A DNA stretch of 49,341 nucleotides from Prevotella sp. (GTDB lineage Bacteria > Bacteroidota > Bacteroidia > Bacteroidales > Bacteroidaceae). Position numbers and translations under genes: made by a program. Below the pieces are notes generated by a model. It did not search any database, was not told the DNA's origin, and saw nothing but the letters and a program-made list of their open reading frames with translations. This document shows positions 1-49,341 of the stretch, piece by piece (within the stretch, counting starts at the first letter, position 1; every line of letters begins with the position of its first letter). The DNA lies in assembly GCA_017477435.1 (NCBI GenBank), contig JAFUVV010000030.1, positions 1 through 49,341 of the forward strand. The letters are read 5' to 3'.

Positions 1-131
1 AAATTACTCTAATCGGGGCAAACGCGCAATAGGCGAAGAATAAGGTTAGTTAAGTGGAGTTAATTGTAAGACAGTGTTTTACACGATTTGATTTAAGGTT
101 TGTTTCGGTTTGTTTTGACCTAATTTAATCG

Positions 132-800
132 GTGAAGAATATTGAAAACTATCTCTTCATTGCGTTATTCACCAAAGTTCAGGCAAAGATATTCGAGAAG
201 CTATTCGGGAAATGGTGTCTTACTCTTGCAAATATCAAAACACAAGAAGAGATGGTGGAGTTTGTCAACTCCAACATTAAGCCAGAAGCTGACAAGTTGG
301 CAAGTGAATACAAGACACGTTTCTTGCTCTTCAAACAAAGCGACTTGCAACTATATCGTGTACGTTACATATTAGCGAAACTCACGCAATATGTAGATAT
401 GGCTCACTCTGGTACGAATGTTCTGCAACTTATTGATAATTACTACAAGAAGGGAACGGAGATAGAGCACATTCTTCCTCAGTCTCCGACAGATGAATAC
501 AGGGCACAATTCGAGAATTACGATGAATTGTTGTATATGCTTGGCAATTTGACTTTACTCGAACAGCCAATCAACGGTGCTATCAAGAATAGCCCCTACA
601 CGGACAAAGCACCAACATATGCTGCAAGTTCTTTCTATTTAACCAGATCTTTACACCATCTTGATGAGATAGGAGTAGACACAGCAATTACTCGAATCAA
701 TAAATTCTTGAAGCCATTTGACCATTGGGATGCAGAAACTATCTCTGAACGACAAGAAATCTACTACAACTTGTCAAAGGAAATATGGAAAATAGAATGA
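132..800 (+). pseudogene. C-terminal remnant of a GmrSD/DUF262-type protein (DUF1524 domain)
   Basis: The 222-residue frame carries the DUF1524 HNH-like nuclease signature: EHILPQ near residue 112, followed by the LGNLTLLEQPIN segment near 137-148 that completes the fold. Intact DUF262-DUF1524 proteins (GmrSD-type modification-dependent restriction enzymes) are usually 550-700 residues, with an N-terminal ParB-like DUF262 domain carrying DGQQR. That whole half is missing. An in-frame TAA at 126-128 sits directly before the GTG at 132, and nothing in 1-131 resembles DUF262. This looks like a 5'-deleted remnant rather than a working gene, although a separately expressed nuclease domain cannot be excluded. 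Its base composition is more AT-rich than the genes downstream, as is common for defence genes. The family assignment is firm; the pseudogene status is inferred. Confidence 0.7.
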
Positions 801-836
801 TGTTATAGTGGCAAAGTGTAACTTTGTAACTTTTTA

Positions 837-852
837 GGGGTGCAAATCACCC
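837..852. repeat. Small hairpin repeat GGGGTGCAAATCACCC, copy 1
   Basis: GGGTG pairs with CACCC around a CAAAT loop, about 35 bases after the end of the truncated DUF1524 frame. The same hairpin with CAAGC and CAAGT loops recurs at 932-950 and 1283-1299. No T-run follows this copy, so it is a repeat rather than a terminator. Confidence 0.6.
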
Positions 853-931
853 ATTTGCGTGCACTAATCGCAAACGATAAAATTATGGTATCAATGGTAT
901 CAAGGTATCACGGTATCCTGTTATCCTAAAT

Positions 932-956
932 AGGGGTGCAAGCCACCCCTTTTTTG
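932..956 (+). terminator. Rho-independent terminator, also hairpin repeat copy 2
   Basis: AGGGGTG (932-938) pairs perfectly with CACCCCT (944-950) around the loop CAAGC and is followed directly by a run of T. It can end transcription from the truncated DUF1524 frame. The stem and loop are nearly the same as the two flanking hairpins of this region. Confidence 0.6.
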
Positions 957-1016
957 TTTTAATCCCGAACCAACGGTCACTGTGCGAAGCGTAAAGTAAA
1001 AGAGTTTTTAAAACAC

Positions 1017-1243
1017 GAGACTTGTCGCAGACCCACTGACCGCAAGGGAGGTAATGGACACGAATTTTTTTTTAAACGCTAATTACCACGAATGAGCCAC
1101 GAATTTTTTTTACCACGAATGAGCCACGAATTTTTTTAAAACACTAATGCCCACGAATGGTTTTTAAATAAAAAGTTCTCGTTATCGTTTAATAATTCAT
1201 GATTATTACCTCCCTTGCGGTCAGTGGGTCTGCGACAAGTCTC
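1017..1243. repeat. 39-bp perfect inverted repeat pair (1017-1055 and 1205-1243)
   Basis: The left arm at 1017-1055 begins GAGACTTGTCGCAGACC and ends GGGAGGTAAT. The right arm at 1205-1243 is its exact reverse complement over all 39 bases. The 149 bases between hold a 27-bp tandem repeat and no gene. A diverged version of the same arm occurs in both orientations around a chromate transporter gene (40057-40102 and 40705-40756). The pair therefore belongs to a dispersed family in this genome. It could be a small non-autonomous element or a very long hairpin; no transposase and no clear target-site duplication were seen. Confidence 0.75.
1084..1137. repeat. 27-bp perfect tandem repeat, two copies
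   Basis: TACCACGAATGAGCCACGAA followed by seven T occurs at 1084-1110 and again, identical, at 1111-1137. Degenerate pieces (CACGAATTTTT near 1059, CCCACGAATGG near 1151) flank it. It fills the loop of the 39-bp inverted repeat. No coding potential is seen. Confidence 0.75.
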
Positions 1244-1282
1244 ATGGTAATTCATGTTAAATATATTTGTTTTCGTGCACGG

Positions 1283-1299
1283 GGGGTGCAAGTCACCCC
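1283..1299. repeat. Small hairpin repeat GGGGTGCAAGTCACCCC, copy 3
   Basis: GGGGTG pairs with CACCCC around CAAGT. It is the third copy of the hairpin seen at 837 and 932, and lies just before a stronger terminator hairpin. Confidence 0.6.
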
Positions 1300-1310
1300 A
1301 TTAAAAATGA

Positions 1311-1343
1311 AAATGCTCTGCAAAATGGTGCAGAGCATTTTTT
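1311..1343 (+). terminator. Strong terminator hairpin
   Basis: AAATGCTCTGC (1311-1321) pairs perfectly with GCAGAGCATTT (1330-1340) around an 8-base loop, and T follows. No intact gene lies directly upstream, so it probably ended a gene now lost, or it insulates the peroxiredoxin operon that starts at about 1500. Confidence 0.7.
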
Positions 1344-1465
1344 GTTTCTTAGAAATTTCTTCTGTTGAGAAGAAGTATATAATGTCTTTTCAGACTGCGC
1401 TTTTGATTAGATATCCCATGTAGGCGAGAATATGGTGCTGCAGACTGCATAATGTGACTTATTTT

Positions 1466-1496
1466 TTTGCGATACGGATAAATCTTTGTATTTTTG
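1466..1496 (+). promoter_or_regulatory. Bacteroidetes-type promoter of the peroxiredoxin-S8-xseA operon
   Basis: TTTG at 1466-1469, a 19-base spacer and TATTTTTG at 1489-1496 match the Bacteroidetes primary sigma consensus (TTTG, 19-21, TAnnTTTG). The expected transcript start is about 1500, roughly 30 bases before the ATG at 1532. This also argues against the longer reading frame that begins at 1454. Confidence 0.7.
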
Positions 1497-1531
1497 CGCA
1501 TGTAATTCAGATATTTTTTATACAGCAGCCT

Positions 1532-1987
1532 ATGATACAGATTGGAGAGCGTGCGCCCGAGATATTGGGCAAGGATGAGATGGGGCGTGAGGTGCGCCTG
1601 AGTGATTTTGCGGGCGAGAAGCTCGTGTTGTATTTCTACCCGAAGGATATGACGTCGGGGTGTACGGCTGAGGCATGCAGCCTCAGGGACGGCTTCGGCG
1701 AGCTTCGCAAGAAGGGCTACAGGGTGCTCGGAGTGAGTGCCGACAGCGAGCAGAGCCATCAGCGGTTCATAGCCAAACACGACCTGCCGTTCTCGCTCAT
1801 TGCCGACACCGACCACCGCCTGGCCGAGCAGATGGGCGCGTGGGGAGAGAAGAGCATGTACGGAAGAAAATATTTCGGAATGCTCAGAACGACGTTCATT
1901 ATTAACGAGGAAGGTATTGTGGAACAGATAATCCTGCCTAAGCAGATAAAGACCAAGAACCATGCAGATCAGATTCTTTCTATTTAG
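1532..1987 (+). CDS. bcp: Thioredoxin-dependent peroxiredoxin, BCP/PrxQ type
   Basis: The 151-residue protein reduces peroxides in the cytoplasm using thioredoxin-derived electrons. The motif YPKDMTSGCTAEACSLRD places the peroxidatic cysteine at residue 44 and a resolving cysteine five residues later at 49, the alpha-helix spacing of BCP/PrxQ enzymes. A conserved FIINEEG strand lies near residue 124. The ATG at 1532 is chosen because the promoter at 1466-1496 would place the transcript start downstream of the earlier in-frame start at 1454, and because the family begins just before the APE/FxL region. The 3' end overlaps the next gene by 26 bases, so the two are probably translated from one mRNA. 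The length matches the family and nothing is missing. Confidence 0.92.
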   Translation: MIQIGERAPEILGKDEMGREVRLSDFAGEKLVLYFYPKDMTSGCTAEACSLRDGFGELRKKGYRVLGVSADSEQSHQRFIAKHDLPFSLIADTDHRLAEQMGAWGEKSMYGRKYFGMLRTTFIINEEGIVEQIILPKQIKTKNHADQILSI

Positions 1988-3356
1988 TTTGTTTTTCGCT
2001 GTGCTCTCGCCCTCGGCCCATGCTGCCGACGACGGGAAGATCCCATTCCCGGGTGGTAAGTGCAGCATGTTTCGTGTAGAACTCAAAGACAAGAGCGGTA
2101 CTCCCTATTCGCTCCGCAAGCCGAAGGCGTTTCTCTCTGAGCGCTCCATCGAGCGTAGGAAGCGCCAGGGGCTGAAGCTCGACTCCACCGACTTGCCCGT
2201 GTCGCCGCGATATGTTGAGGCCATCAAGGCGCGTGGCGTGAGCGTGGTGGGCACGAGCAAGTGGAACAATACGGTGCTGGTGCGTACAAGCGACGACTAT
2301 GTTGCCGACGTGCTGCGCCTGTTGCCTTTCGTGAAGAAGGTGACCAAGGTGCTCGCCGCGCCCGACTCCGTGATGCCTCCGGTGAGAAGCATCGTCGCGG
2401 AGTCGCTCGCAAAGGCCGACACGATGAAGGTGGGGCTGTATGGCCATGCCGACAAGCAGATCGACGTGGTGAACGGTAAGCCGCTCCACGAGGCCGGATT
2501 CCGAGGAAAGGGAATGATGATAGCAGTGCTCGACGGTGGGTTTATGAACGTAGACAAGATACCCTGCATGCAGAAGATCGACATTGTGGCGACAAAGGTG
2601 ATTGGCCAGCCCAGCTTCGGCACCGTATGCGACGCCCTCGACCACGGCACCTGCGTGCTCTCGCTCATGGCCGTCGACGAGCCAGGAATATATGTCGGCA
2701 CAGCCCCGGAGGCAAGCTACGTGCTCGTGAAAACCGAGGTGGGACAGTATGAGCAGATGGTGGAAGAGGACTTCTGGGCCATGGGAGCGGAGTATGCCGA
2801 CTCGATAGGTGCCGACCTCATTAACTCCTCGCTGGGCTATAACCTCTACGACGTGAAGGAGCAGAGCCATAAATATTCAGAGCTCGACGGCAAGACATCG
2901 CTCATCTCACGCACTGCATCGATGCTCGCCTCGAAAGGCATCATACATTGCAACAGTGCCGGCAACGCTGGCAATGACCCGTGGAAAAAGATAGGAGTGC
3001 CTGCCGATGCCGACGATATTCTGGCTGTGGGGGCGCTCACTCCAAAGAAGATGAACGCCAACTTCTCGAGCGTCGGTCCTTCTGCCGACGGCAGGGTGAA
3101 GCCCGACATCATGGCTCCGGGCAATCCGACGGCGGTGGTGAATGGTCGCGGCAACATCAGCTACGGCTCAGGCACGTCGTTCGCCTCGCCGCTGCTATGC
3201 GGTATGGTGGCGTGCCTGTGGCAATCGATGCCAGAGAAGACCGCATGCGAGATAATGGACCTCGTGAGAATGTCGGGCGATAGAGCCGAAGAGCCGGATA
3301 ATGTGTTCGGACATGGGATAGCCGACTTCGGAAAGGCTTATCAATATGGCAAATAA
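1962..3356 (+). CDS. Secreted subtilisin-like S8 family serine peptidase
   Basis: The 464-residue protein has a clear Sec signal peptide (hydrophobic residues 4-18, cleavage near AHA/AD). A Bacteroidetes-type N-terminal region with the segment SERSIERRKRQG follows near residue 59. The peptidase domain covers about 180-445. The triad can be read directly: Asp191 in AVLDGGF, His228 in DHGTCV and Ser406 in GTSFASP, with the oxyanion Asn335 in SAGNAG. It should hydrolyse proteins outside the inner membrane. No type IX C-terminal sorting domain is visible after the catalytic domain. The start overlaps bcp by 26 bases and the end overlaps xseA by 11 bases, so the three are tightly linked. The physiological substrate is unknown. 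Confidence 0.88.
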   Translation: MQIRFFLFSLFFAVLSPSAHAADDGKIPFPGGKCSMFRVELKDKSGTPYSLRKPKAFLSERSIERRKRQGLKLDSTDLPVSPRYVEAIKARGVSVVGTSKWNNTVLVRTSDDYVADVLRLLPFVKKVTKVLAAPDSVMPPVRSIVAESLAKADTMKVGLYGHADKQIDVVNGKPLHEAGFRGKGMMIAVLDGGFMNVDKIPCMQKIDIVATKVIGQPSFGTVCDALDHGTCVLSLMAVDEPGIYVGTAPEASYVLVKTEVGQYEQMVEEDFWAMGAEYADSIGADLINSSLGYNLYDVKEQSHKYSELDGKTSLISRTASMLASKGIIHCNSAGNAGNDPWKKIGVPADADDILAVGALTPKKMNANFSSVGPSADGRVKPDIMAPGNPTAVVNGRGNISYGSGTSFASPLLCGMVACLWQSMPEKTACEIMDLVRMSGDRAEEPDNVFGHGIADFGKAYQYGK

Positions 3357-4641
3357 TCTGACGCTGCTCGAGCTGAACGGACTCGTCAGGGAGGTGCTTG
3401 AAACCACTCTCGACGAGGAGTATTGGGTGGAGGCTGAGGTGGCCAGTGTGCGCGAAGTGAAAGGCCACTGCTACCTCGAGCTCATCCAAAAAGACGAGCG
3501 CAGCAACACTCCCGTGGCTCAGGCGTCGGCAAAGTGCTGGCGCTCGACGTGGATGCTCCTGCGGCCAAGGTTTGAACGGGTGACGGGCAGGCAGCTGCAG
3601 GCGGGGATGAAACTCCTGCTGCAGGTCTACGCCAACTTCCACGAGGCATACGGGTTCTCGTGGATAGTGACAGACATAAATCCCGAGTTCACCATGGGCG
3701 ATATGGCCCGTCGGCGCAGGGAGATAATCCGTCGGCTTCACGAGCAAGGCATATTCGATATGCAAAAGGAACTCTCGTTGCCCACCTTCGCCCAGCGCAT
3801 CGCCGTCGTCTCAAGCGAGGGAGCAGCAGGATACGGCGACTTCTGCCATCAGATAGAAAGCAACAGCTACGGGCTACGTTTCTCCGTGACCCTTTTTCCT
3901 GCTGTCATGCAAGGTGAGACGGTGGAGGAGAGCGTAGTAGCAGCCCTCGACAGGATTGCACGCAAGAGCGACGACTACGACGTGGTGGTCATAATAAGGG
4001 GTGGGGGAGCAACGTCAGACCTGACGGGGTTCGACACCCTCCGGCTGGCCGAGAACGTGTGCAACTTCCCGTTGCCGATAATCACGGGCATCGGTCATGA
4101 GCGCGACGAGAGCATTCTCGACCTCGTGGCGTGGCGATCGGTGAAGACACCTACCGCGGCAGCCGCGTTCCTGATAGACCATCTGCAGGAGGTGGCAGTG
4201 TTCTTAGACGAGGCGGCAGAGAGAATCGCCAGGCACGTAGGGCGGCAGATGCAAAGCGAAAAGACGCGACTGCAACGGCTGGCGGCATCACTCCAGCCTA
4301 TAGCGCAGCTGTCATTGAAACGGCACAGCCAGCGACTGGAGACAATCTCGCTTTCGCTATCGCCAAACGCCAAGATGATGATACAGCACCGCCGTCAGAG
4401 TCTGGACAGATTATTCTCGCTACTCCCTCCGCTCTCGAAAATATACGTGCAGCGTTGTGAGCAGAAGGTGGACAACCTGGCCGTACGCATAAAGGCATCC
4501 GATCCTCAGACCATTCTGAAAAGAGGATATTCGATAACTACGTTCGAAGGGAAAATCGTTAGAAATGCGAAGGATTTGAAGAGCGGACAGGAGATTGAAA
4601 CTCAACTGGCACAGGGTCGAATAAAATCTATAACGAAATAG
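3346..4641 (+). CDS. xseA: Exodeoxyribonuclease VII large subunit
   Basis: The 431-residue protein is the catalytic subunit of exonuclease VII, which degrades single-stranded DNA from either end together with XseB. An N-terminal OB-fold occupies about residues 5-105 (LNGLVREVLE, then VEAEVASVRE). The catalytic domain that follows contains RIAVVSSEGAAGYGDF and the conserved RGGGATSDLTGFD and GIGHERDESILD motifs between about 215 and 265. A long coiled-coil region follows to about 390, and the C-terminal KRGYSITT segment closes the family signature. The length matches the family. The gene begins 11 bases before the S8 peptidase gene ends. Its partner xseB lies 373 bases downstream, beyond a repeat block, rather than overlapping as in many genomes. 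Confidence 0.95.
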   Translation: MANNLTLLELNGLVREVLETTLDEEYWVEAEVASVREVKGHCYLELIQKDERSNTPVAQASAKCWRSTWMLLRPRFERVTGRQLQAGMKLLLQVYANFHEAYGFSWIVTDINPEFTMGDMARRRREIIRRLHEQGIFDMQKELSLPTFAQRIAVVSSEGAAGYGDFCHQIESNSYGLRFSVTLFPAVMQGETVEESVVAALDRIARKSDDYDVVVIIRGGGATSDLTGFDTLRLAENVCNFPLPIITGIGHERDESILDLVAWRSVKTPTAAAAFLIDHLQEVAVFLDEAAERIARHVGRQMQSEKTRLQRLAASLQPIAQLSLKRHSQRLETISLSLSPNAKMMIQHRRQSLDRLFSLLPPLSKIYVQRCEQKVDNLAVRIKASDPQTILKRGYSITTFEGKIVRNAKDLKSGQEIETQLAQGRIKSITK

Positions 4642-4680
4642 CGTGAAAGAACGAAGAACGATAACGATAACGATGACGAT

Positions 4681-4960
4681 GACGAAAGCCCTTTGGGCTC
4701 AACGAAGGAACGATAACGAAGGAAACGATGACGAAAGCCCTTTGGGCTCAACGAAGGGACGATAACGAATTATTCGCTGCGCTCATCAGCAAGCAGCCTC
4801 GCAAATGCAATTTTAAAGTTCTGACCGACGTAGCCCCGCGGGGAGGTCATAGAACTTTAATTGCATCAAGAGAATCAGCGACAGCTAAAGAACGAAGAAC
4901 GATAACGAAAGCCCTCTGGGCTCAACGAAGGAAACGATGACGAAAGCCCTTTGGGCTCAA
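4681..4960. repeat. Interspersed repeat block between xseA and xseB
   Basis: The unit GACGAAAGCCCTTTGGGCTC, usually followed by AACGAAGG, occurs at about 4681, 4730, 4905 (one or two changes) and 4939. Each carries the small palindrome AGCCC-TTT-GGGCT. Between copies lie degenerate runs of ACGATAACGA. The block, with the nested palindrome at 4807-4864, fills the 373 bases between xseA and xseB. The only open frame here (70 residues) is made of the repeats and is not credible. Confidence 0.8.
4807..4864. repeat. Nested inverted repeat inside the xseA-xseB spacer
   Basis: GCAATTTTAAAGTTCTGACC (4807-4826) pairs with the reverse complement at 4845-4864, with a two-base and a one-base bulge. The loop contains the perfect palindrome CCCCGCGGGG (4834-4843). 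It could form a long hairpin in the transcript between the two exonuclease VII genes. Confidence 0.7.
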
Positions 4961-5014
4961 GATTTTACATTCTAAACTTTACATTTTACATTTTACATTC
5001 TACATTCTAAAAAC

Positions 5015-5212
5015 ATGGCAAAGGAAATGAAGTACGAGGCTGCGATAAAGCGCCTTGAGGAGATAGTGGAGAATATCGAAAACGATGAGCTCGACCTTGA
5101 ACAGTTGAATGTGAATTTGAAGGAGGCTCAGGGGTTGATAAAGTTGTGTCGTGAGAAGCTCTTGAAGACCGAGGAAGAGATTAATAAAACTCTTGAGGGT
5201 ATAGAAAAATAA
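5015..5212 (+). CDS. xseB: Exodeoxyribonuclease VII small subunit
   Basis: The 65-residue protein is the small helical subunit of exonuclease VII. The family pattern is plain: YEAAIKRLEEIVENIE near residues 8-23, then DELDLEQLNVNLKEAQGLI and a final KTEEEINKTLEGIE helix. It has the normal length for the family. It follows xseA on the same strand but is separated by a repeat-filled spacer. An AT-rich stretch of degenerate TTTACATT repeats lies directly before the ATG, so the ribosome binding site is weak, as is usual in Bacteroidetes. Just after the stop, the DNA carries degenerate copies of the last coding bases (CTTGAGGATATAAGGAAAAA), a small imperfect tandem duplication. Confidence 0.93.
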   Translation: MAKEMKYEAAIKRLEEIVENIENDELDLEQLNVNLKEAQGLIKLCREKLLKTEEEINKTLEGIEK

Positions 5213-5283
5213 TATTCTTTGAGGGCACATAAACTCCTTGAGGATATAAGGAAAAACTCTCGAGGGCATTTATAAAAAAAAGT

Positions 5284-5319
5284 GGAGAGACAACTTATCC
5301 CTAAGTCGTCTCTCCTTTT
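5284..5319 (+). terminator. Terminator downstream of xseB
   Basis: GGAGAGAC (5284-5291) pairs perfectly with GTCTCTCC (5308-5315). Extra pairing of AACTT with AAGT lies inside, and TTTT follows. It ends the bcp-xseB direction before the convergent cmk gene. Confidence 0.8.
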
Positions 5320-5337
5320 GTTGTTATGAAAAGATAA

Positions 5338-5358
5338 GGTGAATTAATCACCCTTTTT
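5338..5358. terminator. Possible second hairpin between xseB and cmk
   Basis: GGTGA pairs with TCACC around ATTAA, followed by CTTTTT on the + strand. The stem is short. It lies between convergent genes and may back up the hairpin at 5284. Confidence 0.4.
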
Positions 5359-5406
5359 CGTTATGAAAAATACGGATGAAGAGTACCCCTGATTGGGTTT
5401 GGCGAA

Positions 5407-6153
5407 TCACTTTTTCGCCTTCGACTTCTTCTCAACTTTCTTTTTTAAAGCCTTTTCCGTCTCCTTCAGTTTCTTCTCAACCACGTCGAGCAGCCATTGC
5501 TGCTGCCCCTCGATGGTCATCTCGCTGTTGTCGAGCTCTATTGCGTCGTCGGCCTTTCGCAGAGGAGCCACCTCACGATGGGAGTCGATATAGTCGCGCT
5601 CGGTCACGTTGCGCAGTATTTCGTCGTAGTCGGCTGGCATTCCCTTTGCCTGCAGTTCGTCATACCTGCGCTGTGCTCTCACCTCGGCACGGGCGGTGAC
5701 GAATATCTTCAGGTCGGCATTTGGAAGCACGACGGTGCCTATGTCGCGGCCGTCCATCACGATACCGCCGTCCTTACCCATTGCCTGCTGTTGGGCGACC
5801 ATCTGCTCGCGGACAAAGGCAAGCGTAGCCACGGGGCTGACGTGGGAGGACACTTCGAGCGAACGGATTTCCTTTTCCACGATTTCTCCGTTGAGATATG
5901 TGTCTGGCCGTCCCGTCTCGGGATTGAACTTGAACGTGATTTTTATGTCGTCCATTGCCTGCTGCAGGCCGTTGACGTCTATCTGGCCGTCGTTGGCTAT
6001 AAGGCCGTGGCGAAGGGCATAGAGAGTCACGGCACGATACATGGCTCCGGTGTCTACATAGACATAGCCCAAAGAGCGGGCAAGGTTTTTCGCCATCGTG
6101 CTCTTTCCGCACGAGGAAAAGCCGTCGATGGCAATAGTGAGTTTTCTATCCAT
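5407..6153 (-). CDS. cmk: Cytidylate kinase
   Basis: The 248-residue enzyme phosphorylates CMP and dCMP with ATP in pyrimidine nucleotide salvage. The P-loop GFSSCGKST begins at residue 11 (Lys17 binds phosphate), [10 protein letters not shown] follows near residue 33, and [12 protein letters not shown] near 146 is the CMP-binding signature. The core matches the usual 220-230 residues. The extra length is a lysine-rich C-terminal tail (about residues 225-248, [11 protein letters not shown]), which is probably unstructured. It lies 66 bases downstream of porQ on the same strand, with a degenerate AT-rich repeat in the gap, so the two are probably co-transcribed. Confidence 0.95.
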
Positions 6154-6219
6154 AAACTATGAATTATGAATTCTTAATTATGCATTCTTAATTATGAACT
6201 AAGAACTAAGAACTATGAA

Positions 6220-7167
6220 CTAAATAGAGTATGCGATTCCAACGAGTATTGATGCCGACGAGACGTGGTATTTTCCGTATGCCACGTTCACCTTGAATCG
6301 CTCCAGATTGAGTCCTGCTCCGAACGACAGTCCTGCTCCGTGGTTGCTCTTGTCGTCGTAGCCGGCTATCTGCATCTCGTTGGCGCGGCGGAAGTTGTAG
6401 CCAGCTCCGACCCAGATATTCGGCGTGATGATGATGTCGGCTCCGAGGACGAAGTGGTAGATGAATTTGTAGTTCCAGTGGTTAAGGTCTACCGCTGTCA
6501 GCGAGAATCGGAAGGGTGTGTGTGAGAGTCGCTTGGTGGCTCCGAGCTGGATGTCGATAGGCATCTTCTCGTAGGTGTCGTCGTAGGCTTTCACTTGTCC
6601 GCCGAGGTTTTTTGCCACGAGTGAGGCCGACAGGTCGAGGTCGGTGTTGTAGTAGTTGAGTCCGAGGTCGACGCCGACGCCGATGGAGTTGTAGTCGCCG
6701 ATGTACGACGTGATGAACTTGGCTGTCACACCACCCGCGAGTTGGTCGGTCAGCATGTAGGAGAAATATCCGGCAATGGCGATGTCTTTAGCCGAGAAGT
6801 CGCCCGACTGGACGTTGTTCTCGTCGGTCTGCTTCATGCTTCCGTAGTCGATGTATTGTGCAGAGACGGCCACTGAGGCACGCTCTTTTATGATCTTGTT
6901 GAACGCCGCGCTCAGGCAGTTGGAGCCCGACATGTAGTTGAGGTAGTTCAGGTTGATGGTCTTGTCGCTCACAGTGGAAAGCAAGGCAGGGTTGTTGAAG
7001 ATGAGTGCCTCGTCGTCTTCAATGATTGAGATGTTGTCGCCACCAAGGGCACCTGCATGGGCACTCATCGGCAGACGGAGGAAATTATATTCTGTCTGGC
7101 TTTCTTGAGCTGAGGCGGTGACAAAGGAGAATATCACCGCGAAAAGCACTGAATATGTCTTTTTCAT
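6220..7167 (-). CDS. porQ: Type IX secretion system protein PorQ
   Basis: The 315-residue protein has a Sec signal peptide (residues 1-20, cleavage near ASA/QE). It then has an alternating beta-strand pattern typical of FadL/PorV-like 14-stranded outer-membrane barrels and ends in a hydrophobic strand (SASILVGIAYSI). PorQ is the outer-membrane attachment-complex component of type IX secretion. The motif SAHAGALGGDNISI near residue 36, and the strand NNPALLS, fit the PorQ/PorV family. The gene lies immediately upstream of cmk, an arrangement I associate with porQ in Bacteroidales. The naming rests on recognition of the family without a search, so PorV-like paralogues remain possible. Confidence 0.85.
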   Translation of the reverse strand: MKKTYSVLFAVIFSFVTASAQESQTEYNFLRLPMSAHAGALGGDNISIIEDDEALIFNNPALLSTVSDKTINLNYLNYMSGSNCLSAAFNKIIKERASVAVSAQYIDYGSMKQTDENNVQSGDFSAKDIAIAGYFSYMLTDQLAGGVTAKFITSYIGDYNSIGVGVDLGLNYYNTDLDLSASLVAKNLGGQVKAYDDTYEKMPIDIQLGATKRLSHTPFRFSLTAVDLNHWNYKFIYHFVLGADIIITPNIWVGAGYNFRRANEMQIAGYDDKSNHGAGLSFGAGLNLERFKVNVAYGKYHVSSASILVGIAYSI

Positions 7168-7191
7168 CTATTCTTTATTCTAAAACTTTCG

Positions 7192-7199
7192 CAAAGGTA
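7192..7199 (-). promoter_or_regulatory. -7 element upstream of porQ
   Basis: Read on the minus strand this is TACCTTTG, a perfect TAnnTTTG element, 24 bases upstream of the porQ ATG. No clear TTTG at the -33 position is visible, so the call rests on the -7 box and its placement. Confidence 0.55.
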
Positions 7200-7325
7200 A
7201 TGTTTTTTCGGTTATCTGTGCTAATTTTGTGACTGATTATGATAATATAACGCGAGATTTTGCGTTTTAGTATAGGTGGGTTCTATAAAATATGTCGAGT
7301 TTCTATGACTCGTCAATAGTAGAAA

Positions 7326-8030
7326 GTGGAAATAAAGAAATCACATAAAGCCGATCTTGAGCGTTCGCGTGGATGGCGATTGCTCTTTGGTGTGGTCCTT
7401 TCTTTAGGACTGTTCCTGGCTGTGCTCCAGATTCCTTTCCACGAACGGAGGTCAGCCCCTGCGAAGGCGAGCGACGATTTCTTTGTAGAAGAGCTTCCCG
7501 AGCTTCCCGAACCGGAGCCTGAGGACATGATCTCGTCGACCGTGGCTGAGCCTGAGGTGAAGACCGTCTTAGAGACCGTCGACGATCCTGTTGCCGAGGT
7601 GCCCGATATGGTGGAGGCGAGTGTGGAGGCGGCCCATGTCGAAGCCGAGGTCTCGGCGGCCGACACGACGAAGAAGGAAGACATCAGCACGGTGCCTCTC
7701 GTGCCTAACGACGATCCTGTTCATTTCCGCCTGGTGCAGCAGGTCCCCGAGTTTCCGGGGGGCATGGGAGAGTTCACACGATGGTTGACGTCGAACCTAA
7801 AATACCCGGAGTCCCTTGCAAGATATCGCATTCAGGGACAGGTGATTGTCTCTTTCGTGATAAATAAAGACGGTACGACGACCGACTTCAAGGTCGAGCA
7901 CAGCGATGTGCCCTCGCTGACGCAGGAGGTGATGAGGGTCATGAGGCTCATGCCCCGGTGGAAACCGGGTTATCAGAACGACGAGCCTTGCCGGACGCTC
8001 TTCGTCGTCCCCGTGACGTTCAAGCTGTGA
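7326..8030 (+). CDS. TonB family energy-transducing protein
   Basis: The 234-residue protein has a short cytoplasmic N-terminus and a single membrane anchor at about residues 18-36. A periplasmic linker rich in Pro, Glu and Val follows (ELPELPEPEPED near 55-66). The C-terminal TonB domain is at about 140-234, with the typical segment YPESLARYRIQGQVIVSFVI and the ending LFVVPVTFKL. TonB proteins couple the ExbB-ExbD proton channel to outer-membrane receptors. The start is GTG at 7326. An exbB-exbD-exbD set lies about 4 kb downstream on the same strand. Which receptor it serves cannot be told from the sequence. It is separate from porQ and divergent to it. Confidence 0.9.
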   Translation: MEIKKSHKADLERSRGWRLLFGVVLSLGLFLAVLQIPFHERRSAPAKASDDFFVEELPELPEPEPEDMISSTVAEPEVKTVLETVDDPVAEVPDMVEASVEAAHVEAEVSAADTTKKEDISTVPLVPNDDPVHFRLVQQVPEFPGGMGEFTRWLTSNLKYPESLARYRIQGQVIVSFVINKDGTTTDFKVEHSDVPSLTQEVMRVMRLMPRWKPGYQNDEPCRTLFVVPVTFKL

Positions 8031-8078
8031 CGGCTGCAACCAATGAAATAGTAATTGAAAATAACAAGCAAACGATAT

Positions 8079-9053
8079 ATGAGAAATTCAGAAGAACTTC
8101 TTCGGATGGTCAACGAGCGCATTGCGTCGATGACCTACGACCGCAAGCCTTATTCGCTCTACGAGCCGGTGGAGTATGTCCTCTCGCTCGGTGGTAAACG
8201 CATCCGACCCGTACTCATGCTCTTGGGATATGAGATGTACCGCCCCGATGCCGAGAGGGTTCTCGACGTGGCTGTAGGTCTTGAGACCTATCACAACTTC
8301 ACGCTGCTTCATGACGACCTGATGGATAATGCCGATGTGCGTCGTGGCAAGCCCACCGTGCATAAGCGTTGGGATGCCAACACCGCCGTGCTTTCGGGCG
8401 ACACGATGCTCGTCATGGCGTATTGCAACATTGCGAAGGCCCCTACGGAATCGGCGCAGGAGGTTATGTCGCTCTTCAACGAGACAGCTCTTCAGATAAG
8501 CGAAGGGCAGCAATATGACATGGAATTTGAACATCGCGGCGACGTCACCGAGGACGAATACATCGAAATGATCCGCCTGAAGACCAGCGTCTTGCTTGCT
8601 TGTGCCTTGAAGATGGGAGCCATCATGGCGGGTGCTCCCGCCGAGGATGCCGAGCGGCTCTATCTCATCGGCGAGCGCATCGGGCTGGCCTTCCAGCTGC
8701 AGGACGACTACCTCGACGTGTTTGGCGACCCCGTCGTCTTCGGAAAGGCTATAGGAGGCGACATCATGGAGAACAAGAAGACCTTCATGCTCATCAACGC
8801 TTTGCTGAAAGCCTCGCCCTCTCAGCGCAGTGAACTCGAGCACTGGCTCGCAGCAGAGAGCCCTCGCGCCGAAGAGAAAATAGCCGCCGTCACGCGTATA
8901 TATAAGGAGATCGGCGTCGACACGATGGCGCAGGAGCGCATAAAGAAATACTTCGGCGAGGCAGAGCAGCTTCTCGAAGAAGTAGGCCTCCCCGATGAAC
9001 GGAAGGCTCAGCTCCGCCGCATGGCCGACCAGATGTTGATGAGAAACTACTAA
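8079..9053 (+). CDS. Polyprenyl diphosphate synthase (trans-isoprenyl type)
   Basis: The 324-residue enzyme condenses isopentenyl diphosphate units onto an allylic diphosphate for quinone or cell-wall carrier lipids. Both aspartate-rich motifs are intact: LLHDDLMDNADVRRG near residue 79 and LQDDYLDVFG near 208. GGKRIRPVL near 41 binds diphosphate. The ATG at 8079 (MRNSEELL) is chosen over the upstream TTG at 8055 because the family starts there. Product chain length cannot be read with confidence; geranylgeranyl/octaprenyl-type and farnesyl-type enzymes share these motifs. The gene begins 48 bases after the TonB-type gene. Confidence 0.92.
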   Translation: MRNSEELLRMVNERIASMTYDRKPYSLYEPVEYVLSLGGKRIRPVLMLLGYEMYRPDAERVLDVAVGLETYHNFTLLHDDLMDNADVRRGKPTVHKRWDANTAVLSGDTMLVMAYCNIAKAPTESAQEVMSLFNETALQISEGQQYDMEFEHRGDVTEDEYIEMIRLKTSVLLACALKMGAIMAGAPAEDAERLYLIGERIGLAFQLQDDYLDVFGDPVVFGKAIGGDIMENKKTFMLINALLKASPSQRSELEHWLAAESPRAEEKIAAVTRIYKEIGVDTMAQERIKKYFGEAEQLLEEVGLPDERKAQLRRMADQMLMRNY

Positions 9054-9060
9054 GCCGTTG

Positions 9061-9116
9061 CCCTCCCTAAGGTCCCTAACGTCCCTAAGGACCCTAAAGT
9101 CCTAAATAAAACTCCC
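9061..9116. repeat. Degenerate CCCTAA simple-sequence spacer
   Basis: CTCCCTAAGGTCCCTAACGT and its variants repeat with a period of about 9-10 bases between the polyprenyl synthase and the next gene. It is one of several such spacers in this window. Confidence 0.6.
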
Positions 9117-9133
9117 TAAAACTCCAAAAAACC

Positions 9134-9838
9134 ATGCCCTACCGCCGATTGCCAAAAACCGACTCCGCACGTATCAAGGCCCTGAAGACGTTGCTCGACA
9201 ACAACGATATCTACACAGCTCGCGGACGTTTCATCAGCTGGGATTCCATCAGCCGTGCCCAACCTGCCTGCGATCGCCTGCTGACGGCCACGCAACAATA
9301 TGGCGTTACGCTCCAGGCCCAGACGCGTCATACCCGCAAACTGGCAAAGCTCCAGCGAAGCGCCACGATGTATGTGAGCCATTTCCTTCAGGTACTTCTG
9401 ATGTCGGTTGAACGTGGCGAGATAAAAGCCTCGCAATTAGAGCTTTATGGGCTTAATGGCGATGCCCGCGTGTTGCCGAATATAAAGACTATCGAGGGGC
9501 TCATAGAGTGGGGCAGGAAGACTATCGACGGCGAAAAGGCGCGACTGAAAAAGGGCGGACGCCCGATATACAATCCCACCCTCGCGATGGTGGAGACCCA
9601 CTACGATCTCTTTGTCGCTGCCAACGACCAGCAACGCCTCCAGCTCGAGCGCACCCGTCAGGCTCACGATACTCTCGTGCGCCTCCGGCCAGAAGTCGAC
9701 GAGATACTGCTCGACTTGTGGAATCAGATTGAAGTCCACTTCGCTGATGAGCCGTGGAAGGAGCGCGTGGAGCATTGTAGCAAGTACGGAGTGGTCTACT
9801 ACAACCGCAAGGGAGAGGGAAAGGAAAGTGAAAAGTGA
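9134..9838 (+). CDS. Conserved-looking hypothetical protein, mainly helical
   Basis: The 234-residue protein was not recognised. It has no signal peptide or membrane segment and is rich in charged helical stretches (IKALKTLLDNND, then ERTRQAHDTLVRLRPEVDEILLDLWNQIE). The last 15 residues are low-complexity and basic or acidic (KGEGKESEK). It lies between a polyprenyl synthase and tatD on the same strand, 81 bases after the first and 48 before the second, and has the same codon style as its neighbours, so it is very probably expressed. The even GC3 pattern and the tight packing favour a real gene. No function is proposed. Confidence 0.75.
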   Translation: MPYRRLPKTDSARIKALKTLLDNNDIYTARGRFISWDSISRAQPACDRLLTATQQYGVTLQAQTRHTRKLAKLQRSATMYVSHFLQVLLMSVERGEIKASQLELYGLNGDARVLPNIKTIEGLIEWGRKTIDGEKARLKKGGRPIYNPTLAMVETHYDLFVAANDQQRLQLERTRQAHDTLVRLRPEVDEILLDLWNQIEVHFADEPWKERVEHCSKYGVVYYNRKGEGKESEK

Positions 9839-9886
9839 AAAATGTAAAAGGGAAAGTGAATAATCCTCACTCCATACTCCACAAAA

Positions 9887-10738
9887 ATGATTGACACCCA
9901 TGCACATATCGATGGCGAAGAGTTTGCTTCCGACCTTGCCGCTACTGTGGCTCGTGCCCGCGCTGCAGGCATAAGCCGTATCTTCGTACCAGCCATCAAT
10001 CTGCCGTCGGTCGACACGGTTCTCGCCGTCGCCTCGCAGTTTCCGGGATACGCCCTGCCAATGGTAGGACTGCATCCCGAGGAGGTCGACGCAAACTGGC
10101 GCAGCGTCCTGAGCCAGATGCACGACCGCCTGTTCCATAATTTGAAGCTCTCTCTCCACCCCTCCCTTCCTCCTCTCCTTGCTGACGCTGAGCAGAGGAC
10201 TGACGCATCTTTCTCGCCCTTCATAGCCATCGGCGAGGTGGGACTCGATTTCTATTGGTCGCGTGAGTATGAGAAAGAGCAGATGGAGGCTTTCGAGCAG
10301 CAGGTGCAATGGTCGGTTCAGACGCGCCTGCCACTGATGATACATTGCCGCAAGGCGCAGAACGAGCTTGTGAAGATACTCCGTAAGTATGCTGAACTTC
10401 TCCCCGGCGGCGTGTTCCACTGCTTCACCGGCAACGCTCACGAGGCCGAGGAGCTGCTCTCCTTCGAGCGTTTCTCGCTGGGCATCGGCGGTGTGCTCAC
10501 GTTCAAGAAGAGCCCCCTGCCCGAGGTACTGCCATCGGTGGTGCCCCTCAGCCGCATCGTACTTGAGACCGACAGCCCCTACATGGCGCCTGTTCCCCAT
10601 CGCGGCGAGCGCAACGAGAGCGCCTACGTGGCCGATATTGCTGCCCGGCTGGCCGAGGCCTACGACACCGACGTGCAGACAATCTCCGACATTACCGACC
10701 AGAACGCTGCCCGAATCTTCGGCATAGAAACTGTCTGA
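9887..10738 (+). CDS. tatD: TatD family metal-dependent hydrolase (DNase)
   Basis: The 283-residue protein has the amidohydrolase-like metal-site motifs of TatD: MIDTHAHID at the N-terminus, GLHPEEVD near 67, AIGEVGLDFYW near 113, MIHCRKA near 151, FHCFTGN near 178 and LETDSPYMAP near 226. TatD enzymes are 3'-5' exonucleases on DNA or RNA. An unusual stretch of about 30 residues (LKLSLHPSLPPLLADAEQRT and neighbours, about 86-112) sits between GLHPEEVD and AIGEVGLDFYW, where family members usually have 10 or fewer residues. It keeps the frame and lies outside the catalytic motifs. The gene ends about 95 bases before a four-unit GTAC repeat array. Confidence 0.9.
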   Translation: MIDTHAHIDGEEFASDLAATVARARAAGISRIFVPAINLPSVDTVLAVASQFPGYALPMVGLHPEEVDANWRSVLSQMHDRLFHNLKLSLHPSLPPLLADAEQRTDASFSPFIAIGEVGLDFYWSREYEKEQMEAFEQQVQWSVQTRLPLMIHCRKAQNELVKILRKYAELLPGGVFHCFTGNAHEAEELLSFERFSLGIGGVLTFKKSPLPEVLPSVVPLSRIVLETDSPYMAPVPHRGERNESAYVADIAARLAEAYDTDVQTISDITDQNAARIFGIETV

Positions 10739-10833
10739 TACCGATCCTATATCGAAGAAATACAATTCCGCCTATTTGTTTCATCACGTCCGACTGTACC
10801 CCCATGCAGCGGCAGTATTTTTGTCTTGCCACA

Positions 10834-10916
10834 GTACATGGCCTTTGTACTGCGAGTACATAGGCTTTGTACTCAGAGTACATGACTTTTGTACTCCGAG
10901 TACAAGAACCATGTAC
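10834..10916. repeat. GTAC array A: four 22-bp units
   Basis: GTAC tetramers start at 10834, 10856, 10878 and 10900, each followed 13 bases later by another GTAC. The first unit is GTACATGGCCTTTGTAC and the linkers are TGCGA, TCAGA and TCCGA. The fourth unit (GTACAAGAACCATGTAC) reads in the opposite direction to the first three. It lies between tatD and tRNA-Ser. It is one of six arrays of identical design in this window. Confidence 0.95.
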
Positions 10917-11017
10917 TGTGGTCATTTAATTATGCAAATAATGTTAGCTGTGTCGAAAAAATGACCTTGTTTTTGCAAAAACTGCGAAAAATATTCGGTG
11001 TTTTGCCCGATAAAGAT

Positions 11018-11025
11018 TAATTTTG
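11018..11025 (+). promoter_or_regulatory. -7 element of the tRNA-Ser promoter
   Basis: TAATTTTG matches the TAnnTTTG -7 box and lies 19 bases before the first base of tRNA-Ser. No convincing TTTG was found at the -33 spacing. Confidence 0.5.
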
Positions 11026-11043
11026 CAGTCGCAACGCAAAAAA

Positions 11044-11131
11044 GGAAAGATGCTCGAGTGGCTGAAGAGGCACGCCTGGAAAGCGTGTAACCGGCGAAAC
11101 CGGTTCCGGGGTTCGAATCCCCGTCTTTCCG
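11044..11131 (+). tRNA. tRNA-Ser (anticodon GGA)
   Basis: The acceptor arm GGAAAGA (11044-11050) pairs with TCTTTCC (11124-11130) and G is the discriminator base. The anticodon loop reads CT-GGA-AA within CACGCCTGGAAAGCGTG, giving anticodon GGA for UCC and UCU codons. A long variable arm (AACCGGCGAAACCGGTT) marks a class II tRNA, and GGTTCGAATCC is the T loop. CCA is not encoded. The 3' end is repeated downstream in a 66-bp tandem array. Confidence 0.95.
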
Positions 11132-11331
11132 CTTGCGAAGAGGGGTTCAAAGCTCCGGAGGCGAAGCCGCAGGGAGAATCGAATCCCCGTCTTTCCGCTT
11201 GCGAAGAGGGGTTCAAAGCTCCGGAGGCGAAGCCGCAGGGAGAATCGAATCCCCGTCTTTCCGCTTGCGAAGAGGGGTTCAAAGCTCCGGAGACGTAGCC
11301 GTTGCGTGATTCGAATCCCCGTCTTTCCGCT
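11115..11331. repeat. 66-bp tandem array carrying copies of the tRNA-Ser 3' end
   Basis: The block GAATCCCCGTCTTTCCGC, which is the 3' end of tRNA-Ser, recurs at 11115 (in the tRNA), 11181, 11247 and 11313, exactly 66 bases apart. The 48-base segments between them are identical in the first two intervals (GAGGGGTTCAAAGCTCCGGA and so on) and diverge in the third. The rest of the tRNA is not repeated, so the copies cannot form a tRNA. Open frames across the array on both strands give repeating peptides and are not genes. Confidence 0.95.
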
Positions 11332-11460
11332 AATCTCTCCGCTCTGTGTCTGGAGAGGTGAGAAAAAGGGAATTTTGCATAGACCATTTTTCAAATGCGT
11401 CTTTTTCCGATTTATTTGTTTTTATCTATACATTATTTATATAAAAGAGAAAATATAGAT

Positions 11461-12300
11461 ATGAAAGCAATGTTATTCCGTTTGTTTCTTTTTCTCTTCG
11501 TGCTTCTGACGGCAGGCAATGCTTGTGCTCAGACTGCTGGCGATGATGTTACAGATGCGGCCGTTCAGGCTCCTCAGCAGGTGGCGTCGGCCGATCTGAC
11601 ATCGGTGGACACCGTTCCCGCCGCCGGCGTTATGGCTGAAGAGGCTGATCAACCAGCCGGCGAGGATGGCGGACTGGGCATGGTGCTGAAGAAAAAGTTC
11701 ATCGAGGGAAACGCCTTCTTCATGTCGCTGGTGGCGCTTGCACTTGTGCTCGGACTGGCATTCTGCATTGAGCGAATAATCTATCTGACGCTGTCGGAGA
11801 TACGTGTTCGCGAGTTTATGGAGGCATTAGAGAAACATGTCGGCGAGGGCGACATCGAGGGAGCAAAGGCGCTATGCCGCAACACCCGCGGCCCCGTGGC
11901 GTCGATATGCTATCAGGGATTGTTGCGCATCGACGAGCCCGTGGATGAAATAGAGCGCTCGATAGAGTCGTATGGCAACCTGCAAGTGGCAAATCTCGAG
12001 AAAGGAACGTCGTGGATAAGGCTTTTCATCACCATCGCCCCGTCGCTGGGATTCCTCGGGACGGTGATAGGCATGGTGATGGCATTCGACAACATACAGA
12101 TGGCCGGCGACATAAGTCCAACGATAGTGGCATCGGGAATGAAGGTGGCACTCATCACGACCATCTTCGGAATCATCGTGGCCATCATCCTGCAATTGTT
12201 CTACAACTACATCAACACCCGCATCGATGCTCTGACGGCCGAGATGGAGGATAGCGCGATTTCGCTGCTCGACATCATAACGAAGAAGAGAGAGGGATGA
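11461..12300 (+). CDS. exbB: MotA/TolQ/ExbB family proton channel protein
   Basis: The 279-residue protein begins with a signal-peptide-like segment (residues 1-22, ending NACAQ) and an Ala/Asp-rich stretch to about 75. The three-helix ExbB core follows: helices near 88-110, 182-205 and 220-245, with TIAPSLGFLGTVIGMVMAF near residue 184, the channel signature. With ExbD it forms the proton channel that energises TonB-type proteins. The ATG at 11461 is preferred to the upstream in-frame start at 11395 because the signal-like sequence begins there. It overlaps the next gene by four bases (ATGA). The N-terminal extension is known in many Bacteroidetes ExbB proteins. Confidence 0.9.
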   Translation: MKAMLFRLFLFLFVLLTAGNACAQTAGDDVTDAAVQAPQQVASADLTSVDTVPAAGVMAEEADQPAGEDGGLGMVLKKKFIEGNAFFMSLVALALVLGLAFCIERIIYLTLSEIRVREFMEALEKHVGEGDIEGAKALCRNTRGPVASICYQGLLRIDEPVDEIERSIESYGNLQVANLEKGTSWIRLFITIAPSLGFLGTVIGMVMAFDNIQMAGDISPTIVASGMKVALITTIFGIIVAIILQLFYNYINTRIDALTAEMEDSAISLLDIITKKREG

Positions 12301-12770
12301 AGAAAGCGAAAATAAACGATATCGGACTTCTCTCGCGCCGGGTGCTCTATGTCGTCATCGCACTCTCTGCCATTGTCTTCGGAGCGTTCTTCGTCGTTCC
12401 ACGCGGCGGGGCAAGCGAGATGATGCTCACGGGCATGCTCATTGTCTTCCTGATGATGGTGCTCGTAGGAGCGATGGCAGTGGCGGCGTGGTCGGTGGCG
12501 GCTCGACTGAGAAAGCGCAACCGACAGACGTCGGAAGTGGCGACAATACCGGCAGGGAGGATATCCTTGGGTGTCGTCGTGGCCGTCGGGCTGATAATGG
12601 CCGCTGGCTATCTGCTTTCACCGGGCGGAAGCATCGTGGTAAACGGCGGAGAATACGACAACCGCCTGTGGATAAAGACCGCCGGAATGTTCATCATCGC
12701 CGCCGGATCACTGATGTCTGTCGCAGTGATGTTCATCGTCGCCAACTATTTAATCAACCGTCGCAAATAG
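12297..12770 (+). CDS. Small membrane protein in the exbB-exbD operon
   Basis: The 157-residue protein has four predicted membrane helices, at about residues 15-35, 45-68, 90-108 and 130-152, joined by short basic loops (ARLRKRNRQT near 70). No named family was recognised. It starts inside the exbB stop codon (ATGA overlap) and ends 15 bases before the first exbD, so it is translated with the channel genes. A role as an accessory membrane subunit of this ExbB-ExbD complex is an inference from position only. Confidence 0.8.
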   Translation: MKKAKINDIGLLSRRVLYVVIALSAIVFGAFFVVPRGGASEMMLTGMLIVFLMMVLVGAMAVAAWSVAARLRKRNRQTSEVATIPAGRISLGVVVAVGLIMAAGYLLSPGGSIVVNGGEYDNRLWIKTAGMFIIAAGSLMSVAVMFIVANYLINRRK

Positions 12771-12785
12771 ATCTCTAACGCATAT

Positions 12786-13286
12786 ATGCTCATCCGCCGC
12801 AAACGACACGAAGTCCCTGTGCTGAACATGGTCGCCACCGCCGACATCTCGTTCATGCTGCTCATCTTCTTCCTCGTCACCACGTCGATGGACACCGACC
12901 GCGGTCTGCAACGCAAGCTCCCGCCGATGGACAACAACGAGAAGCGGCAGGAACAACTCGTAAAGGCCGGCAGCACACTGACGTTCAGCCTCACCGACGA
13001 CCATCGTCTGCTTGCCGACGGCGAGGCAATCGATGCGAATGACGTCAGTCGCGTAGCCTCAGACTTCATCTCCTCGCGAGGCAAAGACCACCTCATCGTG
13101 CTCGACGTGAGTCCGCAGGCCGATTATGGACTATACTTCATCGTGCAGAACGGACTTAAAAATGCCTACGGAAGCGTGCGCGACAGTCTCTCGATGACGA
13201 TGTTCAAACGCCCCCTGCGGCAGCTCGACGAGTATGATGCAGCCGAGATAATCGACCGTTATCCACACCGGGTGACGGAAAAATAA
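12786..13286 (+). CDS. exbD: ExbD/TolR family biopolymer transport protein (first copy)
   Basis: The 166-residue protein has the ExbD layout: a short basic N-terminus with RRKRHEVPVLNMVATADISFM, one membrane helix at about residues 18-38 carrying the conserved Asp (ADISFMLLIFFLVTTSMD), and a periplasmic domain to the end. The helix aspartate is the proton-carrying residue of the family. It lies between the small membrane protein gene and a second exbD. The periplasmic part is longer than in E. coli ExbD (141 residues). Confidence 0.92.
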   Translation: MLIRRKRHEVPVLNMVATADISFMLLIFFLVTTSMDTDRGLQRKLPPMDNNEKRQEQLVKAGSTLTFSLTDDHRLLADGEAIDANDVSRVASDFISSRGKDHLIVLDVSPQADYGLYFIVQNGLKNAYGSVRDSLSMTMFKRPLRQLDEYDAAEIIDRYPHRVTEK

Positions 13287-13314
13287 GTCAGAGAAAAAAG
13301 TTTTTTACGCACCA

Positions 13315-13782
13315 ATGGCAATAATAAGAAGGAAACCACACGAGATGCCGGCATTGAATACGTCTTCATTGCCCGACCTCATATTCACCGTGCTGTTTTT
13401 CTTCATGATCGTAACCCACATGCGCAAGCATGAGGTGAAAGTCAGCTATCAGGTGCCGCAAGGCAAGGAACTCACGTCGGTTGGCAATAAGCGCAACGTA
13501 GTAGATTTGTATATCGGCCGGCCGTTGAATACGGCAGAGAGGGAAGAAGGAACCGTAGCCGTGCAAGTCGACGACAAGGAAGTGGCGCTCGGCGAGTTGT
13601 CGTCGGCAATGGCAGAGCGCATGGCCGAGTTTTCCGAAATCGACCGCGACCAGGTGATCGTCTCGCTGAAAGCCGATGCCAGCACCCCGATGAGCGTCAT
13701 CAACGAGGCAAAACTTGCACTCAGGAAAGCTGGAGCACTCAAGGTGAGCTACTCCGCTCAGGAAAGAAAAACCGCAGAATAG
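13315..13782 (+). CDS. exbD: ExbD/TolR family biopolymer transport protein (second copy)
   Basis: The 155-residue protein repeats the ExbD layout: RRKPHEMPALNTSSLPDLIFTVLFFFMIVTHM with the conserved Asp at about residue 21 in the single helix, then a periplasmic domain. It begins 29 bases after the first exbD, on the same strand. Paired, unequal exbD genes after one exbB are common in Bacteroidetes, where they supply TonB or gliding/type IX-like machines. The two copies are clearly diverged (the first has TADISFM, this one SLPDLIF), so they probably have different partners or form a mixed dimer. Confidence 0.92.
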   Translation: MAIIRRKPHEMPALNTSSLPDLIFTVLFFFMIVTHMRKHEVKVSYQVPQGKELTSVGNKRNVVDLYIGRPLNTAEREEGTVAVQVDDKEVALGELSSAMAERMAEFSEIDRDQVIVSLKADASTPMSVINEAKLALRKAGALKVSYSAQERKTAE

Positions 13783-13867
13783 ACACAAAAATGTTCTATT
13801 TCGGAGAATTTCCCCTTATTAATATGTTAAAAATGAAATTCTCCTTTTTATTTTATAATATTTTTGT

Positions 13868-13875
13868 TATCTTTG
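13868..13875 (+). promoter_or_regulatory. -7 element of the lrp-like gene
   Basis: TATCTTTG is a perfect TAnnTTTG box 30 bases before the ATG at 13905. It indicates that the regulator can be transcribed apart from the exbD genes and that the longer frame starting at 13791 is not the true start. The -33 region is T-rich without an exact TTTG. Confidence 0.6.
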
Positions 13876-13904
13876 CTAGCGAAAATAATATTAAACCTAA
13901 TACA

Positions 13905-14381
13905 ATGGCACATCAAACATTAGACAAACTGGATAAGAAGATCCTGCAATTGATATCGGAAGATGCGCGTGTACCTTTCCTTGAGGTCGCACGAGTATGT
14001 AATGTCAGCGGAGCAGCTATCCATCAACGTATTCAAAAGCTTACGTCGATGGGAGTGCTCAAAGGCTCCAAATTCATTATCGATCCAGAGAAGATCGGAT
14101 ACGAGGCATGCGCCTACGTCGGCCTTTACCTGAAAGACCCAGAGTCGTTCGACGAGGTCGTAGAGAAACTGAAGAATATTCCGGAAGTCGTGGAATGTCA
14201 CTACACCACAGGCGGAATGGACATGTTCATCAAGATTTATGCAAGAAACAACCACCATCTTCTCAACATCATCCACGACAAGCTCCAGCCGTTGGGACTC
14301 CAGCGTAGCGAGACGATTATCTCGTTCAACGCCGCCATCGACCGTCAGATATCGGTCACAGCGGTCAATGCGGAAGAATAA
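13905..14381 (+). CDS. Lrp/AsnC family transcription regulator
   Basis: The 158-residue protein has the family layout: a winged helix at about residues 5-55 (LDKLDKKILQLISEDARVPF, then VSGAAIHQRIQKL as recognition helix) and the RAM/AsnC effector domain at 70-145 (VVECHYTTGGMDMFIKIYAR). These regulators sense amino acids or related metabolites as dimers to octamers. The ATG at 13905 is chosen because MAHQTLDKLDKKIL is the canonical start and a -7 box lies 30 bases upstream. A clear terminator follows at 14405. The target genes are not evident from the neighbourhood. Confidence 0.93.
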   Translation: MAHQTLDKLDKKILQLISEDARVPFLEVARVCNVSGAAIHQRIQKLTSMGVLKGSKFIIDPEKIGYEACAYVGLYLKDPESFDEVVEKLKNIPEVVECHYTTGGMDMFIKIYARNNHHLLNIIHDKLQPLGLQRSETIISFNAAIDRQISVTAVNAEE

Positions 14382-14400
14382 ATCTGCAAAACATATCAAA

Positions 14401-14443
14401 AAAGCAGCCACATGAACATTGCGATTCATGTGGCTGTTGCTTT
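14401..14443 (+). terminator. Terminator between lrp-like gene and folA
   Basis: CAGCCACATGAA (14405-14416) pairs perfectly with TTCATGTGGCTG (14425-14436) around an 8-base loop. TTGCTTTA follows, and AAAGCAG precedes on the other side. It sits between convergent genes and can serve both. Confidence 0.75.
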
Positions 14444-14450
14444 ATATGTG

Positions 14451-14939
14451 CTACTGTCCTTCGCTGCGAGTGTAGTCGACGAATGCATATCGGTGGGTGT
14501 GGCGGTCGTCGATGTCGTGGTCTTCACGATTGACTTCCTTCCAGTCGTCGTAGGGTGGGAAGAAGGTGTCGGCCTGCTCGGGAGTATCATCTATCTCTGT
14601 GAGGCACAGACGGTCGGCCACTTCCAGTGCCTGTTTGTAGACGCTCGACCCTCCGATGATGTAGACGTCCTCGTCGGGTGAGCAATGAGCGAGAGCCTCG
14701 TCGAGCGAGCGGTAAACCTCGCATCCGGGGCATTCTGCCTTGCTCCGGCTCAGTACGATGTTGCGCCGATTGGGCAGAGCACCCTTCGGGAGCGACTCAA
14801 ACGTGCGCCGACCCATGATTATGGTGTGTCCCGTGGTGAGTTGCTTGAAGCGCTTCAGGTCGTTGGGCAACCAATAGAGCAGCTTGTTCTTGTAGCCTAT
14901 GGCGCGGTTGCGAGCTACGGCAGCGATGATGTTTATCAT
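14451..14939 (-). CDS. folA: Dihydrofolate reductase
   Basis: The 162-residue enzyme reduces dihydrofolate to tetrahydrofolate with NADPH. The catalytic acid is Asp27 in WLPNDLKRFK. IIMGRRTFESLP (near 40-51) and YIIGGSSVYKQAL (near 93-105) are the NADPH-binding segments. It lies 112 bases downstream of thyA on the same strand, which suits recycling of the dihydrofolate made by thymidylate synthase. The length matches chromosomal DHFRs. A Trp at residue 23 sits at the position usual in bacterial enzymes. Confidence 0.96.
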   Translation of the reverse strand: MINIIAAVARNRAIGYKNKLLYWLPNDLKRFKQLTTGHTIIMGRRTFESLPKGALPNRRNIVLSRSKAECPGCEVYRSLDEALAHCSPDEDVYIIGGSSVYKQALEVADRLCLTEIDDTPEQADTFFPPYDDWKEVNREDHDIDDRHTHRYAFVDYTRSEGQ

Positions 14940-15051
14940 TTCTTTTCAGGTCTTTTGGGTAAGTTATTTTTCTAACAGGCTATGGTAATCATTTTTTTCG
15001 CATTGTTCAACAACACATCTCAATCCTCAATTATTCTTTCTCAATTACCCG

Positions 15052-15846
15052 TTATACGCTTACGGTGGCCTTGATATGCTCCCATGGGTCGTAGTCCTCC
15101 AGCTGGAAGTCTTCGTATTGGAACGAGAAGAGGTCTTTCACGTCGGGGTTGATCTTCATCTTCGGCAGCTTCCGTGGGGTGCGTGTGAGCTGAAGGCGTG
15201 CCTGGTCGAGGTGGTTCAGATAGAGATGAGTGTCGCCTGTGGTGTGTATGAAATCGCCCGCCTTGAGTCCTGTAACCTGTGCCATCATCATTAGCAACAG
15301 GGCATAGGAGGCGATGTTGAACGGCACTCCGAGGAATGTGTCGGCGCTGCGCTGGTAGAGTTGTAGCGACAGACGGCCGTTGGCAACGTAGAACTGGAAC
15401 ATGGTGTGGCATGGTGGGAGTGCCATCTTCTCAACCTCGGCAACGTTCCATGCGCTTACGATCATTCGTCTGGAATCGGGATGGTTCTTTATCAGGTTCA
15501 GCACGTTCTGTATCTGGTCGATCGTACCGCCGTTGTAGTCGGGCCATGATCGCCATTGATGTCCGTAGACGGGACCGAGTTCGCCGTTCTCGTCGGCCCA
15601 TTCGTTCCAGATTCTCACTCCGTGTTCCTGCAGATAGTGGACGTTGGTGTCGCCTTTCAGAAACCACAGGAGCTCGTAGATGATTGATTTCAGGTGTAGT
15701 TTCTTGGTTGTGAGTAGCGGGAATCCGTCGTCGAGATTGAAGCGCATCTGGTTTCCAAACACGCTCAGTGTGCCCGTGCCGGTGCGGTCTTCCTTCTTCA
15801 CTCCTTCGGTCAGGATGCGGTCGAGTAGGTCGAGATATTGTTTCAT
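15052..15846 (-). CDS. thyA: Thymidylate synthase
   Basis: The 264-residue enzyme methylates dUMP to dTMP using methylene-tetrahydrofolate, yielding dihydrofolate. The nucleophile is Cys146 in [12 protein letters not shown], the same position as in E. coli ThyA (also 264 residues). The dUMP-binding RRMIVSAWN and the [15 protein letters not shown] segment are present. It starts 13 bases after the rsmF-like stop and is followed by folA, forming a folate-dTMP pair behind an rRNA methyltransferase. Confidence 0.97.
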
Positions 15847-15859
15847 ATTGTCTTTGTCG

Positions 15860-17257
15860 TTATATGTTTATTATTCTATTGTATTTTTCAGGTGAGTGTG
15901 TGCTTCTGATCTTCCACTCTTGCGGGTAGAGGTTGTTGGCCCTGTTGCCCAAGTTCTTCATGAATCCGAGCGTGGCTCCCTTGAATTTCACGGCTACAAA
16001 GCCTTTCTCCGTGGAGGAGGGGAGGGCGATGTTTTCTTTTCTAAGGAAGGCTACTGCTTGCTGATAGTCGAGGTCGGCGTTTGGGAAGGCATCTTCGCGA
16101 AGCGATGTCGACAGCGCCAGCGATTGTTCTGGGACGATGTCTTTGCCTTTCACTGTTCCTACGGTGATGCCGGCAAGCAATACCCGCATGTTCTGCCGCA
16201 GCAGCATGCTTATCTCTGCGTGTTGCCTTGGGATGGCGATAATCCGGCCGCTATCGTCGTTGAAGCAGAAGTTGTCGGCATTGGCAATCCATCTGCGGCA
16301 TGCTCCGGAGTATTCCTTCCGTGCTCCCTTTTCCTTTTTCGTCCTTCTGCTGCTCGCCTCGCCTGAGCGTTTTCTCACTACTGCCATGAACAGTCCTTCG
16401 CCCCGTGTGAATCCTGGGATGAATCTGTAGACTGGTTCTTCGAATCCTTGGAGCAGCGATCCCGTGATGTTCCATTCTGGCTTGATGGCGACGGGGAGTG
16501 CTTCGGCGTCGAACTCCTCGATGATCCAACGGAGGTTCTCCTCGTTTTCTTTTGTGTTGAAGGTGCACGTGGAGTAGATCATCAGTCCTCCTTCTTTCAG
16601 ACACTTCCATGCTTCTGCTACGATGTCGCGTTGCAGGTGCCGGCATTTCTCGACGTTCTGTACGCTCCACTCTTCTATTGCCCCCTCGTCTTTCCGAAAC
16701 ATGCCTTCGCCAGAGCAGGGAACGTCGCACACTACGACGTCGGCTTGCAGGCCGCTACGTGCTATCTCGGCCGGGTAGGCGTTTGTGACAATCACTCCCG
16801 CGTGTCCCGTCTTCTGCATGTTCTCGGCAAGTATGTTTGCACGAGAACGTATCGGCTCGTTGGCTATGAGAAGGCTTTCATCGGGCAGCAGACATCTTGC
16901 GAGCGACGATTTCCCTCCTGGTGCGGCACACATGTCGAGCATCACCACCGGCTTGTCAACGTATTCTTCGATGACACGCGCCAGAAACATCGACGATGCT
17001 TCCTGCACATAGTAGTGGCCGGCGTGCATCAGAGGGTCGAAGGTGAACTGCGGTCGGCGGTCGAGATATCTTCCCAGTGGACACCATCCTACGACGTCTT
17101 CTCCGCTGGCAGGCACTGTCTGTCCCTGCCGGAGCTTCAGGGGGTTGAGCCTGATGCTTGGCATGGGGTCGTTGTCGAGTGCGCTGACGAATGTCGCGTA
17201 GCGTTCGCAGCCCATAATCGCCTTTGTATATGTCTCGAAATCAGATGGTAGTTGCAC
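15860..17257 (-). CDS. rsmF: RsmF-type rRNA (cytosine-C5) methyltransferase
   Basis: The 465-residue protein belongs to the NOL1/NOP2/sun family that makes 5-methylcytosine in rRNA. The SAM-binding motif [15 protein letters not shown] is near residue 106. The two catalytic cysteines lie in [16 protein letters not shown] (near 175) and [16 protein letters not shown] (near 230). A C-terminal part of about 170 residues after residue 300 includes a PUA-like or ferredoxin-like region, as in RsmF/YebU. Specificity (rRNA or tRNA) cannot be decided from sequence alone; RsmF is preferred on length and the FRKD segment. It leads the rsmF-thyA-folA minus-strand run. Confidence 0.88.
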
Positions 17258-17416
17258 TTGGACAAATAAAAGCCCACTCCTAGTCCCTCTCTGGGGAGGG
17301 GAACATAGTTACAAAGCCCTTCCCCGTATTACCGTTAACGTCGGCGTTGACATCAACTGTAGTGGGAAACGCCAATGACGGGCTAATCATAATTATAAAT
17401 TATTAATTCTCAATTC

Positions 17417-19525
17417 TCAATCTTCTATGATGAACTCCATTTCGTCGTCTTCGAGCTGCTCTTTCTCCCTTGTTTTGGGCTTGGGCACGTTCTTCAGCTT
17501 TCCTTGTTCGTCGAACAGGCCGTAGGTTGTGCGTAGCACGATGAATTCGGTGCGGCGGTTCAGCTGGTTGCATATCTCCTGTTTCTCTTCGTCGAGCTTT
17601 AGGATATATTCTTCGGTGAGCACGTCGTCTTCTTTCAGCCACGGGTATTTCTCCGTGAGCTTCTTCTTGACGGTCTTCGGTTTCTCCTCGCCATATCCCA
17701 CCGGTGTGAGTCTTTCTTCGGCTATTCCTTTCTCAATGAGATAGTTAATCACGCTTTCGGCTCGTCGTTGCGAGAGTCGTTTGTTGTATTCGTCCGACCC
17801 TTTGTAGTCGCAGTGTGCGCTCAGTTCGATTGTCACGTTGGGGTTGTCGTTGAGCAGTGTGACCAGTTCGTCGAGTGCGGCCGTCGATTCCGGCCTCAGC
17901 GTTGCTTTGTCGAAGTCGTAGAAGATGTTGTCGATCAGCACGGGAGCCGATATCGATGCCAGAGGGAACTGCAGCGTGTATTCCTCCGACTCCTCTGCCT
18001 TCTCCACGCGTAGTTCCTCTTTATGGTTGAGGAATCCTTTGCATGTGGCGAGGAAGAGGTAGTCTACGCCTGGCGTGACCACATAGTCGAACGATCCGTC
18101 GCCTTTCACGCTCGCCTTCTGGTTTGTGCCGTCGCTGCCGACGATGTAGACCAGTGCTGCGGGCAACTCATATCCGTCGATTTCATACACCCACCCCTTC
18201 ACGGCCTGTACCACCTCTGGATTCTCGAAGCTGTAGATGTGGTCCCATCCTCGTCCGTCGCCTCTGTTTGAGGAGAAGAAGCCGCGGTTGTAGGGCCCTT
18301 CGAAGGTCATGCCGAAGTCGTCGCCCTGCGAGTTGAGCGGATATCCGGGATGTTCCAGCTCGTAGTGGGCAGCATATTTCGTTGTGGAGTCGGTGGGAAT
18401 CTCGTCTATCACCACGTGGGCGATGAATATGTCGAGTCCTCCCATCCCCGGGTGACCGTTTGAAGAGAAGTAGAAGTCGCCGTTCGGCCTGAACGCCGGG
18501 AACATCTCGTCGCCGGGGGTGTTTATCGTAGGGCCGAGATTCTCCACACCTCCTATCCCTGCCGTTGTCATTCTTGCTCGCCATATGTCGAGTCCTCCCT
18601 GTCCGCCTGGCATGTCGGATGTGAAATACAGCCACATGCCGTCGGGCGACAAGGCCGGGTGGGCATATGAGGATAGCGTGTCGTGAGTGATCTCGAAGGC
18701 AGTGCTCTTTCCCCAGGCGGCGTCGGAGCGCGACGATTTCACTATCTGTGCGTAGCGTGGATACTGCGGGTCGTTCTGGCATTGTGTGAGATACATCTCG
18801 CGCCCGTCGTTGGAGAACGAGCATGCACCCTCGTCGTAGTTGGTGTTCAGTCCGCCTCCCACGGGCTCCGGCTTGCTCCATTTCCCTTTGTCGTCTTTCT
18901 CCGAGACGAATATGTCGCCTGCCTTTGCTCCCGTGATGCCGCTCACCTCGTCGCCCTGCGCCTCGTTGCGGGTCGACGTGAAGTAGAGTTTGTCGAACGT
19001 GTCGCCTTGCAGCATCGGCGAGTATTCGGCACGGCGGGAGTTGAAGAAGTCCATTTTCTTCACCGTATACCGCGACCCGTCCTTCTTCATCTGCGGTGCT
19101 GTCTGTGCCGAGATGAGTCCGTTCTTCGCCAGCACGTTGTCGGGCATGGAGTCGAGTACGGTGCGGAACTCGGTGGCAGCCCCCTTGTAGTCGCCGTTCT
19201 TCAGCAGCTGTCGGGCGTAGGAGAGGTGCGCCTCTGACGTGGCCTGATTGTATCTGATGGCATTGGAATAAGCCGCCAGCGCCTTCTGGGTAGAATTTAT
19301 TTTCTCGTAGCACCCGGCCATCTTCAGCGCCAGCTGGCCCCGTCGGTCGCGGTTCTTGGGCGGTGTGCGCTGATAGGCAGCCTTGTATTCCGACGCAGCA
19401 TCGTAGTACTCGCCGATGGCAAGATACTTCTCGGCTTTCTTGAAATGCTTGTCGGCACCGCAGCCCGTCAGCATGACGGCGGCCGCGGCAATGAGGAGGA
19501 TTACTATAGTGCTTAGCTTTCTCAT
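17417..19525 (-). CDS. porE: OmpA-family lipoprotein with TPR and PD40 repeats, PorE-like
   Basis: The 702-residue protein begins with a lipoprotein signal (LTGC, Cys22). It continues with TPR-like helices at about 28-140 (KAEKYLAIGEYYDAASEYKA), a PD40/WD40-like propeller at about 165-410 (repeats such as SPDGMWLYFTSDMPGGQGGLD and RPNGDFYFSSNGHPGMGGLD), a carboxypeptidase-regulatory-like domain at about 435-515, and a C-terminal OmpA peptidoglycan-binding domain at about 525-655 (LSAHCDYKGSDEYNKRLSQR). This order is that of PorE, the peptidoglycan-bound component of type IX secretion. Together with porQ upstream it supports a type IX system in this organism. Bacteroidetes carry several proteins of this build, so the PorE name is probable rather than certain. 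Confidence 0.82.
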   Translation of the reverse strand: MRKLSTIVILLIAAAAVMLTGCGADKHFKKAEKYLAIGEYYDAASEYKAAYQRTPPKNRDRRGQLALKMAGCYEKINSTQKALAAYSNAIRYNQATSEAHLSYARQLLKNGDYKGAATEFRTVLDSMPDNVLAKNGLISAQTAPQMKKDGSRYTVKKMDFFNSRRAEYSPMLQGDTFDKLYFTSTRNEAQGDEVSGITGAKAGDIFVSEKDDKGKWSKPEPVGGGLNTNYDEGACSFSNDGREMYLTQCQNDPQYPRYAQIVKSSRSDAAWGKSTAFEITHDTLSSYAHPALSPDGMWLYFTSDMPGGQGGLDIWRARMTTAGIGGVENLGPTINTPGDEMFPAFRPNGDFYFSSNGHPGMGGLDIFIAHVVIDEIPTDSTTKYAAHYELEHPGYPLNSQGDDFGMTFEGPYNRGFFSSNRGDGRGWDHIYSFENPEVVQAVKGWVYEIDGYELPAALVYIVGSDGTNQKASVKGDGSFDYVVTPGVDYLFLATCKGFLNHKEELRVEKAEESEEYTLQFPLASISAPVLIDNIFYDFDKATLRPESTAALDELVTLLNDNPNVTIELSAHCDYKGSDEYNKRLSQRRAESVINYLIEKGIAEERLTPVGYGEEKPKTVKKKLTEKYPWLKEDDVLTEEYILKLDEEKQEICNQLNRRTEFIVLRTTYGLFDEQGKLKNVPKPKTREKEQLEDDEMEFIIED

Positions 19526-20023
19526 TCCGTTTTAGTCGTAACAGCTCCCATGTCTTGTGCCTCTTTTCTTAGTAGAAAGGAGCGGGAGCGGGGGATTACT
19601 TCGGCGTTTAGCCTTTGCCATACGGCTTTCGGCCATCAACCATATATTTAAACGCGCGCTTTATATAAATATTGTACCCGCGCGAGTTTTTTTGTTTGGC
19701 TGCAGTACATGGCTTTTGTACTCTCAGTACATGGGCTTTGTACTCGGAGTACATGTGCTTTGTACTGCCAGTACATGGCCTTTGTACTGTCGGCTGCGAT
19801 ATCTCCCTGGTCGGCCTCCTGATTGTTCAACGCCTGGAGAAAACAACGAGATGCATCGGGAAAAAACAATATATTTACACTCTGTTAGGCTTGTTTGACA
19901 AATAGAGAGGGTAAATATAAGACTTTTTTATAATTTTACGAGCTAATAGCAACTGTTTTAATAATCATTTAAGAATATGAAACAGCAAGTATTTTCCATT
20001 GCTTTATATTCACTTTTCTTTTT
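19526..20023. other. Intergenic region between the PorE-like gene and topB
   Basis: These 498 bases hold GTAC array B (19705-19787) and otherwise AT-rich sequence with no credible gene. The open frames here translate the repeat array. No promoter or terminator was found with confidence. Confidence 0.6.
19705..19787. repeat. GTAC array B: four 22-bp units
   Basis: GTAC starts at 19705, 19727, 19749 and 19771, with bodies ATGGCTTTT, ATGGGCTTT, ATGTGCTTT and ATGGCCTTT between the paired GTACs. The linkers are TCTCA, TCGGA and TGCCA. It is preceded by TTTGTTTGGCTGCA, a flank shared in part with arrays A, C and E. It lies between two minus-strand genes. Confidence 0.95.
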
Positions 20024-21967
20024 TCATTTTTCATTCCCCCCTGAGGGTGGCAGCGGCTTCCGGAATGAGCAAGGGGCCTTGGGGTCGTTCCATCGGCTGC
20101 ATCCGAAGGCTGTACGGCCACGGATGATGCGCCCACGGCCGCACTGGGGGCATACGTCACCCTCGGCTATGGCAGTGGTGAGGGTGGAGCTGGTGTCGCG
20201 CATGACGTCGGCAACGATGGTGGTGATCTGCTGCTTCAGTTCGTCGATGAACTGCCCGGGGTCGTAGGTACCGTGCTCAATGTCGCGAAGCTTCTTTTCC
20301 CAGATGCCTGTCAGCTCGCAGCTCTTCAGCAGCTCTTCCTTTATGGTGTCGATGAGTTGTATGCCTGTCGGTGTGGCAATGAGGTTCTTTCTCTGCCTGA
20401 CTATGTAGTTGCGCTTGAAGAGAGTCTCGATAATTCCTGCCCTCGACGACGGCCGGCCGATGCCGTTCTCCTTGAGAGCCGCGCGCAGTTCCTCGTCATC
20501 AACAAACTTTCCTGCCGTCTCCATGGCCCGGAGCAAGGTGGCTTCGGTGTAAGGCTTCGGCGGTGTGGTCTGCTTCTCGGTGAGGGTGGGGGCGTGGGGA
20601 CCGCTCTCCCCTTTGGTGAACGGTGGAAGAATGGTGTTCTTTTGTTCCTTCGTCTTCGCCTCTTCGTCCTTCGTTTCTTCTTCTTCGCTGTATATCTCGC
20701 GCCATCCCGGTTGGAGGATGACCTTTCCCGTGGCTTTGAATTCTACGTCTTCCACCTGTCCCATGACGGTTGTCGTGGCAAACTTGCACTCGGGATAGAA
20801 AGCTGCGATGAAGCGTCGTGCGATGAGATCGTAGACGTTTCGCTCCATGTCGGTGAGTCCCACAGCCGGCACGCCTGTCGGTAGGATGGCATGGTGGTCG
20901 GTCACCTTGGATGTGTCGAAAGCTTTCGACGACTTCGGTAGTCGGCGTCCTGCAAGCGGCTGGATGAGTTTCTCGTAGCCGCGCAGACCGCTGAGTATCT
21001 GCGGACAGCGGGGATAGATGTCGTCGGAGAGATACTGCGTGTCGACGCGGGGATAGGTGGTGAATTTCTTCTCATAGAGCCCTTGTATGAGCTTGAGCGT
21101 CGTGTCGGCCGAGTAGCTGAACTTCTTATTGCACTCAACCTGTAGCGAGGTGAGGTCGAAGAGGTTAGGATGAAATTCGGTACCGTTCTTCTTCTGTACC
21201 GATGTGACTTCGAAGGGCTTGCCTTCGATGAGCTTGAAGGCTTCGCGTCCCTCCTCTTCGGATGTGATTTTTCCTTTTGTGGCGGTGAAGAGAGTGTCGC
21301 GATATACTGTGGCGAGAACCCAATAAGGCTCTGGCTTGAAGTTTTCTATTTCTTTCTGTCGGGCGACGATGAGTGCGAGAGTCGGTGTCTGCACCCGTCC
21401 GATGCTGAGCACTTGACGGTTGTGAGCATACTTGAGGGTATAGAGTCGCGTGGCGTTCATGCCCAGTATCCAGTCGCCGATGGCACGACTGAGACCGGCA
21501 AGATAGAGCCGCTCGTAGTCTTTCTGGTCTTTCAGTTTGTTGAATCCTTCGCGAATGGCATCCTCTGTCAGCGACGATATCCAGAGTCGCTGCACGGGGC
21601 ATGTGGCGCGGGCTTTCTGCATGACCCATCGCTGTATGAGCTCTCCCTCTTGTCCGGCATCGCCGCAGTTGACTATGCCGTCGGCCTTTTGCATGAGTTG
21701 TTCGATGACTGCGAACTGCTTCTTGATGTGCTCCTCGTCGATGAGTTTTATCCCAAACCGTTGTGGCAGCATTGGCAGCGAGGCGAGGCTCCAGCGCTTC
21801 CATGCGGGAGAGTAGTCGTCGGGCTCTTTGAGAGTGCAGAGGTGACCGTAGGTCCAGGTCACCTGATAGCCGTTGCCTTCGAGGTATCCCTTGCAGTCGT
21901 GGGTGGCTCCGAGAACGTGTGCAATGTCGCGGGCAACGCTTGGTTTCTCGGCTATGCAGACAATCAT
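20024..21967 (-). CDS. topB: DNA topoisomerase III (type IA)
   Basis: The 647-residue enzyme decatenates and relaxes DNA through a single-strand break. The Toprim domain starts at the N-terminus (MIVCIAEKPSVARDIA) with the acidic metal site in CGDAGQEGEL (101-110). The catalytic tyrosine is Tyr305 in TTYPRVDTQYLSDD. SIGRVQTPTLALIVARQ (near 198) and ENGIGRPSSRAGI (near 505) are further family motifs. A C-terminal zinc-ribbon CPQCGRG...GCSRW sits near 610-630. The ATG at 21967 overlaps the stop of the upstream permease (ATGA), so translation is coupled to an export operon. An open frame running on to 23188 is only a frame extension over the permease and is not part of the gene. Confidence 0.95.
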   Translation of the reverse strand: MIVCIAEKPSVARDIAHVLGATHDCKGYLEGNGYQVTWTYGHLCTLKEPDDYSPAWKRWSLASLPMLPQRFGIKLIDEEHIKKQFAVIEQLMQKADGIVNCGDAGQEGELIQRWVMQKARATCPVQRLWISSLTEDAIREGFNKLKDQKDYERLYLAGLSRAIGDWILGMNATRLYTLKYAHNRQVLSIGRVQTPTLALIVARQKEIENFKPEPYWVLATVYRDTLFTATKGKITSEEEGREAFKLIEGKPFEVTSVQKKNGTEFHPNLFDLTSLQVECNKKFSYSADTTLKLIQGLYEKKFTTYPRVDTQYLSDDIYPRCPQILSGLRGYEKLIQPLAGRRLPKSSKAFDTSKVTDHHAILPTGVPAVGLTDMERNVYDLIARRFIAAFYPECKFATTTVMGQVEDVEFKATGKVILQPGWREIYSEEEETKDEEAKTKEQKNTILPPFTKGESGPHAPTLTEKQTTPPKPYTEATLLRAMETAGKFVDDEELRAALKENGIGRPSSRAGIIETLFKRNYIVRQRKNLIATPTGIQLIDTIKEELLKSCELTGIWEKKLRDIEHGTYDPGQFIDELKQQITTIVADVMRDTSSTLTTAIAEGDVCPQCGRGRIIRGRTAFGCSRWNDPKAPCSFRKPLPPSGGNEK

Positions 21968-23238
21968 TGTATGGCCTCCTTTCTCTTGGTTGCCTTGCTC
22001 CTCCTGACAATCTTCTGGATCTTTTCCATCTGTTCGACGGCATGCATGCGGGTTTGCTTGATCTGGAAGCGGTATACGAGGCACGTGATGAAGAAATAGA
22101 GGAGCGACTGGAGCCACAGGGCTTGGTATTCGAACCCGATATCGCCGAGCGATGCTCCCATGCTGCTCATCTTCAGGAATCCTTTTACTCCGAAGGTGCT
22201 CGGGAACAGCCACGACACTCCCCGCCACATGCCTGGTATGTTGCTCTCGGGCCATGAGATGCCCGTCATGAACAGTAGCGGGACGGAGGTGAAGACGACG
22301 AGCAGGATGATGTTTTCGCGATAGCGTACCATGCACGACACGGTCATTCCGAAGAATATCGACGCCAGGATGAACGGCACCATGAGTGCGAGTAGCTGGA
22401 ATGGTGTGACCATCGTGGTGTATCCGAACAGCCGTGGCACGACGCATGTGATGTAGGCACCCATGACGGCATAGATCATGAAGTAGCACAGTCCTTTTCC
22501 GAGCACGATACGGAAGATGCCGTTGTAGTGTCGGCTGATTGGCACGAGGTCGCGATATCGGTTGCTCTCGCGTGCTGTTCCGGCTGAGAGTCCGATGCCG
22601 AGTACGAGTGTCTGTTGGAGTATGAGCAGCAGCACGGCGGGTATGAGGGCGTTGCCGTAGCCGTTGGTAGAGTTGAATATCGGTACTTCGTCTACCTCGA
22701 GCGGATGTGTGGTGAGTTCGTCGTCGCGGTCTGTCATGCCGCCGGAGCGTTCTATCTGGATGTGGGAGTTCATGGCTGTGGCCACGGCTTGCGAGGTTTG
22801 GAATATTGCTTTGTAGGTGAGCATGAGGCTCATGTCGCAATATACTTCTACGGTGGCCTGCTCTCCTCGGCCGATATTTGTGGAGAAGTCGGCGGGGATG
22901 TATATCACTCCGTGTACTACTTGTTTTCCTATCAGTTGCTTGGCTTCGGCGAGGTTGTTGCAATGGTAGGCTACGCTGACGTCGGGCGATGCGTCTACTT
23001 GTCGCAGATATTCGCGGCTGCGCTGGCTGTGCGACATGTCGACGACGGCCACTGGCACTTCTCTGACGACTTCGTTGTTGTAGACCCACGAGTAGAGGAG
23101 GGGGTAGAGTATCGGCACGAGAATGAAGAAGATGAGCACTCCCTCGTCCTTGATGGTGGAGCGCATCTCCTTGGCCCAGATGTAGCACATGTCTTTCAGG
23201 CCATCGACAATGCGGTTTATCAGTCGTTCTTCTCTCAT
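21964..23238 (-). CDS. ABC-2 type permease (second of the pair)
   Basis: The 424-residue protein has the ABC-2/YhgE-like layout. One N-terminal membrane helix is at about residues 33-53 (VLIFFILVPILYPLLYSWVY), a large periplasmic domain at about 55-215 opens with VPVAVVDMSHSQRSREYLRQ, and five or six helices run from about 225 to 400. It would move a substrate across the inner membrane with its paralogue upstream. It is 111 bases from the other permease and overlaps topB by four bases. No ATP-binding subunit gene lies nearby, although ABC-2 permeases normally need one. Confidence 0.85.
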   Translation of the reverse strand: MREERLINRIVDGLKDMCYIWAKEMRSTIKDEGVLIFFILVPILYPLLYSWVYNNEVVREVPVAVVDMSHSQRSREYLRQVDASPDVSVAYHCNNLAEAKQLIGKQVVHGVIYIPADFSTNIGRGEQATVEVYCDMSLMLTYKAIFQTSQAVATAMNSHIQIERSGGMTDRDDELTTHPLEVDEVPIFNSTNGYGNALIPAVLLLILQQTLVLGIGLSAGTARESNRYRDLVPISRHYNGIFRIVLGKGLCYFMIYAVMGAYITCVVPRLFGYTTMVTPFQLLALMVPFILASIFFGMTVSCMVRYRENIILLVVFTSVPLLFMTGISWPESNIPGMWRGVSWLFPSTFGVKGFLKMSSMGASLGDIGFEYQALWLQSLLYFFITCLVYRFQIKQTRMHAVEQMEKIQKIVRRSKATKRKEAIQ

Positions 23239-23349
23239 TTCGCTTGCTTCTTTCTCCCTTTTATGTTTCGGTTGGTGATAATATATGCCTTTTAATTGTT
23301 GTTTTTTTATCTTTTTACTTTTCTCTCTCTTTGTTTTTTCCCTTTTCTT

Positions 23350-24519
23350 CTACGGGATATAGATGTACTCCAGCATTGCCTTGCGTGTGTTCCACAGTGT
23401 GAACAGTGGTAGTATTGCGAAGAAGCAGAGTGCTGCTATGTTTGCGTAGGCATCGGTGAGTGGGTAGCCATTGAAGACGCATATCTGGTAGAACATGTAG
23501 TAGTGTCGCATCGGGAACATTTGTGCCAGTGCTATTATCATGGGGCTCATGGCGAAGACGGGGTATGTGGCGCCGCTTGCCGAGAATCCGAGCACTGCCC
23601 ACAGTGAGCATATACTCATCGACATGCGCAGGGAGGGGAGTAGTCCGAAGGCGAATATTCCGAATCCTTGGCATGCGAGTACGGAGAGTAGTCCGAGCAG
23701 TAGTATCGACCCTGTGCCTCCGAGATGCGGGAACCCGAGCGTGTAGAAGATGTAGAATTCGTAGGCATAGAAGATGGTGAGGAAGATGAGTGTCTGCGGC
23801 AGCATTTTTCCTATCATTGCCACGTAGATGTCGTTGTCGGCCATGGCGAGCCATTCCTTCGAGCGGTTGAACTTCAGTTCGGTGCCTATGCTGTAGGCGG
23901 TGATGAGGAAGATGAGGATCATCATCACGCCTGGTGCAATCGTGGTGGAGAGGTAGACGTTGTAGTTGCTCCACGGGTTGTTTATCATGTGCAGGTCTAC
24001 GACGATGGGTTGTAGGAACACGCGTATCTCCCTGCCTGTTTTTCCGAGTGCCGACAGCTTTGCTTGTCCCACTGCTGCTGCTCCGAGGCTGGTTATTGTC
24101 TTCAGGTCGCGGAACGTCATCGATCCTGCCACCATTGTGACGGCGTTGTAGTAGAACGATACCTTTGGCTGCTTCGAGGAGAGCATTCCCTCTGTCGTGC
24201 CTTTCGGGATGTAGAGGAAGGCGTATATCTTGCCTTGCTGCATGGCTTGCCGCGCGTCGTTTATGTTGGTGAAGTGTGCCACGACGTGGCTTGTCTGGAA
24301 GGCGTCGAGTCGTCGGGTGAGGCTGCGCGAGGTGGTGGTGTTGTCCATGTCGACGACTCCGACGGGGATGTCCTGGGGCACGCCTTCGTCCATCAGCGAG
24401 GTGAAGAAGAAGAATATGAGCACGGGAAAGACCACCATGCAAAATCCGTACATGGGGTTCTTTATCAATATGCTGCATTCGCGCAGTGATATCTTGTATA
24501 TCTGCTTGAGTATTTTCAC
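23350..24519 (-). CDS. ABC-2 type permease (first of the pair)
   Basis: The 389-residue protein resembles its downstream neighbour: an N-terminal helix (about 25-45, GFCMVVFPVLIFFFFTSL), a periplasmic domain starting IPVGVVDMDNTTTSRSLTRR and running to about 165, then six helices to about 380. The paired VPVAVVDM/IPVGVVDM start of the periplasmic domain shows that the two permeases are paralogues. It lies 76 bases downstream of the HlyD-type gene. The pair probably forms a heterodimer. The substrate is unknown. Confidence 0.85.
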   Translation of the reverse strand: MKILKQIYKISLRECSILIKNPMYGFCMVVFPVLIFFFFTSLMDEGVPQDIPVGVVDMDNTTTSRSLTRRLDAFQTSHVVAHFTNINDARQAMQQGKIYAFLYIPKGTTEGMLSSKQPKVSFYYNAVTMVAGSMTFRDLKTITSLGAAAVGQAKLSALGKTGREIRVFLQPIVVDLHMINNPWSNYNVYLSTTIAPGVMMILIFLITAYSIGTELKFNRSKEWLAMADNDIYVAMIGKMLPQTLIFLTIFYAYEFYIFYTLGFPHLGGTGSILLLGLLSVLACQGFGIFAFGLLPSLRMSMSICSLWAVLGFSASGATYPVFAMSPMIIALAQMFPMRHYYMFYQICVFNGYPLTDAYANIAALCFFAILPLFTLWNTRKAMLEYIYIP

Positions 24520-24595
24520 TCCCCCCTTTTGTTTGTTTATTTTCTGATTTCTTCTTTAGCAGTCGGAGGGTCTTGTCTCGTCTTGGCGTGCCCTC

Positions 24596-25582
24596 TTAGT
24601 CTTTTATGATGAGCGACATTCCCGGGCGGAGTCCTTCGAATGTCTCTGTCGGGCGGGCTTTCACTTCGAATGTCTTCAGGTCGTATTGTCCGTTGGCTTT
24701 TGTGGCCTTCCATACAGCATACGATCCTTGGTCTTTTATGTAGTAGACTTTCATTTTTATGTTCTTTCCGAAGGCAGGTATGTATGCGCTCAGTTCGTCG
24801 CCCACCTTGAGTCCTTTCAGTTGGTCTTCGCGTATGTTGAATGTTCCCCACATGTCGTCGAGCAGTGCCACGCTCATTATCGGCGACCCGAGTCCCAGGA
24901 GCTCGCCTACCTTTGGGTAGATATCGCTCACTTCTCCGTCGGCCTGTGCTATCTGCACTGTCTCTTTGAGCAGCGACTTCACGACATCGACGGCTCCTTT
25001 AGCGGCTTGTGCCTGTTTCTCGGCAGCCCTGCGCTCTTCTATTCTGGCTCCGCTCTTTGCCATGTCGTACTGGCTCTTGGCGGCTTTCACCTGTGCTTCT
25101 GTTGCCTTGTAGGCGGCGAAGGCTTCGTCGCGTTTCTGTGCCGACATGACTCCTTCGTCGAAGAGTTTCTGCACTCTCTTGTAGGATTTCTCGGCTATCT
25201 CGCTTGCTGCCTGTGCCTGCTGCCACAGCTGGTAGGCTGCCTGCACCTGCTCTTGGCGCGCGCCGTTGTCGGCCATGTCGCTCAGTGCCTGGGCTGCACC
25301 CTGCGTTGCTTCGGCGGCTCTCCTCTGGGCATCCACTTCCGGCACTTCGAGAATGGCCAGCGTGTCGCCTGCCTTCACGAAGTCGCCTTCCTTCACTCTC
25401 AGTTCGAGCACGCGTCCAGGGAGCTTGCTCGACACTCTGTATTCCGACACTTCTACCTCGCCCTGGATAATCTCGTCGGACTTGTCGAAGGCGAAGAAGC
25501 CAATGATGGCCACTATCATTACCACTGCTATGAAGCCGATGATGGCCAGCAGGATGTTGTTGTGCTGTGATTTTGCTGACAT
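24596..25582 (-). CDS. HlyD-type periplasmic adaptor (membrane fusion protein)
   Basis: The 328-residue protein has an N-terminal membrane anchor (about 8-30, NILLAIIGFIAVVMIVAIIG). The two halves of the lipoyl/barrel-sandwich domain (SSKLPGRVLELRVKEGDFVKAGD near 48-70, and EVSDIYPKVGELL near 215-230) flank a long alpha-helical hairpin rich in Ala and Gln at about 80-205, and a C-terminal beta-barrel part follows. It bridges the inner-membrane permeases to TolC. It is 325 bases downstream of tolC, the widest gap in the operon, and that gap contains GTAC array C. Confidence 0.93.
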   Translation of the reverse strand: MSAKSQHNNILLAIIGFIAVVMIVAIIGFFAFDKSDEIIQGEVEVSEYRVSSKLPGRVLELRVKEGDFVKAGDTLAILEVPEVDAQRRAAEATQGAAQALSDMADNGARQEQVQAAYQLWQQAQAASEIAEKSYKRVQKLFDEGVMSAQKRDEAFAAYKATEAQVKAAKSQYDMAKSGARIEERRAAEKQAQAAKGAVDVVKSLLKETVQIAQADGEVSDIYPKVGELLGLGSPIMSVALLDDMWGTFNIREDQLKGLKVGDELSAYIPAFGKNIKMKVYYIKDQGSYAVWKATKANGQYDLKTFEVKARPTETFEGLRPGMSLIIKD

Positions 25583-25907
25583 ATTTTTATTTTTCTATTT
25601 TACGATTTTGCCATTTCATGATTTTTATTTCACGGTTCCACGTCTGCTAAACCTCGATTTTGCGGTTTCTGCCTGCCGGGCTTCTGGTGGCCGCTGAGTG
25701 CGATTGACAGGGGAGATAGCGTCGTTTGCCTGCCCCTCTCTTTCCTTTTGTCGGCAGTACATGGGCTTTGTACTGTGAGTACATGAACCTTGTACTGCGA
25801 GTACATGGCTTTTGTACTGCGAGTACATGGGCTTTGTACTCCGACCTGCGACGCCGTCTTGCCCGCATATTTCTGTTTTATGCTGGTCTTGCGGCGCTGT
25901 GTAGGCC
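25583..25907. other. Intergenic region between tolC-like and hlyD-like genes
   Basis: These 325 bases interrupt an otherwise tight export operon. They contain GTAC array C (25757-25839) and degenerate TTTTAC/TTTCACG sequence near the hlyD start. The frames crossing the array are repeat translations. No terminator was identified, so the operon may still be read through. Confidence 0.6.
25757..25839. repeat. GTAC array C: four 22-bp units
   Basis: GTAC starts at 25757, 25779, 25801 and 25823, with bodies ATGGGCTTT, ATGAACCTT, ATGGCTTTT and ATGGGCTTT and linkers TGTGA, TGCGA and TGCGA. Array D, read on the other strand, has the same four bodies in the same order, and the two arrays differ at only four of 83 positions. 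It lies inside the export operon between tolC and hlyD. Confidence 0.95.
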
Positions 25908-27392
25908 TCAGCGCAGGTGTCCTGTGGCTTTCTTGAGGTTGAGGATAGCGAGTCTTACGTCGATTTCTGCATCGATTTTCTGAGTCTGTGCCTGTTGCCA
26001 TGCTGTCTGTGCAGCCATCACATCAGTGCTTTCCATCACTCCCTCGCTGAATCCTATGTTTGCGCAGCGCAGGTTCTCCTCGGCGCTGCTGATGTTCTTC
26101 TGTGCCGTGGCGAGACGTTTGTTGGCCTCGTCGAGGCGATACTTGCTCTGTCTCACTTGCAGGTCGATCTTCTCCTCTACGTCGTTGAGTTCGAGGTTGG
26201 CCATGGCGGTGGCAGCCTTTGATGCACGAATTTTATATTTTCCTTCGTTCCAGTACCAAATGGGTATCTGCACCATTACGCCCACGTTCCACACTCCCGA
26301 GAATTTCCTCTCGAAGCCGTTGAACACGTTTGGGTTTGAGATGAGGTATCCTCCTGTGAGTGCCACGTGTGGCAGGTAGGCCGCCCGAATGAGCTTTGTG
26401 CTCTGCTCGCTCATCTCGACGGCGTTTTTCAGCAGCCGCAGCTCGGGGCGCTGGATGTTGTTCTCGTCGTCGGAGGAGGAGATGTATTCCGCCGACGGTA
26501 TGTCTGTCATATCTTCGTCGGCGAGGCGAATGTTCTCATCGAGAGGAATGCCGCAAAGCTGACAGAGGAGCATCTTTGCCAGTGCCAGTCCGTTCTCCAC
26601 CTGCAGGACGGCCATGTCGGCCTCGTTCACCTTCACGTCTACCTTCAGTCCGTCGGCTTTCGTAGCCACTCCTTCGTCGATCATCTTGTGCACATCGTCG
26701 TCCAGCTTCTTCACCAGGTCGCGGAAACTCGTGGCCAGGTTCAGCTTCTGCCGCAGCGACACCACGGTCCAGTAGGTGTTGTCTATCTGGTGGAGCGTAG
26801 CCTGTTCTGTCATGTCGACGGTGTTGAGCGCCATATCTTCGCCGATGTCGGCCATGCGGTTGGCAGCCTTTATCGCTCCACCCATGAAGATGGGCTGTCG
26901 CAGTGCTACGGAGCCATACCAGATGTGCTTCGTGTCGGTCTTGAAGGCATCGCGTATGTCGTCGCCGATCTGGTTGCCCACCTGTGCTATCGGTGCTGCC
27001 ACGCCCGAGATGAGCTGCCCTATCTGTCCGGCCATCTCCGGCGAGATGAGCCCGCCCTGCACGAGCGAGGTGATCACCTCCGTGGCCCTTGCCATGGCCT
27101 TCCCGGTCAGGTTGGAGCCAAGGTTGCTAAGACCGTTTTTCTGATTGTTGTTGAGTATCGATACTTCCTTGCTGAAAAATTCATATCCACCGAGAGCGTC
27201 AACCTTCGGGAGATACTTTGTCCGTGCCGCCTTCCGCGTGTAGGCCGCCATCTCAGTGCCTATCTTAGCGGCCTTGAGCTGGTTGTTGCCGTTCATGGCA
27301 AGGTTGCGGCAGCTGTCCAAATTCAGTACCCTCTGTGCTCCTACTGTGGAGAAAGAGCAGAGAAGGAGAATTAAAAAGAATGACTTTCTCAT
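25908..27392 (-). CDS. TolC-family outer-membrane efflux protein
   Basis: The 494-residue protein has a signal peptide (residues 1-19, cleavage after TVGA). Two repeated halves are rich in long helices, the TolC/OEP pattern: RVLNLDSCRNLAMNGNNQLK at the start of the first half and LRLLKNAVEMSEQSTKLIRA in the second. It forms the outer-membrane exit duct of the export system. The ATG at 27392 is chosen because the signal peptide begins there and the start overlaps the upstream stop (ATGA). The frame continues upstream to 27626 but with no sensible protein. About 70 extra residues (NNNQKNGLSNLGSN to about 145, Ala/Gln-rich) enlarge the first half relative to E. coli TolC. Confidence 0.92.
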   Translation of the reverse strand: MRKSFFLILLLCSFSTVGAQRVLNLDSCRNLAMNGNNQLKAAKIGTEMAAYTRKAARTKYLPKVDALGGYEFFSKEVSILNNNQKNGLSNLGSNLTGKAMARATEVITSLVQGGLISPEMAGQIGQLISGVAAPIAQVGNQIGDDIRDAFKTDTKHIWYGSVALRQPIFMGGAIKAANRMADIGEDMALNTVDMTEQATLHQIDNTYWTVVSLRQKLNLATSFRDLVKKLDDDVHKMIDEGVATKADGLKVDVKVNEADMAVLQVENGLALAKMLLCQLCGIPLDENIRLADEDMTDIPSAEYISSSDDENNIQRPELRLLKNAVEMSEQSTKLIRAAYLPHVALTGGYLISNPNVFNGFERKFSGVWNVGVMVQIPIWYWNEGKYKIRASKAATAMANLELNDVEEKIDLQVRQSKYRLDEANKRLATAQKNISSAEENLRCANIGFSEGVMESTDVMAAQTAWQQAQTQKIDAEIDVRLAILNLKKATGHLR

Positions 27393-28264
27393 TTGTCGAA
27401 TGTGAAATTTCTTGATCCTATCATGTTTCCGTCGGCAAAGATGCTCACCTGATATGTACCCGGCACGAGAGCCTGAGTGATGTTCCAATAGGTTGTCACG
27501 GCCGTCTCCTGCCCGCCATATTCCACGGTCTTCTTCATCGAGCACTGCAGCTGTTTGTTCTCGTAGGGGAAAGAGCCACCGTTGCCCACTACCGATCCCG
27601 TCGGCGATACTATTCTGACGTAGCACGTCTTCTGCCCTCCGCTGGCCGTCACGTTCTTTGCTATCGTGAAGTCCACTTGCAGTGTCGTGGCCTTGCTCAG
27701 GCGGTCGGTCGACTTGTTCTTCTTGTTCAGCGCGATGAGGCGGATGTTCGTGGCGTCGAGCTGCGCAGCAATGGCCACCTTCTCCGACAGCGACGCCTTC
27801 TCCGTGTTGAGCCCTTCGATGCGCTTCGTGGCCTCCTCATACTGACCCTTCACGCGGGTGTTCTCCTCCACGAGGTTCTGGTTCAGCCGGTTGAGCGAGT
27901 CGATTTCGAGCACGTAGCTCCTTAACACGGCCCTCACCGTGGCGAGCTCCTTCTTCAGACGGGCAATCTCGCGGGCGTCGGTCTCCTTCACCTGCTTCAG
28001 CTCTTTGAGCAGTCGCTGCGTCTTCAGCTGCTCCTCAGTGAGCTGAGCAATGATAGAATCGTTGCTGATCTGCGTTTTCATCTCGCTATACTGGTCGGCA
28101 AACCGCTGGTATTCGTTCTCCATTTCCTGCTTGTCAAGCGCTGCCAGCTCCTGCATTTCCTGATTCACCTTCTTCTGCTTGTCGAGATTAAAATAGAGAT
28201 AAGCCACTCCTCCCGCCAGCAGAAGGCAGAAAATGATAAGTGGAATGAGGATCTTCTTGTTCAT
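27389..28264 (-). CDS. Membrane-anchored coiled-coil protein heading the export operon
   Basis: The 291-residue protein has one N-terminal membrane helix (about 5-24, ILIPLIIFCLLLAGGVAYLY). A long coiled coil at about 30-195 follows (heptad-like ELKQVKETDAREIARLKKEL), then a small beta-rich domain at about 210-291 (GTYQVSIFADGNMIGSRNF). No named family was recognised. The ATG at 28264 (MNKKILIP) is preferred to the in-frame start at 28351 because the anchor begins there and a -7 box lies at 28321-28328. The stop overlaps the tolC start (ATGA), so it belongs to the export operon. A periplasmic tether or regulator role is an inference. Confidence 0.82.
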   Translation of the reverse strand: MNKKILIPLIIFCLLLAGGVAYLYFNLDKQKKVNQEMQELAALDKQEMENEYQRFADQYSEMKTQISNDSIIAQLTEEQLKTQRLLKELKQVKETDAREIARLKKELATVRAVLRSYVLEIDSLNRLNQNLVEENTRVKGQYEEATKRIEGLNTEKASLSEKVAIAAQLDATNIRLIALNKKNKSTDRLSKATTLQVDFTIAKNVTASGGQKTCYVRIVSPTGSVVGNGGSFPYENKQLQCSMKKTVEYGGQETAVTTYWNITQALVPGTYQVSIFADGNMIGSRNFTFDK

Positions 28265-28320
28265 TGTCCTTTTATTCTTTTGTTTTTGTTGTTCGTATTT
28301 CCGTCGTATAAATTTACGTG

Positions 28321-28328
28321 CAAAATTA
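28321..28328 (-). promoter_or_regulatory. -7 element of the export operon promoter
   Basis: Read on the minus strand this is TAATTTTG, matching TAnnTTTG, 57 bases upstream of the coiled-coil gene. A TTTG occurs upstream but with a 24-base gap rather than 19-21, so the promoter is not fully convincing. Confidence 0.5.
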
Positions 28329-28449
28329 GATATTTCCAGTGTAAAGCCCAAGCAAAAAGAATTACATAAATATTAAATATTTTTATTTTTTGCATTTTTC
28401 GGGAAAAAAAGGACAATTTTTAGATTTTATTAATTATTTTTGCTGCCGT

Positions 28450-28680
28450 ATGAAGAACAGTTTCCTATATCGTGCATTCCGTCTGTACTACGACGGATTC
28501 CGCTCCATGGAGCTGGGCAGGACCTTGTGGCTCATCATTGCCATCAAGCTCTTCGTCATCTTTGTGGTGCTGAAATTGTTCTTTTTTCCCAATTTCATCA
28601 GCCGTCATGCTGAGAAAGGAGGCGAGGCCGACTTCGTTGCAACGCAGCTGTGCCCCGAAGAGTCGGCCCCCGACGAATGA
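28450..28680 (+). CDS. DUF4492 family small membrane protein
   Basis: The 76-residue protein has one membrane helix at about residues 27-47 (TLWLIIAIKLFVIFVVLKLF) after a Tyr/Arg-rich start (FLYRAFRLYYDGFRSMELGR). It matches the DUF4492 family, which in Bacteroidetes lies directly in front of cydA, as here (110 bases). A role in assembling or tuning cytochrome bd is inferred from that linkage; the biochemical function is not established to my knowledge. The ATG at 28450 is chosen on family length. A TATTTTTG box ends only seven bases before it, without a -33 match. Confidence 0.85.
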   Translation: MKNSFLYRAFRLYYDGFRSMELGRTLWLIIAIKLFVIFVVLKLFFFPNFISRHAEKGGEADFVATQLCPEESAPDE

Positions 28681-28790
28681 ATGGGCTGACCGCCTGACGC
28701 GGCAAATATGTGCTGACGGTCAATCCGGCCCGAACACATTCTTTATTTGATAATGATAATTTTACTAACCTAAAAACCCAATTTACAGAC

Positions 28791-30347
28791 ATGATCAACT
28801 ACTTTCTCGACATTGATGCCGGTGTTATCGACTGGTCGCGGGCGCAGTTTGCCCTGACGGCAATCTACCACTGGCTGTTTGTCCCGCTCACTCTCGGCTT
28901 GGCAGTGATTATGGGAATTGTGGAGACAATGTATTATCGCACCGGCAAGCCGTTCTGGCGTCGCACGGCGCGGTACTGGCAGAAGCTCTTTGGGGTGAAC
29001 TTTGCCATGGGTGTGGCAACGGGTATCATCCTCGAATTCGAATTTGGGACCAACTGGTCCAACTATTCTTGGTTTGTCGGCGACATCTTCGGAGCCCCGC
29101 TGGCCATTGAGGGCATCGTGGCGTTCTTCATGGAGTCGACGTTCGTGGCAGTGATGTATTTCGGCTGGAACAAGGTGAGTCGTGGCTTCCACCTGGCTTC
29201 CACCTGGCTCACGGGCATCGGTGCGACCATCTCGGCGTGGTGGATACTCGTGGCAAACGCGTGGATGCAATATCCCGTGGGGTGTGAGTTCAATGCCGAC
29301 ACGGTGCGCAACGAGATGGTGTCGTTCTTCGATGTCGCCCTCTCGCCGTTTGCTGTCGTGAAATTCTGCCACACGGTGATATCGGCTTGGACCATTGGAG
29401 CCGTGTTCGTGGTGGCCGTGAGCTGCTGGTATCTGCTGAAAAAGCGTGAGACGGAGATGGCTCTGAAGAGCATCAAGATAGGTGCTGCCGTCGGTCTCCT
29501 TGCCTCGGTGCTTGCCGCAGTGACTGGCGACGAGAGTGCCTATCAGGTGGCTCAGAAGCAGCCCATGAAGCTCGCAGCGATGGAGGCACTCTACAATGGC
29601 GGCAACGATGTGAGTCTTACAGGTGTGGCGTGGGTCAACCCGCTGAAGCAGCCCGACTATCTCAACGAGGACGAGGCACCGTTGCGCATCGCCGTGCCCA
29701 ACATGCTGTCGTTCTTAGCCACGCGCGACTTCCACGGCTACGTGCCTGGCATCCAGCAGCTGTGGAACGGCTACGAGAAGCCCGACGGCACTCGCGAGCC
29801 GTCGTTCGACGAGAAGATAGAGGGTGGCAAGAAAGCCATTGCGGCGCTTGCTGCCTATCGCAAGGCTAAAGCCGAGGGCAACGATGCCGCGGCAACAGAA
29901 GCATCGAAGGTGATCGACGAAAACTTCAAGTATTTCGGCTATGGTTACATCAAGGACAAGGCCGAACTTGTGCCGTTCATACCCGTCAACTTCTGGGCCT
30001 TCCGCATCATGGTCGGGCTCGGCTGCCTGTTCATCCTTTTCTTTGCTGTCGTGCTCTTCCTCGTCTGTCGTCGCGACTTCAGCAAGCATCGCTACCTCCA
30101 CATAGCCGCGATAGTCCTCGTTCCATTGGCCTACATCGCCAGCGAGAGCGGATGGCTCGTGGCTGAGTTTGGCCGACAGCCATGGACGATTCAGGACATG
30201 CTCCCAGTCTCTGCATCGGTGTCGAACGTCTCGTCGGGGTCGGTAGCACTCACGTTCTTCCTCTTCCTACTGCTTTTCACCACGATGCTCGCCGTAGAGA
30301 TAAACATCCTGCTGAAGCAGATAAAGAAAGGTCCGGAGGGAGACTAA
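28791..30347 (+). CDS. cydA: Cytochrome bd quinol oxidase subunit I
   Basis: The 518-residue integral membrane protein oxidises quinol and reduces oxygen to water with haems b558, b595 and d. The axial His27 sits in TAIYHWLFVPLTLGLAV, a second haem His is in KFCHTVISAWTIGAVFV (near residue 195), and a Met ligand is in FRIMVGLGCLF. About nine membrane helices can be counted. The Q-loop region between about 270 and 400 contains ATRDFHGYVPGIQQLWNGY and a low-complexity Ala-rich segment. The ATG at 28791 follows from the family start. The enzyme suits microaerobic life and oxygen scavenging in an otherwise anaerobic group. Confidence 0.96.
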   Translation: MINYFLDIDAGVIDWSRAQFALTAIYHWLFVPLTLGLAVIMGIVETMYYRTGKPFWRRTARYWQKLFGVNFAMGVATGIILEFEFGTNWSNYSWFVGDIFGAPLAIEGIVAFFMESTFVAVMYFGWNKVSRGFHLASTWLTGIGATISAWWILVANAWMQYPVGCEFNADTVRNEMVSFFDVALSPFAVVKFCHTVISAWTIGAVFVVAVSCWYLLKKRETEMALKSIKIGAAVGLLASVLAAVTGDESAYQVAQKQPMKLAAMEALYNGGNDVSLTGVAWVNPLKQPDYLNEDEAPLRIAVPNMLSFLATRDFHGYVPGIQQLWNGYEKPDGTREPSFDEKIEGGKKAIAALAAYRKAKAEGNDAAATEASKVIDENFKYFGYGYIKDKAELVPFIPVNFWAFRIMVGLGCLFILFFAVVLFLVCRRDFSKHRYLHIAAIVLVPLAYIASESGWLVAEFGRQPWTIQDMLPVSASVSNVSSGSVALTFFLFLLLFTTMLAVEINILLKQIKKGPEGD

Positions 30348-30480
30348 TTGATAGTTGATAATTGGCAATTGATAATTGATATTTATGATATGATTGTGAA
30401 GTCGTAAAATCGTAAAATCATAAAATTGTGAAAAAGTGAAATCGTAAAATAGTATAATTGTGAAATCGTAAAATTATAAT
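30348..30480. repeat. Degenerate AT-rich repeat between cydA and cydB
   Basis: TTGATAATTG-type units give way to repeats of GTGAAATCGTAAAAT and close variants (GTGAAGTCGTAAAATCG, ATAAAATTGTGAAAAAG) up to the cydB start. There is no gene and no terminator. It belongs to the simple-sequence spacers seen elsewhere in the window (6154-6219, 33079-33150, 46609-46665). Confidence 0.65.
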
Positions 30481-31623
30481 ATGACATACACATTTCTTCA
30501 ACACTACTGGTGGTTCCTTATCTCTCTGCTCGGAGCATTGCTTGTGTTTCTGATGTTTGTTCAGGGAGCCAATTCGCTGGTCGGCTCGCTCGGTCGTACC
30601 GATGAAGGTCGTCGGCTCGTGATAAACTCCACAGGGCGTAAGTGGGAACTCACGTTCACCACTCTCGTCACCTTTGGCGGAGCAGTCTTCGCATCCTTCC
30701 CGCTGTTCTACAGCACGTCGTTTGGCGGAGCCTACTGGCTTTGGATGATCATCCTCTTTTCGTTTGTCCTTCAGGCCGTCAGCTATGAGTTTCAGAACAA
30801 GCTCGGCAACTTCCTCGGTCCGAAGACTTTCCAGACGTGCCTCATCCTGAACGGCATCCTTGGTCCGCTGCTTCTCGGCGGTGCCGTGGCCACGTTCTTC
30901 AACGGCTCCAACTTCGTGGTTGAGAAGTCGAATCTTGTCGACGGTCTCCAGCCTGTCATCAGCAGCTGGGCCAACGCCTCCCACGGCCTCGACGCACTGC
31001 TCGATCCCTGGAATCTCGTGTTCGGTCTTGCCGTGTTCTTCCTTGCCCGGACGCTCGGAATACTCTATGTCGTCAACAATGTCGACGACGAAGACATCCG
31101 TTCGCGCGGCAGCGTGCGCCTTGTGGGCACCACCATCGCCTTCCTTATTCTCTTCCTGCCGTTCCTCGTACGCACACTGTTGAAAGACGGATATGCCTGC
31201 GATCCCGCCACAGGAGAGATATACATGGAGCCGATGAAGTATCTCCACAACCTGCTGCAGATGTGGCCGCTGCTCGTCGTCTTCATCTGCGGCGTCGGCC
31301 TTCTGCTCTATGCTGTCGTGCGCACCATCCGTAGCAAGACCTACATTCGTGGCATCTGGCCCGCCGGAATCGGCACCGTGCTCGTCGTGCTCGTGCTGCT
31401 GCTCATCTGCGGATGGAACAACACCGCCTACTATCCCTCTAATGTCGACCTGCAGAGCTCGCTCACCATTGCCAACTCCTGCAGCTCGGAGTTCACCCTC
31501 CGAACCATGTTCTACGTCTCGCTCCTCATCCCCTTCGTCCTTGCCTACATTGCCTACGCATGGTGGCAGATGGACAAGAAGAAGCTGACGAAAGAAGAAA
31601 TAAGCGAAGGCGAAGTCTATTGA
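30481..31623 (+). CDS. cydB: Cytochrome bd quinol oxidase subunit II
   Basis: The 380-residue protein is the second subunit of the bd oxidase, with about eight or nine membrane helices. It begins TFLQHYWWFLISLLGALLVF and ends in a hydrophilic tail with KKLTKEEISEG. The segment GGAYWLWMIILFSFVLQAVSYEF near residue 82 resembles the CydB core. It binds no haem itself and stabilises CydA. It follows cydA on the same strand across a 133-base degenerate repeat spacer and is closed by a strong terminator at 31654. No cydX-like small gene is evident between cydB and the terminator. Confidence 0.94.
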   Translation: MTYTFLQHYWWFLISLLGALLVFLMFVQGANSLVGSLGRTDEGRRLVINSTGRKWELTFTTLVTFGGAVFASFPLFYSTSFGGAYWLWMIILFSFVLQAVSYEFQNKLGNFLGPKTFQTCLILNGILGPLLLGGAVATFFNGSNFVVEKSNLVDGLQPVISSWANASHGLDALLDPWNLVFGLAVFFLARTLGILYVVNNVDDEDIRSRGSVRLVGTTIAFLILFLPFLVRTLLKDGYACDPATGEIYMEPMKYLHNLLQMWPLLVVFICGVGLLLYAVVRTIRSKTYIRGIWPAGIGTVLVVLVLLLICGWNNTAYYPSNVDLQSSLTIANSCSSEFTLRTMFYVSLLIPFVLAYIAYAWWQMDKKKLTKEEISEGEVY

Positions 31624-31653
31624 TACCGCCTGCGATATTGTGCATACATACAT

Positions 31654-31696
31654 AGAAATCGGCGAACCCATCCATGGGCTCGCCGATTTCTCTTTT
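31654..31696. terminator. Strong bidirectional terminator between cydB and sdaA
   Basis: AGAAATCGGCGA (31654-31665) pairs perfectly with TCGCCGATTTCT (31680-31691). CCCA pairs with TGGG inside around TCCA, and TCTTTT follows. It closes the cydAB operon and, read on the other strand, can stop transcription leaving sdaA. Confidence 0.9.
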
Positions 31697-31782
31697 GGCT
31701 ATACCGTTCATATTGCCATTCATGCCCGTGAGCCACAGCCGCATGAATGTCCTTCTGTTTCCTGTTCCGTATCTCGCCTCCA

Positions 31783-31865
31783 GTATAAAGCCCATGTACT
31801 CGAAGTACAAAAGCCATGTACTCGCAGTACAACGTTCATGTACTCGCAGTACAAAGCCCATGTAC
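31783..31865. repeat. GTAC array D: four 22-bp units, reverse orientation
   Basis: Units start at 31783 (GTAT, one base changed), 31805, 31827 and 31849, with bodies AAAGCCCAT, AAAAGCCAT, AACGTTCAT and AAAGCCCAT. Read on the minus strand these are the bodies of array C in the same order, except one base in the second. It lies just seven bases from the 3' end of sdaA, between convergent genes. Confidence 0.95.
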
Positions 31866-31872
31866 TGCTGCC

Positions 31873-33078
31873 TTATTCCGTGATATGTGCCAGTCCCCCG
31901 GTGGCTGTCTCCTTGTAAAGCGATGGTAAGTCGTGGCCTGTTTCCTTCATAACGCGCACCACCCGGTCGAACGACACGTTGTGGCGTCCGTCGCTGAAGG
32001 CGGCATAGAGGTTGCTGTCGAGCGCCCGTGCTGCTGCGAAGGCGTTGCGTTCGATGCATGGAATCTGCACGAGTCCGCACACTGGGTCGCATGTCATGCC
32101 GAGGTGATGCTCGAGTCCCATCTCGGCAGCGTATTCTATCTGCGCCGGTGAGCCTCCAAAGAGTTGGCATGCTGCGGCTGAAGCCATTGCGCAGGCTACG
32201 CCGACCTCGCCCTGACAGCCCACGTCGGCACCCGATATGGAGGCGTTGTGCTTCACCACGTTGCCGAAGATGCCTGCTGTGGCGAGTGCGCGTAGGATGC
32301 GGGGGTCGCTGAAGTCGTGGGAGGTGTGGAGGTGGTAGAGCACGGCTGGCATCACTCCCGACGACCCGCAGGTGGGGGCGGTGACGATGGTGCCGCCGGC
32401 GGCGTTCTCTTCACTCACAGCCAGGGCGTAGGCATAGGTGAGCCCACGCGACTGGAGCGACTGCTTGTAGCCGCTGGCCTTCACGTAGTAGCGTGTGGCC
32501 TTGCGTGGCAGGTTGAGAGGTCCGGGGAGGGCGCCCTCGTTTTCCAGACCGCGTTCCACGGAGCGTTTCATGGCCTGCCAGACGGTGGAGAGATAGTCCC
32601 AGATGTCGTCGTCTTCACATTCTTCGACGTATTCCCAGTATCCACGTCCGTGCTCTTCGCACCATGCCTGTATCTCTGCCAGCGTGTTGAGGGGGTAGAT
32701 GTCGCGCGTCTCCTTGTTGAGTGTGTCGTTTTCTCCTTCGGATAGCGCTCCTCCTCCGACGCTGTATACTGTCCAGTCGTCTGTGACGGTGCCGTCGGCG
32801 GCGAATGCCTTGAAGCGCATGCCGTTGGGGTGGAAGGGCAGGAACGTGTCGGGCTGCCATACTATTTCAATGGGTGCATGTGGTTGCAGCACGTCGGTGA
32901 TGGCCACGTCGGTAAGGTGCCCCCGTCCTGTGGCGGCCAGACTGCCGTAGAGAGTCACCTCGTAACGGGCGGCGTCGGGCGTGCGTTGGAGGAATATCTG
33001 CGCTGCGCGCTGAGGGCCCATGGTGTGACTGCTCGACGGACCACGGCCGATCTTGTATAGTTCTTTAAGTGACTTCAC
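31873..33078 (-). CDS. sdaA: L-serine ammonia-lyase (iron-sulfur L-serine dehydratase)
   Basis: The 401-residue single-chain enzyme deaminates L-serine to pyruvate and ammonia using a [4Fe-4S] cluster. The N-terminal beta domain starts MKSLKELYKIGRGPSSSHTMGPQ (the SSSHTxGP signature). The catalytic alpha domain follows from about residue 190, with TAPTCGSSGVMPAVLYH near 236 and GCQGEVGVACAMASAAACQL near 288, which contribute cluster cysteines. The C-terminal part has MTCDPVCGLVQIPCIERN. It lies 72 bases downstream of the GH2 beta-galactosidase-type gene and may be on its transcript, but no pathway link is obvious. Confidence 0.95.
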   Translation of the reverse strand: MKSLKELYKIGRGPSSSHTMGPQRAAQIFLQRTPDAARYEVTLYGSLAATGRGHLTDVAITDVLQPHAPIEIVWQPDTFLPFHPNGMRFKAFAADGTVTDDWTVYSVGGGALSEGENDTLNKETRDIYPLNTLAEIQAWCEEHGRGYWEYVEECEDDDIWDYLSTVWQAMKRSVERGLENEGALPGPLNLPRKATRYYVKASGYKQSLQSRGLTYAYALAVSEENAAGGTIVTAPTCGSSGVMPAVLYHLHTSHDFSDPRILRALATAGIFGNVVKHNASISGADVGCQGEVGVACAMASAAACQLFGGSPAQIEYAAEMGLEHHLGMTCDPVCGLVQIPCIERNAFAAARALDSNLYAAFSDGRHNVSFDRVVRVMKETGHDLPSLYKETATGGLAHITE

Positions 33079-33150
33079 GCTTTTTGAGTTTTGGGTTTTA
33101 AGTTTTGAGTTTTGGGTTTTAAGTTTTAAGTTTTGGGGGATGGTTGATGT
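33079..33150. repeat. Degenerate GTTTTGGGTTTTAA repeat spacer
   Basis: GAGTTTTGGGTTTTAAGTTT and shorter variants repeat about every 7 and 14 bases between sdaA and the GH2 gene. It is low-complexity and non-coding. A related C/A-rich spacer lies at 46609-46665. Confidence 0.6.
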
Positions 33151-35580
33151 TTATTGCCTGTATTTCGCTTTTCGGGGTTTGTCGAGTACTTCGATTGTGG
33201 CCTGTGCAGAGGAGAAACCTTCGGCCGATACAGTGAGTGTCATTGCTCCTGTGGCCGTCGGGCGCAGTACTGCGATGGCGCTGCCGTGCCATGTTGTCGG
33301 CGTAGCGCTTCGGAAGCTGCGCATGTCGTCGGGTGCTCCGTTGCCGGAGGCAAGCAGTTCTCCGCCGCTCACTTCGAGCGTCAGGGGCACGGTGGCGTCG
33401 GGGACGATGTTGCCTTGACGGTCGACAATGCGTATCCTGACATAGGATATCTCGTTCTGGCGGTTCAGCGCGTATTCGTCTTCTGCGGTGAGCTCGATGC
33501 GGTAGGGGCCGCTCTGGGTCGTCAGACTCTTGTTTGCTGTCTCACAGCCGCCGCTCAGTGCTATGGCTGTCAGCGTTCCTTCTTCGTATGGCACGCGGAA
33601 CTCAGCCGTGACGCAGTCGCTCATCACCGGCTTGCGGTCAATCACTCGTCCGTTGAGGCTGAGCTCCACTTCGCTGGATTTCGTATACACCCTGACGGTC
33701 ATCGTGTCGCCTTCATGCCCTTGCCAGTTCCATGAGGGCAGCTCGTCGAACCATCCCCACTTGCTCACAAGTTCGTACATGCCCGTCTTATATGGTGCCA
33801 CGGCGATTTCGATGTCGCTTCTGTCCCACACCACATCGCGGTAGTAGGACTGCGCCTTCTTGTTTCCGATGAGGTCGATATCGCCTGCAAACGACACATA
33901 CCAGGGCCATGAGCGGGTGGGGATGGCAAGGCGCTCGTCTGGATTCGACGAGTATATGGCGTTGCCGATGCCCACTTCACCGATGTGATCCATGCCAGTC
34001 CATACGAACGACCCGAGGTAGCACGGCAGCATCTGCTCCATCCTGTAGTTGAGATATGCCTCGCGTGGGAAGCTCTCGGTGCTGACGATGATGCGGTCGG
34101 GGAATAGTATATGATCGGCTGCTATCTCTCTGAGGCGATAGTTGTAGCCCCATATGTCGAGGGCTGCGTATTTGTCGTAGAGCCAGTCGTGCACATGTCC
34201 TTCCATCAGTGGGAACGAGCAGACGCCGTCGGTCACGGGCCTGCTGTCGTCGTAGGCCTTCACTATCGCTGCCAGGCGTCGGGAGTGCTCCACTCCTTCG
34301 GGCTTCTGGTCGCCGGGTATCTCGTTGCCTATGCTCCACATGAGTACGCTCGGGTGGTTGCGGTCGCACTCCACGATGGCGGCCTGGTCGCGCCCCGACC
34401 ACTCCTCGAAGTAGAGATGGTAGTCGTTGTCGCGCTTTCCTTCGAGCCAGCAGTCGAACGATTCGTCGATTACAAACATTCCCAGGCTGTCGCAAGCGTT
34501 GAGCAATGCTTTCGATGGGCGGTTGTGTGCTGAGCGTATGGCATTGAATCCGTTGTCTTTCAGAGTCTTCACCTTTCTTGCTTCCGCCTTCATAAACGCT
34601 GCTGCCCCAACCACGCCATTGTCGTGGTGTATGCATCCGCCGTGGAGTTTCGTGCTCTCGCCGTTGAGCAGAAAGCCTTCGTCGGAGGAGAAGTAGAGTG
34701 TGCGGAGGCCGATTTTCATTTCGTGCTCGTCGAGCTGGCGGTTGCCATTGCTGAGCTTCACGACAGCCTTGTAGAGGTATGGATTGTCGGGCGACCACAT
34801 CCGCGCATCTTCTATCTCGCACGTAGCATGCATGGTGTCGCCCTCGGCTGTTATCTTTGCCGTTGATTCTGACGTTGACACCACGGCGCCGAAATGGTCG
34901 ATGATGCTCACAGCAGCCTTCACCGCGGTCGTTTTCTTAGTATTGTTCTCCACGGGGATGCTGAGGTCGACGAAGGTGCCATTGCCTTCCACCCGCGTCT
35001 TGGCTTGTATTCCCCAGACGGGGAAACATATCGTGGCGCTCCTTTTCAGATATACACTGCGGTATATCCCACCGCCACAATACCATCGGGTGTTGTCGCC
35101 GGTGTTAACAGCCTTCACGGCAATCACATTCTCTCCGCCGTTTCGGTTAAGGTAGGGGGTGATGTCGTAGTGGAAAGGTGTATATCCATTGGGGTGGAAC
35201 CCGAGGTGATGGCCGTTTATCCACACGTCGCTCTGTACCATCACTCCGTCGAACACCACCTCCACCTTCTCTTCTTTGGCTATCTTGCCGAGGGTGAAAT
35301 GCTTGCGATACCAGCCTGTGCCGCCGGGCAGATTGCCTGTCGAGATGGAGTCTTTGATGTCGCGAAGGAATGGTCCGAGTCCGTTGCGGCCGGTGAAGTC
35401 GCGCTCGATGATGAAGTCGTGGGGCAGGCTCACGTCTTTCCATCCTTTGTCGTCGTACTGCTTGGCATAGGCTTCACCTGGAGCATCTTCCATGAATTTC
35501 CAGTCGAAATCAAATGGTATGACCTGACTATAGCAGGTCATACCATATATCATTGTTGCCAGTAATAGCAATCTTCTCAT
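33151..35580 (-). CDS. Glycoside hydrolase family 2, beta-galactosidase type, exported
   Basis: The 809-residue protein has a signal peptide (residues 1-19, ending TCYSQ). A GH2 sugar-binding domain follows at about 40-200 (LPHDFIIERDF; GGTGWYRKHF), then an immunoglobulin-like domain to about 300, and a TIM barrel with LHGGCIHHDNGVVGAAAF near 315. The acid/base Glu lies in MLWSIGNEIPG (near 410) and a nucleophile Glu in IIVSTESFPRE (near 500). A C-terminal DUF4982-like and Ig-like part follows 600. It should cleave terminal beta-galactosides, though family 2 also includes beta-glucuronidases, so substrate is not certain. It lies two bases downstream of the beta-mannosidase gene. Confidence 0.88.
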   Translation of the reverse strand: MRRLLLLATMIYGMTCYSQVIPFDFDWKFMEDAPGEAYAKQYDDKGWKDVSLPHDFIIERDFTGRNGLGPFLRDIKDSISTGNLPGGTGWYRKHFTLGKIAKEEKVEVVFDGVMVQSDVWINGHHLGFHPNGYTPFHYDITPYLNRNGGENVIAVKAVNTGDNTRWYCGGGIYRSVYLKRSATICFPVWGIQAKTRVEGNGTFVDLSIPVENNTKKTTAVKAAVSIIDHFGAVVSTSESTAKITAEGDTMHATCEIEDARMWSPDNPYLYKAVVKLSNGNRQLDEHEMKIGLRTLYFSSDEGFLLNGESTKLHGGCIHHDNGVVGAAAFMKAEARKVKTLKDNGFNAIRSAHNRPSKALLNACDSLGMFVIDESFDCWLEGKRDNDYHLYFEEWSGRDQAAIVECDRNHPSVLMWSIGNEIPGDQKPEGVEHSRRLAAIVKAYDDSRPVTDGVCSFPLMEGHVHDWLYDKYAALDIWGYNYRLREIAADHILFPDRIIVSTESFPREAYLNYRMEQMLPCYLGSFVWTGMDHIGEVGIGNAIYSSNPDERLAIPTRSWPWYVSFAGDIDLIGNKKAQSYYRDVVWDRSDIEIAVAPYKTGMYELVSKWGWFDELPSWNWQGHEGDTMTVRVYTKSSEVELSLNGRVIDRKPVMSDCVTAEFRVPYEEGTLTAIALSGGCETANKSLTTQSGPYRIELTAEDEYALNRQNEISYVRIRIVDRQGNIVPDATVPLTLEVSGGELLASGNGAPDDMRSFRSATPTTWHGSAIAVLRPTATGAMTLTVSAEGFSSAQATIEVLDKPRKAKYRQ

Positions 35581-35582
35581 AA

Positions 35583-38156
35583 TCAGTCGGCTAAGCTTTG
35601 TACGTTAAGCGTTTCTTTAAGTTTGTCGGGAGTCAGATTTGTATTGACTCTGATGGTGCGTGTCTCGCCAGGCAGCATGTCGAAGTAGTTGTCGGAGAGG
35701 ACGCTGTTGATGTCGTCTATCTCGATGAAGACGGCACGTGCAAACTTCGGGGCTTTGAGTGTGATGTCGTAGCCGTCGGCAGCAGGAGCGAAGGTGTAGT
35801 CGATGTCGACATGCGGGTAGTTGATGTCTTTCTGCTTGAGCATGACATAGTTGTTGTCGTATGTCTTTCCCTTCTTTGTCGTGAATGCAGCGTGAACCAC
35901 CACGTCGTTTTTCTTTTCGCCCTTGAGCAGTTTTTCGATGTTCTCCGATATCATTATTGTGCTTGTATTAGCCGGCACGGTGACGTTCTTTGTAATCTGC
36001 GACACGATTGTCCCGTCGAACTTCATCACCTTCACATCGAGTGTTCCTTTCGTTGGGTTCGACTCGTCGGAGACCACGTATATGTTCAGGTTGTCGCCCT
36101 GTGCGAGTGGCGATACGAGGATTTGGTCGTAGGCTTTGCGTGCATAGTACTGCTGTGCCTTCCAACGGCCATAGTAGTCGATGCTTGCCCACGATGCTAC
36201 AGGCCAGCAGTCGTCCACCTGCCAGTAGAGCGACCCCATGCAGTAGGGCATGTCGCGGCGGAATGCTTCCATGGCTGTCTTTATGGCATCGCCCTGCAGG
36301 ACGTGTCCCACATAGAGGAAGCGACGGAAGTCTGTCGGCTGCCGGTATTCGTTGTCCATGTAGTATTTGATTACGTCATTGCCGTGATCTCCGTCTCTCT
36401 GGTGCGACATCATCACCTCGGAGTGTATGTCCCAGTCTTCTTTCTTTGGGGCATATTGCTTTACTGATATGAACTCAGGGAACGACTGGAATCCGTATTC
36501 GCTGAAGAAGCGTGCCTTGGCGGTGTTGTAGTTCTCTATGGGTTTCTGTCCGTGCCATACGTCCCAGTAGTGGCAGTCGCCCTTGGATGGGTCGGAGAGC
36601 TGGTTGTAGTCGGAGAATGCCGACGACGGCCAGTAGGTTGTCTCTGGTGCATACTTCTTCACTACCTCGGGAATGACCACATAGTATTGGTCTTGGAACT
36701 GTTTCCACACCTCATCCTCGTGGTCGCCGGCCATCTCGTGCCATCCCCACGGCAGGAACCATCCGTCCTGGTTCTCGTTGTTGCCGCACCAGAGGGCGAT
36801 GCATGCGAAGTTGCGCAGGCGCACTACATTGTCGATTGCTTCCTGCCGGATGTTCTCGAGGAACTCGCCTTTTGCGGGGAACATTGCGCATGCAAACATG
36901 AAGTCTTGCCAGATGAGTATTCCGTATTCGTCGCAGAGGTCGTAGAACCGGTCATCCTCATATACTCCTCCTCCCCAGATGCGCAGCATGTTCATGTTGG
37001 ATTTCGCGCAATCACTTATCAGTCGGCGATAGCGTTGGTCGGTCACACGCGGCATAAAGTTGTCCATTGGTACGTAGTTGGCGCCCTTTGCGAACACTGG
37101 CCGGCCGTTGATCTCGAAGTAGAAGCTCACGCCGTCCTTGTCGGGAGTGCGTACCACTCGGAGCGAGCGCACGCCAATCTTATTCTCTTTCGCGTCGATG
37201 GTCTTGCCGTTGAGCACCAGCTCGGTCTTCAGCCGGTAGCGATATTGCTCTCCGAGGCCGTTTGTCCACCACAGGCGTGGGTTCTTGATGTTCACGGGTA
37301 TATAAATAATGTTCTCACCCTTTTTCAGCTGCAATGTCTGCGATGCCAGTGTCTTTCCGCTCTCCATGTCTTTCACGCTGATTGTTCCTTGTGCATCAAC
37401 GTCTGATGTCACTGTCACCTGATTTTTCAGTTGTGCCAGTTTCTTCGTCACGCTGGGTTGCATGTAGTAGATGTTTTTTATGCGTGCGTTGCTCCATCCC
37501 TCGAGCTGTATCGGTCGCCATATTCCGATGGTGACGAGGCGCGGTCCCCAGTCCCATCCGTAGTGGTATCCGGCCTTGCGTGCCCAGATGCTCACTTTCT
37601 TGTCGAATATTCCGCCATTCTCGCTTTGGTCGAGGCGGGTGGGGTAGTATGGTTCGGCCTCATACTTAGGCAGATCGACCTTTATCGGCGAGTGTAGGAA
37701 GACGCGCAACTTGTTCTCGCCCGGTTTGAGCATTTGCTTCACGTTTGCCTTCCATTCGCGGAACATGTTGTCGGCCTTCAGCACGAGCTCGTCGTTGAGA
37801 TACACATCGGCGTATGTGTCGAGTCCGAAGCAGTGGATCTGTATGTTGTCCTGCTTCATGAGTTCATCAGTAGGAGTGAATGTTGTCACATACTCCCAGT
37901 CTTCCTTGTCCACCCATTGCACTCCACGCTCGTTGAGTCGGAAGAACGGGTCGCCGATGATATCGTTTCTCATCAGGTCGGTGTGCACCAGCCCCGGCAC
38001 TTCGGCGTCGTGCCATGTAGAGAGGCGTGCCTCGTGGAAACGCCATCCCTTGTTGATTTCCTGCACCACGGGCTGAGCCTCGAGTGCGGCTGTCGTGGCC
38101 AGCATGACTATGCTGAGCATGAATCGCACGATGGATTTTCTGTTTGTCTTCATCAT
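35583..38156 (-). CDS. Beta-mannosidase, glycoside hydrolase family 2, exported
   Basis: The 857-residue protein has a signal peptide (residues 1-27, ending ALEAQ). A jelly-roll domain with GWRFHEARLSTWHDAEVPGLVHTDL (the beta-mannosidase signature) begins at about 40. The central TIM barrel holds RIWGGGVYEDDRFYDLCDEYGIL near 400, the acid/base Glu in IALWCGNNENQDG near 465, and the nucleophile Glu in RFFSEYGFQSFPE near 560. C-terminal Ig-like domains follow. It hydrolyses terminal beta-mannose, probably from mannan or N-glycan cores. Three tandem promoter-like elements lie at 38235-38441. The ATG at 38156 or 38153 is equally possible. Confidence 0.93.
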   Translation of the reverse strand: MMKTNRKSIVRFMLSIVMLATTAALEAQPVVQEINKGWRFHEARLSTWHDAEVPGLVHTDLMRNDIIGDPFFRLNERGVQWVDKEDWEYVTTFTPTDELMKQDNIQIHCFGLDTYADVYLNDELVLKADNMFREWKANVKQMLKPGENKLRVFLHSPIKVDLPKYEAEPYYPTRLDQSENGGIFDKKVSIWARKAGYHYGWDWGPRLVTIGIWRPIQLEGWSNARIKNIYYMQPSVTKKLAQLKNQVTVTSDVDAQGTISVKDMESGKTLASQTLQLKKGENIIYIPVNIKNPRLWWTNGLGEQYRYRLKTELVLNGKTIDAKENKIGVRSLRVVRTPDKDGVSFYFEINGRPVFAKGANYVPMDNFMPRVTDQRYRRLISDCAKSNMNMLRIWGGGVYEDDRFYDLCDEYGILIWQDFMFACAMFPAKGEFLENIRQEAIDNVVRLRNFACIALWCGNNENQDGWFLPWGWHEMAGDHEDEVWKQFQDQYYVVIPEVVKKYAPETTYWPSSAFSDYNQLSDPSKGDCHYWDVWHGQKPIENYNTAKARFFSEYGFQSFPEFISVKQYAPKKEDWDIHSEVMMSHQRDGDHGNDVIKYYMDNEYRQPTDFRRFLYVGHVLQGDAIKTAMEAFRRDMPYCMGSLYWQVDDCWPVASWASIDYYGRWKAQQYYARKAYDQILVSPLAQGDNLNIYVVSDESNPTKGTLDVKVMKFDGTIVSQITKNVTVPANTSTIMISENIEKLLKGEKKNDVVVHAAFTTKKGKTYDNNYVMLKQKDINYPHVDIDYTFAPAADGYDITLKAPKFARAVFIEIDDINSVLSDNYFDMLPGETRTIRVNTNLTPDKLKETLNVQSLAD

Positions 38157-38234
38157 GATATAATTTTTGTTTTTCGTATAATATCGATTAACGCTACAGG
38201 TTGTGCTCGATTGTTATCGCGCACACTGCGTCCA

Positions 38235-38441
38235 CAAAGTTAGTGCAAACCGAGCGAAGAACAAAATAAATAACGAAGTTTTTATTTTTTATTTCGAGGT
38301 GAAGCCTAACTTCAGCGGCAGTTAAAGTTAGTGCAAGTTGAGAGAAAAACAAAGAATTTTATTCTTTTTTTCCCGAAACGCAGCCTAACTTCTTATCTTT
38401 GAAGGAGATGAAAAGTTAGTGCAAGTTGAGAGAAAAACAAA
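38235..38441 (-). promoter_or_regulatory. Three tandem promoter-like repeats upstream of beta-mannosidase
   Basis: On the minus strand, TTTG, 19 bases and TAACTTTG occur at 38265-38235 (perfect consensus). The same layout recurs at 38353-38323 (-7 box TAACTTTA) and 38441-38411 (TAACTTTT). The -7 boxes are exactly 88 bases apart. The 19-base spacers are alike (TTTTTCTCTCAACTTGCAC in the two distal copies). The copy nearest the gene would start transcription about 75 bases before the ATG. Confidence 0.7.
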
Positions 38442-38583
38442 ATAAAAGTCGAAAAGTTTTATTTTTTACGTTGAAACGACATCTGAAATCCTCTTCTGTT
38501 CCGTTCGTTCAGTGTCGGGAAGGATGCTATATGCCCTTGCATGTCTTCCTCTCTGGCGGCTGCGTCGGGTTTGTCTGGTCGGA

Positions 38584-38666
38584 GTACAAAGGCTTTGTAC
38601 TGCCGGTATATAGGTTTTGTACTCCGAGTACATGGCTTTTGTACTGCGAGTACAAGGGCTTTGTAC
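38584..38666. repeat. GTAC array E: four 22-bp units
   Basis: Units start at 38584, 38606 (GTAT), 38628 and 38650, with bodies AAAGGCTTT, ATAGGTTTT, ATGGCTTTT and AAGGGCTTT and linkers TGCCG, TCCGA and TGCGA. The first unit, GTACAAAGGCTTTGTAC, is a palindrome but for its central base. It lies in the divergent region before the metallophosphoesterase gene. Confidence 0.95.
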
Positions 38667-38766
38667 TGACGTCTGTACGCTTCCCCGTCGTAGTCGCCAG
38701 GCTTAGATGGCTCTGAATAATATACTTTACGGCTGTGGCGATGATGTGATTTTCCTGTCGAAATAT

Positions 38767-38797
38767 TTTGTTTTAGGAGAAAAAAACACTAATTTCG
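38767..38797 (+). promoter_or_regulatory. Promoter of the membrane metallophosphoesterase gene
   Basis: TTTG (38767-38770), a 19-base spacer and TAATTTCG (38790-38797, one mismatch to TAnnTTTG) lie just before the ATG at 38805. The transcript would start within a few bases of the start codon, so the mRNA may be nearly leaderless. Confidence 0.5.
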
Positions 38798-38804
38798 CCG
38801 ACTG

Positions 38805-39905
38805 ATGAAACTGTTTTTCCTTCTTTTCATGTTGCTGCCTTTCGTCGGTTGTGCGTACGTGGGCTGGCATATATGGCACATCCTACCGGTCGGTAATTGG
38901 TTGAAGGCCATCGTTGTAACGCTTTTGATAGCAGCTTTCTGCCTGCTGTTTGTCAACTTTGCCGTCGGTCTCGACAGCGTCCCCATGCCATTGGCGCGGG
39001 CGATGTATGCCGTGGGGACGTCGGCAATCATCATCCTGCTCTATCTCGTCATGCTGTTCCTCGTGCTCGATGTGCTGCACCTTTTCGGCGTAGTACCGTC
39101 GACATTGCTCCTTAGCAGCGCCCGTGGCACGGCGATGGTGGTGGGAGTGATGACGGCGCTGTTCGTCTATGCCAACTGGAACTATCACCGTAAAGTGAGG
39201 CAGCCACTGGAGATTGCGACGGCGAAGCAGCTCCGGCGGCCGGTGAAGATTATGCTCATGAGCGACCTCCACCTCGGTTATCACAACACTCGCGCCGATC
39301 TCAGCAAGTGGATCGACATCATCCTCGACGAGAATCCCGACTATGTGCTCATTGCCGGCGACATTGTCGACATCAGCACACGCCCGCTCCTGGAGGATGA
39401 TATGGCTGCCGAGTGGCGACGGCTGACGGTGCCCGTCTATGCCTGCCCGGGCAACCACGACTACTACGCCGACCTCGAGAAGTCGCGATGCTTCTTCCGC
39501 GAGGCAGGCATACGGTTGCTGCGCGACGAGAGCGTAGAGCTGGAGGAAGGGATTGTTGTCGTCGGGCGCGACGACCGCACAAACGCCCGCCGGAAATCGG
39601 TAGCCGAGCTGATGAAGACAGTAGGTAAAGACAGATTCAGCATCCTCCTCGACCATCAGCCCTATAACCTCGGGCAGGCCGAGGCTGCAGGCGTCGACTT
39701 CCAGTTCAGCGGCCACACCCACTATGGACAAGTGTGGCCCATAAGTTGGATAGAAGATCTTATCTACGAAGATGCCTTTGGTCCTCTGAAGAAGGGACAA
39801 ACGCAGTATTACGTCACGAGCGGACTGGGCATCTGGGGCGGAAAGTTCCGCATCGGCACACGCTCGGAATACGTTGTCTTGACGGTAAGCGACATCACCC
39901 CTTGA
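38805..39905 (+). CDS. Membrane-bound calcineurin-like metallophosphoesterase
   Basis: The 366-residue protein has four hydrophobic helices in residues 1-125. A two-metal phosphoesterase domain follows, with all blocks present: IMLMSDLHLGYHN near 150, YVLIAGDIVDIS near 185, YACPGNHDYYAD near 217, LLDHQPYNL near 285 and FSGHTHYGQVWP near 303. This is the YkuE/YaeI-like group; related enzymes cleave UDP-2,3-diacylglucosamine or other phosphodiesters. The membrane anchor suggests a lipid-linked substrate, which is an inference. The gene is isolated: the beta-mannosidase gene diverges upstream and a repeat-rich region lies downstream. Confidence 0.88.
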   Translation: MKLFFLLFMLLPFVGCAYVGWHIWHILPVGNWLKAIVVTLLIAAFCLLFVNFAVGLDSVPMPLARAMYAVGTSAIIILLYLVMLFLVLDVLHLFGVVPSTLLLSSARGTAMVVGVMTALFVYANWNYHRKVRQPLEIATAKQLRRPVKIMLMSDLHLGYHNTRADLSKWIDIILDENPDYVLIAGDIVDISTRPLLEDDMAAEWRRLTVPVYACPGNHDYYADLEKSRCFFREAGIRLLRDESVELEEGIVVVGRDDRTNARRKSVAELMKTVGKDRFSILLDHQPYNLGQAEAAGVDFQFSGHTHYGQVWPISWIEDLIYEDAFGPLKKGQTQYYVTSGLGIWGGKFRIGTRSEYVVLTVSDITP

Positions 39906-39915
39906 TATTTCTTTA

Positions 39916-40056
39916 GCAAGTAGGAGTTAGCGGGAGTTATCGGGAGTTAGCTCGCTGCGCTCACTGGAGTAAACGGACATTAGACATGCATTTGTCAGTT
40001 AACTCCCGTGGTCGTAGACCACTAACTCCCGATAACTCCCGCTAACTCCTACTTGC
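39916..40056. repeat. 35-bp perfect inverted repeat (39916-39950 and 40022-40056)
   Basis: The left arm GCAAGTAGGAGTTAGCGGGA... and its exact reverse complement are separated by 71 bases. Each arm contains threefold GGGAGTTA-type repeats. The loop holds a second small hairpin, GTGGTC-GTA-GACCAC (40008-40022). It follows the metallophosphoesterase stop by ten bases and could end its transcript, though no T-run is present. It abuts the next repeat at 40057. Confidence 0.85.
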
Positions 40057-40102
40057 GAGACTTGTCGAACGCAAGTGAGACCCACTGACCGAAGGGAGGT
40101 AA
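40057..40102. repeat. Dispersed GAGACTTGTCG repeat, left copy at the chromate gene
   Basis: GAGACTTGTCGAACGCAAGT followed by GAGACCCACTGACC and GAAGGGAGGTAA is a diverged, slightly longer form of the 39-bp arm at 1017-1055. It begins on the base after the 35-bp inverted repeat ends and stops 18 bases before the chromate transporter stop codon. Confidence 0.75.
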
Positions 40103-40119
40103 AGTTGATTAAACTTTTT

Positions 40120-40695
40120 TCAATATAGTAGCATCAGTCCTGCATATGCAGCGAGGCATATCATGTGAATAGGATTGATTTTCACCAGCTTCACTCCCAC
40201 AAATGTAGCCACAAACAGAGCTACACTTATCCAGAACTGCCACGCATTCTCGTCAATCGACGAGAAGTTCTCTGCGTTCATCAGCATTAGCGTCGCCGCC
40301 AGAAGAAGTCCGACGACGGCCGGACGAAGCCCTGAGAAGATGCTCTGCACGAGAGGCGTCTGCATATATTTCATCAACATCCGGCTGATGACAATCATCA
40401 GGACGAGCGAGGGCAGCACGAGAGCCACCGTTGCCGTCAGCGATCCGAGCGCCGACATCAGCGTGCCGTAACCGGCATTGTGCACGGCAGCGTAGCCACA
40501 GTAGGTGGCCGAGTTGATGCCGATGGGCCCGGGGGTCATCTGACTGATGGCAACAATGTTGGTGAACTCAGCCGATGTGATCCATCCGTGGTGCACTACT
40601 GTCTCGGTCTGTATGAGCGACAACATCCCATAGCCTCCTCCGAATCCGAAGAGACCAATCATGAAAAACGTTATGAAAAGCGATAGAAAAATCAT
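40120..40695 (-). CDS. Chromate transporter family protein, half-size (second of pair)
   Basis: The 191-residue membrane protein has the CHR-domain motif FGFGGGYGMLSLIQTETV near residue 16 and QMTPGPIGINSATYCGY near 52, then about five helices. Half-size CHR proteins work as pairs, and its partner lies 136 bases upstream on the same strand. They are thought to export chromate or related oxyanions, but many family members have no shown role in chromate resistance. Copies of a dispersed repeat flank it on both sides (40057-40102 and 40705-40756). Confidence 0.88.
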   Translation of the reverse strand: MIFLSLFITFFMIGLFGFGGGYGMLSLIQTETVVHHGWITSAEFTNIVAISQMTPGPIGINSATYCGYAAVHNAGYGTLMSALGSLTATVALVLPSLVLMIVISRMLMKYMQTPLVQSIFSGLRPAVVGLLLAATLMLMNAENFSSIDENAWQFWISVALFVATFVGVKLVKINPIHMICLAAYAGLMLLY

Positions 40696-40704
40696 TTCTC
40701 TTTG

Positions 40705-40756
40705 TTACTTTCCTTGCCGTCAGTGGGTCTCCCCATGGCTCGACAAGTCTCATAAG
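40705..40756. repeat. Dispersed GAGACTTGTCG repeat, inverted copy between the chromate genes
   Basis: Read on the minus strand this gives GAGACTTGTCGAGCCATGGG, then GAGACCCACTGACGGCAAGG. It is the inverted partner of 40057-40102 and a relative of the arms at 1017 and 1205. A further partial copy (CTTTCCTTGCAGTCA) is at about 40787. It occupies most of the spacer between the two transporter genes. Confidence 0.7.
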
Positions 40757-40831
40757 TGCAATACGTAATTCAATATTCTTTTATTTCTTTCCTTGCAGTC
40801 AATAGCTTTACCTGCTGCTGGGCAGACAGAG

Positions 40832-41374
40832 TCAGTTCCCCTCGTCGCTCAGGAACATGTGGTAGATGTATCCTCCCACACCAGCGGCGATGATGATGAA
40901 TATCGGATTCACTCCCATGGCATAGATGAGCAGTGCGCTGCCGATCGGTATCCAGCAGTTGACGAGTGTGATATTTGCGCTCCGGGCCATGTTGAACGTC
41001 GGCACGGCGATTAGTGCAACGACGGCAGGACGTATGCCCCGGAACATCGCAGCAATCCATCCCACGTCCATGAAGTTGTGGAAGCACATGGCGATGAGAA
41101 GCAGTATGATGAACGATGGCAACGCCGTGCCCAGCGAGGCAGCCAGGGCACCGCGCGTCTGACGGAGCTTATACCCGACGAAGGTGCTCATGTTGATGGC
41201 AAAGACGCCAGGACAGCTCTGAGCAACAGCAAGCAGATCGAGAAACTCCTCATGGTTGATCCACTTGTGCTTGTCCACTACTTCCGACTCGATAATCGGT
41301 ATCATCGCATATCCACCGCCCAAGGTGAAGGCTCCGATCTTAAAGAAGGTCTTGAATAGCTCCAGATTTATCAT
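40832..41374 (-). CDS. Chromate transporter family protein, half-size (first of pair)
   Basis: The 180-residue membrane protein has FTLGGGYAMIPIIESEVV near residue 17 and AQSCPGVFAINMSTFVGYKL near 51, the paired CHR-domain motifs, and about five helices. It is clearly paralogous to the next gene. It starts 21 bases after the purL stop on the same strand and so is probably transcribed with purL. Confidence 0.88.
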   Translation of the reverse strand: MINLELFKTFFKIGAFTLGGGYAMIPIIESEVVDKHKWINHEEFLDLLAVAQSCPGVFAINMSTFVGYKLRQTRGALAASLGTALPSFIILLLIAMCFHNFMDVGWIAAMFRGIRPAVVALIAVPTFNMARSANITLVNCWIPIGSALLIYAMGVNPIFIIIAAGVGGYIYHMFLSDEGN

Positions 41375-41395
41375 CTATTCTCCTGCTTTTAGACT

Positions 41396-44300
41396 TTATT
41401 CCTGTCTCATTTTCCCGGCCACCCATCGGCGTGCATTCACGAATGCCTCCATCCATGGGGTGGCTTCGTCGCCGCGTCTGTACTCGGGATACCATCCGCA
41501 CTGCCATGGGAAGATAGCTCTCTCCAGGTGGGGCATCATTGCTATGTGGCGACCATCTGCCGAGCATATTCCAGCCACGTCGTAGTCGCTGCCGTTGGGA
41601 TTGCCGGGGTAGCCGCTGTAGTTGTATTTAGCCACGATGTTATACTCGCTTTCCTTTTTCGGCAGGCGGAACCGACCTTCGCCGTGGGCAACCCATATTC
41701 CGAGCTTACTTCCGGCCAGAGAGCGGAGCATGACGCTGTTGTTCTCGGGGATGCGAAGCGAGAGATATGCACTCTCAAACTTGTGGGAGATGTTGTGCTC
41801 CATCCGTGTCAGTGAGTTCTTGTCGGCGTCTGTCGCGCCATCTGCTTTGCCGATGAGTCCGAGTTCGACCATCAACTGGCAGCCGTTGCATATTCCGAGC
41901 GAGAGCGTGTCTTCTCTTGCATAGAACCTGTCGAGAGCCTCTTTTGCCTTTGGATTGTATAGGAACGCTCCGGCCCAGCCTTTTGCCGAGCCGAGCACGT
42001 CGCTGTTGGAGAAGCCGCCGCAGAATACAATCATGTTCACATCGTCGAGTGTCTCGCGTCCGCTGATGAGGTCGGTCATCATGACGTCTTTCACCTCGAA
42101 GCCTGCCAGATAGAGAGAGTAGGCCATCTCGCGCTCGCCGTTGGTGCCTTTCTCGCGTATTATCGCTGCCTTTGGCTTGCCGATAAGCGATTCGGAGGCC
42201 TTGACTTGCTGGCTGTCTGCGGTGTTCTCCTTCGGATTAAAGATCCTTGCGCCCATTCCGATCAGGCTGCCGTTGAAGCCACGTGGGAACTTTATTTCGA
42301 CTGGCTGGTGCTTGTAGTTGCGGAAACGTTCTTCGGCCATGCCGTTGAAGCTTTGCTTACGGTCGAACCGGAACGATGTCTCGTACCATGTGTCGCGCAG
42401 ACTGTCGATGTCAAAACTGTATTCCTCGTCGTCGTCCTTTATCGTCAGGCTGCGGTCGGACGGGGTGGGGTAGCCGATTTTTGCATATCCCACGCCGAGG
42501 TCTTCGAGCAGTTCGCGGAGGTCGAACTTATGGTCGTCGCTGACTTGTACGACGACTCCCGGGTTTTCGGCAAAGAGGGCTTTCACTCTGTCGCCGTTGT
42601 TGATGTTGTGGAGGTTGATGTGCATTCCTCCCTCGGTGTTGGCAAATGTCATCTCGAGCAGTGTCGTGATGAGTCCTCCGGCGCTTATGTCGTGGCCTGC
42701 CATTATCCATCCGCGGCGTATGAGTTCCTGTATGGCTCCGAAGCAAGCTTCGAAATATTCAGGGTCGAGCACCGTCGGGACGTCGTCGCCCACGTAGCCG
42801 ATGCTCTGGGCAAATGCTGATCCGCCAAGCCGCTGGGCGCAGAAAGAGAAGTCGATGTGGTAGAGTGATGAGTTTTTATCGTTTACTATCACCGGACTTA
42901 CGACCTTCCTAATGTCGCTCACCTCTCCCCCGGCGCTGACGATGACCGTTCCCGGGCTTATCACTTTTTTGCCGTCGGGGTATTGTTGTGTCAGTGAGAG
43001 CGAGTCTTTTCCTGTGGGAACATTGATTTTCAGTTCGCAGCAGAAGTCTGACAGTGCTTTCACGGCGTTATACAGACGTGCATCTTCTCCTTTTTGCGAG
43101 CGGCATGGCCACATCCAGTTAGCTGAGAGCGACACGCTGTTGAGTCCTTTTTTCAGTGGTGCCCATACGATGTTTGTCAGTGCTTCGGCCACGGAGAGCA
43201 CGCTGCCTGCCTCTGGCGATGCCAGTCCTGCTTGCGGTGCGTGGCCGATGGCGGTTGCAATGCCGCTCTTGCCGCGGTAGTCGAGCGCCACCACGCCGCA
43301 GTCGCTCAGCGGAAGCTGCAGTGGTCCTTGGCATTGTTGGCGTGCTATCTTGCCCGTCACGCTGCGGTCCACCTTGTTTGTGAGCCAGTCTTTGCATGCC
43401 ACGGCTTCAAGTCTCAGCACGTCTTTGAGGTATTCGTTGAGGCTCTTGAAGTCGGTGTCGTATTCGGCATTCTTATAATGTCGTGTGACTGTCTCGTCGG
43501 TCATCACGGTCTTCGGTGAGTGTCCGAACATCTGTGCCACGTCGAGGGAGAATGGCTGTCTGCCGTCGGCCTGTTCGAAGGCGAAGTGTGCGTCGCCGGT
43601 TGTCTCGCCGACGACGTAGAACGGTGCACGTTCGCGCTCGGCTATCTTCTTCACCTCGTCGATATGACTTTCGTCGATGAGCAGTCCCATGCGTTCTTGG
43701 CTCTCGTTGGCAATGATTTCCTTGGCCGAGAGTGTCTTGTCGCCAATGGGCAGTTTGTCCATTTCTATCTTTCCTCCGCAGTCTTCCACGAGTTCGGAGA
43801 GGCAGTTCAGGTGTCCTGCGCTTCCGTGGTCGTGTATGCTTATGATGGGGTTGTCGGTGCTTTCGGTGAGTGCGCGCACGAGGTTATAGGCTCGTTTCTG
43901 CATCTCGGGGTTGGCTCGCTGGATGGCGTTGAGTTCGATGCCATTGCTGTACCGCCCGGTGTCTACCGACGACACTGAACCACCTCCGAGGCCGATGCGA
44001 TAGTTGTCGCCGCCCACCACGACAATTTTGTTGCCTTTCTGCGGTTCGCGTTTCAGACAGTCGCGCTTGTTGGCATAGCCCACTCCTCCGGCGAGCATGA
44101 TTACCTTGTCGTAGCCAAGTTCCTGGTCGTCTTCCTTGTGTTCGAATGTCAGCACCGATCCGCAGATGAGGGGCTGTCCAAACTTGTTGCCGAAGTCGCT
44201 TGCTCCGTTCGATGCCTTTATGAGTATCTGTTCTGGGCTCTGGTACAGCCATTTGCGTGCTTTCATTGCGCCCGGGCGTGTCTTTTCTTTGTTGCTGGGG

Positions 44301-45205
44301 TCTTCGGGGTATGCTGTCATGTAGACGGCTGTGCCTGCGATGGGCCACGATCCTGTTCCTCCGCCCATGCGGTCGCGTATCTCGCCGCCGGTGCCTGTTG
44401 CTGCGCCGTTGAACGGCTCGACGGTGGTGGGGAAGTTGTGGGTCTCGGCTTTGAGCGAGATGACGCTTTCTATCTGGCGCGTCTCGAAGTAGTCGCTCGT
44501 ACAGGGGTTCTTCGGGGCGAACTGTTCAACCACTGGTCCTTGTGCGAAGGCGACGTTGTCTTTGTAGGCGGAGAGTATGGCGTTGGGGTTTTCTTTCGTG
44601 GTCTTCTTTATCATTTCGAAGAGGCTCGAGGGCTGTTCTTTGCCGTCGATGATGAATTTGCCGCCGAAAATCTTGTGCCGGCAGTGCTCGGAGTTGATCT
44701 GTGCGAATCCGAATATCTCGGAGTCTGTCAGTCGGCGCCCGTTCTGTTCTTCTATTTTGTGGAGATAGTCTATTTCCTCGGGCGAGAGGGCGAGTCCTTC
44801 CTGCTCGTTGTATTCTTCGATGTTCTCCACGTATTTTATCTCTTCTGGCTGATGGTCTACGGTGAAAATCCGCTGGTCGAGGCCGTTGTAGATGCGCTGG
44901 AGCATCGGGTCGAAGTTGTCGGGCAGGTCGTCGTCGCCCGTTGCTTCGCCTTTCGTGGCGTGGTATTCCTCAATACGCAGAATGCCGTCGAGATTCATGT
45001 TCTGAGTTATCTCCACGGCATTCGTGCTCCAGGGCGTAATCATTTCGCGGCGCGGGCCAATGAACCGGCCTTCCACACCGTCCTGCCCGATGAGCGGAGC
45101 TCCTGCAAATAGCCACGACAGCCTTTCCTTCTCCTCTGCCGACAGGGCGCGGGAGCTTTCAACGGCGATAACACTTTCTTCTGTTTTGCCAAAAAAGAGA
45201 ATCAT
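41396..45205 (-). CDS. purL: Phosphoribosylformylglycinamidine synthase (single-chain)
   Basis: The 1269-residue enzyme makes FGAM from FGAR, glutamine and ATP in purine synthesis. An N-terminal PurS-like part (from FFGKTEESVIAVESS) is followed by two AIRS-like ATP domains (GPRREMITPWSTNAVEITQN near 60; SLKAETHNFPTTVEPFNGAATGTGGEIRD near 285). The C-terminal class I glutamine amidotransferase has its nucleophile Cys in LGICNGCQLMVELGL and His in WVAHGEGRF. The ATG at 45205 is used because the promoter box at 45311-45318 puts the transcript start after the next in-frame ATG at 45307. Two chromate-type transporter genes follow at 21 bases. Confidence 0.94.
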   Translation of the reverse strand: MILFFGKTEESVIAVESSRALSAEEKERLSWLFAGAPLIGQDGVEGRFIGPRREMITPWSTNAVEITQNMNLDGILRIEEYHATKGEATGDDDLPDNFDPMLQRIYNGLDQRIFTVDHQPEEIKYVENIEEYNEQEGLALSPEEIDYLHKIEEQNGRRLTDSEIFGFAQINSEHCRHKIFGGKFIIDGKEQPSSLFEMIKKTTKENPNAILSAYKDNVAFAQGPVVEQFAPKNPCTSDYFETRQIESVISLKAETHNFPTTVEPFNGAATGTGGEIRDRMGGGTGSWPIAGTAVYMTAYPEDPSNKEKTRPGAMKARKWLYQSPEQILIKASNGASDFGNKFGQPLICGSVLTFEHKEDDQELGYDKVIMLAGGVGYANKRDCLKREPQKGNKIVVVGGDNYRIGLGGGSVSSVDTGRYSNGIELNAIQRANPEMQKRAYNLVRALTESTDNPIISIHDHGSAGHLNCLSELVEDCGGKIEMDKLPIGDKTLSAKEIIANESQERMGLLIDESHIDEVKKIAERERAPFYVVGETTGDAHFAFEQADGRQPFSLDVAQMFGHSPKTVMTDETVTRHYKNAEYDTDFKSLNEYLKDVLRLEAVACKDWLTNKVDRSVTGKIARQQCQGPLQLPLSDCGVVALDYRGKSGIATAIGHAPQAGLASPEAGSVLSVAEALTNIVWAPLKKGLNSVSLSANWMWPCRSQKGEDARLYNAVKALSDFCCELKINVPTGKDSLSLTQQYPDGKKVISPGTVIVSAGGEVSDIRKVVSPVIVNDKNSSLYHIDFSFCAQRLGGSAFAQSIGYVGDDVPTVLDPEYFEACFGAIQELIRRGWIMAGHDISAGGLITTLLEMTFANTEGGMHINLHNINNGDRVKALFAENPGVVVQVSDDHKFDLRELLEDLGVGYAKIGYPTPSDRSLTIKDDDEEYSFDIDSLRDTWYETSFRFDRKQSFNGMAEERFRNYKHQPVEIKFPRGFNGSLIGMGARIFNPKENTADSQQVKASESLIGKPKAAIIREKGTNGEREMAYSLYLAGFEVKDVMMTDLISGRETLDDVNMIVFCGGFSNSDVLGSAKGWAGAFLYNPKAKEALDRFYAREDTLSLGICNGCQLMVELGLIGKADGATDADKNSLTRMEHNISHKFESAYLSLRIPENNSVMLRSLAGSKLGIWVAHGEGRFRLPKKESEYNIVAKYNYSGYPGNPNGSDYDVAGICSADGRHIAMMPHLERAIFPWQCGWYPEYRRGDEATPWMEAFVNARRWVAGKMRQE

Positions 45206-45310
45206 ATTTTTTGTATTGTTTGCTATGAAAAATAATCTTTCAATTCCGACTTCCTTTCCGCTTCGGCCAATGCAATATCGTGTGTCGGCGAGGTCGTGTG
45301 AAGTCATTTG

Positions 45311-45318
45311 CAAAGGTA
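45311..45318 (-). promoter_or_regulatory. -7 element of the purL promoter
   Basis: Read on the minus strand this is TACCTTTG, a perfect TAnnTTTG box, with TTTC (one mismatch to TTTG) 19 bases upstream. Transcription would begin near 45305, leaving about 100 bases of leader before the purL ATG. No purine riboswitch fold was recognised in that leader. Confidence 0.55.
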
Positions 45319-45381
45319 CTCCTTTTTTATAAAATAAGAAAATAAATCTATAATTTTTATAGGAAGATATTTTCGCCGGCA

Positions 45382-45464
45382 GTACAAAGGCCATGTACTC
45401 TCAGTACAAAGCTCATGTACTCGGAGTACAAAAGCCATGTACTCGCAGTACAAGGCCCATGTAC
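45382..45464. repeat. GTAC array F: four 22-bp units, reverse orientation
   Basis: Units start at 45382, 45404, 45426 and 45448 with bodies AAAGGCCAT, AAAGCTCAT, AAAAGCCAT and AAGGCCCAT and linkers TCTCA, TCGGA and TCGCA. All four read on the minus strand relative to arrays A-C and E. It lies in the divergent region between purL and the epimerase gene. Confidence 0.95.
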
Positions 45465-45609
45465 TGCAGCCTTGGGGCGGAACTGGGGCTGGAGAACGCA
45501 GGTTGAACGATGTGCGGAAGGGTGGGGCGCGGGCATGGCTTTGATGTTATTCGGATGGCTGCCGTTTGGAAAAAATACCTTAGAGGGTCATAAAAAATCG
45601 GTTTTTTCT

Positions 45610-45640
45610 TTTGTCCTGCGCTCAAGTTTTCGTAACTTTG
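45610..45640 (+). promoter_or_regulatory. Promoter of the epimerase-phosphoesterase-oxidoreductase operon
   Basis: TTTG (45610-45613), a 19-base spacer and TAACTTTG (45633-45640) match the Bacteroidetes consensus perfectly. The transcript would start near 45645, about 90 bases before the ATG at 45736. Confidence 0.8.
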
Positions 45641-45735
45641 TCGGGAAATATGAAGCGTTGATGCCGACGTGCCGACAATATCGTCGCCGATGGGCATGCT
45701 TATGTAATTGTTAACTGTAAAAACTTTTTTTCAAC

Positions 45736-46608
45736 ATGAAATCACTCAGAATCATCTTGCTGCTTGTTGCTGTTGCAGCTTTTACGACAATTAACGCAAA
45801 GACTCCGAAGAAGCGCCTTGCTGACCGCATCGGTGTGTGTACGTCCGTCGGTAATGCCGCCATCATTAAGGCTGCCGGCGGAAACCACGTGGAAGAAAAC
45901 CTTATGAACTTCGTCATGCCCGACAAGAGCGATGCTGAGTTCGAGAAAAACCGCCGCGCCGCTGCCCAGAGCGTACTTCCGATAGCATCTACCAACTGCT
46001 TCTTCCCCGGCGAGATACGCCTCACGGGGCCCGATTTCGACATCGAAAAGGCGGCAGCCTACACAGAGATAGCCCTCCGGCGCGCTGCCCAAGTGGGAAT
46101 AAAGACGACTGTGCTCGGTAGCGGATGGGCAAGGAGCTACCCCGAAGGTTTTTCGCACGAAGAGGCTGAAAGGCAGTTCGTCGTACTAATGAAACGCTTG
46201 GGAGCCATCGCAGAGAAATACGGCGTCGTGATAGCAATCGAACCGCTCAGAAAAGAGGAATGCAACTTCATCAACACCGTGCAGGAAGGCTATGAGATTG
46301 CAAAGAAGGTGAAAAGCCCGAACGTAAAAGTGAATGCCGACATCTACCACATGATGCAGGAGGGCGAGGGACCACAGTCGATAATCAATGCCGGACGGAA
46401 GTATATTGCCAACATACACATTGCAGAAAACACCCGCACTCCGCCGGGAACAAATGGCGACGACTTCACTCCATATTTCCGCGCACTGAAGAAGATAAAA
46501 TACAAAGGGAATATATCGATAGAATGCGGTTGGAGCAACTTTGAAGAGCAGCTGGCCCCATCGATAAAGGAGATACAGCGTCAGCTCGCAATAGTCTACG
46601 GCAAATAG
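45736..46608 (+). CDS. Exported sugar phosphate isomerase/epimerase family protein
   Basis: The 290-residue protein has a signal peptide (residues 1-21, ending TINA) and an AP-endonuclease-2/xylose-isomerase-like TIM barrel. Metal-site segments include IAIEPLRKEECNFINT near residue 170, VNADIYHMMQEGEGP near 200, NIHIAENTRTPPG near 228 and ISIECGW near 262. Members isomerise or cleave sugars and polyols; those with signal peptides work in the periplasm. It leads a three-gene run (57 and 33 bases between genes) with two Tat-type proteins. The substrate is unknown; a role in oxidised (3-keto) sugar metabolism is inferred from the partner oxidoreductase. Confidence 0.85.
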   Translation: MKSLRIILLLVAVAAFTTINAKTPKKRLADRIGVCTSVGNAAIIKAAGGNHVEENLMNFVMPDKSDAEFEKNRRAAAQSVLPIASTNCFFPGEIRLTGPDFDIEKAAAYTEIALRRAAQVGIKTTVLGSGWARSYPEGFSHEEAERQFVVLMKRLGAIAEKYGVVIAIEPLRKEECNFINTVQEGYEIAKKVKSPNVKVNADIYHMMQEGEGPQSIINAGRKYIANIHIAENTRTPPGTNGDDFTPYFRALKKIKYKGNISIECGWSNFEEQLAPSIKEIQRQLAIVYGK

Positions 46609-46665
46609 CCCCCAAACCCCAAACCCTAAAACTGAAAACTGAAGCCCCAAAACTGAAAACTAAAA

Positions 46666-47631
46666 ATGAAACGACGTGAATTTTTAGGAGGTCTTGCTGC
46701 CATCGGGTGCCAGGGCCTGGCTCTCAAAGCAGGTGCCGCACTGCCATCGTCGGCAAAGAACATCCTCGGCATGGGCACCGACATGGCCGACGAGGTAAAC
46801 CGTAAGGCACGGTTCGACGAAAATGCCGTGGTGATTATCTCCGACACACACGTGAACCCAGGCGGATACCAGCCAGGGAAGTTTCAACGCGTTGTCGACG
46901 ACATCCTGAAGATGCGGCCGCTCCCGCAGAACGTCATAGCACTGGGCGACATGGCATATCTCACAGGCAAGATTTCCGAGTACGAATTGCTGCGCGAACA
47001 CATTCGTCCGCTCGAAGACGCAGGAATCACCCTCACCATGGGAATGGGAAACCACGACCGGCGCGAGAACTTCGCGAAAGTGTTCCCCTCCTATGCCGCG
47101 AAGTCGAAGATGAAGCAGTTCATGACCTTCGTCGTGGAAACTCCGCGCGCCAATTTCATTGTCCTCGACTCCCTGCAGGAGGGCGACGACCTCAACGGAT
47201 GGATAGGCGACGGAAAAATCACCGACGAGCAAAGACAGTGGCTCGACAACGAAATGAAGAACTGCAAGAAGCCAGTGTTCGTCTGTGCTCACCATCCCCT
47301 TGAAGAGACAAACGTGGGAGCATCGTTTGTCGGAACAACAGCATGCGGGTACATACACGGCCACCATCATAAGTGGAACACTGGATGGACATGGGAGAAA
47401 TGGGGATCGCCACACATCATTCCCACTCTCTGCATACCATCCACCGGACATTGGGGCGACATCGGATATACGGTGATGAGACTCGGAAAAGAAGACGCAG
47501 TCATCGAATTGAAGGAATATGAATTCTTCTTCGCCGAGCCAATGAAAAACCCTGCCGACATTCCAGACTCATGGAAAAAGATCGTGGAAGACAATAAAGG
47601 ACAGAAATTCCACTTCGCATATAACCGCTGA
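46666..47631 (+). CDS. Tat-exported metallophosphoesterase
   Basis: The 321-residue protein opens with MKRREFLGG and a weakly hydrophobic stretch, a twin-arginine signal. The calcineurin-like blocks are all present: VVIISDTHVNPGG near 55, VIALGDMAYL near 90, GMGNHDRREN near 125, VFVCAHHPLEET near 205 and GYIHGHHHKW near 230. It should hydrolyse a phosphoester outside the cytoplasm. It is 57 bases after the epimerase gene and 33 before the oxidoreductase. It is distinct from the membrane enzyme at 38805. Confidence 0.87.
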   Translation: MKRREFLGGLAAIGCQGLALKAGAALPSSAKNILGMGTDMADEVNRKARFDENAVVIISDTHVNPGGYQPGKFQRVVDDILKMRPLPQNVIALGDMAYLTGKISEYELLREHIRPLEDAGITLTMGMGNHDRRENFAKVFPSYAAKSKMKQFMTFVVETPRANFIVLDSLQEGDDLNGWIGDGKITDEQRQWLDNEMKNCKKPVFVCAHHPLEETNVGASFVGTTACGYIHGHHHKWNTGWTWEKWGSPHIIPTLCIPSTGHWGDIGYTVMRLGKEDAVIELKEYEFFFAEPMKNPADIPDSWKKIVEDNKGQKFHFAYNR

Positions 47632-47664
47632 TAAAAAAACATGTAATCTTATAATAATAACATT

Positions 47665-49011
47665 ATGCAAACACGTAGAGATTTTTTGAAGACTTGCATG
47701 TATGGCACTGCAGGTCTGGCCGTCGCAGGAATAGGCATGCCTCTTCCTGCCTTCGCCAAAGTGATGGGCTCCAACGACAGGATACGCGTCGGTGTGATCG
47801 GATTCTCCGACCGCTTCCGCTCATCGTTGCTACCTTCGTTCATGGCTTGTGCCGAAGAACTGAACTTCGAAATCGTCGCCGTATCCGACATCTGGAAACT
47901 GCGCCGAGAAGAGGCAGTGAAACACTTCCGTGAGAAATATGGCATCAACGTAAAGGCCTTCCGTAACAACGAAGAACTTTACGATGCAAAAATCTGCGAC
48001 GCCGTGATCATCTCCACCGCCGACTTCCAGCATGCACAGCACTGCATCCAGGCTGTCAAAGCCGGATGCGACGCCTATGTGGAAAAACCTTTCGCAGAGA
48101 CAATGGAAGACGCACGCGCTGCCTTGAAAGCCGTAAAGGAAACAGGGAAAATCGTGCAGATAGGATCGCAGCGACGCTCAGCACCAAACTATCAGGCTGC
48201 ATACGAATACATACAGTCGGGTAAGTTCGGGAAAATAACAATGGTGGAAATGACGTGGAACGTCAATCAGCCTGGTCGTTGGCGCAGGCCCAATCTCGTG
48301 GCAAAATGCTTCGAGCAGGACACCGACTGGAAACGATTCCTACTCAACCGACCATACGAAAAGTGGGACCCACGCAAGTATCTTGAGTATCGTCTCTTCT
48401 GGCCATTCTCGTCGGGTATACCCGGACAGTGGATGTCACACCAGATCGACACAGTACACTGGTTCACAGGACTTGCCCACCCGCAGAGCGTAGCTGCAAA
48501 CGGAGGTATATATTGCTGGAAAGACGGACGTCGTAACTTCGACACAGTGACCGCCGTCTTCGACTATGGAAAGCCAGATGGTTCCGACAACTTCCAAGTC
48601 CTCTACAGCTCACGCATGCACAACGAGGCAGGAGGCGTGAAGGAACTCTATTTCTCCAACGGCGGTACGCTCAACCTCGACACGAACCAGGTGTCGTCGG
48701 AAGGCGGTATGCAGAAATGGGCCGCCGACGAGATGGGAATGCAGCCTAATCTGCTCGAGAACTTCAAACTGCCAGATGTGAAGGTAGCCACAAGCGCAAA
48801 CACGGGAGGCGACCCGATGACGTATCTCCACATGCGCAACTGGATGGAATGCGTGCGAAGCCGCAAGCAACCGAACGCGCCCGTGCAGGCAGGATACAAC
48901 CACTCCATCGCCACAATCATGTGCAACGCAGCTCTGCGTACAGGACAGAAAGTCACATTCGACGAGAAACGACAGGAAGTACTTGCCGGAGGAAAACCGT
49001 TCAAGTACTAA
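47665..49011 (+). CDS. Tat-exported Gfo/Idh/MocA family oxidoreductase
   Basis: The 448-residue protein begins with MQTRRDFLK and a hydrophobic segment to about 35 (twin-arginine signal, cleavage near AFA). A Rossmann domain follows (RIRVGVIGFSDR near 43; FEIVAVSDIWKLR near 72), then GCDAYVEKPFAETMEDARAAL near 133 with the EKP motif. A C-terminal alpha/beta domain contains SHQIDTVHWFTGLAHP near 253, which carries the usual catalytic His. The dinucleotide motif is GVIGFSD rather than GxGxxG. Tat export suggests that the NAD(P) cofactor is bound before export, as in glucose-fructose oxidoreductase. It closes the three-gene operon. Confidence 0.9.
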   Translation: MQTRRDFLKTCMYGTAGLAVAGIGMPLPAFAKVMGSNDRIRVGVIGFSDRFRSSLLPSFMACAEELNFEIVAVSDIWKLRREEAVKHFREKYGINVKAFRNNEELYDAKICDAVIISTADFQHAQHCIQAVKAGCDAYVEKPFAETMEDARAALKAVKETGKIVQIGSQRRSAPNYQAAYEYIQSGKFGKITMVEMTWNVNQPGRWRRPNLVAKCFEQDTDWKRFLLNRPYEKWDPRKYLEYRLFWPFSSGIPGQWMSHQIDTVHWFTGLAHPQSVAANGGIYCWKDGRRNFDTVTAVFDYGKPDGSDNFQVLYSSRMHNEAGGVKELYFSNGGTLNLDTNQVSSEGGMQKWAADEMGMQPNLLENFKLPDVKVATSANTGGDPMTYLHMRNWMECVRSRKQPNAPVQAGYNHSIATIMCNAALRTGQKVTFDEKRQEVLAGGKPFKY

Positions 49012-49032
49012 TACCTGCTCGGCATTTTATGT

Positions 49033-49077
49033 CAGAGTCGGTCATTGCTCATGCAGCAACGACCGGCTCTGTTTTTT
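49033..49077 (+). terminator. Terminator after the Gfo/Idh/MocA gene
   Basis: CAGAGTCGGTCATTGCT pairs with AGCAACGACCGGCTCTG around CATGC, with single mismatches, and TTTTTT follows. It closes the operon that starts at 45736. Confidence 0.85.
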
Positions 49078-49210
49078 ATGCCATGATTCCATCCTTGTTC
49101 ACCTCTTAGGCATTCTTGGCCTCCTATATAATATAATAAGGTGTAATTCTCCTTTATTTCCTTGATATTAGTCAAGAAGAAAATTTTTTTGAATTTTTTT
49201 CTGAAAATAT

Positions 49211-49341
49211 TTTGGTGGTTCTGAAAAAGTGTGTACCTTTGCACTCGCTTTCGCCCAATTTGGGGGGAGCGCAATGAAGAAAGAGTTCTTTGATAGGATT
49301 ACATAACAGAGAAGAAGTAGTACAAGAAGCGTTGGCATTCT
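49211..49341 (+). promoter_or_regulatory. rRNA operon promoter and leader; 16S gene lies beyond the window
   Basis: TTTG (49211-49214), a 19-base spacer and TACCTTTG (49234-49241) form a perfect promoter, with an A/T-rich region just upstream (about 49130-49210). The downstream leader has GAGTTCTTTGA (49283-49293), which resembles a boxA antitermination element, then TAGTACAAGAAGCG near the window end. This arrangement is typical of Bacteroidales rRNA leaders. The 16S gene itself is not in the window, so the identification rests on the leader pattern. Confidence 0.7.

What the first reader, a model, noticed from the sequence alone, without database searches (positions are those of the whole stretch)
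10834..45464. Six intergenic arrays, each exactly four 22-bp GTAC units
Arrays at 10834, 19705, 25757, 31783, 38584 and 45382 all span 83 bp and hold four units. Each unit reads GTAC, nine bases, GTAC, five-base linker, so GTAC recurs at alternating 13- and 9-bp steps. Two palindromes interleave: GTACA...TGTAC around a 7-base centre, and GTACT-NNN-AGTAC with a variable, mostly G/C centre. The period of 22 bp is close to two helical turns, so all half-sites would face one side of the DNA. Copies share short flanks (TTTGTYTGGC-GCA before, CGGC-GCGA after in some), which suggests an element of about 110 bp. They occur only between genes, in every transcription context (convergent, divergent, within an operon). 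The copy number of four never varies here. I know of no described family with this design.
Basis: seen in the sequence. Interest (0 to 1): 0.88.

Follow-up and report, generated by a model that had tools for sequence, protein, structure and literature searches.

The report
Arrays anchoring a 22-bp DNA register
In a Prevotella-like bacterium, short four-unit repeat arrays lie every few kilobases, and the DNA around them, genes included, keeps a faint 22-base rhythm in exact step with each array, as if a regular protein coat were laid down from these points; nothing like it turned up in the papers searched.

Summary
The six arrays are real. In the 705,131 bases read of the window's genome (30%), 53 of 53 GTAC arrays have exactly four 22-bp units, TA steps 13 and 9 bp apart; no shorter or longer ones were found there. 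All 53 differ in sequence; neighbours are spaced more evenly than chance (mean 7.8 kb, CV 0.48 against 0.95).

Best explanation: high-affinity anchors for a regular DNA-kinking nucleoprotein polymer, a bacterial chromatin with a sequence-encoded register. HU is the leading candidate protein: family kinks lie 9 bp apart, and a pattern for its unusual arm residue Cys60 hits 1 of 398 genomes, this one. Binding and function are untested.

The parts
10834..10916 (.). GTAC array 1: four 22-bp units, 32 of 32 core letters
19705..19787 (.). GTAC array 2: four units, 32 of 32 (weakest flank register of the six)
   Evidence: flank values
25757..25839 (.). GTAC array 3: four units, 32 of 32; it and about 300 bp around it are absent at the orthologous place in a relative's contig
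31783..31865 (.). GTAC array 4: four units, 31 of 32; absent at the orthologous place in a relative's contig
38584..38666 (.). GTAC array 5: four units, 31 of 32
45382..45464 (.). GTAC array 6: four units, 32 of 32
21757..25756 (.). left flank of array 3 in the array's 22-bp register; it covers part of a topoisomerase gene, an unannotated ORF and an HlyD-family gene
   Evidence: z per distance bin 3.6, -0.8, 1.3, 2.1, 2.3, 2.4, 2.6; ORFs, families
27783..31782 (.). left flank of array 4 in register
   Evidence: z per bin 2.7, 1.5, 1.1, 2.5, 1.4, 2.9, 2.3
37084..38583 (.). left flank of array 5 in register (partly a glycoside hydrolase 2 gene)
   Evidence: z per bin 2.4, 1.5, 2.5, 3.0; gene
38667..40166 (.). 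right flank of array 5 in register (metallophosphoesterase gene)
   Evidence: z per bin 2.1, 1.2, 3.4, 3.2; gene

Best explanation
The arrays are high-affinity anchor (nucleation or phasing) sites for an abundant nucleoid protein that assembles on DNA as a regular polymer. One dimer sits per 22 bp and kinks the helix at two steps 9 bp apart (13 bp to the next dimer). Four strong units fix the register; from there assembly spreads both ways for about 1 to 2 kb in the same register over intergenic and coding DNA, until a slip or another anchor. The sequence under the polymer has evolved to be kinkable at each contact: pyrimidine-purine steps favoured, G at the first and C at the second base avoided. 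Two sequence classes of array (GTAC and STATC/GATAS) serve the same system. The likely role is chromosome folding, a bacterial chromatin with a sequence-encoded register. Leading candidate protein: the HU found in this genome, changed in the DNA-binding arm (Thr59, Cys60). SHOWN: arrays, geometry, unit number, spacing, exact 22-bp register in flanks and coding sequence, second class, failure to detect it in the GTAC-array-free genomes sampled, absence of arrays at two orthologous places of a relative. INFERRED: protein binding, kinking, spreading, HU as the protein, chromosome folding as the function. The confidence is for the polymer-and-anchor reading; HU as the protein gets about 0.35 and overlaps with the first rival.
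Against: No binding data. The HU link rests on one lineage: Cys60 has n = 1, and Thr59 also occurs in three genomes with no arrays and in solved HUs. A fully wrapped IHF-type dimer needs about 35 bp, more than 22, so a less wrapped mode must be assumed. About 70% of the genome was not read, so another DNA-binding protein could be responsible; a scan of basic, codon-biased ORFs in the part read gave no clear candidate. Lineages with related arrays but different sequence mostly show no long-range register (RGIG8147 none; G595 2.7 and 2.1 near the array, then none; small samples, some arrays counted twice by the chain finder). One of six window arrays (19705) has almost no flank register, and window arrays alone give Z -0.7 beyond 1.5 kb. 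The farthest bin overall (1.5-4 kb, 4.8) exceeds its null maximum (4.3) only narrowly. The period-22 signal persists with +-4 kb around GTAC arrays masked (z 7.3), so GTAC arrays are not its only source; second-class arrays were not masked in that test.
Confidence: 0.62

Rival explanations
1. Same nucleoprotein array and polymer, but the protein is not HU: an unknown filament-forming DNA-binding protein (for example ribbon-helix-helix type, one dimer per GTAC). This is a variant of the best explanation, so the odds overlap.
For: GTAC is itself a palindrome; two array sequence classes might mean two proteins; no binding evidence for HU; much of the genome unread.
Against: The 9-bp kink spacing and the exclusion of G at the first and C at the second base fit minor-groove intercalation of the HU/IHF kind (inference); the HU arm is unusual in this genome.
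Confidence: 0.4
2. The register is a mutational footprint: a bound polymer in fixed register exposes or protects certain bases and biases mutation there, with no benefit.
For: Would also act on all codon positions and in both gene orientations.
Against: The lost C at the second base is replaced by A, G and T, and the lost G at the first by C, T and A, not by the single product expected of deamination. It still needs the polymer.
Confidence: 0.12
3. The arrays are copies of a small mobile element (MITE or REP-like), dispersed with target immunity that spaces them.
For: In other genomes of the genus GTACG arrays sit in a dispersed repeat (array-spanning alignments 76-93% identical) ahead of different genes; the about 300-bp segment around array 25757 is absent in the relative.
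Against: 53 of 53 cores distinct, little unit-by-unit homology between arrays, flank letters unrelated after about 8 bp; cannot explain an in-register signal through unrelated genes.
Confidence: 0.07
4. RNA hairpin or terminator-like element, or DNA cruciform.
For: All six window arrays fold strongly as RNA (z -4.9 to -9.7).
Against: Inner 9-mers of units pair LESS than between-array shuffles in all six unit combinations (hairpin partners 1-4 z -2.8; 2-3 z -5.5); arrays occur in divergent, tandem and convergent gaps; cannot explain flank register.
Confidence: 0.03
5. Operator arrays of a classical regulator controlling neighbouring genes.
For: Tandem palindromic half-sites resemble operators.
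Against: Spaced every several kb among unrelated genes in all orientations; flank register over kilobases.
Confidence: 0.06

Closest known systems
Genome-wide 10-11 bp dinucleotide periodicity or 'structural code' of bacteria (PMC4132750: abstract and outline seen; PMC7537859: abstract, outline and passages; PMC3431218: passages)
   Same: Periodic dinucleotide bias, reported to be under selection and overlaid on coding sequence, proposed for nucleoid packing.
   Different: Here the period is 22.00 with a 13/9 split, detectable over more than 1 kb, YR steps rather than A-tracts, and anchored on discrete four-unit arrays. A figure legend of PMC7537859 speaks of spacings measured up to 200 bp.
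HU/IHF family binding (PMC8421141, PMC9519438, passages seen)
   Same: Two kinks 9 bp apart by intercalating prolines; DNA-shape readout.
   Different: The IHF sites described are about 35 bp; no tandem 22-bp array or kilobase register appeared in the passages and listings seen. Binding here is inferred.
H-NS-type nucleation and spreading (PMC5418058, listing and start of abstract only)
   Same: Works like it: strong nucleation site, cooperative spread, long nucleoprotein structure.
   Different: H-NS binds an AT-rich motif (start of abstract) and, as recalled, keeps no base-exact register; here the flank signal is a step geometry.
Eukaryotic nucleosome positioning and archaeal hypernucleosomes (recalled)
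   Same: Protein polymer or particle read out through periodic flexible steps.
   Different: Bacterial, 22-bp repeat, nucleated by arrays; histone homologues were not searched for.
TAACTGA intergenic direct repeats (PMC4679880, abstract and outline seen)
   Same: Many short intergenic tandem arrays, present in some Bacteroidetes.
   Different: Heptamer direct repeats without 13/9 palindromic geometry; proposed translational role.
REP/BIME/MITE repeats (recalled)
   Same: Dispersed intergenic palindromic repeats.
   Different: No shared flanks, no fixed ancestral copy, flank register.

Membership tests
10-11 bp dinucleotide periodicity | sine-like period near 10-11 bp | tested here: not met
10-11 bp dinucleotide periodicity | bias overlaid on coding sequence | tested here: met
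HU/IHF site | kink steps 9 bp apart | tested here: inconclusive
   flexible TA steps 9 bp apart in 53 of 53 arrays (2 of 424 sites with 2 or fewer core letters) and YR steps in flanks; that they are kinked is inferred
HU/IHF site | protein of the family present in the genome | tested here: met
   one canonical HU and one HU-HIG protein found
HU/IHF site | demonstrated binding | not testable with these tools
   needs EMSA or footprinting
HU/IHF site | site length about 35 bp per dimer | tested here: not met
   repeat is 22 bp; a less wrapped packing must be assumed
H-NS-type nucleation and spreading | strong site with a graded signal extending from it | tested here: met
   (sequence signal only)
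H-NS-type nucleation and spreading | H-NS, Lsr2 or MvaT homologue | not tested
   not searched
MITE/REP mobile repeat | copies homologous along their length | tested here: not met
   53 of 53 distinct, little unit-by-unit homology
MITE/REP mobile repeat | target-site duplications or associated transposase | not tested
   gap at 25757 in the relative seen but duplications were not examined
CRISPR array | identical repeats with unique spacers | tested here: not met
   22-bp contiguous palindromic units without room for spacers
CRISPR array | cas genes | not tested
   not searched
RNA terminator or attenuator | compensatory pairing maintained | tested here: not met
Nucleosome-like chromatin | periodic protection in vivo | not testable with these tools
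   needs MNase or methyltransferase footprinting

The most novel reading that the evidence does not exclude
A bacterium has a true sequence-encoded chromatin: a 22-bp-repeat nucleoprotein polymer, built from an HU whose arm has changed, assembles at four-unit anchors every several kilobases, holds one base-exact register for 1-2 kb each way, and has reshaped synonymous and even amino-acid choices across the chromosome within the divergence of one close relative.
Probability: 0.22. Interest if true: 0.97.

Novelty: categorically new. Interest (0 to 1): 0.9.

Why it matters
Bacterial nucleoids are usually thought to lack a regular, sequence-positioned repeating unit like the nucleosome. A chromosome whose genes carry a base-exact 22-bp register locked to discrete anchors would be a direct counter-example, readable from sequence alone, and would make testable how a structural DNA code is imposed on protein-coding sequence and how fast it evolves. 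The array-free period scan used here can be run on any genome to find others.

Tried and rejected
Shared gene beside arrays in low-copy genomes: 20 regions, ORFs within 6 kb; the one cluster found in three or more regions joins large ORFs 0.2-5.5 kb away in L061, L065 and L080 only. HU-HIG expansion: 2 in this genome, 2-30 in the other genus genomes of that sample. Total PF00216 count: 2 here, no enrichment. Transcription polarity of the register: none to 2 kb. Hairpin, one mobile copy, unusual GTAC depletion outside arrays (0.71 of expectation against 0.75-0.86 in others), plasmid match for array 1 with flanks (no match): rejected. LRR-gene artefact (22-aa = 66-nt repeats): the signal is similar at multiples of 22 not divisible by 3. 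Literature on 22-bp periodicity or the unit sequence: none relevant in the listings; the one hit is an ICAM-1 paper (listing only). A test in G742 (108 pair matches) failed for lack of sequence: only 3 arrays read.

Full report
WHAT WAS CHECKED. Contigs 96-97% identical to it occur in the bin RUG12886, labelled uncultured Prevotellaceae, so a Prevotella-like rumen bacterium is inferred. The six arrays are as described. Genome-wide, the two-unit pattern matches 411 times and its reversed control 0 times. I read 705,131 bases (30%; 24 contigs, many partial). They hold 53 GTAC arrays (29 to 32 of 32 core letters; 1674 of 1696 letters match), all of four units. A scan for two- and three-unit GTAC arrays found none outside these 53, and the positions one step outside are not GTAC-like (0.4 and 0.6 of 4 letters); one array has a stray GTAC 22 bp upstream. 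Overall density is one per 13.3 kb.

THE ARRAY ITSELF. TA steps alternate 13 and 9 bp apart. Palindromes are centred on both intervals: GTACA-N7-TGTAC and GTACT-N3-AGTAC. All 53 cores differ (mean pairwise identity 0.78). Unit k resembles unit k of another array (6.0 to 6.4 of 9 inner bases) hardly more than any other unit (5.7 to 6.1). So the number four is not simply inherited from one copied element. Letters shared by the flanks fade after about 8 bp.

IN CODING SEQUENCE. After subtracting codon-position means the values are 14.9, 9.0, 8.1, 7.5 and 3.4 to 2 kb. The effect is +0.066 when the dinucleotide occupies codon positions 1-2, +0.115 at 2-3 and +0.118 at 3-1, so synonymous freedom helps but amino-acid positions are touched too. 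Direction of transcription does not matter to 2 kb. A 22-nt rhythm cannot come from codons, and multiples of 22 with k mod 3 = 0, 1, 2 give 0.0034, 0.0036 and 0.0027, which argues against 22-residue protein repeats as the source.

WITHOUT USING THE ARRAYS. Autocorrelation of the step score, scanned from 21.5 to 22.5, has an excess only at 22.00 (21.95 and 22.05 are near zero), with side peaks at +9 and +13, fading over 1 to 2 kb. It remains with 4 kb masked on each side of GTAC arrays (z 7.3, 334,498 bases), so the code is wider than the immediate surroundings of those arrays; second-class arrays were not masked. In 1760-bp windows 29% exceed the 95% quantile of control periods. Genus genomes without GTAC arrays show nothing: G092 (200 kb) z 0.6, G299 (200 kb) z 0.7, 250 kb from several others z 1.5, against 5.5 to 10.9 for four subsets of 202-249 kb of G000.

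SPACING. Thirty neighbouring distances average 7.8 kb with CV 0.48 and minimum 2.9 kb. Random placement in intergenic DNA gives CV 0.95, and 0 of 2000 simulations were as regular; uniform placement gives 0.85, P 0.0005. With both classes the CV is 0.56 and the minimum 1.1 kb. Gene calls behind the first null are crude (greedy ORFs).

HOW IT MOST LIKELY WORKS. A regular polymer on DNA is the only kind of thing I can think of that keeps one base-exact register through unrelated genes for a kilobase and more. Two contacts per 22 bp, 9 and 13 bp apart and related by dyads, suggest a dimer per repeat. Exclusion of G at the first and C at the second base is what a wedge in the minor groove at that step would demand (inference). 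IHF inserts two prolines 9 bp apart (PMC8421141 and PMC9519438, passages). The one canonical HU found in this draft genome has Thr59-Cys60 beside the tip proline, where 28 of 28 other parsed genus HUs have Glu-Gly (29 of 30 loci parsed). In a wider set of 43 HUs (of 44 loci, at least one genome counted twice) Cys60 occurs once, and a pattern for it hits 1 of 398 genus genomes, this one (Cys60 in another sequence context would be missed). The relative RUG12886, whose contig C66 lacks these two arrays, has an HU with Thr59 and Gly60. Thr59 alone does not go with arrays: the three other genus genomes with it have none, and solved HUs often have it. The link is a correlation with n = 1 and should be read so. 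In the five alignments shown, solved HUs have Gly at the place of Cys60. I give HU as the protein about 0.35, and the polymer-and-anchor reading about 0.62.

COMPARED WITH WHAT IS KNOWN. Periodic dinucleotide bias of 10-11 bp, within genes and reported to be under selection, is known in bacteria (PMC4132750, PMC7537859, PMC3431218; abstracts or passages). The present signal fails its defining feature, an 11-bp period: only two of 22 phases are strongly high and a shift by 11 bp gives negative values to 3 kb. Searches for a 22-bp period, for the unit sequence and for palindromic intergenic repeats of Prevotella found nothing relevant in their listings; the library lacks most subscription papers. 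It works like nucleation and spreading of nucleoid proteins, but membership in any named family is not established.

LIMITS. One lineage, a draft genome of which 30% was read, no binding data, reader protein unproven.

Noticed in passing
window 20024-23188 (-): A 1054-aa DNA topoisomerase (Topoisom_bac plus Toprim, Pfam) lies between arrays 19705 and 25757.
   Followed up: no
L066 3401, L067 9910, L068 9900, L074 3563, L077 9897, L078 8724, L079 9304: In other genomes of the genus a GTACG-type array sits inside a dispersed repeat (array-spanning alignments 76-93% identical, often with a TATCTTTGCA-like promoter end) ahead of different genes, which looks like a mobile regulatory module.
   Followed up: partly
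L061, L062, L080 around 9700-10000: Arrays in which GTACC/GGTAC and CTACC/GGTAG units occur together, so that the outer base changes on both sides of the dyad.
   Followed up: no
G092 and G401 (whole genomes): Strong expansions of HU-family proteins: 39 PF00216 matches in G092 and 30 HU-HIG matches in G401, against a few in most relatives of those samples.
   Followed up: no
G789 (RUG12886): The bin holds contigs 96-97% identical to the window's genome beside a contig 80-83% identical; it may be a mixture of two organisms.
   Followed up: partly
L097 (G000:C20) 14843; L095 (G000:C18) 700; L089 (G000:C12) 55056; L044 (G000:C1) 129: Further 22-bp tandem arrays with other half-sites (TTAAAGGGCCC...CTAA type, and an ACTAAAAGGAATATTTCGAG type; contig coordinates), possibly a third class or chance (15 hits besides the GTAC class, control geometries 0 to 7).
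   Followed up: partly
L097 (G000:C20) 17049-17246 (+): A 65-aa, very basic ORF with high codon bias, unidentified.
   Followed up: no
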